Origin: Candidatus Aenigmatarchaeota archaeon
GTDB taxonomy: Archaea > Aenigmatarchaeota > Aenigmatarchaeia > CG10238-14 > SCSR01
DNA length: 40,704 nt
NCBI GenBank assembly: GCA_030615205.1
Contig: JAUWZS010000003.1
Coordinates: 1 to 40,704 of the forward strand
Direction of reading: 5' to 3'
Numbering within the stretch: the first letter of the stretch is position 1; every line of letters starts with the position of its first letter. The translations under genes were made by a program, and so were the position numbers. This document shows, in pieces, positions 1-40,704 of the stretch. The notes below the pieces were generated by a model, which worked only from the letters and a program-made list of their open reading frames with translations, was not told the DNA's origin and searched no databases.

Positions 1-2
1 CG

Positions 3-719
3 GTCAAGGCCTGGTTTGATCAGAGAAAAGCCATCCTAGGAAAGGCAAAGGGGCAGGAACTTATTATTATCAGCAGAAAAATCCTGAACTTTATTATTTT
101 TGTCCTTCTGTTCATCTTCATCCTCAAACTCTGGCAAATAGAAGTCACTCCCCTTATCGCCAGCCTGGGAATTGCCGGATTCATTCTTGGCTTTGCCCTA
201 AAGGATATTTTTGCCAATATCTTTGGAGGAGTGGCCTTAATTGCTGATAAGTCTTTCAAAATTGGAGATTTTATCAAACTGGATACAGGAGAAATGGGGG
301 AAATTATTGATATTGGTCTGCGCAGTACCAGGATAAAGTCCTTTGAAGAAGGTAATGAGATCATTGTACCCAACTCAACCCTGGTTATGAGTAAGATTAC
401 TAATTATGGACGCCCCTTGGTTAACTTAAAAATGGTCCTCAAGATAGGGGTGGCTTACGGTTCTGATGTAGGGAAGGTCAAAGAGATCCTGCTGGACTGT
501 GTCAGAAAACTAAAGGAGACTCAGAAGGATCCTCCCCCCAGGGTTTATTTCATGGAAATGGCTGATTTCTCTCTGAACTTCAGGATTGTCTTTTGGATTC
601 GTGACTTCCGGGATAGGTTTGATATCCAGGATAGAGTTATCTCTTCTGCTTACCAGGAACTGGGGATCCAGGGAATAAAAATTCCCTTTCCCACCAGAAC
701 GATCTACATGGAAAAATAA
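3..719 (+). CDS. Mechanosensitive channel, MscS family (5' end outside window)
   Basis: The reading frame is open from the left edge, so the N-terminus is missing; 238 residues are visible. A hydrophobic segment (about residues 25-48) is followed by the Gly/Ala-rich pore-helix signature (LGIAGFILGFALKD, about 55-70). Then comes the beta-domain typical of MscS (FKIGDFIKL, GEIIDIGLRSTRI, IIVPNS) and the alpha/beta C-terminal domain ending in GIKIPFPTRTIY. Members of this family open under membrane tension to release solutes during osmotic downshock and act in the inner membrane. The first in-frame ATG (231) lies inside the pore/beta junction and is not the start. It appears to be chromosomal flank to the island that begins at the tRNA-Leu. 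Confidence 0.93.
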   Translation, partial: VKAWFDQRKAILGKAKGQELIIISRKILNFIIFVLLFIFILKLWQIEVTPLIASLGIAGFILGFALKDIFANIFGGVALIADKSFKIGDFIKLDTGEMGEIIDIGLRSTRIKSFEEGNEIIVPNSTLVMSKITNYGRPLVNLKMVLKIGVAYGSDVGKVKEILLDCVRKLKETQKDPPPRVYFMEMADFSLNFRIVFWIRDFRDRFDIQDRVISSAYQELGIQGIKIPFPTRTIYMEK

Positions 720-838
720 GGCTAAAAAAATCCAAGCATTAAGATTTGGGGGAAATTTCCTCACGATAGAACAGAAATGTTAGGCGGGAGAATTCGGGAA
801 ACCTCCTCATGTTACTGGCAGGACATCAGATAAGACTC

Positions 839-927
839 TGGTGCCGGAGGCCGGACTCGAACCGGCACGGATATAACTATCCAGTGGATTTTAAGTCCAC
901 TGCGTCTACCCATTCCGCCACTCCGGC
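839..927 (-). tRNA. tRNA-Leu (anticodon UAA), CCA encoded
   Basis: The minus strand folds as a class II tRNA. The acceptor arm is GCCGGAG/CTCCGGC with discriminator A and an encoded CCA at 839-841. The anticodon stem GTGGA/TCCAC holds loop CTTAAAA (anticodon TAA). A long variable arm follows, then T-arm GCCGG-TTCGAGT-CCGGC. The D-arm (TGGCGGAATGGGTAGACGC) is of bacterial leucine type. Its 5' half up to the anticodon arm is duplicated at 35926-35968 and, degenerate, at 39981-40003, marking it as the integration target of the islands. Confidence 0.96.
885..927 (-). other. Left attachment core (5' half of tRNA-Leu)
   Basis: These 43 bp are identical to 35926-35968. They run from the tRNA 5' end to the anticodon loop and stem (plus strand begins TGGATTTTAAGTCCAC). 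The repeat defines a core for site-specific integration at the anticodon/5' half of tRNA-Leu. About 17 bp of upstream flank (CCTGGA..CT.GCCGG on the minus strand) is also similar at all three copies. Confidence 0.85.
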
Positions 928-1173
928 AAGAGAATCCAGGAAGTTTAAATCCTCATCACTTGTCTTCGCATCCAAAACATATATCATCCTCCTGCGAAAG
1001 TCAACATCTAACCACTTTAGCCTGAGAATCTCGCTCTTCCTCATCCCTGTATTTAACGCAACAAGCCCAATAGGCCTCATCCAATCAGGGCATGCCTCAC
1101 ACAGCCCTAGGATCTCTTCTTTTTCCAGATATCGCACTCTCTTATTCTTTTCACCCTCTCAAATCTTAATGAA
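928..1173 (-). pseudogene. Tyrosine recombinase fragment beside tRNA-Leu
   Basis: Read on the minus strand, about 60 residues match the middle of a phage-type tyrosine recombinase: KRVRYLEKEEI, then GLVALNTGMRKSEILRLKW (the box I arginine region), then DFRRRMIYVLDAKTSD. The frame has an internal stop just upstream of the fragment (around 1160). It runs directly into the tRNA 5' end (LAGVAEWVDAVD is tRNA sequence read as protein), so the box II HxxR/Tyr half is absent. It is a dead remnant of an earlier integrase of the tRNA-Leu site. A short direct repeat next to the two right-hand att copies may contain the tail of the same family. Confidence 0.75.
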
Positions 1174-1186
1174 TGCTTCATCTATG

Positions 1187-1440
1187 TCAACTACCTCTAG
1201 CGCCACAACTATTGGTTGCTCTTCTTTTCCTTAGTTCTCTAACACTGTTCTCTTCAATCCACCAATCTATTTCTTTAAGATCAAATTTGGTTAGGCGACC
1301 ACACTTGACATTTGGAATAACCGGAATATCTTCTCACTCTCTTCCTTTAGCAGGATAATTCTTTAGCCAATTATGTACATCTCTCATAGTGGGATATCTA
1401 TCAGGTATTCCTTCATAAACCCCAAATTTTTGATACACTC
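1187..1440 (-). pseudogene. Degenerate helix-turn-helix (excisionase/MerR-like) remnant
   Basis: The minus strand encodes a short stretch (about 1250-1330) with the pattern IPNVKCGRLTKFDLKEIDWW. This resembles the DNA-binding helix-turn-helix and wing of small excisionase/MerR-type proteins that accompany tyrosine recombinases. An in-frame stop precedes it (around 1335) and no start codon is evident, so I read it as decayed. It lies directly upstream, in transcription order, of the recombinase fragment at 928-1173. The upstream part (GIPDRYPTMRDVHNWLKNYP) is not recognised. Confidence 0.4.
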
Positions 1441-1442
1441 CA

Positions 1443-1970
1443 TCAATTGCCTTTTGCAAGATGTTCCTTCAAAGTCTCCATGAATTCCTTTTTCAAAAAT
1501 ACCAAATCTCTCCAGTAGCTTAGCTCCTGAGACCTTAAATCTTTCTTCAGGCTAAACATTTGCCCATCTAAATTTGTTCTTCTTCTACCCATGCTAATGT
1601 CATGGGTGTAACGAAGCTTTGTCAGTGCCTCAATTTCTAGAAGATAGCTTTGGCACTTGCACATATCTTTACTTATTGCTAACGCATTTCTTTCTTTGAT
1701 TCTTTTTCTTTCCTCTATCTGACACAGAATATTTTCAAGAGTTCCCCTTAGCATTGCCACCTTATCTGAAAAGAAAGTGTTGATTAGATCGTTACTACTT
1801 TTCGAAGCTTGGTCTTCTAAGTTTTTGCTTTTTGTCAAAAGATCCTCCTGTTTTGAAAAGGAAGGTATTAAATCATTAGTTTTCTCAGAGCCCGGGCTAT
1901 AAAAAGATAAACCTGGCCCAGTATAACCTAGAACCAGGGGCAAATCATATCGAGGTAAATAGTAGTTCAT
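1443..1970 (-). CDS. Hypothetical coiled-coil protein
   Basis: 175 residues, not recognised. The ATG at 1970 is preferred over the GTG at 1979 because AGGTGA lies 5 bp before it. The N-terminal 50 residues are Pro/Tyr/Gly-rich and probably disordered. From about residue 55 the protein is charged and heptad-like (EDLLTKSKNLEDQASKSS, then EERKRIKERNALAISKD), suggesting a long coiled coil. It has no signal peptide or membrane segment. It is transcribed away from the D1 repeat, opposite to the cassette genes to its right. It could be phage-derived, given the recombinase remnants downstream. Confidence 0.55.
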   Translation of the reverse strand: MNYYLPRYDLPLVLGYTGPGLSFYSPGSEKTNDLIPSFSKQEDLLTKSKNLEDQASKSSNDLINTFFSDKVAMLRGTLENILCQIEERKRIKERNALAISKDMCKCQSYLLEIEALTKLRYTHDISMGRRRTNLDGQMFSLKKDLRSQELSYWRDLVFLKKEFMETLKEHLAKGN

Positions 1971-1971
1971 T

Positions 1972-2174
1972 GTGCTCACCTAATCTTGTATTTTCTTTAA
2001 AGTAGTGATTTTCTCTTTTAAAAGCTTTACACCGAATCTATCTTGAAAATAATCTTCATCATTGAATAGAAGACGTGGACGAAAAAGGCAGTTTTAGATC
2101 AGAAGTATGTTTTTCACTCCGTAGGCCACAAGATACAACCAAAAACTTAACAAGAACCGAATTTCGTATATAAT
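1972..2174. repeat. Intergenic module D, copy 1
   Basis: About 200 bp closely similar to 3357-3581. It begins GCTCACCTAA, continues CTTTAAAGTAGTGATTTTCTC and GCTTTACACCGAATCTA, and ends in a promoter at 2147-2174. On the minus strand its left end supplies the Shine-Dalgarno sequence of the gene ending at 1443. Confidence 0.85.
2147..2174 (+). promoter_or_regulatory. Sigma70-type promoter in module D1
   Basis: TTAACA (2147-2152), 16-bp spacer, TATAAT (2169-2174). It uses the same 40-bp promoter cartridge as the A and B modules (AACTTAACA..CGAATTTCGTATATAATT). It would drive the gene at 2538 through a roughly 360-nt leader. Confidence 0.7.
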
Positions 2175-2537
2175 TAAGTAATCTGCTATTGTGCGCTGAC
2201 TTTATGACAGCTGTGAGAGGAAGATTATCTTAAGAAGAGTACCTACCATCTGAATAAGTAATACAGATATTCGGTCGAAAGATCGAATAGTCGATTTTCT
2301 GTATTAGAGGAATACTTCCAGTTGGACTCGATTCTTGGTAAGACGCTCGAAATGCTGACGAGTCCAATATTATTTAATGTGTCTCTTGTGAAGTGATGGC
2401 TAAATTGATGGAGTATATAGTGCGCCAACTCGTTGAAGAGCCCTATATTCTCAATTAGAAGAAAGAGAAATATGCGCTCAGTCGGAGCAGCGAGATAGGC
2501 CCCTCTAGTACCAGAAGATCGAAAGGTTTGCGAAGAG
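2175..2537. other. 363-bp non-coding stretch before the 2538 gene
   Basis: No convincing gene. A short palindromic stretch TTCGGTCGAAAGATCGAATAG lies near 2270-2292. A 20-codon ORF (ATG at 2398) resembles the start of a KH-domain protein but stops at once. The stretch may be untranslated leader or the remnant of a lost cassette. Confidence 0.3.
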
Positions 2538-3341
2538 ATGGCTCGCATGGCCAAACCCGTTTCTAGGCTTGTAGCAGGGAAAGACAAGAAAGATCGGGAA
2601 AGAACAATTCTTAAGGGGTTCTTATTTACTTATTACATGAAATACGGGACCCAGTTAAGAATAGTGGGTGCCAGTGAGAAGCCAGATTTTATATGCCAAG
2701 ATCTGGCTACTGGAGAGAAGATGGGGGTTGAGCTATGTGAGCTTCTATTTGAGACCGATCGGAAGAAACAGGCCGTACTGGATGCCATAAACGTTGCAGT
2801 TCGTAAAGAAATTAAAGAAAAAACTACAATTTCATGGGAAAAGGTGTGGCTCTTAATTCACCTCAAAAGAATACCTAGGGCAAAAGAGCGACAAGCATTA
2901 GCGATTGCTGTTGTTGCGTACATTGAAAAACTCCTCCAACGCCAAAAGTTGACAAGAAAGCGCGACTTAACGCGGCTGCGCGAGTTTTCTGATCCCGTTT
3001 TAAAGGAGTTTGTCAAGGAATTGGGGGTGGAAATATACCGTGGTCCAAGGGGACCATTTATATGGGTTCACCATAAGATTCTAACCCACCAAAAAGACGA
3101 GGAAACCTCTCTCTTGCTGGACAGGCTCACAAAGAAAAAAATCAGAAGTGTCGCATATGCGAAGGAACATCCAAATATCCTCGTTCTCTATGTGGAAAGA
3201 GAACCCTTGCTGATTAGCTTGCTGAATGATCGGCTCGCACAGCATTTCGTGCAGCCATGGATTGAACGGCAGGGACTGCGAGATACTTTCAACCGAATCT
3301 ATATCTTCTATGTTGCGCCACCGATGATCGTTGAGCTATGA
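2538..3341 (+). CDS. Putative PD-(D/E)XK nuclease-like protein
   Basis: 267 residues, no recognised family name. Residues 40-70 carry a pattern seen in restriction-like folds: a basic strand, then KPDFI (Asp50), a turn, then GVELCEL (Glu65/Glu68). A canonical ExK lysine is not obvious, so activity is uncertain. The middle is helical and very basic (RQKLTRKRDLTRLREF), consistent with nucleic-acid binding. The start is ATG 2538 with only a weak upstream purine stretch; ATG 2547 is an alternative. It sits alone between two D modules, as a one-gene cassette. Confidence 0.5.
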   Translation: MARMAKPVSRLVAGKDKKDRERTILKGFLFTYYMKYGTQLRIVGASEKPDFICQDLATGEKMGVELCELLFETDRKKQAVLDAINVAVRKEIKEKTTISWEKVWLLIHLKRIPRAKERQALAIAVVAYIEKLLQRQKLTRKRDLTRLREFSDPVLKEFVKELGVEIYRGPRGPFIWVHHKILTHQKDEETSLLLDRLTKKKIRSVAYAKEHPNILVLYVEREPLLISLLNDRLAQHFVQPWIERQGLRDTFNRIYIFYVAPPMIVEL

Positions 3342-3356
3342 GTGCTAGACGAAGGT

Positions 3357-3581
3357 TCATTTTGCTCACCTAAGGTTTTATTTTCTTTAAAGTAGTGATT
3401 TTCTCGCTTAAAAGCTTTACACCGAATCTACCTTAGAGATAATTTTTGTTATCGAATAGAAGAAAAAAATATAGAAAAAGATGTAGACAAAACCGAGAGT
3501 TTTAAATATGAGTTATGTTTTTCAGTTGTCGTTTCATAAAATGTAACTGAAACTTAACAAAAAGGGAATTTCATATAGAAT
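3357..3581. repeat. Intergenic module D, copy 2
   Basis: Second copy of the repeat at 1972-2174, diverged mainly in the middle. It ends in the promoter at 3554-3581. It directly precedes the Nudix/radical SAM operon. Confidence 0.85.
3554..3581 (+). promoter_or_regulatory. Sigma70-type promoter for Nudix/radical SAM operon
   Basis: TTAACA (3554-3559), 16-bp spacer, TAGAAT (3576-3581). An upstream in-frame TTG at 3581 overlaps this -10, which supports ATG 3617 as the real start of the first gene. Confidence 0.65.
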
Positions 3582-3616
3582 TGAATTGGTCGAAATTGGT
3601 ATACGCCTGCAACAAA

Positions 3617-4273
3617 ATGAAGAAGAACAAAATAATCTCTATTATTGAAAAATTGTTCAGTTTGAAACGATCTGATTACGAAATAAGCACGGGGCTGCTG
3701 GTAAGATACGATGGAAAATATATCTTTGGGATCCAAAATTCGAATAGGTGGAAAGTGGTTGAAAACAAAAAAGAAGCTGGGTTGGTAGGAATTGGTGGTA
3801 AATTAGAGAAAAGCGAAACAGTGATGGAATGTATAAAAAGAGAAAGCTTTGAAGAACTTGATAGTGATGTAGAGATAGAAGATTCGAAAACAACTTATAT
3901 GATTACTGACAAGTCTATAAAGAAAATCACCATAGAGAACATGAAAAAGGAGCCTCGACCTTATTTCATTATACTGTTAAAGAGAACAGAGCCTAATAGA
4001 AAACCTTTCACTGCGGTTCTTAGTTACAAAGGCAGCATACTTGGCACACCTAAACCAGTCGATGTAAGCGCTTTGCTTTTGGCTAGGGGTTCTACACTTG
4101 CTCATCTAGCTTCTGGATGCAAAACAGTTAAATTTCTAAAAATGAAATCTGCTAAGATTATTGAGAAAATAAGAATTCCGGATGACTTATACCTAAAACC
4201 ATATGGTACACTATCAGCATACTTAAGGTTGCTAGAATCACAGCGAGAGAGATGGTCAGGAGTAGATGATTAG
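3617..4273 (+). CDS. Nudix hydrolase domain protein
   Basis: 218 residues. A Nudix box is plain at about residues 55-77: GGKLEKSETVMECIKRESFE followed by ELD, matching Gx5Ex7REUxEE with Asp in place of the last Gly. Nudix enzymes hydrolyse nucleoside diphosphate-linked compounds using the REUxEE glutamates to bind Mg. The substrate cannot be read from sequence. A C-terminal region (about residues 130-218) is not recognised and may recognise substrate. The start is ATG 3617, because the longer ORF begins inside the promoter -10. It overlaps the radical SAM gene by 8 nt, which indicates translational coupling. Confidence 0.8.
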   Translation: MKKNKIISIIEKLFSLKRSDYEISTGLLVRYDGKYIFGIQNSNRWKVVENKKEAGLVGIGGKLEKSETVMECIKRESFEELDSDVEIEDSKTTYMITDKSIKKITIENMKKEPRPYFIILLKRTEPNRKPFTAVLSYKGSILGTPKPVDVSALLLARGSTLAHLASGCKTVKFLKMKSAKIIEKIRIPDDLYLKPYGTLSAYLRLLESQRERWSGVDD

Positions 4274-5414
4274 GCAGAAGTATATTGCGCGGAAGGAACC
4301 TTACGGATGGTTATTATTCAACCCTGTTACTCAAGCTATTCAAAGAGTTAATTCTGGTTACATAGAAGAGTTAAAGAAAGAAGGTATGTCAATCAGGGAA
4401 GTAATTAATCCATATGTCAAACGAGCTCTAAGTGCTCCTATTAAGGTCTTCATAGATGTCACGAACCATTGCAATTTACAATGTCTTCATTGTTTATCTT
4501 CTTCTAAACCACCAAGTAAAATACTTTTGCCTTACAATTATATTCATGCACTTGTTGAGAATTGTTATGAACTTGGTGTGTTCATAATAAAATTGGGTGG
4601 TGGCGAGCCACTCTTAAGAGATGACATATGGAAAATTGTGGATCTAATATCGCACAAAGGAATAGCAATTTCTATGTCTACTAATGGAACAATATTGGAT
4701 GCTGAGATAATCCATAATCTTAAGAAATACAACATTGCTATATCAGTTAGTATAGATGGTGATGAAAAAATACATGATTATATCAGAGGAGAAGGCGTTT
4801 ACAAGAAAGCGGTAGACACACTTAAGAGATTAAAAGAAGCCGGAATTAATCCATCTGTTCGTTTTACTCTAATGACAATAAACCAGGGAATTACGAAGCA
4901 CGTGGTTAGCTTATCGAATGAGTTAGGTGTAAGATTAAGAGTCCGTAGAGCAAGACCTCAAAGGAGAACAATTGAGAACAATTTAGTAATAAGAGAGGTG
5001 AGTAAGGAATACTTCGAGATTTTAGAAATGCTAAATCTATGCAAGAACTGCGAAATCGAGGATATTATGAATTTTTCAAATAGTATCAGACCACATCTTC
5101 TGTTAGGCCCTACAGATTGTGGCGCTGGTACAAGATCTATGCATGTCAATTTCAATGGAGGTATATCCCCATGCATTTTCTTGGGGAATTCTTTTGTGGA
5201 TGGAAATATCTATCATACAAGCTTAATGGATGTATGGAAAAACGGAAAGAAAACCAAAATAATGAGGAATATTCCATTAAACAACGAGTGCAAAATTTGT
5301 GCAAGAAAATTAATCTGCCATGGTGAATGCCCTGCAATTAGATTATACGTCGGGAATTCATTAAACCATAGTGATCCCAGTTGCTTAAAGTATTATCTAA
5401 AGGAAAGCTCATGA
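4266..5414 (+). CDS. Radical SAM/SPASM-type protein
   Basis: 382 residues. The radical SAM cluster motif CNLQCLHC (Cys69, 73, 76) follows a short N-terminal region (GWLLFNPVTQAIQRVNSGYI) that resembles the PqqD-like element of peptide-modifying maturases. KLGGGEPLLRDD is the SAM-binding GGE motif. The C-terminus is Cys-rich (GPTDCGAG, ISPC, NECKICARKLICHGECPA, PSCLKYY), as in SPASM domains that hold extra Fe-S clusters. Such enzymes usually modify peptides or cofactors. No precursor peptide was found between it and its neighbours. It overlaps both neighbours (8 nt with Nudix, ATGA with the next gene), so the three form one operon. Confidence 0.9.
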   Translation: MIRQKYIARKEPYGWLLFNPVTQAIQRVNSGYIEELKKEGMSIREVINPYVKRALSAPIKVFIDVTNHCNLQCLHCLSSSKPPSKILLPYNYIHALVENCYELGVFIIKLGGGEPLLRDDIWKIVDLISHKGIAISMSTNGTILDAEIIHNLKKYNIAISVSIDGDEKIHDYIRGEGVYKKAVDTLKRLKEAGINPSVRFTLMTINQGITKHVVSLSNELGVRLRVRRARPQRRTIENNLVIREVSKEYFEILEMLNLCKNCEIEDIMNFSNSIRPHLLLGPTDCGAGTRSMHVNFNGGISPCIFLGNSFVDGNIYHTSLMDVWKNGKKTKIMRNIPLNNECKICARKLICHGECPAIRLYVGNSLNHSDPSCLKYYLKESS

Positions 5415-6013
5415 CGTGGTTTTCGGATAAAGGTGTGGAAATTAGCAAGGAAGATCTCCATCATATTCATACTGAGGTTAGAAATGAGAGAAGATTCTGG
5501 TACGATAAAATTGTTGCTTACGTGAATTTCTATTCTACGATAATCTCTGCTTTATTGTCTGGTTTTATCCTAGGCTTAACCCAGGTGAACAATTTAGGAC
5601 AATTCAAATATGCTTTGCTCATCATACCAATAATATCCACAATCCTATCTAGATTCGCTAGAAGAACTATTCGACTTATCTTTAGACAGTTTATTGAGAA
5701 CACTGGGGTAATGGCTAAATTAGAGTTGATAATGGGTATGTATGGCCCCATAAAGTCAAAGAATATTCCTACCAATATCTTATTTCCTCGGGATGAGACT
5801 ATAAATCCTATTAGACACTACAGTAATCTTCTACGTTTTGAAAAGATGGAAGAGTTTGTAGAAGATGAGCTTAAACAACCTGATAGGATCTTCAAAATGA
5901 AACAACGGGTATTCTTAATACTAGAAATATTGTCAATAATAATGTTAGTAGGTGCTCTAGTCCTAATGATATGGGGGACATCGGGAACGTTGCCTTTGCA
6001 AAACATTTCCTAA
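5411..6013 (+). CDS. Four-helix membrane protein of the Nudix/radical SAM operon
   Basis: 200 residues. The start ATG 5411 overlaps the radical SAM stop (ATGA) and has an AAAGGAAA ribosome site; the longer ORF start at 5381 is less likely. Two hydrophobic helices lie at about residues 36-78 and one or two at about 165-190, with a soluble loop between. An amphipathic N-terminus (EVRNERRFWYDKIVAYVNF) recalls small SLATT-like two-helix effector proteins, but I cannot assign it firmly. The C-terminus (LPLQNIS) is encoded inside module B1, so it may have been extended at cassette joining. Confidence 0.65.
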   Translation: MTWFSDKGVEISKEDLHHIHTEVRNERRFWYDKIVAYVNFYSTIISALLSGFILGLTQVNNLGQFKYALLIIPIISTILSRFARRTIRLIFRQFIENTGVMAKLELIMGMYGPIKSKNIPTNILFPRDETINPIRHYSNLLRFEKMEEFVEDELKQPDRIFKMKQRVFLILEILSIIMLVGALVLMIWGTSGTLPLQNIS

Positions 6014-6087
6014 GACGTGTCAACACATTTTTTGATAAGAAGTCCATATCCCTCCAAACTTAACAAAAAGCGAATTTCGTATATAAT
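6003..6087. repeat. Intergenic module B, copy 1 (short)
   Basis: Begins ACATTTCCTAAGACGTGTCAACAC like the copies at 9653 and 16372, but lacks their middle. It ends in the common promoter cartridge (6060-6087), followed by TTATGCC, an R'-like element. Confidence 0.75.
6060..6087 (+). promoter_or_regulatory. Sigma70-type promoter in module B1
   Basis: TTAACA (6060-6065), 16-bp spacer, TATAAT (6082-6087), then TTGAC and TTATGCC. Drives the membrane protein gene at 6159. Confidence 0.75.
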
Positions 6088-6158
6088 TGACTTATGCCCA
6101 ATTGAGCTTGCCCAAAAATCTGGAATATTTGTCAGAACTATTCTAATAGGAGTATATT

Positions 6159-6794
6159 ATGAGCAATAATGCAGAACTAAGTAAGTATGGTATCTCAATG
6201 ACATTTGAAAAAATTCTAGCTCATAATATTCCAGGGGTATTTTTAGCTGTAGTATTATTTATGCTTTTGGATATGATTGTAGAAGAAAAGATTTTTGAAT
6301 ATGTAGTGAACTCTTTGGGGTTAGGAATGGTTTCGTTACTTGTGGTTATATTGATTTATTTGGGCTTCCTTTTTGGACTTATTATTGATGAGCTGCATCA
6401 TGTTCTTTTGGAAGAAAAAGTCTATTATCCCACTGCGAAAAAGAAAGGCAAAGAGGTAACGTTCAAAGATCTTGACGGAAATGAATGTACGGAAAGCTAT
6501 TATCTTCCTTTAATGGGTCTTGATCTTTACAAGTACAATCTTAAACATTTTTATAGTTATTCCGAATTTGATTCCAATATTTCACTCGTTCTCTTGCCGA
6601 CCTCAGTAATATTTCCCTTATTCATTAATTACTATTATTCGGCGTCAAAACCAATTTTGTGGGTCGTCGGAATAGCCATTTTTGTATTAGCAATTGGTAT
6701 GATATATCTCGGCTATACAGCATTCTGTGACTATTACTCAGCATTCAACAATACTCTTCGAGGAGTTCTTAAGAAGCGGGAGATCGAGAGGTAA
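6159..6794 (+). CDS. Membrane protein, about four transmembrane helices
   Basis: 211 residues, not recognised. Hydrophobic segments lie at about residues 25-42, 52-76, 140-158 and 165-190. A soluble loop of roughly 60 residues between helices 2 and 3 starts with IIDELHHVLLEEK. The start is ATG 6159 with AGGAG 7 bp upstream. It is a single-gene cassette: a B module with promoter precedes it, and an attC-like site (6812-6896) begins 18 bp after its stop. The loop between paired helices suggests an integral membrane sensor or effector; no catalytic motif is visible. Confidence 0.7.
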   Translation: MSNNAELSKYGISMTFEKILAHNIPGVFLAVVLFMLLDMIVEEKIFEYVVNSLGLGMVSLLVVILIYLGFLFGLIIDELHHVLLEEKVYYPTAKKKGKEVTFKDLDGNECTESYYLPLMGLDLYKYNLKHFYSYSEFDSNISLVLLPTSVIFPLFINYYYSASKPILWVVGIAIFVLAIGMIYLGYTAFCDYYSAFNNTLRGVLKKREIER

Positions 6795-6811
6795 AGCGCA
6801 AACTCAACTAC

Positions 6812-6896
6812 GTCCAACGACAGGAGACGAAAGGGAAATCAGAGATTCCCCCCCAAATTGCCTTCGGCAACTTCTTTTCCCCGTAAAACGTTGTGC
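6812..6896. repeat. attC-like recombination site
   Basis: R'' GTCCAAC (6812-6818) and R' GTTGTGC (6890-6896) are near-complementary ends of an 85-bp imperfect palindrome. An inner hairpin is present (GGGAAATC..GATTCCCC), plus the TGCCTTCGGCA stem shared with module A. This matches the size and end sequences of integron attC sites. Confidence 0.65.
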
Positions 6897-6965
6897 GAAA
6901 TGCTCACTTCAGCCACAAAATACAAAAACAAATAAACATATAATATTATGAAAGAAGGTGAAAAA

Positions 6966-7169
6966 ATGGGTGTTGTTGAAAAATTCAGAAAATTGCCGAT
7001 TTCGATAATGATTTTGCATATATCTGGTAAATTTCTATTTGGAGTTGGTTTAGGTGCATTGTTAGCTAGTTATTTACATCGGTACGATTGGCAATTATGG
7101 GGTTGGATAATAATTGTAATTGCGGTATTAACCCAAATACCTGGCGCCTATAAAGCATTAAAGAAATAA
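6966..7169 (+). CDS. Small two-helix membrane protein
   Basis: 67 residues. ATG 6966 is chosen because GAAGGTG sits 5 bp before it; an upstream in-frame ATG (6948) lacks this. Two hydrophobic helices lie at about residues 14-36 and 42-60, with basic ends. No family recognised. It is a cassette bounded by the attC-like site at 6812-6896 and module A2 (from 7190). A TATAAT-like box (6938-6945) lies close upstream, without a clear -35. Confidence 0.6.
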   Translation: MGVVEKFRKLPISIMILHISGKFLFGVGLGALLASYLHRYDWQLWGWIIIVIAVLTQIPGAYKALKK

Positions 7170-7189
7170 GCATCCTTCGTCGCACTATC

Positions 7190-7330
7190 ACCTAGCAGCG
7201 GACAAAAGGGAAATCAAAGATTTCCCCAAATTACCTTCGGCAACTTCTTTTATCCGCAAAACGAAATGAGAGATGACACAAAGTTCGTATACATGCTCCA
7301 AACTTAACAAAAGGAATCTTCGTATATAAT
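7190..7330. repeat. Intergenic module A, copy 2
   Basis: Contains a degenerate R'' (ACCTAGC), a long hairpin (GCGGACAAAAG..CTTTTATCCGC enclosing GGAAATC..GATTTCC), the shared AAAACGAAATGAGAGATGAC segment, and the promoter at 7304-7330. Confidence 0.8.
7304..7330 (+). promoter_or_regulatory. Sigma70-type promoter in module A2
   Basis: TTAACA (7304-7309), 15-bp spacer, TATAAT (7325-7330). Followed by TTAGCTG, in the place where other modules carry R'. Confidence 0.75.
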
Positions 7331-7360
7331 CCAATTAGCTGAAATACAAGAGTTATATTA

Positions 7361-8302
7361 ATGAAAATATACGATAGCGTAGATAAATACTTAAAAGAGA
7401 AGATAAACAAAGATTATTGGATAAACGTCGTTGTGGAGGAAGAAGCATGTTCTTACACAATAATGAGTCTGAGACATAGAGTCAGAGGTAGAACAGAGGA
7501 TGGAATTTTTTTAATACACTTCTTTAATAAGCTGGCGGACTGTCATCACAGTGTTCATCTAGATGGAACGTCCCATACAAAAATTAGAAAGAATAAGAAA
7601 GACGAAGAAAGAAAACTAATGGAACATAAACTACCAAATCTCTTAACAGTAGATAGGCCTATACAAATATTTTCTGGGGCTATGAATCTATATAATGTAC
7701 GAGAATATTACAATGAAAGTCCAATTAGAAATATTGACAGATATTGTAAACATCCGGATCAGGTAATAACTATTAATAGGAAATATTCTGAACCAGATAG
7801 TCTATTATTTTCTGTAATTGTTCTTCCCAAAGGGAGTTCTGATGTTCCATCTATTCATTTTGGGAATCCAAAAATTTTTGTCTTTAATCTTCTAAGTCCA
7901 CCAATAGCTATAGTATTAGGTTATGAAGCCTTACCCATGAATAGGTCGAATGATAAAGAATATAAGGCATACAAAAGAATAGAGTTTGTCAGACAGATAT
8001 CTAATCCAGATAAACTTTGGGCAGAATTTGAGCCTAAGTTATCTGAGGATGGGAGAAAACTTAAGATACCGCAATGGACTTTTATATGCAAAAGCCAGAA
8101 ATATAGTATGCCGGCCTTGGAGTTAGAACTAAAAGAAAATAGCAGATTAATTATTGGAGCATTCAATGGAGAAGATTACTATCATTATGACCTCATAGGC
8201 GCTTCTATAAAACCATTTGATAGAAATGGGCCAATAGCTCCTATAATAGTATGGACTCAGGAAGATACTGTATATGTATTGCGTCATATTAAAGAGGAGT
8301 AA
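7361..8302 (+). CDS. Hypothetical cassette protein
   Basis: 313 residues, not recognised. ATG 7361 lies about 24 nt after the predicted transcription start, with only a weak ribosome site. No signal peptide or membrane segment. The C-terminal half is rich in beta-strand patterns (LELELKENSRLIIGAFNGED). The N-terminal part has scattered Cys and His (DCHHSVHLDGTSH) that could bind metal, but no known motif is complete. It is a single gene between two A modules. Base composition is A/T-rich like its neighbours. Confidence 0.55.
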   Translation: MKIYDSVDKYLKEKINKDYWINVVVEEEACSYTIMSLRHRVRGRTEDGIFLIHFFNKLADCHHSVHLDGTSHTKIRKNKKDEERKLMEHKLPNLLTVDRPIQIFSGAMNLYNVREYYNESPIRNIDRYCKHPDQVITINRKYSEPDSLLFSVIVLPKGSSDVPSIHFGNPKIFVFNLLSPPIAIVLGYEALPMNRSNDKEYKAYKRIEFVRQISNPDKLWAEFEPKLSEDGRKLKIPQWTFICKSQKYSMPALELELKENSRLIIGAFNGEDYYHYDLIGASIKPFDRNGPIAPIIVWTQEDTVYVLRHIKEE

Positions 8303-8344
8303 GAAAGAACCTTTAAATTTAATAGCACTTCAGCTAATAACATG

Positions 8345-8474
8345 TTTGTGGTTCGCTTCACTCACCCAAATTCTCCTTCGGTAACTTCTTTTATCCGCAA
8401 AACGAAATGAGAGATGGCACGAACTTCGTATATATCCTCCCCAATTTTGAGCAAAAGTGAATTTTGTATATAAT
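8345..8474. repeat. Intergenic module A, copy 3
   Basis: Shares CACCCAAATTCTCCTTCGG, CTTCTTTTATCCGCAAAACG, AAATGAGAGATG and the promoter cartridge with the other A modules. Confidence 0.8.
8447..8474 (+). promoter_or_regulatory. Sigma70-type promoter in module A3
   Basis: -35 TTGAGC (8447-8452; the cartridge is mutated here from TTAACA), 16-bp spacer, TATAAT (8469-8474). Confidence 0.65.
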
Positions 8475-8552
8475 TGACTTGCACGCCATTCTGGTCAAAA
8501 GATCTCAAATGGGATATATAAAATTCAATATATAGTTATCAAAAGGGTCAAT

Positions 8553-9656
8553 ATGAATAAAGTTATAATTCTCGGTGCAGGTGCCACATTCGGAGCTCAT
8601 CCTATAAACCCATGTTTAAAACCACCGCTTCTAAAAGACTTGCCGAATATTTTGCATTATGACTTTCTTTCATTGAATAGAAGTAAAGATGGTCCTCTTT
8701 TTAATAAAGGATTTAATGAATTGGTCGATTTAACTAACACTAGAAATGATATTGAAAAATTCTTTACTGTACTTTTCCTTCTTGAAATGCTTTCTGCAGA
8801 CATAAACCCAAGCTATGTTTTTATGCACGACGATGAGATCAAGGATCTATTATCAAATCATCAGAAGTTAAAAAAGTATTTCATAAATGACTCCGAAATG
8901 GAAATTGCTAAAATAATTCTTAAATATTATCTGTCCAATGAAAAAGAAGCATTAATGGTTTGTCCCAGAAATTTAAGAACATTTTTCCAAAGTTCTTTAA
9001 GAGAATATATGTTTCAATCACTGACAAATTGTTATTGCAAATATCATAGCAAAGCGTTTGGTGGCTTGGATGATACTGACTCGGTAATTAATTTTAATTA
9101 TGATGAAGTAGCTGATTTTACACTATTTACATTAGATAAATTAGGTATTGGTTCCTTTGAAAACCTTGGTTTTGATGGTATAGTATTTCCTAAAAAGAAA
9201 CAACCTGCGTGCTGCGTGAAATACCTCAAAATGCATGGGTCATTTAATTGGTGGACAAATATTGAATCAAAAGAGGTCTTTTATAATTTAATTTCTGAAG
9301 CAAGTTCTGAGAAACATTTAGGTAATACATTTTTCCCAATTGTTCTTCCCTTCTTAAGTAAGAAAATATTTTACCAAACTTATAGTATCCTAAAGAAGCA
9401 TCTCTACCAATTCGAAAACTTACTAGAAGAATCGAAGGAAATACTCCTTATCGGTAAAACATTTATGAATTCTGATGAAGAATTGTCAAGAATCATTAAA
9501 ACACATTCTCTAAGTAACAAGAAAAAACTAATTATCATTAACCCAAAAATTGCTTCATCAGAGTTTATTCGCTTCCATGAAAAATTATTCAATGCAGAAT
9601 ATATTAAAGGTTGGAAAAGGTTATATGACTACTTTATTGACCAGAACGGCGTATAA
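8553..9656 (+). CDS. SIR2-like NAD-binding domain protein (first of three)
   Basis: 367 residues. An N-terminal nucleotide-binding loop VIILGAGATFGAH (residues 4-16) is followed by NFNYDE (about 180), KMHGSFNWW (about 226-234) and a late LLIGKTFMNSDEEL strand. This is the order seen in SIR2-like proteins of bacterial defence systems, some of which deplete NAD+ on phage infection. Start ATG 8553 with AAAGGG upstream. The stop codon lies inside a GTATAAC R''-like element (9651-9657), so the gene ends at the recombination site. It is a single-gene cassette; a partner sensor is not evident. Confidence 0.75.
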   Translation: MNKVIILGAGATFGAHPINPCLKPPLLKDLPNILHYDFLSLNRSKDGPLFNKGFNELVDLTNTRNDIEKFFTVLFLLEMLSADINPSYVFMHDDEIKDLLSNHQKLKKYFINDSEMEIAKIILKYYLSNEKEALMVCPRNLRTFFQSSLREYMFQSLTNCYCKYHSKAFGGLDDTDSVINFNYDEVADFTLFTLDKLGIGSFENLGFDGIVFPKKKQPACCVKYLKMHGSFNWWTNIESKEVFYNLISEASSEKHLGNTFFPIVLPFLSKKIFYQTYSILKKHLYQFENLLEESKEILLIGKTFMNSDEELSRIIKTHSLSNKKKLIIINPKIASSEFIRFHEKLFNAEYIKGWKRLYDYFIDQNGV

Positions 9657-9825
9657 CATTTCCTAAGACGTCGCAACACTTTTTTAAGAATGAGGTCTCA
9701 GTTATTAGGATACGTTTCCCCATTTTATATCAATAATCGCTCTGCTAATTAAGTTGCCTGAAAAAATCTCCACCAGACCTTCCAGACTTAACAAAAGGCG
9801 AATTTCGTATATATTTGAGTTGTGC
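9651..9825. repeat. Intergenic module B, copy 2, attC-like
   Basis: Starts at GTATAAC (R''-like) and ends at GTTGTGC (R', 9819-9825). The interior matches module B3 (ATTTCCTAAGACG, TTAAGAAT, AGGTCTCAGTTAT, AGGATACGTTT). It contains the promoter at 9788-9815. Confidence 0.8.
9788..9815 (+). promoter_or_regulatory. Sigma70-type promoter in module B2
   Basis: TTAACA (9788-9793), 16-bp spacer, TATATT (9810-9815), then TTGA and GTTGTGC. Confidence 0.7.
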
Positions 9826-9903
9826 GGAATGCAGTGACACTACTGCTATCGCCCACACATCACGCGGTCATATCTTTCACCGAGCAGTTCGAGGGCTTCT
9901 TAG

Positions 9904-10839
9904 ATGCTAGACTATATCAAGGCTGGATGGAAATGGTTACTGAGTGCTATTGGACTCGCATTTGTTACACTTCTAATATCATACGCTCTTCAACTTATCT
10001 TAAAAAGGGCAATATTGTCTTGGTTCTGGAGGCTGGTAAGGAGGTTCGCTCATCTGTTAATCATTCACTGGATAAGCCTTGTGTTTGCATTCTTTTTCAT
10101 ACTTATATGGATACTTGACCGTAGAGCTAATCTATGGGTCATACACTGGGTAGTCCTATTGTTTGTATTCTTTGCTACAATTATATCGATACTTTATAGT
10201 AAGATTTCTCATATTGAAAGATATGCCACGTCACTTGATCATAAACTTCGTCATCTTAAAGGACATGTTGCCATACTCTTTGAAGAAGATTTCAAGACAG
10301 ATCTCGAAAAGAATTGGCATTATGAGGGACAGTGGAAAATAATCAGTGGTGGTGGGTTAAGCGTGACTCAGTCGGAAAAAGGAGGCATAACTAAAGTAGG
10401 TCACTTATGGACGGACTACAGCTTTGAATTCACTGCAGTTATAGTGCACCAATATATAGCCTGGCTTGTTCGAGCGCAAGATCTTTCTAACTATTATATG
10501 ATACAGTTAAATACTACCATGGTGAGGCCTCATTTACGTATACTCGGAAAGTGGATCCTGCTTGACGAAAAGCCACATAATTTATCCATCCAACTGAATA
10601 AGCCTATCGATATTTGTACAGAGGTGAGAAACTTGGGGATCAGTGTCTATGTAAATGGCAAACAGATATTCAACGAAAAAGAGTTTTTTTCCGTGGAATT
10701 TATTAAAGAAAAATTAGGCGCTCTTCCGTTTGGAGCAGATACAGCGAAGGCATTACCCTTCAGGAAAGGAAAAGTTGGATTTCGGATGTCCGCACAAGAA
10801 CATGGTAGGTTTTCTCGGTGTCGAGTTCGAGCGCTCTGA
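9904..10839 (+). CDS. Membrane-anchored protein with a jelly-roll-like domain
   Basis: 311 residues. Three hydrophobic helices lie at about residues 10-33, 43-68 and 75-98, then a short linker. From residue 120 a beta-rich domain follows (EEDFKTDLEKNWHYEGQW, GGLSVTQSEKGG, YIAWLVRAQDLSNYYMIQL, VYVNGKQIF). This domain resembles the concanavalin/DUF1080-type lectin-like folds that bind or hydrolyse sugars. The catalytic side is unproven. Start ATG 9904, weak ribosome site. A single cassette between B2 and C1. Confidence 0.6.
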   Translation: MLDYIKAGWKWLLSAIGLAFVTLLISYALQLILKRAILSWFWRLVRRFAHLLIIHWISLVFAFFFILIWILDRRANLWVIHWVVLLFVFFATIISILYSKISHIERYATSLDHKLRHLKGHVAILFEEDFKTDLEKNWHYEGQWKIISGGGLSVTQSEKGGITKVGHLWTDYSFEFTAVIVHQYIAWLVRAQDLSNYYMIQLNTTMVRPHLRILGKWILLDEKPHNLSIQLNKPIDICTEVRNLGISVYVNGKQIFNEKEFFSVEFIKEKLGALPFGADTAKALPFRKGKVGFRMSAQEHGRFSRCRVRAL

Positions 10840-10924
10840 CAGAAGGTCTACCCGCACTTCGCATAACATCGTGTTTCTCGTTTCGCTCAAACCCACCTAT
10901 GGTGGGATTCAGATATGCTCAAAT

Positions 10925-11152
10925 CTATGAAAATCATGTTCTCAAGCAACAATTTTTAAGGTCTAATATATTGACCACTAATCTATTCATCCTGACTTGA
11001 CGGATATTGTGTTTATACGATCAAGCCGGGGTCGAGTAATAAATGTTATAACCTGCCAGAGCTAATCTCAACCTCCTTTTTTCTTGTATTATCTCTCTTT
11101 CAAGTATATAATAAATCAAAAGGGGTGGATTTTCATAATATAAACGTTAGAT
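10925..11152. repeat. Intergenic module C, copy 1
   Basis: About 225 bp highly similar to 14635-14857: GAAAATCAT, CTAATCTATTCATCCTGACTT, GGATATTGTGTTTATACG, CCAGAGCTAATCTC. It ends CATAATATAAAC followed by GTTAGAT, an R' element (11146-11152). Includes a promoter. Confidence 0.85.
11084..11112 (+). promoter_or_regulatory. Sigma70-type promoter in module C1
   Basis: TTGTAT (11084-11089), 17-bp spacer, TATAAT (11107-11112). Conserved in C2. Confidence 0.6.
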
Positions 11153-11199
11153 GAAATTGCCAGTTCGGAGTTGAAACATGAGAGGAGGATCAATGTAAG

Positions 11200-11598
11200 A
11201 TGCAGAGAGTTGCAGCATTTCCCTGGATAGTGTTCATTTGTGGATCGATTTCCTTCCTTTTTGGATTTTTTATTGGTTCTAGGCCATGGCTTTACTGCCG
11301 TTTCCATCCGAGAATAGGAAATCCCCCACACGATCCCTACGGTTTTGACTCGTGGGCGAAGGAGGTACGTAATGACAAAAGCCGGCTAATTGAGCCAGAG
11401 ATTTCGTGGAATCGGTTTATCGCCCGCCAATATGTGAAGGCTTATTATTGGCTAATATTTGAATTTTTCCTGCTCTTAGGCATTGGGGCTCTCTTCACAG
11501 GATGGTTTCGTGATTTTATGATCGTTGGCACCCTATGGATCATAGGGGATACATTCGGGCACATATATGTAAGGTTAAGGGCAAGGGGCATATTGTAA
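11200..11598 (+). CDS. Membrane protein, first gene of a two-gene cassette
   Basis: 132 residues, not recognised. Hydrophobic segments lie at about residues 8-27, 82-100 and 106-120. A Pro/His-rich loop (FHPRIGNPPHDPYGFDSW) sits between helices 1 and 2. ATG 11200 follows AGGAGG by about 11 bp. The next gene starts 18 bp after the stop with its own ribosome site, so the two membrane proteins are probably co-translated from the module C1 promoter and may form a complex. Confidence 0.6.
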   Translation: MQRVAAFPWIVFICGSISFLFGFFIGSRPWLYCRFHPRIGNPPHDPYGFDSWAKEVRNDKSRLIEPEISWNRFIARQYVKAYYWLIFEFFLLLGIGALFTGWFRDFMIVGTLWIIGDTFGHIYVRLRARGIL

Positions 11599-11616
11599 GG
11601 CGAAGAGGTAGTAAAA

Positions 11617-12297
11617 ATGAATAGAAGAACAATATTTTGGTATGAATCCATTAGTGACCTGATGGTAGGTATTTTTGCTGGAGTTTTGGTCGGTTTGATG
11701 TACTTGGGGATGATAAGAGAAGGTTTTCTCGGCAAATACCAGTTAGAAGACCTTTTGAAAATGTCTGTTATAACTTTAGCTGGCTGTGCTTTGGTGATCC
11801 AAGTTCTCTGTAGAATTACAGGCTTACTCCACTGGTCCGGCAAACCAGAAGCAGCAATGGCGACTTCTTTGATCGCTGGGGGGTTATTGAGTAATGGCAT
11901 CTTGGGGTTAGTGATAGGTTATGCGATCTTTCGGTTTATCCATTTCCTGTTTGATTTGTATGACTACAGGCTGTTCCTTGGTGATATTGAAGCCAGAGGT
12001 GGATTCTTTCCCGGTCGTGAACCTAATATGTTGCGCGACATTGTCTTTCTTCCTTTGGTAGAATCTACCTTCGGTGTAATTGTAATGGTCATAATTGCAG
12101 TACTGTTGGGGGCTGGTTTTTCTGAAGTGGGGCACGGACCCCTTGCCCATGCAGTAAAAATGTTTACCGATAAAGCTGCAAACGGCTCTTTGTCTGGAAT
12201 TGGTGCTATGTTGGTAGTATATGGCGTCGTGGGATTTCTCAGGCCGAGGCTTGAAACTTGGCTACATCTGTATTTACTACCGCGGTATGGACCATAG
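11617..12297 (+). CDS. Polytopic membrane protein, second gene of the cassette
   Basis: 226 residues with about five or six hydrophobic segments (about residues 14-33, 46-64, 80-110, 145-168, 185-208). Gly/Ala-rich helices (LIAGGLLSNGILGLVIGYA) recall channel or carrier packing, but no family is recognised. A loop between helices carries ARGGFFPGREPN. ATG 11617 with AGAGGT upstream. Coupled to the 11200 gene. Confidence 0.6.
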   Translation: MNRRTIFWYESISDLMVGIFAGVLVGLMYLGMIREGFLGKYQLEDLLKMSVITLAGCALVIQVLCRITGLLHWSGKPEAAMATSLIAGGLLSNGILGLVIGYAIFRFIHFLFDLYDYRLFLGDIEARGGFFPGREPNMLRDIVFLPLVESTFGVIVMVIIAVLLGAGFSEVGHGPLAHAVKMFTDKAANGSLSGIGAMLVVYGVVGFLRPRLETWLHLYLLPRYGP

Positions 12298-12339
12298 AAG
12301 ATATAAAGATGGCGCCCAAAATAAACCACTTAATTAGTG

Positions 12340-12483
12340 GCAACTTCGGCTACCGTGGGCTTTCCAGTTCACTTCGCTCGCCCAAATACTTCGCACTTCG
12401 CAAAGCCCGTGAACGAAATGACAGGCGACACAAACTTCGTATATATCCTCCAAACTTAACAAAAAGCGAATTTCGTATAGAAT
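12340..12483. repeat. Intergenic module A, copy 4
   Basis: Nested inverted repeats GGGCTTT..AAAGCCC and GTTCAC..GTGAAC enclose TTCGCTCG and ACTTCGCACTTCGC. The shared ATGACAG.CGACACAAACTTCG segment and the promoter cartridge follow. Confidence 0.75.
12456..12483 (+). promoter_or_regulatory. Sigma70-type promoter in module A4
   Basis: TTAACA (12456-12461), 16-bp spacer, TAGAAT (12478-12483). Confidence 0.7.
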
Positions 12484-12527
12484 TGAGTGAACTGCCATTT
12501 CGGTGAGCAACAGACGGAGCAACGGAA

Positions 12528-13169
12528 ATGACGAATCTCAGGGGTTTGGTTATGGTTGAACCTGGGCTGTTCTTACGTGTTGTACGCAGGCGACGGGATC
12601 AGACGCAGGATATATTGAGAATCGTCAGCGGTCAGTACGGTAGAACCTACGGCACGGTTGCCGTATCTGACCTCAGTGCAATACGCCTTGGTGGCCTAGA
12701 AAAGGTCCTTGCTCATGAGACTAATTACGAACTTATGGCGTTATTCAGAAGCGACCCTGCGTTCGAAAGGAAAGCGTTGGAATTGACATCAGCAATTGTA
12801 GGTGATCCTTTCAAGCGCCGGCTAATTTTGTTCCAAGTACTGATAGCGGGCTACGATATCTTCAAACTATCGGCTGGGATGACCATCCAGATAGATGCAG
12901 ATGGAATTGAGCGGGCTTTTTTGGGGAAAAGACCTGTGCCGAGGGTGGCACTTATCAGGCTAGATCCACATAAATTCTCTGAAGTCATGGCAACATTGTC
13001 CCGAGTGAGATTTAGGCCGTCAATCATGGGTAGGCTACCAGGTGACGCCTATCATATTGTCGACGTCAATGATAATCATATTTCGACTCGCTGGTTTACG
13101 GCGCTTCGAGATGCTCAATCGGAACAAGAGAAAGTGGCAATATTGCTTCAAATGGAACAAAACATATAG
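12528..13169 (+). CDS. Hypothetical cassette protein
   Basis: 213 residues, not recognised. Soluble, basic in the first 30 residues (FLRVVRRRRDQTQ). A mixed alpha/beta pattern follows, with no obvious catalytic motif. ATG 12528 follows an ACGGAGCAACGG purine stretch. Its GC content is higher than that of the flanking 7-10 kb cassettes, suggesting a different donor. A single gene between A4 and A5. Confidence 0.55.
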   Translation: MTNLRGLVMVEPGLFLRVVRRRRDQTQDILRIVSGQYGRTYGTVAVSDLSAIRLGGLEKVLAHETNYELMALFRSDPAFERKALELTSAIVGDPFKRRLILFQVLIAGYDIFKLSAGMTIQIDADGIERAFLGKRPVPRVALIRLDPHKFSEVMATLSRVRFRPSIMGRLPGDAYHIVDVNDNHISTRWFTALRDAQSEQEKVAILLQMEQNI

Positions 13170-13324
13170 TAAAGCTCCAGAGGAAGCAAAGTTCTAAGAA
13201 GGTGCCTTTTCAATAGCAATACCGTCATACATAATCTTTCTATGGCCTCAGAACGCTACATTCTTATTTTTCCAAGGGGCGAGCCGAAACAGCAGCCAAC
13301 ATCAAACAAACGGCTTCATTCCAT

Positions 13325-13435
13325 TCCGCCAGAATCCACCGTCGGCAACTTCTTTCATCCGCAAAACCAAATGAGAGATGACATAAAGTTCGTAGACGGC
13401 TCCAAACTTAACAAAAAGCGAATTTCGCATATGAT
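13325..13435. repeat. Intergenic module A, copy 5
   Basis: Shares CGTCGGCAACTTCTTTCAT, CCGCAAAACCAAATGAGAG, ATGACATAAAGTTCGTA and the promoter cartridge. It is preceded at about 13290 by CAGCCAACATCAAACAAACG, an R''/L''-like start. Confidence 0.75.
13408..13435 (+). promoter_or_regulatory. Sigma70-type promoter in module A5
   Basis: TTAACA (13408-13413), 16-bp spacer, TATGAT (13430-13435). The in-frame ATG at 13435 starts inside this box, so it is not used. Confidence 0.7.
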
Positions 13436-13479
13436 TGATTTATCTGAAATTACCTACATGCAAACTATTGAAGGTGCCG

Positions 13480-14529
13480 ATGATGAACATCAATGTGACC
13501 CTATTAGATGAAACTAACACTTATCTTGACAATTATGCCTGTTACCGAGATGAAATAGAGCATTTTCTGGCTCATGGGGGGACCTTTCTCGAAAGACAGC
13601 AGCAAGCTATTAATATCATAAGAAGTATCATGACAACACACGGAAAAGAAGAGCTTCTTCGCCATGTAGCTGAACTAGCACGAGTCGAACACGGGATCCG
13701 TGAGTTGGAACCATGGGTTCGAGATCATGTCGTGCATGCCTTGCTCAGTTTCGTTTTGGGTATTTATATTAATGAAAAATTTCTTAGACCTGTAATAGGT
13801 AATCCTGTTGATGATTTTCAGTGGAAGCTCGCTGGCATGTTCCACGATGTTGGCTATCCAGCACAAGTTGCAAAAGATATTTTGAAACCATTTACAGCAA
13901 AGATCAACGAAATCAAGAAAATTCTTGGTGTCCGTGTCCCAGATGTTTATTTTCAGGTTGTTCCAGTTGGACTTGAAAATTTGACAAACGACATTAATAG
14001 CTTTGATTTAATCCAAGAACGCCTCCATGAATGGAATCTTCGAATTAATGCAAGAGAAGAATTTGGTCGGATGATTGACTCTGGTGACATTTGTCATGGA
14101 ATGATTAGCTCACTTGCTGTTTTATATGTAATTGACCTTATGTATCAAAAAAATAATCCGAAAAGAAAATACTCAGACATCTATGCAGTGAGTAGCAATA
14201 TAAACTGGAATCAAATTTATTTTGACAGAGATATTATCTCAGCATGTTCAGCGATTTATATTCACAATCTTCCAAGTAGGTGTTTTTGTGATGCAAAAAT
14301 TGATCGTTCTACAGCTCCTGTTGCCTTTCTTCTAAAACTCTCAGATTGTTTGCAGGAGTGGGAAAGACCCTCTTTGAATAATCCAACTGGTTTTTCAGCC
14401 ATTCAGTTTGATATTAAGATTGATGACGACCAGCTAATTTTCCGCGCAGATATACCCGATGATAAAAAGAAAAAGATTAAAGACGAGATTTCATCGTCCC
14501 TGGTTGCTCCAGATGTACAAATTTGTTAA
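13480..14529 (+). CDS. HD-domain metal-dependent phosphohydrolase-like protein
   Basis: 349 residues. The HD superfamily pattern is visible: RDHVVH (His83 region), then AGMFHDVGYP (His-Asp at about 122-123), and a late Asp in LKLSDCLQEW (about residue 290). HD enzymes cleave phosphoester bonds of nucleotides or cyclic nucleotides, using these residues to bind metal. The substrate here is unknown. ATG 13480 or 13483 is preferred because GAAGGTG precedes it and the longer ORF begins in the promoter. A single cassette; nucleotide-degrading HD proteins are common in defence islands, but that role is inferred. Confidence 0.7.
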   Translation: MMNINVTLLDETNTYLDNYACYRDEIEHFLAHGGTFLERQQQAINIIRSIMTTHGKEELLRHVAELARVEHGIRELEPWVRDHVVHALLSFVLGIYINEKFLRPVIGNPVDDFQWKLAGMFHDVGYPAQVAKDILKPFTAKINEIKKILGVRVPDVYFQVVPVGLENLTNDINSFDLIQERLHEWNLRINAREEFGRMIDSGDICHGMISSLAVLYVIDLMYQKNNPKRKYSDIYAVSSNINWNQIYFDRDIISACSAIYIHNLPSRCFCDAKIDRSTAPVAFLLKLSDCLQEWERPSLNNPTGFSAIQFDIKIDDDQLIFRADIPDDKKKKIKDEISSSLVAPDVQIC

Positions 14530-14634
14530 TAGGAGGTGACTTCAGACAACACACCATATGCGCCTGGGCTTACCCCTTGCCCTTCGGAACATTGCTCTCT
14601 TTGGTCGCAACCTCACATACGCTGGAATCTACGA

Positions 14635-14857
14635 AAATCATTTCGTCAACAAACACTTTCTAAGATCTAGCACATTGGCCACTAATCTATTCATCCTGAC
14701 TTAATGGATATTGTGTTTATGCGGCCAGGTATAGGTTCAAGTAACAAATGTTGCAACTTACCAGAGCTAATCTCGATCTGCTTTTTTTCTTGTGCTATAT
14801 CTCTTTCAAGTATATAATAGACTAGAAGGGATGATTTTCATAATATAAACGTTAGAC
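14635..14857. repeat. Intergenic module C, copy 2
   Basis: Second copy of 10925-11152, ending in TAATATAAAC followed by GTTAGAC (R', 14851-14857), the classical integron core form GTTAGACGCC. It follows an attC-like stretch (14530-14630) with ACAACACACCATATGCGCC. Confidence 0.85.
14790..14818 (+). promoter_or_regulatory. Sigma70-type promoter in module C2
   Basis: TTGTGC (14790-14795), 17-bp spacer, TATAAT (14813-14818). Confidence 0.6.
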
Positions 14858-15100
14858 GCCACAAAGAAAAATTTTTATAATATTGAGAGGATGTTCCATC
14901 TTCACTGCTGCAAAACATTTTTTGACGGTTTGGGAAATTGATGCATAATAAACACAAGAATGACTGGTTATTTCGGGGGAAGAAAAGCAGGCATAACGTT
15001 TTTTCATCTGTAGGTTTTTATCACGACACAATGTCAGATATATCTCGCTAGGCGACATCTCTGATCTGGGGTAGGCCCCCCTTTATAAGCGAAGGTTGCT
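14858..15100. other. Leader of the Mrr-Hint gene; no gene seen
   Basis: About 240 bp between the R' element of C2 and the next start codon, with no ORF of merit. It may be untranslated leader of the gene at 15101. Confidence 0.35.
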
Positions 15101-16327
15101 ATGTCGAAGTACTCCTTCCTGTGCTGGGACAGAATCAACGCAGGTGAATTTGAGCAACTTTGCCAAGCTATCCTAGGAAGCCTGGGCTTCGCAAATCTTG
15201 TTCGGATAGGTGGTTCAGGTGACAGGGGCAGGGATATAGTCTGTAATCTCACAATAAACGTGGGAAAGAATCTATCCTTCATGACAAATTGGGTAGTGCA
15301 GTGTAAGCATTATTGCTATAGCCCAACAGTCAGCAAGCTTAAGGATGACCTTACAAAGGCTCTTCAGCATGAGCCTGATTTTTGGCTCTTGATGACCTCT
15401 GCTTCTCCTCTCTCTCCGTCGGTTCATGATTGGCTTAGAGCGGTAGAGAAGAAACAATTCAGCTTTCGAATTTTGGTCATGGATGGCGTGGAGATTAGCC
15501 GCATAATACTGCAGCGACCTGTTCTTGCTCACGACATGATGGACCGGCTCTTCACAGACGACCGCCTTGAGACGAGACAGATTATGGCTCTGATGGGCAA
15601 GAGACACTATGACAAAGCGCTCACCACGATACAAGGGTTCCAGGGTCGAGCAACTCCAAGGATGGCGTATCTTGAGGCCTGTTGTAGGTCAATGCTGGCC
15701 CAGAGGTCTAAACAAAATCGCACTGAAAATGTAGAAAAAGCTTTTGCAGCCTTAAAGGAAGCGTTGGGAAGTGGTTACCTTACACAAATGAACCTCACCC
15801 TCGGCTGGCCCCCAGAGAAGGTTCTCTATGAAATCCAAAGCGACCCAGAACTGCAATTCCTGAAAGACCAAGACCTGTCATGTTTCATCAAAACCCTCGA
15901 GGCCTCTGGCTATGCTACAAGAGGTGAAGGTGGTGGATGTTTTGTGGCTGATACACCGATTCGCTTCCCAGAAGGAATTGAGAAGCCTATATCTTCAGTA
16001 GAAGTCGGGGACATTGTGGCAGTACCAAGCAGGCCTTCAAAAGGAGCATTTGTGATTGGAGTTTCTCATGTCAATGAGAATTGCGTTGTGTCAATCAATG
16101 ATAGAGTTTGGTGTTCCCTAAGCCAGAGCCTTCTTACGACTTGGGGTTGGAAAAGGGCTGTTGCACTTCAATACGGTGATATTCTCCTAGGGTATCCCAT
16201 AATAGAGCCCGTTGTGTCCCTACGGTACGAGCAAAACACCTATGAAGTGTATATGATTCGCTTGGCAGAAGAACATGTATTTTATGCCAGCGATTATATT
16301 GCTCACAATAAATTAATGATAGACTAA
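15101..16327 (+). CDS. Mrr-like nuclease, TPR-like linker and C-terminal Hint domain fusion
   Basis: 408 residues in three parts. Residues 8-135 form an Mrr-type restriction-like domain: FEQLCQAILGSLGF, GGSGDRGRDIV (Asp45) and VVQCKHY (Gln67, Lys69), the D-QxK form of PD-(D/E)XK. Residues about 160-275 are helical and TPR-like. Residues 280-403 look like a Hint (hedgehog/intein) domain: GGGCFVADTPI starting at Cys280, EKPISSVEVGDIV, GWKRAVALQYGDILL, and a terminal AHN at 401-403. The usual block B TxxH reads CSLSQ here, so self-cleavage may be impaired. A Hint domain at the C-terminus of a DNA-cutting enzyme could control its release. A single cassette after module C2. Confidence 0.75.
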   Translation: MSKYSFLCWDRINAGEFEQLCQAILGSLGFANLVRIGGSGDRGRDIVCNLTINVGKNLSFMTNWVVQCKHYCYSPTVSKLKDDLTKALQHEPDFWLLMTSASPLSPSVHDWLRAVEKKQFSFRILVMDGVEISRIILQRPVLAHDMMDRLFTDDRLETRQIMALMGKRHYDKALTTIQGFQGRATPRMAYLEACCRSMLAQRSKQNRTENVEKAFAALKEALGSGYLTQMNLTLGWPPEKVLYEIQSDPELQFLKDQDLSCFIKTLEASGYATRGEGGGCFVADTPIRFPEGIEKPISSVEVGDIVAVPSRPSKGAFVIGVSHVNENCVVSINDRVWCSLSQSLLTTWGWKRAVALQYGDILLGYPIIEPVVSLRYEQNTYEVYMIRLAEEHVFYASDYIAHNKLMID

Positions 16328-16368
16328 TATAAATAATTAAATCGTTCCTGGGGTTTTTTCGAGACAGC

Positions 16369-16632
16369 GCCTAACATTTCCTAAGGCGTGTCAACATATT
16401 TTTTAAGAATTAGGTCTCAGTTATAGGATACGTTTTCCCATTTTGTTTCAATTAATCGCTTTTGCTCGTTAAACTGCCTGCAAAAAATCTCTACCGACTC
16501 CTTAAATCGTCCTAGACCATGACAGATTCACAACCACTGAATTTTATCTTAATCCTCCTCCCAACGGTGGTGCAGGTCTGTACATGCCCCAGACTTAACA
16601 AAAAGCGAATTTCGTATATGATTGAGTTAGGT
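16369..16632. repeat. Intergenic module B, copy 3, between R'' and R'
   Basis: Starts GCCTAAC (16369-16375) after the CAGC leader typical of attC, and ends GTTAGGT (16626-16632). The interior matches B2 (TTTCCTAAGGCGTGTCAACA, TAGGTCTCAGTTAT, AGGATACGTTTTCCC), plus an extra stretch of about 85 bp. Contains the promoter at 16595-16622. Confidence 0.8.
16595..16622 (+). promoter_or_regulatory. Sigma70-type promoter in module B3
   Basis: TTAACA (16595-16600), 16-bp spacer, TATGAT (16617-16622), then TTGA and GTTAGGT. Confidence 0.75.
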
Positions 16633-16660
16633 GCAACTGGCAGGAAAAGGAGCAAAGATA

Positions 16661-18037
16661 ATGACTGAGCAATTTCAAAAGTTGCGTGTCTTTGTTGCAT
16701 CACCTAGAGATGTTGTAGAAGAAAGAAGACGCCTCTCACCAGTGGTCGAAGAACTCAATCGATCAGTTGCTAAAGACAAAGGATTAGCTCTGGAACTTAT
16801 ATGCTGGGAGACACATGCAACTCCTGATATGGGTAGGCCCCAAGAAATCATAAGTCGTCAAATAGGCCAATACGATATTTTCATCGGCATTATGTGGAAA
16901 CGTTTTGGCACACATACTGGACTGACTGAATCAGGTACACAAGAGGAATTCAACCTTGCTTATCGTTATTGGAAGAAGACGGGGCAGCCACGGATTATGT
17001 TCTATTTCAATCAAGCACCGTACACATTTAGGTCGATAGAAGAAGTGGAGCAGGTTCGGAAAGTTCTTGATTTCCGAAAGCAACTTGAGCAACACGGCCT
17101 AATTTGGGAATATAATGGCCCTGATGACTTTGAAAGAAAAGTGAGAGAACATTTAACATCAGTTGTTCAAGAATTGAAGAAACAGGACCTTGATTCAGCT
17201 AGTGAGGCTGTTTCTCTGGAATATACAACTGATCCAGTACTCGATTTGTTTAATACTGCTTATTCAGAGTGGAAGACGCACCATGTATATGCAAGCCGTG
17301 ATAGGTTAGAACTTTTTCTTCGAAATCGTGGTAAGATAGACCTTACTAATGATAATGTCAGATTCGTATTAGAGAGTTGGTTCAAATGCGAGTATTCACC
17401 CCAAGATCATGTTGCAGTCTATGATGACCAGCCAGTTATAGACATCTGTAAGGAAATTATCGAAAATGAGAAAGATGTAGAGCTTATCAATGGCGCAATA
17501 AAGATTCTTGGCAGCAAAAAGTCACAAGATTGTGCCGAAGTGCTTCTAAAGGTGGTCAAGAAAAGAGAAATTTATCAAGAGCCTAATAGAGAAACGGCCA
17601 TCACCCAGTTTTGGTTTTCGAGAATCAGAGAAGTTGAGTATGATCGAGTAGCCGATGTCTTGGCACAGGTGCTTGAAAACGATCCAAGCTACAAATTGAG
17701 AAAGGAAGCCGCATACACTCTTAGATACTATCCAAATGAGAGGACTATCACGGTTCTCGAAGCGGCTCTGAATGATTCGAGAAGTCATGTTCGCGCGAAT
17801 GCCGTGGATTCTTTGGCAAGCATTCAGAGTTCTTCAAGCATAAAACCATTATTGAATCTTTTAGACTCTGAAACATACAGCACCAAAATGAGAAAAAAGA
17901 TAGTATGGGCATTAGGTCGCTTCTCTAAGGATGAAAGAGTACGTAAGGTTTTACAATCGATTGCCACGGATGATCAAGAACATACAGACATCGTTCGAGA
18001 GGCTAGATGGAGCCTTAGCCAGCTTGACAATTTATGA
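16661..18037 (+). CDS. DUF4062 domain protein with C-terminal HEAT repeats
   Basis: 458 residues. ATG 16661 is preferred (AAAGGAG 8 bp upstream) over an in-frame GTG at 16631. Residues 5-110 match the DUF4062 pattern: KLRVFVASPRDVVEERRRL, CWETHATPDMGRPQEI, QYDIFIGIMWKRFG and TESGTQEEF. This TIR-like flavodoxin fold is often an N-terminal module of STAND/NLR-like defence proteins. Residues about 260-458 contain HEAT-type helical repeats (YKLRKEAAYTLRYY, SHVRANAVDSLASI, MRKKIVWALGRFS). No NTPase domain lies between, so it is a short effector-plus-scaffold form. A single cassette between B3 and A6. Confidence 0.75.
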   Translation: MTEQFQKLRVFVASPRDVVEERRRLSPVVEELNRSVAKDKGLALELICWETHATPDMGRPQEIISRQIGQYDIFIGIMWKRFGTHTGLTESGTQEEFNLAYRYWKKTGQPRIMFYFNQAPYTFRSIEEVEQVRKVLDFRKQLEQHGLIWEYNGPDDFERKVREHLTSVVQELKKQDLDSASEAVSLEYTTDPVLDLFNTAYSEWKTHHVYASRDRLELFLRNRGKIDLTNDNVRFVLESWFKCEYSPQDHVAVYDDQPVIDICKEIIENEKDVELINGAIKILGSKKSQDCAEVLLKVVKKREIYQEPNRETAITQFWFSRIREVEYDRVADVLAQVLENDPSYKLRKEAAYTLRYYPNERTITVLEAALNDSRSHVRANAVDSLASIQSSSSIKPLLNLLDSETYSTKMRKKIVWALGRFSKDERVRKVLQSIATDDQEHTDIVREARWSLSQLDNL

Positions 18038-18054
18038 AACCCTCGCCCAGCAGC

Positions 18055-18155
18055 GCCTAACAGCGGCCGCAAAACGTAATGAGAGATGACACAAAGTTCG
18101 TATATATCCCTCCAAACTTAACAAAAAGCGAATTTCGCATATGATTGAGTTAAGC
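18055..18155. repeat. attC-like module A, copy 6, containing a promoter
   Basis: R'' GCCTAAC (18055-18061) and R' GTTAAGC (18149-18155) bound 101 bp. The hairpin present in module A2 is collapsed here to AGCGGCCGC. Then come AAAACGTAATGAGAGATGAC and the promoter cartridge. This is the clearest case of a promoter lying between R'' and R'. Confidence 0.75.
18118..18145 (+). promoter_or_regulatory. Sigma70-type promoter in module A6
   Basis: TTAACA (18118-18123), 16-bp spacer, TATGAT (18140-18145), then TTGA and GTTAAGC. Confidence 0.75.
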
Positions 18156-18222
18156 GAAAGTTTGATTGTCATGCAGGAATGATTTATATGTTTGGCAATT
18201 CAAATAAATAGAGGAGGAGAGA

Positions 18223-19155
18223 ATGAGCGAAGAAATAAATGATGCCCTCAGGAGGTACGCAGAACGTGTGCAGTCTCTTAGGGATCAGTTTCAAAAATGG
18301 AATGAGGTGGAAGTGAAACGATACCTTATCGAGCCACTTTTGACTGCTTTGCTTTGGAACACTACCGACCCAAATTTCGTTCGTTACGAGTTTCCGGTGA
18401 CTATGGGATCTGAGACACGAAAGGTTGATTATGCGCTAATGTCTGGAGATACTCCAATTTGTGTTGTCGAAGTAAAAGCAGGAGAATTGGATGAGGTTGC
18501 AGCCCGGCAAGCACTAAGTTATGCTCGTAATCTCGATGTTCCGTGGGCGCTTGTAACAAACGGACAAAGGGTGTGTCTCTATGGCATTGAGTTCTACACG
18601 TCTGAAAATGTAATGAATGCTTTAGTAATGGACATAGAGATTTCTCCCGATAGTATTGATGCTTCTCTTGATTCTCTCAAGTATCTCACAAATGGAACAT
18701 TAGACTCAGAAGAAGTCTACAATGTATTCAAAGCCTTCAATGAACGTCGAGCACTTCTCGTCTTTTTGCAAAGCAAGAAGGATATCTTGGTTAAAGAAGT
18801 TATTGCTAAATGGATCGAAGAACACTGGGACAAAGGTTCTGTAAATGAGGCATCGCTTCTTGTATCTCTTGAGAGCGTGTTTGGGAGAATTGAAAGAGTT
18901 GAGAAGAAACTTGTCGAGAGACAAGCACCCACTACTCGTACTACTGTAGCCAGTGATTGGAAGTATAGGCGTGACCTTGGGACAGGTATTTTTGAATTGA
19001 AGGCAGATTCAGCCAAACGAATAAATGTTTCGTTATCTGGGCCTGAGGTGGAACGCCAATTGGAAAAATTGGGACTTCGTACCAGCACAACGAGTGCGTT
19101 TGGAGGATTTTACTGGAATCTCCGCAGAGAGGCGGGTCTCATAAAGAGGAGGTGA
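18223..19155 (+). CDS. HsdR N-terminal-like PD-(D/E)XK nuclease
   Basis: 310 residues. Residues 25-120 resemble the nuclease domain of type I restriction R subunits: EVKRYLIEPLLTALLW, KVDYALM (Asp69), CVVEVKAG (Glu83, Lys85) and QALSY (Gln96-Tyr100, the QxxxY motif). The helicase domains of HsdR are absent. The C-terminal 100 residues (WKYRRDLGTGIFELKADSA) are not recognised. ATG 18223 with an excellent GAGGAGGAG. As a free-standing nuclease it could be a defence effector; no methylase or specificity gene is nearby. It is followed by a clear attC-like site. Confidence 0.75.
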   Translation: MSEEINDALRRYAERVQSLRDQFQKWNEVEVKRYLIEPLLTALLWNTTDPNFVRYEFPVTMGSETRKVDYALMSGDTPICVVEVKAGELDEVAARQALSYARNLDVPWALVTNGQRVCLYGIEFYTSENVMNALVMDIEISPDSIDASLDSLKYLTNGTLDSEEVYNVFKAFNERRALLVFLQSKKDILVKEVIAKWIEEHWDKGSVNEASLLVSLESVFGRIERVEKKLVERQAPTTRTTVASDWKYRRDLGTGIFELKADSAKRINVSLSGPEVERQLEKLGLRTSTTSAFGGFYWNLRREAGLIKRR

Positions 19156-19183
19156 ATTTCTATTTCAAAGAACCAAAATCTTC

Positions 19184-19270
19184 GTCTAACACAGCGTAAA
19201 TGGTTCGTGCTTGAGGTACTCACCCAAATTTTACTTCACAAAAGCTTCTTTTATGCTGGGAACGTTAAGC
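19184..19270. repeat. attC-like recombination site (best match without promoter)
   Basis: 87 bp: R'' GTCTAAC (19184-19190), R' GTTAAGC (19264-19270). The inner arms CAGCGTAAA and TTTATGCTG are complementary in 8 of 9 positions. Size and core sequences match integron attC sites. No TTAACA/TATAAT cartridge is present. Confidence 0.75.
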
Positions 19271-19293
19271 GAAATATTTACCATAGTAGATAA

Positions 19294-20085
19294 ATGGAAT
19301 TAAACATACAAACATATCAAGAATTAGCAGAAAAATATCTAAAGTACCAGTTTGCACTTTACCCGATGAAATTTAATGCCGTGCCGGAGTTGCAAATTGC
19401 AATAATGCAATCTCATCAATCCAACACTGATACAATGTTTTCGCTTAGACAGATAGTTACATTAAAAAATGTGAACGATGTTTATTGCCTTTCAAGATCT
19501 ATGTTTGAATCTGTTGTAAACATGGGGGTATTGGTAACTGTTGAAATGAAGGATGGAGCACAGCGCTTTCTAGATTTTCAATATCTTGAGGCATATAAAA
19601 TACTTGATCATTTAAGACAAGTTGAACCAGATTTTGTCAAAAAGGTTTACAAGCCAAACGAAGTTAAGGTTATTACAGAAGGGCGAAATTCTTTTGTTTC
19701 AAAATATGGAAATATTAGTAATTGGTGTGGTCTTAACTTAATTGAGAGAATTGAATTGGTTGATAAAAATCTTCCGCCAACTTGTTCAAATACAAAATTT
19801 TTCGAGTATCTTTATTGTCAAGTATATAGGAAGGGTTCAGGGGCGACTCATCGAACTTCTACTGGATTAGGGAGGTCTACCGTCTGGACAAAAGCTATAG
19901 TTGGCAATTTGAATTTAATTGAGCCCAAACCGAATATGAACCATCTGGTTTTCGCTAGCATTCACTCTTTGATTATTTACTTAGCAAGCATTAGATTTAT
20001 CGGTCAGATACTAGAGGACAAAAAGGAAGAAACGGAATCCTTTTATCAAGAGGAAACCGCTCACATTATTGCAGGAAAGGAGTAG
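19294..20085 (+). CDS. DUF5677-like protein
   Basis: 263 residues, largely helical and soluble, with a hydrophobic C-terminal helix (LVFASIHSLIIYLASIRFIG). Its layout resembles the DUF5677 family: an early SRSMFESVVNMGVL helix, RFLDFQYLEAYKI, a Lys/Glu-rich middle, and YCQVYRKGSGATHRT. The family's function is not established; it occurs in mobile and defence regions. The R..H residues in KGSGATHRT may matter but are not diagnostic. ATG 19294 lacks a good ribosome site and no promoter cartridge precedes it, so it probably depends on read-through. Confidence 0.55.
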   Translation: MELNIQTYQELAEKYLKYQFALYPMKFNAVPELQIAIMQSHQSNTDTMFSLRQIVTLKNVNDVYCLSRSMFESVVNMGVLVTVEMKDGAQRFLDFQYLEAYKILDHLRQVEPDFVKKVYKPNEVKVITEGRNSFVSKYGNISNWCGLNLIERIELVDKNLPPTCSNTKFFEYLYCQVYRKGSGATHRTSTGLGRSTVWTKAIVGNLNLIEPKPNMNHLVFASIHSLIIYLASIRFIGQILEDKKEETESFYQEETAHIIAGKE

Positions 20086-20149
20086 AATGGCGAATACATC
20101 AGATAACATATAATAAAGGCACTTTGTCAAGAAAAACTCTCCTATGTTG

Positions 20150-20225
20150 CCGGGAACGAAATGAAAGATGACACAAACGTCATATTCCCTTCCAGATTTA
20201 ACAAAAAGCGAATTTGGTATATAAT
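20150..20225. repeat. Intergenic module A, copy 7 (short)
   Basis: TTGCCGGGAACGAAATGAAAG, ATGACACAAACGTCATA and the promoter cartridge. It is preceded by CAGATAACATATAATAAAGG (20097), an R''/L''-like start just after the gene at 19294. Confidence 0.75.
20198..20225 (+). promoter_or_regulatory. Sigma70-type promoter in module A7
   Basis: TTAACA (20198-20203), 16-bp spacer, TATAAT (20220-20225). Confidence 0.75.
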
Positions 20226-20264
20226 TGACTCGTCGAAAATTTTTATTGGTGGTCTACTCTATAA

Positions 20265-20879
20265 ATGACGAAAAAAATATCAGACCCAAAACATAGATTG
20301 GGAGTGCCTCCAAAAGACTATGATAAGAGGAAATCAATAGGAGTTTTTGGTTGCATAAGGTCGGATTTTAAATGTTTTGAAATCCTTAGATTACGAATCA
20401 AAGGCAAAGTACATGAGTACGAAGTGTATGTCATTCCTATAGAAGCCCTTCAAGGTAGATTAGATTTTCATCTTTCGTACCATAGATCTGGTAAATTTCA
20501 TTGGGCTCATAATAAAAAGCACATGAACCCATTACATAGCGAATCCGACTATCGGGAGGCTTTTAAGCTTTATCTTAGATGCAAATTTGCCCCATGTTTC
20601 TGCTTAAGGAAGGGGAAAAATCTAAGCGACAATGAAATGAACAATTTGCTCTGTGAATTAACAAGACATGTTCCATTTGATTTTGATGTGGAGGAAGTAT
20701 TGCGAAACCTTAAACAAAAAAAATTTTATAGGATGAGGTCATGTCGTTTGAGTTTTTGGAAGTTAAAGAGGATATTTAATCGTATGTATTTAAAGCAGTC
20801 AAGACAACCAATAATGGAGCGTATCCAGCTCCGCTGCGTTCGGCTAAATTTGTTAACACAGACTTTTTTGACTGCGTAG
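20265..20879 (+). CDS. Hypothetical basic cassette protein
   Basis: 204 residues, not recognised, strongly basic throughout (KHRLGVPPKDYDKRK, LRLRIKGK, RSCRLSFWKLKRIFNRMYL), suggesting nucleic-acid contact. Several His and Cys (HLSYHRSGKFHWAHNKKH, CKFAPCFCLRK) may bind metal. ATG 20265 follows a GGTGG. The last 20 codons (CVRLNLLTQTFLTA) lie in sequence with an inverted repeat TTCGGCT..AGCCGAA (20838-20895), so the true stop may have been displaced into a recombination site. Confidence 0.5.
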   Translation: MTKKISDPKHRLGVPPKDYDKRKSIGVFGCIRSDFKCFEILRLRIKGKVHEYEVYVIPIEALQGRLDFHLSYHRSGKFHWAHNKKHMNPLHSESDYREAFKLYLRCKFAPCFCLRKGKNLSDNEMNNLLCELTRHVPFDFDVEEVLRNLKQKKFYRMRSCRLSFWKLKRIFNRMYLKQSRQPIMERIQLRCVRLNLLTQTFLTA

Positions 20880-20940
20880 ACGTCAGCCGAAATAGTAACA
20901 AAAATGATTCAAGTTAAAGACCATGAAAAAGGAGGTTCAA

Positions 20941-21105
20941 ATGAGAATAAGGTTTAAGTGCGCAAAATGTGAGGCTGAAAACGAATTCGAAACAGAAGGG
21001 GAAAAACAGCTATTGCTGGAAGCAAAAATAACAATTAAAAAGGCTACTTATATAGTAAAATGCAAAAAATGTGGAGCTGACAACCGAGTAGAGTGTGAAG
21101 TGTGA
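20941..21105 (+). CDS. Small zinc-ribbon protein
   Basis: 54 residues. ATG 20941 has AAGGAGG upstream; an in-frame ATG at 20923 does not. Two CxxC pairs (CAKC near the start, CKKC near residue 42) would bind one zinc. It is followed by a membrane protein gene one base after its stop, so the two are co-translated. The small ribbon may recruit or regulate the membrane partner. Confidence 0.65.
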   Translation: MRIRFKCAKCEAENEFETEGEKQLLLEAKITIKKATYIVKCKKCGADNRVECEV

Positions 21106-21106
21106 T

Positions 21107-21589
21107 ATGAAAAAATCACAAAATAATGTAATCGAGGCAAAGGCGGAGGAACCTACCTCTGAAGACCTATTTTATATCAAATGGGGAAGAGAAACTCACA
21201 AGGATAATATTGGAGTGTTGAATAATGTTCTAAGACAATTCATAACGCTGGATACCGCGTTGCTGGCTGTATTAATCGCTTTTTTTGATAAAATACAAAT
21301 ATGTAAATGGATAAAAGTCTTGTCGTGTGCTCTTTTAATGTTTTCCCTGGTTATGGCTGTTTTTGGAATAATTCCCCTATCCAGCGATTTAGACCTCAGA
21401 AGGCCCGACCTAATAAAGGCCCATAAGAAAAGAGTATTGATAAGGAAAAAGCGTTTGATGTGGATCTCCGTTTCTTCCTTCGTATTATCTTTCATCATAA
21501 TTCTCATAGTTTTGATATTTGGTGACTTTGGACAAATTCTTTGGAGAGGACTTACCTCTTTTGGACAAAGTGTCTTTTCTAGAGAATAA
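21107..21589 (+). CDS. Membrane protein coupled to the zinc-ribbon gene
   Basis: 160 residues. ATG 21107 follows the zinc-ribbon stop directly; the GTG at 21095 is less likely. Two hydrophobic helices lie at about residues 42-85 and one at about 122-145, and the N-terminus is soluble. It resembles the size and layout of small two- or three-helix effector proteins but is not recognised. It is the last plus-strand gene of the first array segment. Confidence 0.6.
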   Translation: MKKSQNNVIEAKAEEPTSEDLFYIKWGRETHKDNIGVLNNVLRQFITLDTALLAVLIAFFDKIQICKWIKVLSCALLMFSLVMAVFGIIPLSSDLDLRRPDLIKAHKKRVLIRKKRLMWISVSSFVLSFIIILIVLIFGDFGQILWRGLTSFGQSVFSRE

Positions 21590-22124
21590 ATATAGACTGA
21601 TAATAGAAATTGCTACTCAGAATAAGGAGAGAGAAGCCATAATCTGCAAAGATCTGGTAGGGAAGGCGAACTAAAGTTTTCTGCTCCCTTCCAAGACTGC
21701 TAACCCCAGATTCACTGTAAAATCTTCCTCCGCCAAGCTCTTTTGCTACCTTTACAGCCTTTACACCTTTCTGACAATTCTAGTCAAATTGAGCAAGAAC
21801 CTTTATATAGGTAAAGTCCCTCTTTTTTATGATAGAGGCATTTTGTCACAGCACCGAACAAATAATGGTGGGGTGTGTCTCTCGCATTCATGTTTCCTGT
21901 TCGGAACGGAACGAAAGGTTTATATAGATAGATAGTCGTTGCTTCAGATAGAAACACCTGCCCAACCGTCGGTTGCCAGCCCGCTGTCTGATTTACCCAG
22001 ATTTCCCGAGAATCTTCAAGCACTGCTTACTCACTCATCTTTTGCATAGGATTGGAGGCATTTCGCCCAGTACTCCCGTGGGATCTATACAAGTTGTTCA
22101 CTGTCCGCCCGAGGCTTTGTACGA
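21590..22124. other. Non-coding stretch with two archaeal-type TATA boxes
   Basis: No gene longer than 32 codons. CTTTATATAGG (21801-21811) and GGTTTATATAGATAG (21918-21932) look like archaeal TATA elements. An ORF of 32 codons starts at 21829, the right distance for a leaderless transcript from the first box, but has no other support. Confidence 0.4.
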
Positions 22125-22125
22125 C

Positions 22126-22169
22126 TAGTGTAAAGCCGAAACATTTATATACTAGTTAGATTTACACTA
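22126..22169 (+). promoter_or_regulatory. Archaeal-type promoter with flanking inverted repeat (recombinase)
   Basis: CCGAAAC followed by ATTTATATA (22143-22151) fits a BRE-TATA element placed 24-28 nt before ATG 22175, implying a leaderless or near-leaderless mRNA. TAGTGTAAA (22126-22134) and TTTACACTA (22161-22169) form a perfect inverted repeat around it, a likely operator. Confidence 0.6.
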
Positions 22170-22736
22170 TTAGTATGATGCCTACAAAAGATATCCATGA
22201 CTTCAATGCTAAGTATAAAGCAGCTCTGGAACAGGTTAAAAGATCGACGATATCTCAGAAGAATAAAGACTTGATCCTGGATTTTGACAGAACTTGCTTC
22301 CTCGAAGGATTGAGCAAACCAAGACGAATTAGGCTAGTCGGTTCCCTTGTTAGATTAGCAGAGCGCTACTTGGCAAAGGATTTTGATAAGGCGACAGAAA
22401 AAGACATTAAGAAAGCTGTTATGCAGATAGAGTCAAGAGAAGATTGTTCTGTTTGGACAAAGCATGGCTACAAAACTACCCTAAAGAAATTCTACAAATG
22501 GTCGGAGTATGGGGACAATTACAAGCAAAGGAATGATTACCCTAAGATTGTGAGCTGGATCAACGCCAACATCAAGAAAAAGGATAAGCCTCGGGTGCAA
22601 GCATCAGATATTCTCACGGAGAAAGAGATCAAGAAGCTCTGGAGTGAACCCCTGAAACTGGACAAAATGACTTAGAGTGGCTAGAGTATCTGACAGGGCC
22701 AGCAGATCCCCAAAAGGGGTTGAAAGGAGCCTGTGC

Positions 22737-23087
22737 ATGAGAAAGGCAAGAACCTTTACCAGCCAGTTCAAACGAGAAGTCGTGGAAGAGCTCCTCAGCG
22801 GAACCACCGGACCGGCCCAACTTGCCAGGAGATATAATCTTTCCTCCGGTCTTCTGTATCACTGGAAGAACCAGTATGTCCGAGGCAAACTCAATAATGA
22901 ACCTGCCGAGGAAGCTGCTCTTCGGGACCGTGTCAGCCAACTAGAACAGATACTGGGCAGACTCACCTTGGAGAATGAGTTTTTAAAAAAAGCTTTAGAG
23001 AACACCCTCAAGGAACAGAGAAAAAAAGAGAGTTCATTCATCTCCACCAGGGCCTCATCCCTAGTACCCAAAGGGGGTGTGAGCTAA
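22737..23087 (+). CDS. IS3-family transposase OrfA (helix-turn-helix)
   Basis: 116 residues from ATG 22737 (AAAGGAG upstream); an in-frame GTG at 22677 lacks a ribosome site. FKREVVEELLSG, QLARRYNLSSGLLYHWKNQY is the IS3 OrfA helix-turn-helix that binds the terminal repeats. A leucine-zipper-like coiled coil follows (VSQLEQILGRLTLENEFLKK), used for dimerisation. The stop overlaps the OrfB start by one base (TAATG), pointing to translational coupling rather than the usual -1 frameshift. Confidence 0.9.
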   Translation: MRKARTFTSQFKREVVEELLSGTTGPAQLARRYNLSSGLLYHWKNQYVRGKLNNEPAEEAALRDRVSQLEQILGRLTLENEFLKKALENTLKEQRKKESSFISTRASSLVPKGGVS

Positions 23088-23917
23088 TGAAGATCCCCCG
23101 CAGCACCTTCTATTATCAAGATAAAGAGAAGCCTTTCGAAGAGCTTAAAGCCGAGATAGATCTTGAGGATGAGACCGAGAAGATTTGCCTTAACTGGCCC
23201 CGCTACGGCTACCGACGGGTGACCAAACAGCTCCATCGAGAAGGCTGGAAAGTTAACCACAAGAGAGTTCTGAGAATGATGCGGGAAAATGATCTTCTCT
23301 GCCGAGTGAGAAGATGGGGAGTGAAAACTACCAACAGTAACCACTCACATCCGGTATTTCCCAATCTCATCCAGGATCTTCTCATCACCTCGATCAATCA
23401 GGTTTGGGTTTCGGATATCACCTACATTCGTCTGCCCACAGCATTTGTGTACCTGGCCGTCATTTTGGATCTCTACTCTCGACGGGTGATTGGATATCAT
23501 CTTTCCCGGCACCTGGATGCTACCCTTACCCTGAGGGCTCTACGTCTGGCGATAAGCGAGAGAGATCCTGCCTCCGGCTCTATTCACCATTCCGATCAGG
23601 GAGTACAGTACGCCTGCTCGGATTATGTTAAAGAGCTTCTGGAACATGGCTTTAAGATCAGCATGGCCCGACGGGGCAATCCCTATGACAATGCCGTCTG
23701 TGAGAGCTTTATCAAAACACTAAAGGATGAGGAGATCTACCTCTGGGAGTACAAAACCATGGAGGATGCCGAGAGGAGAATTTGCCATTTTATCAAGGAT
23801 GTGTATAATGAAAAGCGACTGCACTCATCATTGGGCTATTGCCCACCCAATGAGTTTGAGGAGCAGTTGCTGGATAAACAAAAACCAACTGTTCCCTCTC
23901 AGATTACTCTAACCTAA
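23087..23917 (+). CDS. IS3-family transposase OrfB (DDE integrase)
   Basis: 276 residues. An N-terminal helical region (NWPRYGYRRVTKQLHREGW) precedes the retroviral integrase-like core. Asp110 (WVSDITYI), Asp170 (HHSDQGVQY) and Glu206 (NAVCESFIKTLK) form the DD(35)E triad, with a Lys at 210. The end carries the usual YNEKRLHSSLGYCPP motif. All key residues are present, so catalytic activity is expected. Confidence 0.93.
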   Translation: MKIPRSTFYYQDKEKPFEELKAEIDLEDETEKICLNWPRYGYRRVTKQLHREGWKVNHKRVLRMMRENDLLCRVRRWGVKTTNSNHSHPVFPNLIQDLLITSINQVWVSDITYIRLPTAFVYLAVILDLYSRRVIGYHLSRHLDATLTLRALRLAISERDPASGSIHHSDQGVQYACSDYVKELLEHGFKISMARRGNPYDNAVCESFIKTLKDEEIYLWEYKTMEDAERRICHFIKDVYNEKRLHSSLGYCPPNEFEEQLLDKQKPTVPSQITLT

Positions 23918-24748
23918 TTTGTCCAACCATAGGGGTTCACCCCACTCATAGGTGTAGCAGAACATCCCAGGGATAAGGCATTCATTTCTATGTTATATGA
24001 GCTTGGTGCCAGAATTGGAGAGATAGGATCTTTGCAAATCAAGGATATTACAAGAGATAAGTATAGCTATATAGTCGATTTAAATGGTAAGACCGGACAT
24101 AGAACTCCCAGGATAGTTATGTCTGATCCTTACGTTACGGGCTGGCTTAATGTACATCCACTAAAATACAACCCTGAAGCTCCATTGTGGGTTATGACGG
24201 GGAACAGAGACAAGAATGAAAAGATGAAATACGGGACTTTCAGAGCACTTATTCTCAGACTGAGAAAGAAAGCTAAAATCAAAAAGAGGCTCTATCATCA
24301 TCTTCTCAGGCACACCAGAGTAACTCATCTTTTGATTAATAGACAAATAAGCGAGGCTCAAGCTAAGGTTTACTTTGGCTGGGTTCCCTCAAGTACTATG
24401 CTCGCTGAATATTCCCATCTTCTCTCAAGTGATGTGAACGATACTATTTTAGAAATTCATGGAATTAAGAAAACAAAGGAAAAGGAAAGTGTACTGAAGC
24501 CAAAGCAATGTCCATCGTGTAGCGCAATTAACTCTAAAGATGCTCTCTTTTGCCAGAAATGTAGCAAAGTCCTAGATGTGAAAACAGCAATAGAGCTTGA
24601 TGAAAAAAGGAAAAGCTCCGATGAGATAATAACTGCTTTAGCTAATAATCCAAAAAGCTTGAAGAAATTGGCCGAGATCTTGTCAGAGCTTGGCTTAGTG
24701 AAGAAACTGATGGAGATTTAAACGTGCAATGAGAGAATGTGTGAATCC

Positions 24749-24901
24749 CTATTTCCTGGCTTTCTTGGCATCAGACTTAACCGACGAGGAATAATAGTTC
24801 CTCCGAAAATAGTCCTGTAAAATGCGAAGCCATTCTGGAAGATAGTCTTTCATCTCATCTTTTGTTTTGTATTCCTGATATTCTTTTTTGGCTTCATACA
24901 T
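24749..24901 (-). CDS. Small hypothetical protein (50 residues)
   Basis: ATG at 24901, stop at 24749. The protein is highly charged and helical (MYEAKKEYQEYKTKDEMK, LPEWLRILQDYFRRN). A GGGGGAT lies 8 bp upstream, and a TATTTAAAT box (about 24947-24956 on the minus strand) lies about 50 bp before the start. Not recognised. Codon pattern and promoter-like box favour a real gene, though size keeps confidence moderate. Confidence 0.5.
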   Translation of the reverse strand: MYEAKKEYQEYKTKDEMKDYLPEWLRILQDYFRRNYYSSSVKSDAKKARK

Positions 24902-25046
24902 TTTAGAGATCCCCCGATTTAGTTTTCTTTATCCGGTAGTAATACCGAGGATTTAAATAGGTTGCACTGAATATATTCTGAAGAGCCTTTTCGAAAGAAT
25001 TCTATTCTTCGATAAGAGAAATTCCTGGCCTTGATCGATTAAAGAA

Positions 25047-25613
25047 CTACGCTTTCAATATCTGTTCTCTTACTGCTTTGCCTTTGCTCGTCAGCTCATA
25101 CAATCTTCCAACTCTTTTTTCTTTATTAATACAGACTGCGATACCTTTCTTTCTAAATCCCCTTAAAGTATCGCTTGTGCTGTTAAGTGATAATTTTACA
25201 TAATTTATGCTACCAAAAGGTAAATTTTCACTGGATCTTACAACATCTCTGTGTATTTCACTAGGTGTTTTTCTATTGCTCATTATTTTAATTACCGCTC
25301 TTCTATGCTTGCCTCGCATAACCCAGACATAGTCGGCAAGAACTCCTTTTGGCAGGCTATGATAGTTGAACTCGGAACCGCATATTTTATTTCTTATTGA
25401 TCTTCCTTTCCTGGTGAGCGTATATAACCTTCCAACTCTTTCCTTTTCATTTATGCAAACGGCTAGGCCCTCTTTGACAAGCTGTTTCAGAATCTCAGTT
25501 GTATTACTAAGAGAAACAACACCCTCAAGAGCCTGTTCGTGAATCTCGCAAGGCATCTTGGGTTTTGTCATCACTTTTATGACAGCTATTCTTCGTGAGA
25601 TCCTTTCAACCAC
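25047..25613 (-). CDS. Duplicated winged-helix regulator, archaeal type
   Basis: 188 residues containing two copies of one winged-helix domain. Residues 7-70 (RRIAVIKVMTKPKMPCEIH, LVKEGLAVCINEKERVGRLY, LTRKGRS) and 103-188 (RRAVIKIMSNRKTPSEIH, FRKKGIAVCINKEKRVGRLY, LTSKGKA) align closely, so a single chain mimics a dimer. Such proteins bind operator DNA. GTG start at 25613 with GGGGTGA about 10 bp upstream. A TATTTATAG box (about 25663-25671, minus strand) lies upstream. A remnant of a related gene lies at 37533-37590. Confidence 0.75.
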   Translation of the reverse strand: MVERISRRIAVIKVMTKPKMPCEIHEQALEGVVSLSNTTEILKQLVKEGLAVCINEKERVGRLYTLTRKGRSIRNKICGSEFNYHSLPKGVLADYVWVMRGKHRRAVIKIMSNRKTPSEIHRDVVRSSENLPFGSINYVKLSLNSTSDTLRGFRKKGIAVCINKEKRVGRLYELTSKGKAVREQILKA

Positions 25614-25812
25614 TCACACAAATCACCCCTTTTTCGCTACCACTTAGGAACATAAGCAAAAGAACTATAAATACCTTATACTGAATCACTATCGAAAAAC
25701 ACAAGGAAGAAGAGCACTCTTCACTTCCTGCAAAGATCACGAATTCATGAAGGCTTCGGTGTGTAGATGTTGGTGAGCGAGTCAAGAACTCTGGAGGGAA
25801 TCTAGATTAGGA

Positions 25813-26097
25813 TCACTCCTCGGCAAGATCCAAAACAATCGGAATATGATCAGATGCCTCAAGTACCTTGGGAAATTCTTCTGGATAGAGATGATCCAAC
25901 TCAAGGAATTCATCATTAGCGCCTTGTGTCAGAAAGAAATAGTCAAATAGAATAGGATCATGCCCTTTACTTTTTTCCGTCCACAATTGGCCATTCACAT
26001 CTTCATCTCTACGCTCTAAGGTGGGACTGTAGATTGCTACTTGTCCTCCATCTCCTAGCATAATTGGTTTCATCATTTTTGCTATTAAGTCTTCCAC
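25813..26097 (-). pseudogene. C-terminal fragment of an endonuclease/exonuclease/phosphatase protein
   Basis: 94 residues. The end matches the last third of EEP-fold phosphodiesterases: FDYFFLTQ, then EASDHIPIVLDL, the conserved SDH (catalytic His) near the C-terminus. The N-terminal two thirds, with the metal-binding Asn and Glu, are missing. The ORF starts inside the ClpP-like gene upstream, as if two damaged genes were fused by deletion. Confidence 0.5.
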
Positions 26098-26477
26098 ATT
26101 TGCAGCTTCTTCTTTCCTCCGGTGCTCTCGACTATTATGCTGGCTATTGTCTCCCTGTCCAGCCTTAAACCCTTTATGGGTTCGTCCAAGCTATGTTCGT
26201 CCAATCTGGTAGGGGCTGTTACGTCAATTCCTATTCCATGCAAAAGGAATCTTGCATGAGGTGTACAAAGTCTTTTGGAGCCGGCACAAAGCAGTACAAC
26301 AGCGATCGAATAAGCATCTCCAAAGTTGCATGTTATTAGTTCTGCAGGAATTCCTTTTAAGAAATTGTAGCCAGAGACGCCCGCAGAAACATTGCCACCC
26401 GGAGAAGAAATCAATAATTGCGAATGAATACATAAGGACGTTTTGTGTGACAATTCATCTTTGCGTTCTTGACGCAC
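26085..26477 (-). pseudogene. ClpP/SDH-protease-like gene, N-terminally truncated
   Basis: 130 residues from a GTG with no ribosome site. ISSPGGNVSAGVSGYNFLKG, AELITCNFGDAYSIAVVLLC and FLLHGIG follow the ClpP-like serine peptidase order, with Ser in GDAYS and His in LLHG as likely nucleophile and base. Family members have about 25-30 more residues before the SSPGG strand, and a stop lies four codons upstream of the GTG, so the N-terminus is lost. Its tail overlaps the EEP fragment. Probably inactive. Confidence 0.6.
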
Positions 26478-26489
26478 GACGTACCTGAA

Positions 26490-27407
26490 CTAAGAAGTCA
26501 GGTTAATTTCTATCATTTTTTGCAATATTGCTCTAGTTGCTAAACCCAACGCTACCCATGCTATGGATTCAAATTCTTTATGATTGAACGGCGTCCCTCG
26601 AGTTTTGTTTGGATCATCTGCGAAGTGGTGCAAATCTCCACGTGTTGCAACAACTAAATGTATAATTCCATCGACATCTAAATTCTTGTTCCTGTATTTC
26701 AGCATTTCATTTATCTTTTTAAGGTGGCGAGGAGCCTTTCTTAGATGATCGATCATCCATTCTACAAATTCATTAAATTCTTTCGATTTCTTAAATTCTC
26801 TCTCAACAGCATAATTTTTCGTTTTTCTATTACCATATAAACCCTCCAAAATGAAGTAAAAATTAAAGAAAGCATTGATGTATCTGAATGACTTAAAATC
26901 GTTATTACCCTCTCTACAGAATGCCTTGGGGATAGCCAGAGATGCGTATTTCTCCTTTGTGGCTATTAGGTTTCTTAAAACATGTTCATTCACCTTTTTT
27001 ATGGGATCAGGATACTCCTTTCTAAAATGTGTGCTAAACACCCTTGCTTTTTCTCTTTCCTCTTCATTCTCGCAAATCACCTCATCTTTAGGCTCATCCC
27101 ACATAATTCTTTTGAGATTTCCATCAAAAGCCAAAATTGATTCCAGTTCTTGAAAATCTCTTATCATCGACTCATACAACTCTTTGTCCCTACTGACGAC
27201 CATGTGATGTTTGACCTTTTCATTTGGCCTATACTCAATTTCTGAATAGAACTTTTCAGGCTTTTTTACTTCAGAAACAATCTTTATTCTGGTTAAGATA
27301 CCGCTGTTGTCTGGACAAAAAATATACTTCCTATCCCCATGTTCAATCTCAATCTTATTGGCTAAACCTATCCTAGACTCAACCTTGCACTCTAAGCTGA
27401 ACTTCAT
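26490..27407 (-). CDS. Hypothetical protein with possible C-terminal HEPN-like domain
   Basis: 305 residues, soluble. The N-terminal 90 residues are beta-rich (FSLECKVESRIGLANKIEIE). The C-terminal 150 are helical: a YINAFFNFYFILEGLYGNRKT helix, then VVATRGDLHHFAD with an R-x4-H (RGDLHH) and a long final helix. This layout resembles the HEPN domains of ApeA-type and other defence ribonucleases, but the match is by pattern only. ATG 27407 with TTAGGGAT upstream and a TATAAA box further up. It precedes the ClpP remnant. Confidence 0.5.
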   Translation of the reverse strand: MKFSLECKVESRIGLANKIEIEHGDRKYIFCPDNSGILTRIKIVSEVKKPEKFYSEIEYRPNEKVKHHMVVSRDKELYESMIRDFQELESILAFDGNLKRIMWDEPKDEVICENEEEREKARVFSTHFRKEYPDPIKKVNEHVLRNLIATKEKYASLAIPKAFCREGNNDFKSFRYINAFFNFYFILEGLYGNRKTKNYAVEREFKKSKEFNEFVEWMIDHLRKAPRHLKKINEMLKYRNKNLDVDGIIHLVVATRGDLHHFADDPNKTRGTPFNHKEFESIAWVALGLATRAILQKMIEINLTS

Positions 27408-27659
27408 TCAAATCCCTAAGAAATGATAATTTTTATAAAATTTATAGTATTCCTGTCGAAAAAGCCAAAGCTACCCTCTGGCCAGAGTTTTGGTGTCCAA
27501 ATAGTGTCCCATGTGAGATACAAAATCGTATAAATTGGTGAGGTCAGAAAACTACTTACAACGCCTATCTGAAGTGGGTTTGACCTGATCTCTCGCAGTT
27601 GTACCACAGCGACCTAGTGGGCTTCCGTATGCTGCGCCAGCTCAGATATTAGTCACCCT
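27408..27659. other. Spacer between HEPN-like and SIR2-like genes; no gene seen
   Basis: About 250 bp. A/T-rich TATAAATTTTATAAA (about 27427-27446, minus strand) is the likely promoter region for the 26490-27407 gene. Nothing else is convincing. Confidence 0.35.
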
Positions 27660-28709
27660 TTATCCCAGCTTTTGACCAAGTTCACGAATTGAATTTTCTC
27701 CAAATCTCTTCTTGATTATGTTGGACCTAGATGACTTGAGATAGTCCTTATCAGGAGGACATGGACCGATGTACCAGAGGTTCGACCTATATTTCTCTAC
27801 TGATAGCCTCACTCGGTCATCGATCCACTTGTCTCTCAAAGAATGCCCAACGATTATTAAGTTCAAATTTCGTCTCTTGAAACACTCTCTTGCTCTTTCT
27901 CTTACGTCCTTGAATGGTTTTTCACCCAGTTGTTTCATCTGCTCTTTTACCGGCAAAGGCCAAATTAGGAGATCCTCGATCTTCTGTTGCATCTGTATTG
28001 CTTTCAGTTTTACGGCTACAGTGGAACGCAGCTTAACTACTAGATCCTTTTCAGTATCAGCCTTCCAGTCCACTGACCCATGTACTTTGAACAATCTTAT
28101 TATACCTTCTTCTGTACTATCAATGTTGTCGAACACGTGAGGGCTCCAACGGTACTCCATCGTACTTTCGCCATACCCAAAACCATCGGTCAGATGGTAT
28201 CTTCCCTCATGCGCCTCAATAACTTTCTCTAGGACCAAATCATAATTGGTCGTGCAAATATCGAGTCTCGGGGTGTATCTGAGAATTTCGTCAAACAGTG
28301 AGTCGTAGACGCTTCGAGCTAGGTCAAAATTAAAGAAGCTACATTTGTCCAGAATGAGGGTCCTTACCTGATTTAATAAGGCAGAAGCCAAGTCGCTACC
28401 TTTCTTAACCTCTGGAACTAGATATTTGATCACTTCTTCGATGTCATCCCTAATATAATCTCTACGGTTTCGAATCTTATTGAACCGGGACTTCAAAGAA
28501 TCTTGTATGTGCCATAGTTTTTGTGCGGGAAGCTCTAGTTTTCCATAGACACTAGTCACCCTTCCATTCAACTCTACAAATTCCTTTACGAGGTCACTTG
28601 TTCTCAGAAACTCCAGCACAAAATCTCTCATTGTCGGTATGCCAAAAGGACTTGATGCCCCTGCTCCGACAACTAGCAACACAGGTCTCTCTACTTGGTT
28701 ATCTTTCAT
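27660..28709 (-). CDS. SIR2-like NAD-binding domain protein (second of three)
   Basis: 349 residues. LLVVGAGASSPFGIPT (residues 11-26) is the NAD-binding loop. ICTTNYDLVLEK (about 180), FKVHGSVDW (about 230) and LIIVGHSLRDKWID (about 305) complete the SIR2-like defence-protein order. The His in KVHGS corresponds to the expected catalytic His. ATG 28709 has no clear ribosome site. Unlike the other two SIR2-like genes, it is on the minus strand and not in a cassette. Confidence 0.75.
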   Translation of the reverse strand: MKDNQVERPVLLVVGAGASSPFGIPTMRDFVLEFLRTSDLVKEFVELNGRVTSVYGKLELPAQKLWHIQDSLKSRFNKIRNRRDYIRDDIEEVIKYLVPEVKKGSDLASALLNQVRTLILDKCSFFNFDLARSVYDSLFDEILRYTPRLDICTTNYDLVLEKVIEAHEGRYHLTDGFGYGESTMEYRWSPHVFDNIDSTEEGIIRLFKVHGSVDWKADTEKDLVVKLRSTVAVKLKAIQMQQKIEDLLIWPLPVKEQMKQLGEKPFKDVRERARECFKRRNLNLIIVGHSLRDKWIDDRVRLSVEKYRSNLWYIGPCPPDKDYLKSSRSNIIKKRFGENSIRELGQKLG

Positions 28710-28841
28710 GTCTCGTATCCGTGGTAACGACGTTTCCGGCAGAACGGGCTGATGAATCCATAACCTCGACCTCTCATCAATCGTCTTATTGTACCCGTGG
28801 GCACTTTGTTATTCTCCTCAAGTTTTACTGCCTATTTTTCT

Positions 28842-29114
28842 CTATTTAACCTTCTCCCTCAAACCTTTTCCGGGTGTAAACCTAGGTACCTTCTTCGCTG
28901 GAATCTGGATACTTTGTCCTGTTTGGGGATTCCTTCCTGTCCTTGCCTTTCTTTGCATAACTCGAAAAGTCCCGAAGCCGACTAAAGTGACTTTTTCTTG
29001 TCTGGCCAGGGCATCGGTGATCACAGAAGTTATCGCATCCACTGCTTCTCTGGATTGTCTCCTTGTTAGCCCTGTATGATTGGTTATTTCCTCTGCTAAC
29101 TCTGCCTTGTTCAT
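28842..29114 (-). CDS. HU-family DNA-binding protein
   Basis: 90 residues, full length for HU. MNKAELAEEITNHTGL starts the helical dimerisation part. VTLVGFGTFRVMQRKART and GRNPQTGQSIQIPAKKVP form the DNA-bending beta arm. ATG 29114 with ATAGGAGG upstream. It is a nucleoid protein that bends DNA and may assist recombination complexes. A second, disrupted HU gene lies at 36002-36642. Confidence 0.95.
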   Translation of the reverse strand: MNKAELAEEITNHTGLTRRQSREAVDAITSVITDALARQEKVTLVGFGTFRVMQRKARTGRNPQTGQSIQIPAKKVPRFTPGKGLREKVK

Positions 29115-29194
29115 TGTGTGCCTCCTATTTTCACTAGTGATTGTGAAGAACTGTTTTCTATCTTAGCTGAAAAGTGAGCCGCGTCAAAAACAAA

Positions 29195-29316
29195 TCTCAC
29201 ACACCAGGGCCCTCCAAACAGATTGACAACCACTAAAATTTACCTTAACTTATATCCAGAGGATGCTGTTAGGGAATTCCTGAGTAAGTGGTAGGTTCGT
29301 ATATGTCTTGTTAAGC
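29195..29316. repeat. Intergenic module E, copy 1
   Basis: CACACACCAGGGCCCTCCAAA, CAGATTGACA, ATCCAGAGGATGCTGTTAGG, TTCGTATATGTCTT. Ends at R' GTTAAGC (29310-29316). Similar copies at 31200, 32300, 33375 and 34965. Confidence 0.85.
29223..29251 (+). promoter_or_regulatory. Sigma70-type promoter in module E1
   Basis: TTGACA (29223-29228), 17-bp spacer, TAACTT (29246-29251). Confidence 0.7.
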
Positions 29317-29339
29317 GAAAGTGCTAAAAGGGGGCAAAA

Positions 29340-29996
29340 ATGATTGCAAACAAGAGATTCACCTCAATGGTCTTTCTAACCTGTCTGGTATTGAGCATTT
29401 GGCTTATTGTGCCGGTTTATGCACAAAATCTTGGCAGAAATACCTATTATGTGCGGCTTAGAGAGTACACCACAAAACCAATGGATGGGTTTGACCCTAA
29501 GGGAGATACAGTTAAACTCAGATTCGGTGATGATGTATCTTTAGTTGAAAAAAGTGAAGGAACACCAAGCATATGGCTAGTATCAACAGACAATAGGAAA
29601 GCCTGGATTCCCTTTTTCTACTTAACAAACAATCAAAGAGAAATAGAATTTCTTAGAAAGGTAAACAAAATCCCGTCTACAATGTCTTTCGTCTATGAAA
29701 AAGATGGTACTGTTCGCGTCTATGGATTTCTTAGAACTGGATTCTTGCTTCTCGAATCATACGGTTTGTGCGCCTCCGATGCTGGAAGCTTCCAAGTGGC
29801 TAACGAAGGAAATGCTGTAATGTTTGATAGTGCGGCAGTTAAACGAACTTGGACCAATCCTATTATTATGGGTTGTGGTACGAGAACCTACAAACTCCGT
29901 ACGGACACCATGTATTATTGCACGAGTGTGGATAGTAAGGGCAACGGTTGTTTTGTTTGCATTGACCTACGTGCACTTTCTATATGCAAAGATTAA
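29340..29996 (+). CDS. Exported hypothetical protein
   Basis: 218 residues. The first 28 form a signal peptide (basic start, LTCLVLSIWLIVPV core, cleavage likely after VYA). The mature part begins with a stretch like a bacterial SH3 domain (VKLRFGDDVSLVEKSEGT, WLVSTDNRKAWIPFFYL), then a Cys-containing beta-rich region (six Cys, possibly disulfide-bonded). It probably acts outside the cytoplasm. ATG 29340 with AAGGGGG upstream. A cassette between R' 29310 and R'' 30022. Confidence 0.65.
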   Translation: MIANKRFTSMVFLTCLVLSIWLIVPVYAQNLGRNTYYVRLREYTTKPMDGFDPKGDTVKLRFGDDVSLVEKSEGTPSIWLVSTDNRKAWIPFFYLTNNQREIEFLRKVNKIPSTMSFVYEKDGTVRVYGFLRTGFLLLESYGLCASDAGSFQVANEGNAVMFDSAAVKRTWTNPIIMGCGTRTYKLRTDTMYYCTSVDSKGNGCFVCIDLRALSICKD

Positions 29997-30021
29997 CCTA
30001 TAACAGGCACTATGCATCTTC

Positions 30022-30107
30022 GCCTAACATCATACAACACCAGATTGGTAGTTCACTTCGTCCACCCAAACCGCTTCGTGGCTTCGCCAATCTAGCAACG
30101 GTTAGGC
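30022..30107. repeat. attC-like recombination site (most symmetrical)
   Basis: 86 bp: R'' GCCTAAC (30022-30028) and R' GTTAGGC (30101-30107) are exact inverse complements, extending outward by three bases (TTC/GAA). Inner arms AGATTGG and CCAATCT are also complementary, around a loop with TTCGTCCACCC and GCTTCGTGGCTTCG. It looks like a textbook attC site. Confidence 0.8.
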
Positions 30108-30168
30108 GAACCTCTTGATTTTTGACAAGAGGACACGTGTCGTAAAAAATACAAAGGAGGAACAAATA

Positions 30169-31095
30169 ATGACTGTATTGAAGAATTTCTTGGCAATTCT
30201 GAGCATAGTTGCTATGCTTCTGGGTGTGACGGAGTCATGCCATTCAAATGAAGGCGAAAATATGGCTCTCTATGTTTCAATCAGAGGAGCGGTCAATATA
30301 CCCTCCGTAGAGGGTCAGATAAACAGGGTGCTGTTTGAAGGAGGTGGTTTCGGAACGCCTGATGAAAGATTCAGGATCACATTTGAGATGGAGGGTAAAA
30401 CTATGAATTATGGATTCTGGAATGCGGGCTCAGAGTGGGTGATAAAAGGAAAGGTCGATTATGCTGGCTGTCATTTTGAGGCGAATCCAAAGTTTCCGCT
30501 TTCCTTCAAGCTGACAGGAAAAGGTCTACGCTATCTTTCTGGAATTGGTAAAGTAAAATCAGCATCAGGCAAGGAGACTTCCTTCCCAGAAAAATCAGTT
30601 GAGCAATGGTTGCTAGTTTTGAGATCGTCAAAGGAAGTGGACAATAAGCAGGGAGCTGCCCAGGCCTTGGGGTATTTGTTTCGCGACCAAAAGAGCGGCC
30701 CCGAAATACCAAAAGTAATTGATGCTTTAAAAATCGGCCTAAAAGACAAGGCTTGGCAAGTTCGGCGAGACGCAGCTGCTTCTTTGGGTCAGATAGGAAG
30801 TGAAGATGCTTCTGATGCACTAGTTCCTTTGCTCTCGGACAATACTCAAGATTGGTGGGTGGCTGAAGTGGCAGCAGCAGCCTTGTTTAAGATAGGCCAC
30901 GGCTTGAGTACGTTGAGTATTCAGAAGATAGAAAACATGTTGGCTTCAAAGAACCCAAAAATGAGATTACTTGGTGTCCAAGCTCTTGCTGCTGGGGCTC
31001 ATTCGGCGGTAATGCTTCTGCAGGAAATGTTAAAGAACGAAAAGGACATTTCCGTAAAAGAAGCTGCTGAAAAGAGTATCGAGAGATTAAAGTAG
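30169..31095 (+). CDS. Lipoprotein-like HEAT-repeat protein
   Basis: 308 residues from ATG 30169 (AAAGGAGG 7 bp upstream); the ORF opens further upstream at 30115. The N-terminus is a signal peptide with a possible lipobox before Cys (LLGVTESC). Residues 25-125 are beta-rich and unrecognised. Residues 130-308 hold HEAT-type repeats (KQGAAQALGYLF, WQVRRDAAASLGQIGS, MRLLGVQALAAGA). Such repeats bind proteins. A possible promoter (TTGACA, 30122-30127) lies upstream. The cassette runs from R' 30101 to R'' 31105. Confidence 0.65.
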   Translation: MTVLKNFLAILSIVAMLLGVTESCHSNEGENMALYVSIRGAVNIPSVEGQINRVLFEGGGFGTPDERFRITFEMEGKTMNYGFWNAGSEWVIKGKVDYAGCHFEANPKFPLSFKLTGKGLRYLSGIGKVKSASGKETSFPEKSVEQWLLVLRSSKEVDNKQGAAQALGYLFRDQKSGPEIPKVIDALKIGLKDKAWQVRRDAAASLGQIGSEDASDALVPLLSDNTQDWWVAEVAAAALFKIGHGLSTLSIQKIENMLASKNPKMRLLGVQALAAGAHSAVMLLQEMLKNEKDISVKEAAEKSIERLK

Positions 31096-31104
31096 CAAAG
31101 GTTC

Positions 31105-31366
31105 GCCTAACACGCTGTTTATGGCTCACTTCGTTCGCTCAAGTGCTTCGCACTTCGCAAAGCTCCGAACCGCTAATCTAAAGACCTACCAGCCAATAGG
31201 TTAGGATAAATCCGGAAATAAGTCTTTAAAAAGGATTTCCGCCAGAGCCCTCCAAACAGATTGACAATGACTAAGATTTGGCTTACCTTATCTCCAGAAG
31301 GTGCCGTTAGGAATTTCTTGAACGCTTGGAACTTCGAACAGAGATACGCGTGCCTCGGTGTTATGC
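31105..31366. repeat. attC-like start plus intergenic module E, copy 2
   Basis: R'' GCCTAAC (31105-31111), a hairpin-rich stretch (CACTTCGTTCGCTC, AAGTGCTTCGCACTTCGC), then module E from about 31200 (AGAGCCCTCCAAACAG). Ends at R' GTTATGC (31360-31366). The -10 here is TACCTT. Confidence 0.75.
31261..31289 (+). promoter_or_regulatory. Sigma70-type promoter in module E2
   Basis: TTGACA (31261-31266), 17-bp spacer, TACCTT (31284-31289). Confidence 0.6.
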
Positions 31367-31404
31367 TATGCTTTGAAATTTGAAGGAGTAGCTGACACCG
31401 TTTC

Positions 31405-32253
31405 ATGTCATCGAGGTGTAGCTGGTCGGTCCGGACAGAGGCTTTTGTTGACTGTACATTAGACAGGTACCTTCCTTTTCATGTAATTCAGAAAGGGACT
31501 ATGGTTGTGTGGAAAGCAGTCACTACTGTCGTAGACCGTATTGGACTATGCGAACATCGGCAAATTCTAATGCACAGGATCCACTCTCACTTCAATATTC
31601 CCTACACGGGGGTCGTCATTGTATTAGAAAAAGAAGACTACCAAACATATCATAACCACGTGTGGAGACAGACAGCCGTTCATCTAAACATTCAAGTGGG
31701 CGGTCTTGAAGAGATGAGTCCTGAACACTTATTGACGTTGATGAGATCTCAAGACTATTCTAATCTCATTTGGCTGTCCAAACAGGCTTGCGAAGCTCGG
31801 GACATTTGTTTTGCCTGGATACTAACCCATGAATTACGCCATCTGGAACAAGATTTGTGGAGTCATACTTTATCTAGGGCGGGACGCTTTCTTAACTGTA
31901 CCCTTGGCAGGATAAATATGGAAGAACCACAAGTACAAAACGCCATTCCCACCGAATTAGACGCCAACCTGTGTGCGTGGCGGGTTGGCCGAAGAGTATT
32001 CGGGGCTGAGATCGTGGACACTCACGTGCAAAATGCACCTGTTGGAGATAATAGCAAACAGTCATTTCAGATACTTAGATCTCACGACCCTGATAAGGCA
32101 TACGACGTTTTTGGCTGCACCAAGAGTTTGCTGCAGAAATACCAATCTCAATTTAAGGAGCTCCAGAAACAGTCCGAAGACAAATTCATAGCAACTTTCG
32201 ATATTGACAAGGCCTGTTCAGAACTAAGTAGAAGACCAAACAGTGTCCAGTAG
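31405..32253 (+). CDS. Putative zinc metallopeptidase (HExxH)
   Basis: 282 residues. AWILTHELRHLEQD (about residues 144-157) contains HELRH, an HExxH zinc-binding motif. Downstream TELDANLCAWRVGRR gives a Glu in the usual position of the third ligand in gluzincin-like peptidases. No signal peptide, so it probably acts in the cytoplasm. ATG 31405 lies 16 bp after AAGGAG; the Met at residue 33 is an alternative. A toxin-like or phage-sensing role is possible but not shown. Confidence 0.55.
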   Translation: MSSRCSWSVRTEAFVDCTLDRYLPFHVIQKGTMVVWKAVTTVVDRIGLCEHRQILMHRIHSHFNIPYTGVVIVLEKEDYQTYHNHVWRQTAVHLNIQVGGLEEMSPEHLLTLMRSQDYSNLIWLSKQACEARDICFAWILTHELRHLEQDLWSHTLSRAGRFLNCTLGRINMEEPQVQNAIPTELDANLCAWRVGRRVFGAEIVDTHVQNAPVGDNSKQSFQILRSHDPDKAYDVFGCTKSLLQKYQSQFKELQKQSEDKFIATFDIDKACSELSRRPNSVQ

Positions 32254-32299
32254 AGTAGATGACCGACCATAACCGATATAATCAAAAAACCAACCTCCT

Positions 32300-32418
32300 C
32301 CACCAGGGCCCTCCAGACAGATTGACAAGCGCTGAAATTTGTCTTAACTTATCGCTAGAGGATGCTATCAGAGAATCTTTGAATAGGTGGTAGGTAGGTT
32401 CGTGTATACTCGTTAAGC
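32300..32418. repeat. Intergenic module E, copy 3
   Basis: CACCAGGGCCCTCCAGACAG, GCTAGAGGATGCTATCAGAG, GGTTCGTGTATACTC, ending at R' GTTAAGC (32412-32418). Confidence 0.85.
32322..32350 (+). promoter_or_regulatory. Sigma70-type promoter in module E3
   Basis: TTGACA (32322-32327), 17-bp spacer, TAACTT (32345-32350). Confidence 0.7.
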
Positions 32419-32430
32419 GACAAAGGTCAC

Positions 32431-33273
32431 TTGCCAGGAGAAATACACATTTTTCACGAGCATAACTCTGGTACCGAAAGTTCAGCAGACCGTTGGATAG
32501 AGGCCATCCGCCATTTAGAGGCCGAGTCCCTTTTGGTCCCTAGTGACGAGCAGGCCACAATGCGGTTATTTTCCGTTCTCACGGATTTGGCATTTGAAAC
32601 CGAGCCGAAGTCAGGGTGGCCTCAGGTGTTGCGCGACGTCGTATCTGTGGGTGAAGAAACTATCGTCTATTTGGAGATGGAGCTAGATCGTTTAGCTTCC
32701 AGACTACCAACAGGAATTGGACCGCAGCAACAACTTGGTTCGGACCTCCTATCTAGATTACAGAACGTATGGAAAGAGCTAGAGATGGCCAAATTGCTTT
32801 ACTTCTCCGTTGCCCTCTGTTATATTAAATCTCCTAGGGTTGCAGCGCCCCTTTGTAGCCTTCTCGAAAAGAACATACAGAGCTGGGTTTGGCCTCGGCT
32901 TATTGATGATAATATAGTTATGTTTGATCCTTTCGAGAGAGTGTACATTGCTAGCGCAAGAGCTTTCTATTGGGTTTGTGCTGCTAACGTCCTTCCCCGA
33001 CTCAGACAAATCCTTCGTGAAGTAAGCCGACGGCACGATAGCATGTTGAATGCCTTGCCGTATGCTTTGCGTGCAATCGGATTTCTCGGAACGTCCAAGG
33101 ATATTCCGCTTGTTGAGACATTCCAGGATTTTTCTTGTCCTCCATTCGATGTGTCCGAAGCAACGGTGAGAATTGAAGCTAAACATGCTCTCTACGCTTT
33201 GCGCCATCCTGAAGAGCGGCAAAACCGAGCCAGTAGTCACATTGATACTTGGCGTCGAGACGACCGGACCTAA
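32431..33273 (+). CDS. Hypothetical helical cassette protein
   Basis: 280 residues from a TTG at 32431 (AAAGGT just upstream). The start is uncertain; a Met at residue 44 is an alternative. It is all-alpha and HEAT-like in its second half (VAAPLCSLLEKNI, YIASARAFYWVCA, LPYALRAIGFLGTS, RIEAKHALYALRHPEE), so it may be a protein-binding scaffold like the 30169 gene. The stop codon lies inside an R''-like ACCTAAC (33268-33274), as expected of a cassette that ends at its recombination site. Confidence 0.5.
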   Translation: MPGEIHIFHEHNSGTESSADRWIEAIRHLEAESLLVPSDEQATMRLFSVLTDLAFETEPKSGWPQVLRDVVSVGEETIVYLEMELDRLASRLPTGIGPQQQLGSDLLSRLQNVWKELEMAKLLYFSVALCYIKSPRVAAPLCSLLEKNIQSWVWPRLIDDNIVMFDPFERVYIASARAFYWVCAANVLPRLRQILREVSRRHDSMLNALPYALRAIGFLGTSKDIPLVETFQDFSCPPFDVSEATVRIEAKHALYALRHPEERQNRASSHIDTWRRDDRT

Positions 33274-33374
33274 CGTGAATAATTACTTGTTTTGTCCTAA
33301 CATTGCATTAGAGGGTGCCGCTGTGGCTTCATAAAGTATTGCAACCTAAAAACACACGAGCTAGTAAGTTTAAA

Positions 33375-33500
33375 TAAATAAACCGGGAAATAGACTCCAA
33401 AAAAGGAATCCCTCCCCAGAGCCCTCCAAACAGATTGACAAGAGCGGAAATTTGGGCTTAACTTCATTCCGCAGGATGCCGTTGAAAAGCTCTTGAATAA
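33375..33500. repeat. Intergenic module E, copy 4
   Basis: GGGAAATAGACTCCAAAAAAGG and CCAGAGCCCTCCAAACAG match the 31200 copy; GATGCCGTTGAAAAGCTC continues it. A clean R' is not visible; ATTATGC at 33532 is the nearest candidate. Confidence 0.8.
33435..33464 (+). promoter_or_regulatory. Sigma70-type promoter in module E4
   Basis: TTGACA (33435-33440), 18-bp spacer, TAACTT (33459-33464). Confidence 0.65.
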
Positions 33501-33555
33501 GCTACAGATCCAGTATCAAGACATTTGGCAGATTATGCCCCGAAAGGAGGTGAAA

Positions 33556-34752
33556 TTGCACAATTCAGCGAGAATCACATTTCTACTTGGCTCTGGTATT
33601 TCAATTCCCGCTGAAATACCATCAACCGAAGAGATAACAGAAACGGTTCTTTCCAGCAGGGACATTGTACGCCATACGAATGAGAATTACTACCTTTGGC
33701 CTGGCAAAGACATGGGTAAGGGATACGTCAAAAGAATACAGAACTTCTTGCGCAAACTGAAGTCCGAAATCGAGGATTATTGCAAGAGATTCAGGAGAGA
33801 TGCGAACTATGAGGATCTCTATTATGTGGTTAGTCAGATAAACGACAGTGAAATAGGAGAGTATCCGAATCCAGTCGTGCAACCTTTTATTAATAAAATC
33901 TTGCCGCAGGTCAAATCACTTCTTGCCGGCAAGGAAGGAGAAAGTAGAGAAAGATGGGAATTGCGTGAACTTGCTTACGAAACGACAGCTTTCATTCATG
34001 ATGTAGTATGGGACCTACTTTGCAAAGATCCGAGTAGACTGGACCATCTTAACGTTCTCAGAGATGCGTGCTTAGATGATGAGTTATCGAGAATCGATAT
34101 CTTTACTATCAACCACGATACGGTTTTGGAGCGCTGTCTGTTGGAGAATCAGATTGCCTTTACTGATGGTTTTGCTGAACCGGAAAATCAAATTCGATAC
34201 TGGAAGCCGGACTTGTTTGAAAAGAAATCTCGTAAAGTGGGGATATTCAAATTGCACGGCTCTGTGGATTGGTTCCGATTCAGACCCTATGGTGGAGATT
34301 GGTGTGATGAGTTAATAGGCATTCCTCCAAATGGGAATCCTGAGGATACAAGGAACCCTCAGGGCAAGAAACAGTTCGCCCCAGACAATCGGCCCATGAT
34401 ATTGATAGGCACGACCAACAAGATCCTGCAGTATGTAAAACCGATCTATGCTGATCTCTTGTCTCGGTTTTATTCTTCTCTGCAAGATTCTGGCCGCTTG
34501 GTAATATGCGGATATGGTTTCGGTGATAAAGAAATCAATACACAGATTAGTTATTGGGTTTTCTCTTCGCGTGATTTCAGAATCACTATAGTGGATACCG
34601 ATCCAGAAAAACTCAAGAGAAGAGCCACGGCCGCCATGCGCTCCGAATGGGATGAATGGATAAGAAGATACAAGTTGGCTATTATCAAAAAAGGGATAGA
34701 AAGAACTTCTTGGCCAGATATCAAAAGGACAAACTTTTGCAGCCAAAGGTAG
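33556..34752 (+). CDS. SIR2-like NAD-binding domain protein (third of three)
   Basis: 398 residues from a TTG at 33556, chosen because AAAGGAGG (33543-33550) lies 5 bp upstream; an earlier in-frame ATG (33535) overlaps that site. ITFLLGSGISIPAEIPS is the NAD loop. FTINHDTVLERCL (about 185-195), FKLHGSVDWFRF (about 230) and LVICGYGFGDKEIN (about 320) follow the SIR2-like order, with the likely catalytic His in KLHGS. These proteins can act as NAD+-consuming defence effectors. It is a single-gene cassette and its sequence is quite unlike the other two SIR2-like genes. Confidence 0.75.
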   Translation: MHNSARITFLLGSGISIPAEIPSTEEITETVLSSRDIVRHTNENYYLWPGKDMGKGYVKRIQNFLRKLKSEIEDYCKRFRRDANYEDLYYVVSQINDSEIGEYPNPVVQPFINKILPQVKSLLAGKEGESRERWELRELAYETTAFIHDVVWDLLCKDPSRLDHLNVLRDACLDDELSRIDIFTINHDTVLERCLLENQIAFTDGFAEPENQIRYWKPDLFEKKSRKVGIFKLHGSVDWFRFRPYGGDWCDELIGIPPNGNPEDTRNPQGKKQFAPDNRPMILIGTTNKILQYVKPIYADLLSRFYSSLQDSGRLVICGYGFGDKEINTQISYWVFSSRDFRITIVDTDPEKLKRRATAAMRSEWDEWIRRYKLAIIKKGIERTSWPDIKRTNFCSQR

Positions 34753-35075
34753 CAATAGTATAGCGTTGATCCAGCCAAGAAAACAGACATTGCGCGGTCC
34801 CGGAAAATAGGTCCAGCAGAGGGAAGATCAGAAGGCCGGGGAACCACACCGTGACCCACACACAAGCTCACCTTGTTTTTGGACGGGGCGAGTAAACGCT
34901 AAGCTTGCTGAAGTTAGCGACGCACTAGCGAACAAGTCTGGTCAATCCGCGGATGTGTTTCAAAAACAAGTCTCCCACACACCAGAGCCCTCCAAACAGA
35001 TTGACAACTACTGAAATCTGGCCTAGCCTGCGCGTAAAAGAGCTCATTTAGAGATTCTTGAATAAAGGGTGGGTC
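34753..35075. repeat. Inverted repeat region plus module E, copy 5
   Basis: TAGCGTT (34762) and AACGCTA (about 34896) form an inverted repeat spanning about 140 bp, the size of a long attC, but they do not match RYYYAAC. Module E follows from about 34965 (CAAGTCTCCCACACACCAG, AGCCCTCCAAACAGATTGAC). Confidence 0.6.
35001..35029 (+). promoter_or_regulatory. Sigma70-type promoter in module E5
   Basis: TTGACA (35001-35006), 17-bp spacer, TAGCCT (35024-35029), the weakest -10 of the E set. Confidence 0.5.
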
Positions 35076-35206
35076 GTACCTGGATCTGTATGTGATAGTG
35101 TCGCCTATGCCGCAAGATTCGAGGAGCGCTTCACTGGGTTGGTTCGGGTGGGAGGTCGGTAGGAATTCTTCAATGGGTAAAAGAATAAGGTAGAGGGGGG
35201 CTGGGG

Positions 35207-35701
35207 ATGCTAGATGTTGCTGTGGATAATTCTGTTATGAGCAACTTTGCTACGAAGGATGTTCGTGATGGTAATCTGTTGGAAGACAAAGAAGCTTTTG
35301 AAGAGATGATTTCTCTGGCTGAACAAAGAATCATTGAACTCGGGGGACCTTGGACGACACTCATGATTGAGAATCTAATGAAGAGCGGTGAATGTAGAGC
35401 GAACGCACAAGAGCTAAAAGGAATTATTAGAAATTGGCCAGTTATGGATCCCGATCCCAAGAAGACAAACGAGCTAACGGCGTGTTTACGTAGAATCATG
35501 GAAGACCCCGGAGGAACTGATTCGAGGCAGCTTGTTCTTATATGGAGATGCGCTCAAGCTCGTCATTTTGTGACCGTGGATTACAAGTTCTACCGTCGAT
35601 TTAACGATCGGAAAAAGGACATCGTAAATCAATGTGGCATCAATATTTTTGTTATGAGACCATCAGACTTTGTGAGAGAGTACAAAGCAGAAAGAATATA
35701 G
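35207..35701 (+). CDS. PIN-like domain protein
   Basis: 164 residues. It begins MLDVAVDNSVMSNFA, with early Asp residues as in PIN-fold nucleases. The C-terminal part has ARHFVTVDYKFYRRF, like the PIN late Asp (TxD) strand. Acidic residues lie between (EDKEAFEEMISLAE). PIN proteins cleave RNA, often as toxins, but no antitoxin gene is next to it. ATG 35207 with a G-rich AGAGGGGGG upstream. It is the last cassette before the right att site. Confidence 0.5.
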   Translation: MLDVAVDNSVMSNFATKDVRDGNLLEDKEAFEEMISLAEQRIIELGGPWTTLMIENLMKSGECRANAQELKGIIRNWPVMDPDPKKTNELTACLRRIMEDPGGTDSRQLVLIWRCAQARHFVTVDYKFYRRFNDRKKDIVNQCGINIFVMRPSDFVREYKAERI

Positions 35702-35787
35702 CCTCCATCACCGTAAGAAACACTAACCTTCCGAGCTAACGACCTTCCGCTAGCAAGTTCAGACAACTAATAAAGCGAATGCGTAGA

Positions 35788-35860
35788 GTTTTGTGACCAA
35801 TTTGTGACTATGGGAGGTACAAATTGGTACAAATAGAGACAAATTGGTGGGGATAAAAAT
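35788..35860. repeat. Direct repeat beside right att (copy 1)
   Basis: TTTTGTGACCAATTTGTGAC and GACAAATTGGTGGGGA match 39908-39980. On the minus strand it reads VTNWSQN, which may be the tail of a recombinase gene. Confidence 0.6.
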
Positions 35861-35925
35861 GTGTGGGAAAGCTAACTAGGACTCGGTTTTCTTGTCTCTA
35901 GGCCGCTTTCGAGATTTGCCGTTTT

Positions 35926-35968
35926 TGGATTTTAAGTCCACTGCGTCTACCCATTCCGCCACTCCGGC
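35926..35968. other. Right attachment core (duplicate of tRNA-Leu 5' half)
   Basis: Identical over 43 bp to 885-927. The rest of the tRNA is absent. It marks the right end of the large island. Confidence 0.85.
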
Positions 35969-36001
35969 TAGATCCTACAGGCCCTCATTATAAATGAATC
36001 T

Positions 36002-36092
36002 TCGTTGAGTGCAAGTTTCTGAGAGGAATAGGGTGAAAACTTGGACACTTCATTAGCTGGGATCTGAATAGCCTCTCCTGTTTGAGGACTCA
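36002..36092 (-). pseudogene. C-terminal remnant of a disrupted HU gene
   Basis: The minus strand reads SPQTGEAIQIPANEVSKFSP, the beta-arm end of HU (compare NPQTGQSIQIPAKKVPRFTP in the intact HU at 28842). It overlaps the thioesterase 3' end in another frame. Confidence 0.75.
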
Positions 36093-36559
36093 ACCTTTAG
36101 TCTCCTCAATCTCTGCTCACGACGAACTACTGCTTCCTCATATTTTTTTCTCTGTTCTTCGGTTTCAAGAATAAGCCGAGGAACAGGGGTAGGTCTCCCT
36201 TTTTCATCAAGAGCGACCATAGTTAGAGAAGCGGCAGCTACGGGGAGAACTTCCCCTGTTATTACCTTTTCTGTCTCCACATGGACCTCAATCTCCATGC
36301 TGGTTTTTCCCACAAAGGTAAGCTCCGCTCTCAAGGAAATAACATCACCAACATGAACAGGATTCTCAAAACTGAATGAGTCTATGGAAGCTGTGACTAC
36401 GTTACGGCGAGCATGACGGGAAGCAGCTACATATGCCACCTCATCCACAAGTTGCATTATCACCCCTCCATGAACACTACCATAGTGACTGGCGTGGTGG
36501 GGCATCATAACCTGCGAAAGAGTAGCAATTGACTCTCTTACTTTCTTTCCTGTGTCCAT
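36053..36559 (-). CDS. Acyl-CoA thioesterase (hot-dog fold, YciA/BFIT type)
   Basis: 168 residues. VMMPHHASHYGSVHGGVIMQLVDEVAYVAAS is the hot-dog helix with the conserved His-Gly-Gly and acidic residue. VTASIDSFSFENPVHVGDVI and the following strands complete the fold. It hydrolyses acyl-CoA to free acid and CoA in the cytoplasm. ATG 36559 with GGAGG upstream. The last residues (SSNRRGYSDPS) are encoded by HU sequence read out of frame, because the gene sits inside a split HU gene. Confidence 0.85.
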   Translation of the reverse strand: MDTGKKVRESIATLSQVMMPHHASHYGSVHGGVIMQLVDEVAYVAASRHARRNVVTASIDSFSFENPVHVGDVISLRAELTFVGKTSMEIEVHVETEKVITGEVLPVAAASLTMVALDEKGRPTPVPRLILETEEQRKKYEEAVVRREQRLRRLKVESSNRRGYSDPS

Positions 36560-36589
36560 TTGTTATACCTCCGCTTCCCCAGATGTTTC

Positions 36590-36642
36590 TTTATGAGCCC
36601 CGTCTGATTAGCTACTTTCTCCACTAGTTCTGATCTGTTCAT
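36590..36642 (-). pseudogene. N-terminal remnant of a disrupted HU gene
   Basis: MNRSELVEKVANQTGLIKKH, starting at 36642, matches the HU N-terminus (MNKAELAEEITNHTGLTRRQ). Its frame then runs into sequence belonging to the thioesterase leader. Confidence 0.75.
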
Positions 36643-36659
36643 GTTCTCTCTTCCTTGTT

Positions 36660-36801
36660 ACTATTCTTTCTTTTCCTCTTCTTTGCTCCTCTCTTTTTTC
36701 AATTTTCTAGTCAAATAATGTCTAGCAGTGAGACCTATCACAAGGAATAGGAGAACAAATCCACGAAGTAGTAACTACCGGGCCAATCCTCCTACAACTG
36801 C
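36660..36801. other. Small membrane-peptide frame without start codon
   Basis: On the minus strand a hydrophobic helix with a basic, charged tail (LLLRGFVLLFLVIGLTARHY, then KLKKERSKEEEKKE) is preceded by a stop and has no ATG. Probably a decayed small membrane protein. Confidence 0.3.
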
Positions 36802-37095
36802 TCAGGGAAGATCAGCAATAACCTTCCGATATTCATCCTCTGTGAAGGCACGAAGAGTCTCAGTGCGGACATTACCCAGCGAACCTACAGCGAGGGTTGC
36901 CTTAGCCATCGTTCGATCATCCGGCGCTTCGACGATGAGGACTATATCGTACTGGCCCATCACCAAATAGAACTCTTTTATCTCCGCTCCCACAGCTCGA
37001 AAAGCTTGTTTGGCTGCCTCGAGTCGGGTCGGACTCTCTTTGATGTTTTGTATGCCTTGTTGTGTAAAGCGGACTAGGTTGATATAAGTAGCCAT
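36802..37095 (-). CDS. GYD-domain protein
   Basis: 97 residues from ATG 37095 (GGAGG 8 bp upstream), not the upstream in-frame start. MATYINLVRFTQQGIQNIKE, YLVMGQYDIVLIVEAPDD and LGNVRTETLRAF are typical of the GYD family, a ferredoxin-like small domain of unknown function found in many bacteria and archaea. It may bind small ligands, but that is inference. Confidence 0.85.
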   Translation of the reverse strand: MATYINLVRFTQQGIQNIKESPTRLEAAKQAFRAVGAEIKEFYLVMGQYDIVLIVEAPDDRTMAKATLAVGSLGNVRTETLRAFTEDEYRKVIADLP

Positions 37096-37113
37096 TGTGC
37101 TACCTCCCTTCAT

Positions 37114-37532
37114 GTTTCTCCTCAGGTGTTTTCATTGGAGAACCTTGGATGTCCAGAATGGACCTCGTTCCCCAATTTTGCATTTCGCTTTCTCACCTCC
37201 CCTCTTGAGTTTGGTTTTGTCTCCAGACATACTATGGTTGATTTATTGCAGGAGAAATTCGCTGTGCATCAAAACTGGCTTGGCAGTTTGGAGTAAATGT
37301 GGTTTGGGTTTTTAGGTTATTTCGCGCTGTGGGAATGGTCTGTTGGAGGGCCTCTTTGGCCACAGTTTGAAGGAATTATGGTATAAACAACGAGGTGCTA
37401 ACCGCGGGTTTGGTGTAGCTGATGGGGGTCTTTACTTATTTAACTTGAATTGAAACCTCCTGTTATTTTGTTAATCTCAGACAAATGTCACCGTATAGCA
37501 TTTGTTTGGTTTGTCAACATCTGTCCCCTTTA
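37114..37532. other. Spacer; no gene seen
   Basis: About 420 bp with only short frames. T-rich runs and no recognisable RNA. It may contain decayed sequence upstream (minus strand) of the GYD gene. Confidence 0.3.
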
Positions 37533-37590
37533 GCTTGAGAATCTCGTAAGGCATTTTTGGCTTTGTCATTGCTTTGACGACAGCTGTTCG
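37533..37590 (-). pseudogene. Remnant of a winged-helix regulator gene
   Basis: The minus strand reads RTAVVKAMTKPKMPYEIL, matching RRIAVIKVMTKPKMPCEIH of the intact regulator (25047-25613). The nucleotide match extends over about 60 bp. It overlaps the GH130 3' end in another frame, so the GH130 C-terminus may have been created by a recombination joint. Confidence 0.65.
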
Positions 37591-38540
37591 ATGAGTTCGT
37601 CTAGGCGTGCGCTGGCGACGCAGCAGACCTTATCGGCCGCGCCATAGAAGACGAGGAGTTCGTCCCCCATCACTAGTGCCCCTTCAGGAAAGACGACGTT
37701 GGGGACGTCACCCTCACGCTCGTATCTCTCCTCTGGCTCCATGATCGGCTCCATTGCGCGGCCAAGGACCCTCCAGGGCTCCTCCAGATCCAGGAGCGCC
37801 ACCCCGGCTCGGTAGACGTGGCCGGAGTCAACGCCATGGTAGATGAGCAACCAGCCCGCCTTGGTCTTAATGGGTGGTGGCCCGGCGCCGATCTTCTTGC
37901 CCTCCCACGGCTGCTCCGGTTCCATGATGACTTTGTGGTCGTACATCCTTCCGGGTAGGTCGTCGAGGAAGGAGAACCAGATGCTGGGCTTCTCCACGGG
38001 ATGGCCGAGGCCAATCCAGTTGCTCGGTCTGTGGATGGCCGCGTACCTTCTCTGAATTTTCTCAGGGAAAAGCACCACGTCCCGCTCGTCGGCGTCGTAT
38101 GGGGTGATGATACCAAGTCTGGTGAATTGGCAGAAATTATCCACCCTAGCCAGGGCCGTCCTGGGTCCAGCCCTCTCTGACTCAGGGATGCCCAATCGCC
38201 TTCGCACGGCGTCTGGGGCGCTTGGTGTAGGGGTAACCACGTAGGTCAGATAGAGTTCACCGTCTATCTCAGTGAACCTTGGGTCCTCTATGGACATCTC
38301 CCACAGCTTGATGTCAGGGCTGAAGATGGGTTTCTCGGGCCGCTCCAGCGGGTTTAGGTCCTCGTCAAAGATGGCATATCCCAGGCAAGAGGTGTAATGG
38401 GCGTAATCCCCAACTGCTCGGTAGAAGACGTGGATTTTGCCACCCCGGAATGTAGCGGCGCAGTTGAAAACGGCCATCGATTCCCAATCGTCTCCCCGGG
38501 GTTCCAGGATGGGATTTCTCTCGTCACGCCTTAATTTGAT
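37566..38540 (-). CDS. GH130-family glycoside phosphorylase/hydrolase
   Basis: About 324 residues if translation starts at ATC 38540. A good GGAGG lies 6 bp before it and the encoded IKLRRDERNPILEP matches the family N-terminus. The first ATG (38477) would remove the NPIL motif. VFNCAATFRGGKIHVFYRAV, WEMSIEDPRF (the conserved Asp), AAIHRPSNW, KIGAGPPPIKTKAGWLLIYH and VVFPEGALV follow the five-bladed propeller of GH130, which acts on beta-mannosides by phosphorolysis or hydrolysis. No signal peptide. Next to a glycosyltransferase. Confidence 0.85.
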   Translation of the reverse strand: MKLRRDERNPILEPRGDDWESMAVFNCAATFRGGKIHVFYRAVGDYAHYTSCLGYAIFDEDLNPLERPEKPIFSPDIKLWEMSIEDPRFTEIDGELYLTYVVTPTPSAPDAVRRRLGIPESERAGPRTALARVDNFCQFTRLGIITPYDADERDVVLFPEKIQRRYAAIHRPSNWIGLGHPVEKPSIWFSFLDDLPGRMYDHKVIMEPEQPWEGKKIGAGPPPIKTKAGWLLIYHGVDSGHVYRAGVALLDLEEPWRVLGRAMEPIMEPEERYEREGDVPNVVFPEGALVMGDELLVFYGAADKVCCVASARLDELIEQLSSKQ

Positions 38541-38656
38541 TGCTGTCCTCCTACCCCAATTTGAGGAATTGTTTGATTTACCTCGTTCTGTTTAGACAGA
38601 AAAGGATTGTTACGAAAGGTTCTCTTTTCCGCTGATGCAGCCTGATGCAGACCAGT

Positions 38657-39724
38657 TCATTTCGCCAACAAGCAATCGAACAGTCCTACATATTCATCAG
38701 TTACTTTCTCGGCAGAGTCCTCTTTCACTCGTCTTTCCGCTTCTTTTATCGTTCTGATGACAAAATTGCGATTTTCAAATATCCCGATCAATTGAGCCTT
38801 CAACTCATAAAGGTTAGAATATCTTATCACCTCATTTTTCAGCATCTCAACGTATCTAGTTACTGTGGTCACTATTGGAGTTAGGGAGCCTAAACACATA
38901 TGGATAGCACTTGAAACCACAACTTCCGTCTCTCTCACATCCTTCCTGTGTATGAGGAGACAATCAGATGCATGCAGGTAGGTGTATAACCTATCTGTGG
39001 AAGGCACCTCGTACCTTAATTCAATGAAATCTCTACTTGCTATGTCATCCAATCTTATAGCTACTCTTGGATCGGCTATAATCACATATTTTAGCGGGAA
39101 TTCCTCATTCACTTCTTCAATGATGGGGAACAAAGGTATGTAATCCTCGATTCTCCACCCGAAACTGAGTATTATTCTCTTGCTTTGAGGTAGATTTAAC
39201 CTTTCCCTCGCTTTTTTCGTGTCCCCTCTTACCACAGGATAATATGGATAGGGTATTATCCTGCACTTCTCCTCTCTGAATAGCTTGCTCAGGACTTTCT
39301 TGTATCTGTCATCAAAACAAACGAGTGCGTCCCAATCGAACTCAGTGAATGGGGATGAACTCGGAGTTCTTTCGTGAACTATGTAGATGGTCTTGGCTTT
39401 TTCCTTTATTCTAGAGTATATCTCACGAAGCTGCTCGACACAGGTCAAAAAACCAAACCCTTGGGCTATGAATATGTTGTAGTCAAGGTTCAAAAAAGGT
39501 CCCGGATCAAGCTCCTTCTCAACCTCCTTCCATCCGAATCTATATATGCTATAACACCTCCTAACATTTTCTTCATCTGACTTAACGATGAGTTTGTCGT
39601 CGTTACAGGGGGCGAGTATAGCTAGATCATAGCCTCGCCCCATAAGTTCCCTTCCCATGAGTTCTCCATACAAAGAAGTCCCACAGGCTGCATTCCACCT
39701 GGACATAAGGGCGATTCTCAACAT
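38657..39724 (-). CDS. Glycosyltransferase, GT-B-like
   Basis: 355 residues from ATG 39724, chosen because GGAGG lies 10 bp upstream; an in-frame ATG at 39733 is too close to it. MLRIALMSRWNAACGTSLYG begins a Rossmann-like N-terminal domain. The C-terminal domain has IILSFGWRIEDYIPLFPIIE, RLYTYLHASDCLLIHRKDVR and SSAIHMCLGSLTPIV, the order of GT4-like retaining enzymes, though the usual Ex7E is weak. It probably transfers a sugar to an oligosaccharide or glycerol-type acceptor in the cytoplasm. It pairs with the GH130 gene downstream. Confidence 0.7.
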   Translation of the reverse strand: MLRIALMSRWNAACGTSLYGELMGRELMGRGYDLAILAPCNDDKLIVKSDEENVRRCYSIYRFGWKEVEKELDPGPFLNLDYNIFIAQGFGFLTCVEQLREIYSRIKEKAKTIYIVHERTPSSSPFTEFDWDALVCFDDRYKKVLSKLFREEKCRIIPYPYYPVVRGDTKKARERLNLPQSKRIILSFGWRIEDYIPLFPIIEEVNEEFPLKYVIIADPRVAIRLDDIASRDFIELRYEVPSTDRLYTYLHASDCLLIHRKDVRETEVVVSSAIHMCLGSLTPIVTTVTRYVEMLKNEVIRYSNLYELKAQLIGIFENRNFVIRTIKEAERRVKEDSAEKVTDEYVGLFDCLLAK

Positions 39725-39907
39725 GGTTTCCATCCCTCCAAAGATGTCGCTGATTTGTCGGACTTATGCCCCAGCATTTCACCTAACTTATTCATCGCCC
39801 AGTTGATGGTGTATCCAAAGAACTTATATCTTCTACCCATCTATTCTGCAATTCTTTTGGCCAGATTCGCTTTTTAGATCGGTCGTAATGGGAAGGAAAG
39901 GGAGTAG

Positions 39908-39980
39908 ATTTTGTGACCAATTTGTGACTGTGAGAGGCACAGATTCATATAAATTGAGACAGACTGGTGGGGAGAAAAAA
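39908..39980. repeat. Direct repeat beside outer att (copy 2)
   Basis: Similar to 35788-35860 (TTTTGTGACCAATTTGTGAC, GAGACAGACTGGTGGGGA). Both lie just left of a tRNA-Leu remnant. Confidence 0.6.
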
Positions 39981-40003
39981 TCCACCCATTCTGCCACTCC
40001 GGC
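39981..40003. other. Outer attachment remnant (degenerate tRNA-Leu 5' half)
   Basis: TCCAC then CCATTCTGCCACTCCGGC, with an internal deletion relative to 885-927. The flank AGATCCTCCAGG matches the flank of the right att (AGATCCTACAGG). Confidence 0.65.
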
Positions 40004-40050
40004 CAGATCCTCCAGGTTTCCATTATGCAATAAATCTAAGGAGGGTGCAA

Positions 40051-40210
40051 GTTTTCGATTTGACTCCCCTATCATCATATGGGTATCGTCTGTATATCTC
40101 CTACCAATTTCTCTTACTTTGCCATATCCGAAAAATCCCTCACTTCCAGCCCCTAAGGAATCTCCTATTCCAGTGCCAACTAAACTGCCAATAAATTTTG
40201 AAAGCTCCAT
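40051..40210 (-). pseudogene. ADP-ribosylglycohydrolase, truncated by island integration
   Basis: ATG 40210 with GAAGGAA upstream. About 53 residues match the family start: FIGSLVGTGIGDSLGAGSEG and RRYTDDTHMM (the metal-binding TDDT). The frame then runs into island or tRNA sequence (GVAEWVD) and ends. The rest of the roughly 300-residue enzyme is missing here, so the gene was probably cut when an element joined at this point. Confidence 0.7.
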
Positions 40211-40399
40211 CACTTTCCTTCAGAAATAATCTTTATCTCAATGCCTTTCTATCTGGACAGCATGTAGCGGTGATCCTCAATATTAAGAAATATAGAAGGG
40301 AAGCCTTTTCCTACAGTGCTTACAAAACTCTTTTTCCTTGAGATCAGTATCATAAAGGCTGTTGGAAAAATGCATCACACATTTTAGCTCTTTCGCCGT

Positions 40400-40702
40400 T
40401 TAAATTTTAGGCAATATTTCTGCGTATTTTTCGATCCTGCTTATACCAGCTTCTGATTGTATTAACCAGGTCATCCAGCAAAGTTCGATAGCTTTATAAC
40501 CAGTTTGTCTTGCAATCCCCTCCACTAATCTAACAAAATCAATATCGTTAGAAGGCATCCCTACGCTTGCCTTACTTAAAATTTCTCCTATAACTTTTTT
40601 GACCACTTTATCTGGCATTACCGTATCTATGCCTCCCATCATTCTCAGGTATTGAAAGGTGTTTATGCCAACCCCACTCATTTTCCCCACAGGATCTTTT
40701 TC
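40400..40702 (-). CDS. Helix-hairpin-helix domain protein, N-terminus outside window
   Basis: 101 residues visible, open to the right edge. KMSGVGINTFQYLRMMGGID, then VMPDKVVKKVIGEIL, resembles the HhH region of base-excision glycosylase-like proteins (GVGxxT, then Pro-Asp). The catalytic part would be partly upstream. Product uncertain, probably DNA-binding. It is chromosomal flank rather than island. Confidence 0.5.
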   Translation of the reverse strand, partial: EKDPVGKMSGVGINTFQYLRMMGGIDTVMPDKVVKKVIGEILSKASVGMPSNDIDFVRLVEGIARQTGYKAIELCWMTWLIQSEAGISRIEKYAEILPKI

Positions 40703-40704
40703 CC

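Follow-up and report, generated by a model that had tools for sequence, protein, structure and literature searches.

In large sedentary integrons, the cassettes past the first ones are generally assumed to be mostly silent, and dispersed (mobile) promoters, i.e. copies of one promoter that recur before genes unrelated to each other, are found in prokaryotes. In Vibrio and Treponema integrons, promoter-bearing gene-less cassettes drive the next cassette (PMC11014356, PMC6557892), and for the Vibrio cassette F2 a transcription start has been mapped within the attC (PMC11014356). The cassettes of cmlA, qacE and qnrVC1 contain promoters in their 5′-UTRs and are expressed independently of Pc, and the qacE 5′-UTR segment has been reused on other cassettes (PMC8876359). 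In archaeal integrons, attI is located directly 3′ of intI (PMC9668308).

The locus described here shares with CALINs and sedentary chromosomal integrons the co-oriented single-gene cassettes, the R''/R' boxes, the similarity of attC cores within a genome, and cassette-specific ends. It differs from them in that, at most sites, a promoter element separates the attC core from the crossover, and in an end complementarity of 16-20 nt, which reaches past the 7-nt boxes. In Vibrio and Treponema, promoters occasionally come as cassettes of their own, complete with an attC, whereas here a conserved promoter recurs in the sites of gene-bearing cassettes. The 5′-UTR promoters lie downstream of R' and travel with their own gene; in contrast, the promoters described here lie upstream of R' and would travel with the preceding cassette. 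The order of archaeal integrons is retained on three sister contigs behind an intI remnant (C18, C30, and C35), but the window contig is bacterial, though it was binned with an archaeon. One of the elements (module B) differs from dispersed promoters in general in its descent from a recombinase gene, of which it represents the 3′-end, and in its presence within recombination sites as well. In the open-access papers searched, no array was described whose attC sites repeatedly contain one promoter, and a search not aimed at this point yielded no promoters that arose from a recombinase-gene 3′-end.

The window (the whole stretch of 40,704 nt that was analysed) corresponds to contig C19 in a bin of 1.17 Mb. 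The large contigs of this bin are archaeal by their genes (Cbf5, archaeal-type ThrRS on C26). In tetranucleotide usage, the window departs from the large contigs (r of 0.54) and is close to several small contigs of the bin (C28, C18, C20, and C35). The flanking gene at 37566-38477 encodes a protein that shares 84% identity with one from an Aerophobetes MAG, and the adjacent gene has its counterpart, at 85% identity, in the gene adjacent to that one in the MAG. Beside the second array is an HU gene, for which another Aerophobota genome contains a 70% relative at the equivalent position. Because of the tetranucleotide usage, the 84-85% matches, and the position of the HU gene, the contig is treated as that of an Aerophobota bacterium, misbinned in an archaeal MAG. 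Misbinning is also shown by the archaeal genes on C26 together with the absence of module A from relatives of the bin, i.e. among 145 genomes (the bin itself and its relatives) no copy was detected outside the bin.

The preliminary description had proposed one array at 6003-35075, in which mostly single, co-oriented genes are separated by repeated modules of five families. Self-blastn and a repeat search confirmed this organization, with 11 copies of module A, five of B, two of C, three of D, and two of E in the window. The extent has to be revised: the repeats begin at 2.1 kb, and there are two co-oriented arrays (about 2.1-21.1 kb and 29.2-35.7 kb) with cassettes at 6.0-21.1 kb and 29.2-35.7 kb. 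The region between them (21.7-29.1 kb) is different and contains an archaeal-type integrase gene split by an IS3 element (22175-24721) as well as genes on the minus strand. A cassette consists of a single gene, sometimes of two or three, and several encode SIR2, Mrr-type nuclease, DUF4062/HEAT, or HSDR_N domains and are thus defence-like. An Rfam search of the window had a tRNA as its sole match.

Because the R' and R'' halves stem from the same attC of a circular cassette, the start of an integron cassette must pair with its own end. Start and end windows were scored for all cassette pairs, and the pairing was permuted. For the 20 cassettes of the window, own-start/own-end pairing had z values of 4.1-5.4 (0-2 of 20,000 permutations), and the pairing of a cassette start with the end of the previous cassette was at chance level. 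Moving the start by 10-100 nt changed the z value from +4.2 to between -3.0 and +2.3. For a set of 23 cassettes, i.e. the window set plus five cassettes from C30 and C35 and without the doubtful c1 and c2, z was 5.9-8.3 (0 of 50,000). The module A cassettes alone (n = 10), the starts of which were set by promoter alignment and not by a search for complementarity, reached 4.6-5.5 (0 of 50,000). The boundaries of c18 and c20 were picked by eye and contribute little; pairing is weak for c1-c3, c9, c14, c15, and c18-c20. Examples of own pairing are c5 (7334-8338), the start of which, ATTAGCTGAA, pairs at 10 of 10 positions with its own end TTCAGCTAAT, and the cassette behind the site at 13338-13450, with start TTATCTGAAATTACCT and end AGGTGACTTCAGACAA. 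The same holds for a cassette behind a module A promoter on the independent contig C35 (TAGACACAATTCTATT/AATAGAACTGTGTCTA), for a C30 cassette (GTTTGGCGCCATGGCTTT/AAAGCCACGGCGCCAAAC), and for c17 (30101-31111), which follows a promoterless site (GTTAGGCGAACC pairs at 12 of 12 positions with GGTTCGCCTAAC).

The second argument of the preliminary description, RYYYAAC boxes after stops and GTTRRRY boxes before genes, holds at several sites, but the number of R''/R' site pairs on both strands (10) does not exceed that in shuffled sequences (11.4). The boxes were therefore not used as evidence, and own pairing is the significant signal. Boxes with inner L''/L' arms are present in two promoterless attC sites, a canonical one at 30022-30107 with perfect R''/R' (GCCTAAC..GTTAGGC) and one at 19184-19270 with good R''/R' (GTCTAAC..GTTAAGC), and in an attC on L032 near 6166-6270; they are degenerate at several module A sites. 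A further attC without a module A promoter, the 6812 site (6806-6900), has the boxes GTCCAAC..GTTGTGC as read from the sequence and a fold z of -1.5. Folds of the bottom strand had a best z of -2.1 and otherwise ranged from -1.5 to +0.6, so that none is individually significant.

Module A has the structure TTAACA-16-TATAAT with the palindrome CGAATTTCG in the spacer between -35 and -10. The bin contains 13 copies, 11 in the window and two on C35. Its clearest occurrence is at 18055-18155, where GCCTAAC, a collapsed core, the promoter (18118-18145), and GTTAAGC follow each other and R''/R' are good; all sites and cassettes given here are on the plus strand. At 7180-7343, an attC with L''/L' GCGGACAAAAG/CTTTTATCCGC precedes the promoter, after which comes the boundary ATTAGCTGAA of c5, and at 8329-8488 an attC and promoter (8447-8474) are followed by the boundary CTTGCACGCC. 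The site at 13338-13450 comprises the right half of an attC and the promoter (13408-13435). At 12345-12495, an attC core (CGTGGGCTTT/AAAGCCCGTG) meets the promoter (12456-12483) in an AACG junction, and at 20155-20240 a copy (20198-20225) is joined to another core in the same way. Three copies follow D tails: at 6046-6097 (TTAACA at 6060, TATAAT to 6087, then a degenerate R', CTTATGC), at 9646-9830 (R'' GTATAAC, promoter at 9788-9815, R' GTTGTGCG), and at 16364-16634 (promoter at 16595-16622, R' GTTAGGTGC).

Because the crossover boundary directly follows the promoter, the predicted promoter at the module A sites lies within the attC that belongs to the cassette upstream, between stem-loop core and crossover. 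A gene-less promoter cassette would have a complete attC of its own; here the R' of the next gene cassette directly follows module A, without an attC core in between. Of two other origins considered for module A, attI was rejected, as the attI-like stretches of C30 and C35 do not contain module A, and a stand-alone promoter cassette with a mini-attC (ACTTAAC...GTTAAGC) is disfavoured by the lack of TTRRRY at the start of the element. The exact pattern had no match in GTDB genome contigs or IMG/VR.

The claim that most modules carry a sigma70-type promoter stands for module A. In the first array, 10 of the 20 sigma70-like matches scoring at least 10/12 are module A, and 10 of its 11 copies in the window reach this score. 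The total of sigma70-like matches (61) is not above that in shuffles (56 ± 9). Module B (TTGACA, 17 or 18 nt, TAnnnT) remains under the threshold of 9/12, module C has a TATAAT box with a poor -35, and the three promoterless sites at 6812, 19184, and 30022 do not fit the claim.

Module B shows homology to the final ~110 nt of a XerA-like recombinase gene that is intact and encodes 175 aa (KKGISTRALQTLLGHDRLTTTEIYLNLSPEDAIREFLNKW*), and the module's copies share a deletion of 13-16 nt relative to that tail. Two of the D copies (9646 and 16364) run into the XerA-like integrase tail, which is undeleted at 16521-16567. By homology, B and D are both tails (3′-ends) of the XerA-like integrase gene and do not form a promoter class of separate origin. 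The first B copy (29195-29316) heads the second array and consists of the integrase-gene 3′-tail, TTGACA-17-TAnnnT, and R' GTTAAGC. The others are at 31233-31366, at 32265-32418 (R'' CCATAAC, the module between the inverted repeat CCAACCTCCTCCACC/GGTGGTAGGTAGGTT, R' GTTAAGC), at 33290-33500 (behind R'' TCCTAAC), and at 34973-35078. Module C, which reads FLRSNILTTNLFILT, may combine a TATAAT box with the tail of a different recombinase; at 10858-11152, R'' is CGCATAAC, L''/L' ATGAAAATC/GATTTTCAT flank the box, and the end is AACGTTAGA, and a second copy is at 14540-14857. Like module A, the B and C elements fill the R''-to-R' interval.

Matches to B were found in 15 of 17 Aerophobota genomes, one of which has 58 hits. 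Where examined, dispersed B is mostly upstream of genes and has retained TTGACA-17-TAnnnT while the rest is decaying; B looks like an exapted promoter. Genes behind dispersed B in other Aerophobota served as a negative control and show no own pairing (z -1.3), so that B was rejected as an attC in general. L''/L' covariation across the B copies was not significant (164 of 720).

No intact intI with the integron-specific domain exceeded the TIGR02249 cut-off in the bin and the 17 Aerophobota genomes, and the array is therefore classed as CALIN-type. On C18, C30, and C35, a C-terminal integrase remnant with stops is followed by a conserved attI-like stretch, which the window does not contain. The homology between C30 and C35 stops where the first cassette begins with GTT, which would be expected of an attI, and C18 is similar. 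Classical promoterless attC sites are also present on C30 and C35. A syntenic array was not found in relatives, and only C35 has the same modules around different genes. Copies of A and B are also present away from cassettes in Aerophobota, and these modules are therefore not attC-specific.

We assign a probability of about two in three to the reading that this is an integrase-less integron-type cassette array (CALIN) of an Aerophobota bacterium with promoters within the attC sites and expression relayed from site to site. The cassette-specific complementarity at the predicted crossover argues for integron-type cassettes, as do the junctions on the sister contigs, in accordance with the original proposal. 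Each cassette would have private ends, a GTTRRRY-like R' at its start and a RYYYAAC-like R'' after the stop, which would meet in the circular cassette and close the attC. Promoter activity and recombination competence of the sites are putative. The promoter would be part of the upstream cassette's site and move with that cassette, and in the free circle it would be ahead of the circle's own gene. A cassette entering a module A site would be transcribed by the resident promoter and would itself bring the promoter for the cassette that follows, so that expression would pass from site to site and not emanate from a single Pc. The promoters would have been recruited from dispersed genomic elements, A from a chromosomal promoter and B from the 3′-end of the XerA-like recombinase gene. 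The earlier suggestion that the sites deliver expression fits the anatomy of module A, where the putative promoter ends at R' and the cassette follows, and probably that of B and C. Counter-arguments to the relay reading are the lack of an intact intI, the ~80 nt that separate L' from R' at the A sites and may disable IntI, the insignificance of the individual bottom-strand folds, the weak own pairing of several cassettes, and the insignificant L''/L' covariation across the B copies. A stronger version is a self-propagating relay integron, in which the recombination site doubles as promoter, with host promoters and a recombinase-gene tail as its sources, and in which each insertion adds a promoter for its neighbour, enabling expression at any position; this version is less likely than not.

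Much less probable than the main reading is a fossil integron array, later colonised by the dispersed promoters A and B between attC core and cassette, with dead sites and promoters that rescue stranded cassettes. The many non-cassette locations of A and B and the restriction of the integrase to remnants are compatible with it. So are the three differing left edges at which A meets D tails and the R' boxes upstream of A, which read GAAATGA and not GTTRRRY. However, the right half of an attC and module A form one unit of ~110 nt in five copies (7233, 8374, 13338, and two on C35), as if a composite site had spread, and the right edges of all A copies coincide with the crossover. Other copies are joined to different cores, with a common left edge, AACG, at the position of R'; counting all sites, at least four attC cores are linked to module A.

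It is improbable that the locus is an ordinary gene cluster with dispersed promoters, in which end complementarity would serve pairing of the mRNA 5′- and 3′-ends. The genome-wide occurrence of A and B would fit, and the +1 start would fall within the complementary stretch, but the genes behind dispersed B lack own pairing, the site at 30022-30107 is a canonical attC, near-perfect own pairing is found straight after the attI-like junctions, and c17 pairs equally well at a promoterless site. Similarly improbable are transposon-like units of one gene each, bounded by terminal inverted repeats that are private to the unit and 10-20 bp long, and accreted in tandem by a XerA-like recombinase that uses the 3′-end of its own gene as attachment site: the length of the complementarity and the recurring integrase-gene tails between cassettes agree with this, but the boxes fit GTTRRRY/RYYYAAC, attC cores with L''/L' are present, and many junctions have no tail.

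If an attC can carry a promoter, position effects would be absent, expression would depend on the site, and stored cassettes, here including several defence-like ones, would be available at once. Because most recombination sites hold their own predicted promoter, a newly inserted gene would be activated by the site upstream of it and not by a single promoter preceding the whole array. The dispersed copies of module B suggest exaptation of a recombinase-gene 3′-end, which would have become a promoter and spread through Aerophobota genomes.

Domains of the defence-like type were found in five of the window's cassette genes (8553-9656, 15101-16327, 16631-18037, 18223-19155, and 33493-34752), namely SIR2, Mrr nuclease, DUF4062 together with HEAT, HSDR_N, and SIR2_2. 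Repeat family E has two copies of 109 nt (1965-2073 and 3355-3463; 86% identity), which precede the first two module A promoters by roughly 70-90 nt and show no attC likeness.

Between the two arrays lies an integrase gene with a C-terminal zinc ribbon (22175-24721), which is interrupted by an IS3 element (22677-23917) and shares 38% identity with an integrase on C26, an archaeal contig of the same bin. TATA boxes of archaeal appearance are present at 21790-22180 and around 25670; the remainder of the contig is bacterial. The bin as a whole combines archaeal and Aerophobota-like contigs, despite a stated contamination of 0.65%.

On three other contigs, L029 (8751-9146), L032 (5050-5351), and L033 (5332-4893), a common C-terminal integrase remnant with an attI-like junction is followed by a gene. 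The promoter-like element derived from a recombinase gene's 3′ end is dispersed in three Aerophobota genomes, G153, G154, and G155 (e.g. contigs L153, L154, and L160), with up to 58 scattered matches per genome, mostly positioned ahead of ordinary genes.

The entire 35-kb region of the window is enclosed by a 47-bp direct repeat (98%; 885-931 and 35926-35972) that duplicates part of the tRNA-Leu gene, and an integrase remnant on the minus strand (877-1137) adjoins it. The arrays are situated on an island apparently inserted at tRNA-Leu. Additional repeats related to this one, at 39904-40054, suggest a second insertion in tandem with the first.

Follow-up and report, generated by a model that had tools for sequence, protein, structure and literature searches.

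A predicted Mrr-type nuclease in an Aenigmatarchaeota assembly carries a BIL-like Hint tail with an altered block B

Does a Hint domain that stands behind a nuclease and has lost conserved block B residues still cleave the protein that carries it? The question is raised by one gene in a 40,704-nucleotide stretch of contig JAUWZS010000003.1 (assembly GCA_030615205.1, Candidatus Aenigmatarchaeota archaeon), called the window below. An earlier note, made from the sequence alone, described the gene product as an Mrr nuclease joined through TPR-like helices to a C-terminal Hint domain and asked whether the altered block B points to a sensing rather than a splicing role. The relevant features are as follows.

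15101–16327, + strand: ORF of 408 residues encoding an Mrr nuclease, a helical linker and a C-terminal Hint (stop codon included)
15128–15502, + strand: Mrr_cat nuclease domain, residues 10–134 (Pfam PF04471, 38.3 bits; PDC-M58A match over residues 9–144)
15233–15307, + strand: predicted nuclease active-site stretch, D45 to Q67-C68-K69 (residue check and three-sequence alignment)
15563–15904, + strand: mostly α-helical linker, residues about 155–268, about 120 residues (secondary structure of the model)
15932–16312, + strand: Hint domain, residues 278–404 (profile, AlphaFold2 model, structure matches)
15935–15940, + strand: Gly279-Cys280, the would-be N-terminal cleavage junction (residue check, alignment)
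16112–16126, + strand: altered block B, C338-S339-L340-S341-Q342 replacing xTxxH (alignments, profile, residue check)
16304–16312, + strand: end of block G, His402-Asn403, and the +1 residue Lys404 (residue check, alignment)

The frame is open throughout and has no internal stop. The Mrr_cat score lies well above the Pfam cut-off of 21 bits, and the PADLOC model PDC-M58A was matched with an E-value of 9.9e-28, which places the domain among the M58A nucleases. The catalytic motif of Mrr_cat nucleases consists of D and QxK. All of these residues were found in place, as the earlier note had read them. An alignment of three sequences, plasmid relatives among them, showed R44, D45, C68 and K69 to be invariant, with Q67 replaced by Glu in one relative. 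The ORF encodes a predicted single-gene Mrr-type, PDC-M58A-like nuclease that is probably cytoplasmic and of the defence type; the defence role is one that we infer from the family names and the neighbouring genes. In a PADLOC scan of three neighbouring genes none matched another model of PDC-M58, a candidate defence system made up of a gene pair.

Nucleases of the M58A type were rare in the sampled groups. They occurred in 2 of 145 genomes among the relatives (the present genome included), in 2 of 395 genomes in the phylum of locus L062, and in none of 9 Hint-bearing genomes, a search that had no positive control. Nuclease domain and motif are shared by the present protein and the PDC-M58A/Mrr_cat nucleases, but the three M58A-family ORFs that were examined, all from the search of the L062 phylum, have different C-terminal regions and no Hint. 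A Hint is likewise missing from L089, a protein from the phylum of L061 in which the M58A-type nuclease stands behind a TIR-like domain recognized by eye. The link to TIR fits an M58A-type nuclease acting as a defence effector.

The region behind the nuclease is predicted to be helical with low to fair confidence, the mean pLDDT in AlphaFold2 being 79–86 for residues 161–180, 71–77 for 181–200 and 45–60 for 201–270. The N-terminal part modelled alone with one weak relative reached a mean pLDDT of 46, which was too poor for a structure search. The helices proposed earlier are thus borne out as a prediction but their TPR nature is not established: no Pfam TPR model reached E ≤ 1 in the linker, so that "TPR-like" describes helices. 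An NCBIfam match to the CFI-box sorting motif at residues 256–266 was taken as chance because it lies away from Cys280 and the model is only 14 positions long; the name of this motif did not occur in the papers searched.

For the C-terminal domain the Pfam Hint model (PF01079) gave 14.2 bits, below its cut-off of 29.7, and the assignment therefore rests on a broader profile and on the fold. When 19 Hints of other loci were combined into a profile that left out the window sequence, this profile aligned in full to residues 278–404 at 67.4 bits, whereas 2000 shuffles of the segment reached 7.0 at best; the hhalign probability was 99.3%. Modelling with AlphaFold2 from 20 Hint rows gave pLDDT values of 89–97 in blocks spanning residues 281–400. 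The top PDB matches of this model in Foldseek were the BIL2 and gp41-1 intein structures, and VIA-align Z-scores were 19.4 for BIL2 (6y75_B), 18.6 for gp41-1, 18.4 for the C. thermocellum BIL (2lwy) and 16.7 for Hedgehog (1at0). Structure prediction had been proposed in the earlier note as the check on a Hint fold after residue 280, and the fold is present in the model; the domain ends in A401-H402-N403-K404, in agreement with the AHN end read before. Identity to other Hints is 22–33%. By profile and model the predicted Hint fold is genuine and complete, from Cys280 to His402-Asn403.

The motifs within this fold are partly kept and partly changed. Cys280 follows directly on a Gly-rich hinge (GEGGG|C), and T285, Gly-Asp at 303–304, the CFxADT block and His402-Asn403 are retained; five residues only, KLMID, follow Asn403. 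At block B the Thr and His of the relatives are replaced by Ser339 and Gln342, and in block F Met385 stands where relatives carry Asn. For type A BILs the review PMC4031507 gives a C-terminal His-Asn, no nucleophile at +1 and a predominance of cleavage products. The present tail has Cys280 at position 1, the C-terminal His402-Asn403 and, at +1, the non-nucleophilic Lys404. With the type A BIL 2lwy and its structural relative BIL2 of Tetrahymena (6y75/6tmm) it shares the fold (Z 18.4 and 19.4), the first Cys, the terminal His-Asn and a Gly-rich flank. It differs from them in the Ser/Gln and Met substitutions, including loss of the block B TxxH that drives the N–S acyl shift, in being followed by KLMID alone, and in having a predicted cytoplasmic nuclease as partner. 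Judged by these motifs the tail is BIL-like in layout and, because the block B TxxH is replaced, is not classed as a working BIL.

That CSLSQ is a departure from the xTxxH of relatives, as the earlier note had proposed, was confirmed by a census of related Hints. The census covered 68 loci with 98 domains at E ≤ 1e-4, from which 14 identical ones were removed to leave 84 distinct domains and a further 33 incomplete ones to leave 51 that were counted. The loci had been found via similarity to the Hint under study and via patterns for block A or G, block B playing no part in the selection, and the census profile was itself built from part of the census rows. Among the 51 complete distinct Hints the block B His was present in all 51 and Thr in 47; block F had Asn in 40 and Asp in 5. 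The domain ended in His-Asn in 48 of the 51, with Lys at +1 in 27 and Gly at −1 in 17. Loss of the His in 0 of 51 corresponds to a 95% upper bound of 5.7% in this sample, in which the loci are mutually related, so that the 51 Hints are not 51 independent events. The block B change itself is known from one sequence, in which a single codon may be affected by an error of sequencing or assembly. Separately, a viral contig (L050) encodes two distinct Hint-like domains without the block B His; both were read without Cys1, kept the His-Asn, and were among the rows dropped from the census. Another protein, of a related genome (L015), contains four tandem Hint domains with HNK and Gly-rich joints between them.

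What these motif states mean for function depends on the reaction considered. Useful splicing is ruled out by the anatomy of the protein and was never possible, since the Hint has only KLMID behind it and a +1 nucleophile is missing. What matters instead is N-terminal self-cleavage, and the change in block B points to its loss or slowness. In an intact design Cys280 would attack the peptide bond at Gly279, and hydrolysis of the resulting thioester would free a 279-residue nuclease from the Hint tail. In the present copy this step would most likely be lost or very slow because the block B His has become Gln342, the block B Thr Ser339 and the block F Asn Met385; the stable product would then be the full-length nuclease carrying a folded Hint tail. 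The domains, the fold and the motif states are what the analysis shows; the chemistry and its loss we infer. For the Ssp DnaB intein, PMC6333167 states that the first step cannot do without the block B His if the −1 residue is Gly and that bulky −1 residues compensate. With Gly279 at −1 and the block B His missing, this published work predicts that the first cleavage step is stopped. We give about even chances to the explanation as a whole, a defence-type Mrr nuclease with a BIL-like Hint tail whose N-terminal self-cleavage is lost or very slow. As a counterpoint, the CFxADT block, Cys280 and the His-Asn end have survived strong divergence, which suggests that some chemistry is still under selection.

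The same survival bears on a rather unlikely alternative in which the Hint is still functional: a compensating residue would replace the His, and the nuclease would be set free by cleavage at Gly279, perhaps only under a condition such as heat, a thiol or a certain pH. The retained residues would suit this, T285 and Gly-Asp 303–304 among them, and Ser339 and Gln342 are both polar. A small group of natural inteins without the block B His, such as those of the Tko CDC21-1 type, still splices by means of another residue according to PMC6333167. However, the −1 residue, a Gly, offers no steric compensation of the kind known from that source, the block F Asn is also lost, and no relative sharing the present block B was found among the 51 complete Hints.

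Partner and position also have to be considered. Hedgehog has the same order, with an effector followed by a C-terminal Hint, and matches in fold. The sterol-recognition region of Hedgehog (Hog) lies behind its Hint; in contrast, the present protein has no sterol-binding tail there but does have the terminal His-Asn. In polymorphic toxins a HINT peptidase and a nuclease likewise occur within one protein, and PMC3482391 places the HINT just ahead of the toxin. Those proteins are exported and have the toxin C-terminal to the Hint, whereas the present protein has its nuclease at the N-terminus and the Hint last. The view that it is unusual for a Hint to stand behind its partner therefore holds for the polymorphic toxins but not in general: in 17 of the 51 complete census Hints the domain ends within 20 residues of the C-terminus, and the Hedgehog proteins agree. 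The C-terminal cases include phage structural-looking proteins and proteins from the phylum to which the window belongs (L002, L003/L011). Several proteins have Hints in Gly-rich stretches comparable to the GEGGG found here.

Such placements suit an alternative that we hold to be unlikely, namely that a BIL-type module landed in a Gly-rich tail and is now a decaying passenger with no notable role for the nuclease. Gly-rich stretches of unrelated proteins do host Hints, as in phage structural-looking proteins (L042, L054, L056 and L058, named by eye), and in two bacterial genomes (L059, L063) alpha-2-macroglobulin-like proteins, also named by eye, are interrupted by Hints at a Gly-rich or GG point. 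The third-position GC of the Hint (0.377) is unlike that of the two N-terminal parts of the gene (0.513 and 0.508), a weak sign that the tail may have been acquired separately, and the usual residues of blocks B and F have disappeared. Decay is at odds with an open frame, with a Hint fold predicted intact at high confidence, and with the fact that Cys1 and the His-Asn end are still in place. The passenger reading shares ground with that of lost cleavage; what separates the two is whether the protein still depends in some way on its tail.

A tail that still matters without cleaving could be a stable latch or binding module that keeps the nuclease switched off or acts as a trigger sensor. An intact fold combined with loss of block B is the expected look of a pseudo-enzyme regulator, but no finding speaks directly for a latch or for sensing, and no ligand, partner gene or relatives are known; we consider this a very improbable alternative.

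Other proteins of this design were sought with the whole protein and with its parts. Close relatives of the whole protein were confirmed for none of 21 pattern matches in genome contigs and none of 5 in viral contigs, and phages gave no match; a search with the Hint alone gave 30 matches in viral contigs, of which none was confirmed. Plasmids yielded one record in one whole-protein search and two in another, matched in the nuclease part only. Full-length searches gave matches in 9 of 145 genomes (own included), 0 of 95 (without a positive control) and 5 of 349, and nuclease and Hint occurred in one match only in the present genome. With the A4 profile 10 of 119 matched stretches were confirmed, and 8 of 108 in a second search; none of these matches extended into the nuclease. 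These scans rest on short patterns or sampled groups, and the fusion may occur elsewhere. The open-licence papers searched contained no report of Mrr fused to a Hint or intein-like domain, or of a Hint domain combined with a restriction endonuclease, TPR or conflict systems. The parts are all known, and an N-terminal Mrr with a C-terminal Hint that has lost block B was not met elsewhere in the scans or in that literature.

The 16S of the genome is archaeal, and its phylum, as represented among the genomes searched, is small and consists of reduced genomes. Tetranucleotide comparison neither joined the contig to the rest of the bin nor separated it, the contig carries no marker that fixes its owner, and a tail gene, read as GH130-like, had no match in the same family. 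Membership of the archaeal bin is favoured, short of proof, because a promoter-like repeat is common to the contig, to contig C35 of the bin and to another genome of the same class. This repeat of about 50–110 bases, with the core CTTAACAAAAAGCGAATTTCGTATATAATTGA, occurs in 11 copies on the + strand between 2097 and 20271 of the window, in two copies on C35 (L083, 446–2407) and once in the other genome, upstream of a gene (L094). The copies lie mostly directly before single orphan genes, which are varied and often defence-like, and the arrangement resembles an array of gene cassettes or else a common promoter cassette.

Further repeats were observed in the window. A second family has five copies with CCCTCCAAACAGATTGACAA between 29184 and 35074, before genes that include a SIR2-like one. 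A third upstream element is present in two copies of about 82% identity, at 10909–11151 and 14613–14856, and one copy precedes the Mrr-Hint gene. Repeats related to it lie behind genes at 6002, 9655 and 16373, the last downstream of the Mrr-Hint gene. The repeated upstream elements may merit at least as much attention as the fusion itself. At 22175–24721 a tyrosine recombinase, whose right half matches Phage_integrase and whose end may form a zinc ribbon, is apparently split by an insertion with two ORFs (22677–23917), which we take to be an IS3-like element.

An archaeal defence nuclease might retain the Hint fold, drop self-cleavage and use the tail as a permanent latch or trigger-binding part, which we think improbable; if true, it would put an intein-like fold to a non-splicing, non-cleaving regulatory use. 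Should the tail be a decaying passenger only, it would show how freely BIL-type modules move among unrelated proteins. If Hints can be attached to nucleases inside the cell and self-cleavage is lost afterwards, the role of intein-like modules would extend beyond the maturation of exported or phage proteins, and whether a Hint tail regulates a defence nuclease would become a simple bench question.

Follow-up and report, generated by a model that had tools for sequence, protein, structure and literature searches.

Analysis of a 40,704-nucleotide stretch of DNA (the window, which is the whole of contig C19 of a 1.17-Mb MAG that is 88.5% complete) and of other contigs of the same MAG revealed a short DNA element, a putative integron insertion site with a built-in promoter, that stands in front of at least 13 genes on these contigs. 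We think it probable that these elements, here called cartridges, are attI-derived insertion sites that carry a Pc-like core promoter and that recur through a cassette array in front of 13 or more different genes, some of them of the defense type. The sequence and geometry of the cartridges, the junction motif that they have in common, their resemblance to attI, and their uneven decay are results of computation.

Thirteen copies of the cartridge were found; the window has 11 of them, and contig C35 has the other 2. They are related by descent, with up to 97% identity to one query and E values down to 4.6e-36, and all lie on the gene strand with different genes downstream. Their common order is TTAACA-16-TATRAT-TGA and then a 13-base motif, GTTRNNYGMAATT: a -35 element (TTAACA or a variant), a spacer of 16 bp (15 bp in one copy), a -10 element (TATRAT or a variant), TGA, and the presumed cut at G|TT. 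The alignment from the -10 element to motif position 13 is free of gaps in all 13 copies, and in each the hexamer ends 4 bp before the cut, which bears out the claim of the sequence-only reading that the distance from the -10 element to the crossover is constant at about 4 bp. The first four motif columns are G (7/13), T (12/13), T (9/13), and a purine (13/13); columns 5 and 6 are free, and they are followed by a pyrimidine (12/13), G (10/13), A or C (12/13), A (10/13), A (13/13), T (11/13), and T (11/13). Homology among the copies breaks off sharply at position 14, with background beyond it, and in 10 of the 11 window cartridges the ATG of a long ORF lies 27 to 85 nt past the joining point. 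Constraint on the R'-like bases had been predicted, and within this genome these bases indeed do not vary as freely as their surroundings.

The two parts of the cartridge have decayed unevenly. The -10 element is within one mismatch of TATAAT in 13/13 copies; the GTT triplet is intact in only 3/13 and a strict GTTRRRY in only 2/13, a degenerate GTTRNNY is conserved among the 13 cartridges, and ATT, CTT, TTT, GTA, GTG, GCT, GTC, or CTC stands in place of GTT in the other copies. On the plus strand of the window, GTT is retained by the type B cartridges at 9788 to 9831 (TTAACA-16-TATATT; -10 at 9810 to 9815; R box GTTGTGC at 9819 to 9825) and 16595 to 16638 (TTAACA-16-TATGAT; -10 at 16617 to 16622; R box GTTAGGT at 16626 to 16632) and by the type A cartridge at 18073 to 18161 (-35 at 18118 to 18123; -10 TATGAT at 18140 to 18145; R box GTTAAGC at 18149 to 18155). 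The sequences that had been read for these three modules, and the alternatives given for other copies, proved exact. The triplet is lost from the remaining plus-strand copies: the type D cartridges at 2147 to 2190 (-35 TTAACA at 2147 to 2152; -10 TATAAT at 2169 to 2174; R-type site GTAATCTGCTATT at 2178 to 2190) and 3554 to 3597 (-35 at 3554; -10 TAGAAT; ATTGGTCGAAATT from 3585); the type B cartridge at 6060 to 6103 (TTAACA-16-TATAAT; CTTATGCCCAATT from 6091); and the type A cartridges at 7260 to 7346 (behind an attC remnant; -35 at 7304, a 15-bp spacer, and -10 TATAAT; ATTAGCTGAAATA from 7334), 8401 to 8490 (-35 TTGAGC at 8447; -10 TATAAT; CTTGCACGCCATT from 8478), 12412 to 12499 (TTAACA-16-TAGAAT; GTGAACTGCCATT from 12487), 13365 to 13451 (TTAACA-16-TATGAT; TTTATCTGAAATT from 13439), and 20155 to 20241 (TTAACA-16-TATAAT; CTCGTCGAAAATT from 20229).

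The core at the right edge of the cartridges was compared with other junctions by means of a junction matrix made from 13 non-cartridge junctions, namely, 11 attC-to-gene junctions on four contigs and the two ends of the type C linkers described below. Cartridge ends scored a mean of +7.3 bits at the predicted position, the best score at other offsets from -60 to +89 was -2.3, and random position sets had a mean of -12.0 (standard deviation, 1.65), with 0 of 20,000 reaching the observed value; since the junctions were picked by eye and the copies are related, these figures express the strength of the match and not a strict probability. The extension GMAAT fits the matrix as well as the heptamer does. 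Other, independent cassette junctions in this genome carry both the core and the GMAAT extension, and by this measure the GTT-type core of the cartridges is a true R-type box of an integron. The earlier proposal of an R' core holds to this extent; the core does not appear to be the R' of an attC spanning 18055 to 18155 and is better read as the R box of an attI. The bases that follow the -10 element might also have been kept as a transcription start and early transcribed region or as an operator, their likeness to an integron core being coincidental. The purine at position 4 does lie 7 nt past the -10 element, where a start is expected, but the same motif comes after intI-type remnants and ends ordinary attC sites and type C linkers, where no -10 element stands beside it, and we regard this explanation as highly improbable. 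We give next to no credence to chance or an assembly artifact, that is, to repeated AT-rich, promoter-like sequence without a common origin: many promoter-like matches do arise in this AT-rich DNA, where such sites as a class show no excess (59, versus 52.9 in shuffles), but the 13 copies and their identity already exclude it.

As in an integron or CALIN array, several attC sites on the same (plus) strand lie between ORFs, in addition to the remnants before type A cartridges. Ordinary sites without a cartridge lie at 6812 to 6899 (R' GTTGTGC; by eye and fold) and 19184 to 19270 (R'' GTCTAAC and R' GTTAAGC), and a further ordinary site lies at 30022 to 30107 (R'' GCCTAAC and R' GTTAGGC), all on the plus strand; ordinary attC sites are present on other contigs of the MAG too. 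The attC sites were located by eye, scan, and folding, with no calibrated attC model behind them, and a simple arm-complementarity scan was too insensitive for those of this array. Type A cartridges sit behind attC arms of the form GCGGAYAAAAG...CTTTTATCCGC-AAAAC, complete or loop deleted, and the left boundaries of types A, B, and D are unlike one another. These arms have no R' heptamer of their own, reading AAAAC|GAAATGAG, versus AAAACGTTGTGCGAAATG at the cartridge-free junction at 6893. The arms at 7188 to 7272, upstream of the cartridge at 7260, fold strongly (z, -4.0), and some other type A arms do not fold. No cartridge forms a hairpin (z, -0.9 to +0.7), the linker at 18052 to 18158 folds no better than shuffles, and the imperfect hairpin with R''/R' and L''/L' pairing that marks an attC is absent from the cartridges. 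To judge from this, the stretch from 18055 to 18155 is an attC remnant plus a cartridge and not one attC, because the type A attC arms are without R' and no cartridge folds. The bottom-strand cleavage of a folded attC that the sequence-only reading had envisaged here finds no support: the R'' that it used belongs to a separate, loop-deleted attC remnant upstream (GCCTAACAGCGGCCGCAAAACGTAATGAG at 18055 to 18085, plus strand, read by eye), and the cartridge has no hairpin.

A related possibility is that the linkers are unusual attC sites, bounded by R'' and R', in which a promoter beside R' points outward, in which case each cassette would carry the promoter of its downstream neighbor. Type B linkers do run from the AAC of an R''-like sequence, which directly follows the upstream gene, to the R box; the R'' GCCTAAC at 18055 can pair with the R' at 18149; and a transcription start within attC is known for a gene-less Vibrio cassette (PMC11014356). 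We nevertheless consider both the unusual attC and the neighbor's promoter improbable, as the cartridge has neither L''/L' pairing nor a hairpin, type A has a separate pair of attC arms upstream, and the left half of the cartridge resembles attI and not attC.

Other promoter-bearing linkers occur in the same island. Type C linkers lie on the plus strand at 10909 to 11158, with a different promoter (TATATAAT) about 36 bp before the R site GTTAGATGAAATT at 11146, and at 14613 to 14863, with the R site GTTAGACGCCACA at 14851. They form a repeat of about 250 bp; GTTAGA ends both window copies, and a third copy lies on the short contig L038 at about 1760 to 1500 (minus strand). Five type E linkers (CCCTCCAAACAGATTGACAA) at 29184 to 35074 of the window, two of which end in GTTAAGCG, have a perfect -35 element, TTGACA, in common and form a second promoter-bearing linker family.

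The resemblance of the cartridges to attI is seen by comparison with sites adjoining intI-type remnants. On contigs C30, C35, and C18, the 3' ends of intI-type genes survive as remnants, and behind each remnant lies a site of the kind ATTTCGGATATAAACGAGTT; the source integron would be expected to have intI and then a TTCGGATATAAACGAGTT-type attI. These remnants match the C-terminal end of TIGR02249, and most are truncated or have interrupted frames; naming them IntI is not secure, because the matches cover only that end and score below the cutoff. A complete integron has an intact IntI integrase with its additional domain; no intact intI-type gene was found in the MAG, which is 88.5% complete, and no intact IntI was found at an E value of ≤1e-50 in 156 genomes of the phylum, a threshold at which control genomes were also silent. 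Another MAG, G037, has a related site at the end of a contig, and an attI profile was made from only these four sites. Over 81,344 window positions, this profile placed the cartridges at ranks 1 to 8, 11, 15, and 58 (the type D cartridge at 2147 being first and the type A cartridge at 20155 the weakest match), and ordinary attC junctions scored -1 to -11; leave-one-out profiles kept the same ranking pattern. The cartridge consensus aligned over nearly its full length with the C30 site (score, 44; shuffles, 22.2 with a standard deviation of 4.2; 0/300) and with the C35 site (score, 38; shuffles, 1/300), with GTT in register in both. Like an attI, the cartridges are double-stranded sites without a hairpin, and their left half-site is like that of the other attI sites of the lineage. 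Between the -35 and -10 positions, the alignment shows more bases in the remnant-adjacent sites than in the cartridge, so that these sites do not have the 16-bp spacing, and we infer that the cartridge promoter arose by shortening of an attI-type site. The model sites adjoin intI-type remnants, and the 11 window cartridges do not. A further attI-type site precedes a gene on contig C10 without intI. A site on contig C9 was rejected as a fourth attI of the same kind, having no profile match though it lies beside the most IntI-like remnant. Fragments of cassette arrays make up five short contigs of the MAG (L038, L039, L040, L041, and L081), in which the stretch between attC and gene contains an intI-type 3' remnant or an attI-type site.

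The near-whole-cartridge likeness to the remnant-adjacent sites also bears on whether a promoter-bearing 5' leader was simply duplicated and became attached to numerous cassettes through gene conversion or ordinary recombination. A 101-bp qacE promoter segment fused to several cassettes (PMC8876359) is a precedent for such a leader, types A, B, and D differ in their left boundaries, and most R boxes have decayed; a duplicated leader leaves the likeness unexplained, though it would be compatible with an attI-derived first copy. We judge this origin to be quite improbable, and equally so the corollary that the right edge at the R box is merely where cassettes begin. A MITE-like mobile promoter element was set aside, as the left boundary varies by type and the right edge is the R box.

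If the cartridges are attI-derived promoter sites, the -10 element would overlap the attI left half-site and spacer (TTTCGTATATRATTGA) and end 4 bp short of the G|TT joining point, and GTTRNNYGMAAT after it would comprise the R box and the first cassette bases. In the integron mechanism, joining occurs at G|TT, and a cassette there would begin at about the transcription start; the earlier suggestion that a new cassette joined at G/TT lands in the start region agrees with this. With an IntI-type recombinase present, a cassette would be fused just downstream of a ready promoter, its mRNA would start about 3 to 5 bases into the joined cassette, and transcription would cover the cassette from its first bases on. 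Promoter activity, start sites, past action of an IntI, and the way in which the cartridge was copied are all matters that we infer. Copying may have occurred by excision and reinsertion of attI-gene-attC units, recombination of partial attI sites being documented for mobile arrays (PMC12901181), or by the stacking of several integron platforms that lost intI to differing degrees, and remnants of unequal length inside arrays are compatible with both routes. It is possible, if rather unlikely, that this is a multi-attI integron in which every captured cassette comes with its own attI or re-forms one, the promoter being fused at the joining point; every gene captured would then be expressed already, without reliance on one Pc at the head of the array.

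The GTT triplet is invariant in working integron sites. Because the -10 element is kept in 13/13 copies and GTT in 3/13, most copies have probably lost recombination and kept transcription. Present-day recombination is at most a possibility and for most copies unlikely, since 10 of the 13 are without GTT and the search turned up no intact intI-type gene. With the promoter kept while GTT decays and the intI-type remnants degraded, the array is probably a relic, now a set of individually promoted accessory (partly defense) genes rather than an active capture device.

The array lies in a 35-kb island in a tRNA-Leu gene (839 to 927, minus strand), whose end is duplicated at 35926 to 35981. The end copies at 885 to 940 and 35926 to 35981 mark the island borders; a third, weaker copy further out, at 39961 to 40016, may mark an older or second insertion. 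The island has two tracts of same-strand genes with the repeated linkers between them, and its defense-type proteins include SIR2, Mrr-type and HSDR_N nucleases, and DUF4062-HEAT; three different SIR2-domain genes lie at 8553 to 9656, 27660 to 28709, and 33493 to 34752. The island integrase, a tyrosine recombinase (22175 to 24721) interrupted by an IS3-family element (22677 to 23917), carries a tail of the zinc-ribbon type, archaeal in our view. The proteins of the large contig C29 of the MAG mark it as archaeal. The window encodes HU and a CCA-encoding tRNA-Leu for which a search of 35 further genomes of the order gave nothing at an E value of ≤0.001, and its tetranucleotide profile is less like those of C29 and C26 than these are like each other. 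The window contig is probably bacterial DNA misbinned into an archaeal MAG, an origin that suits a sigma-70-type promoter. A reading of the -10 element as an archaeal TATA box was rejected, as bacterial DNA is favored by the conserved TTAACA hexamer that precedes it by 16 bp, by HU, and by the CCA-encoding tRNA.

Among the genomes searched, the cartridge is known from one MAG only. When 84,980 genomes were scanned for the exact pattern, three stretches matched, two in Parabacteroides and one on a Deltaproteobacteria contig; one of the Parabacteroides stretches is a chance match at a coding end, and the Deltaproteobacteria stretch is in a promoter-like place with no visible integron. The cartridge pattern had no matches in IMG/VR, plasmids, or 15 other genomes of the family. 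IMG/VR matches to TTCGGATAYAAACRAGTT have no intI-like frame upstream and look like chance.

To our knowledge, the integrons described so far have a single attI and a promoter that lies further upstream. In class 2 integrons, as here, a promoter inside attI (Pc2A in attI2) reads into the first cassette, but the integron has a single attI and its promoter precedes the first gene by 192 bp (PMC8876359), whereas here 4 bp separate the end of the -10 element from the joining point and the unit recurs. The Vibrio cholerae superintegron likewise has a sigma-70-type promoter upstream of the attIA joining point, but in one copy and with the mRNA start 65 bp upstream (PMC3948777), in contrast to the start expected here, 3 to 5 bp past joining. 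Delta-attI-type cassettes of class 1 and 2 integrons also place attI pieces ending in GTTRRRY at array cassette boundaries, where they recombine; in the accessible part of that report (PMC12901181), the short piece replaces attC behind the ORF and a repeated promoter is not mentioned, whereas the present unit is about 85 bp long, bears a promoter, and is often behind a separate attC. Types B and D may fit this class; type A keeps attC arms upstream. Gene-less promoter cassettes (PMC11014356 and PMC6557892) resemble the cartridges in that promoters spread through an array can drive downstream cassettes, but those of the Vibrio set are separate, about 500 to 670 bp long, and have their own attC, whereas the cartridge is a short repeat fused to an insertion-type site and does not itself form an attC hairpin. 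Integrons and CALINs in archaeal MAGs (PMC9668308), in the part of the report accessible to us, include attC arrays mostly without intI, as here, and a semiconserved attI directly downstream of intI, as at C30 and C35; that part does not mention a repeated attI or promoter, and the present window looks bacterial and misbinned. Promoters in attI (class 2), promoter cassettes, and partial attI sites in arrays are thus already known. Within the searchable papers, outside which most subscription papers lie, we found no report of an attI-type site repeated before many genes or of a -10 element ending 4 bp before the joining point.

In known integrons, cassettes far from the single Pc are thought to be silent or dependent on their own promoters. 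An insertion-type site that bears a -10 element before each gene would be a different answer to the problem of expressing stockpiled genes. Such a site would also bring recombination and transcription together within 40 bp, so that RNA polymerase and the recombinase would be in competition for a single site. The uneven decay, in which the promoter is kept and the joining triplet lost, suggests a way to tell capturing arrays from arrays that only express their genes.
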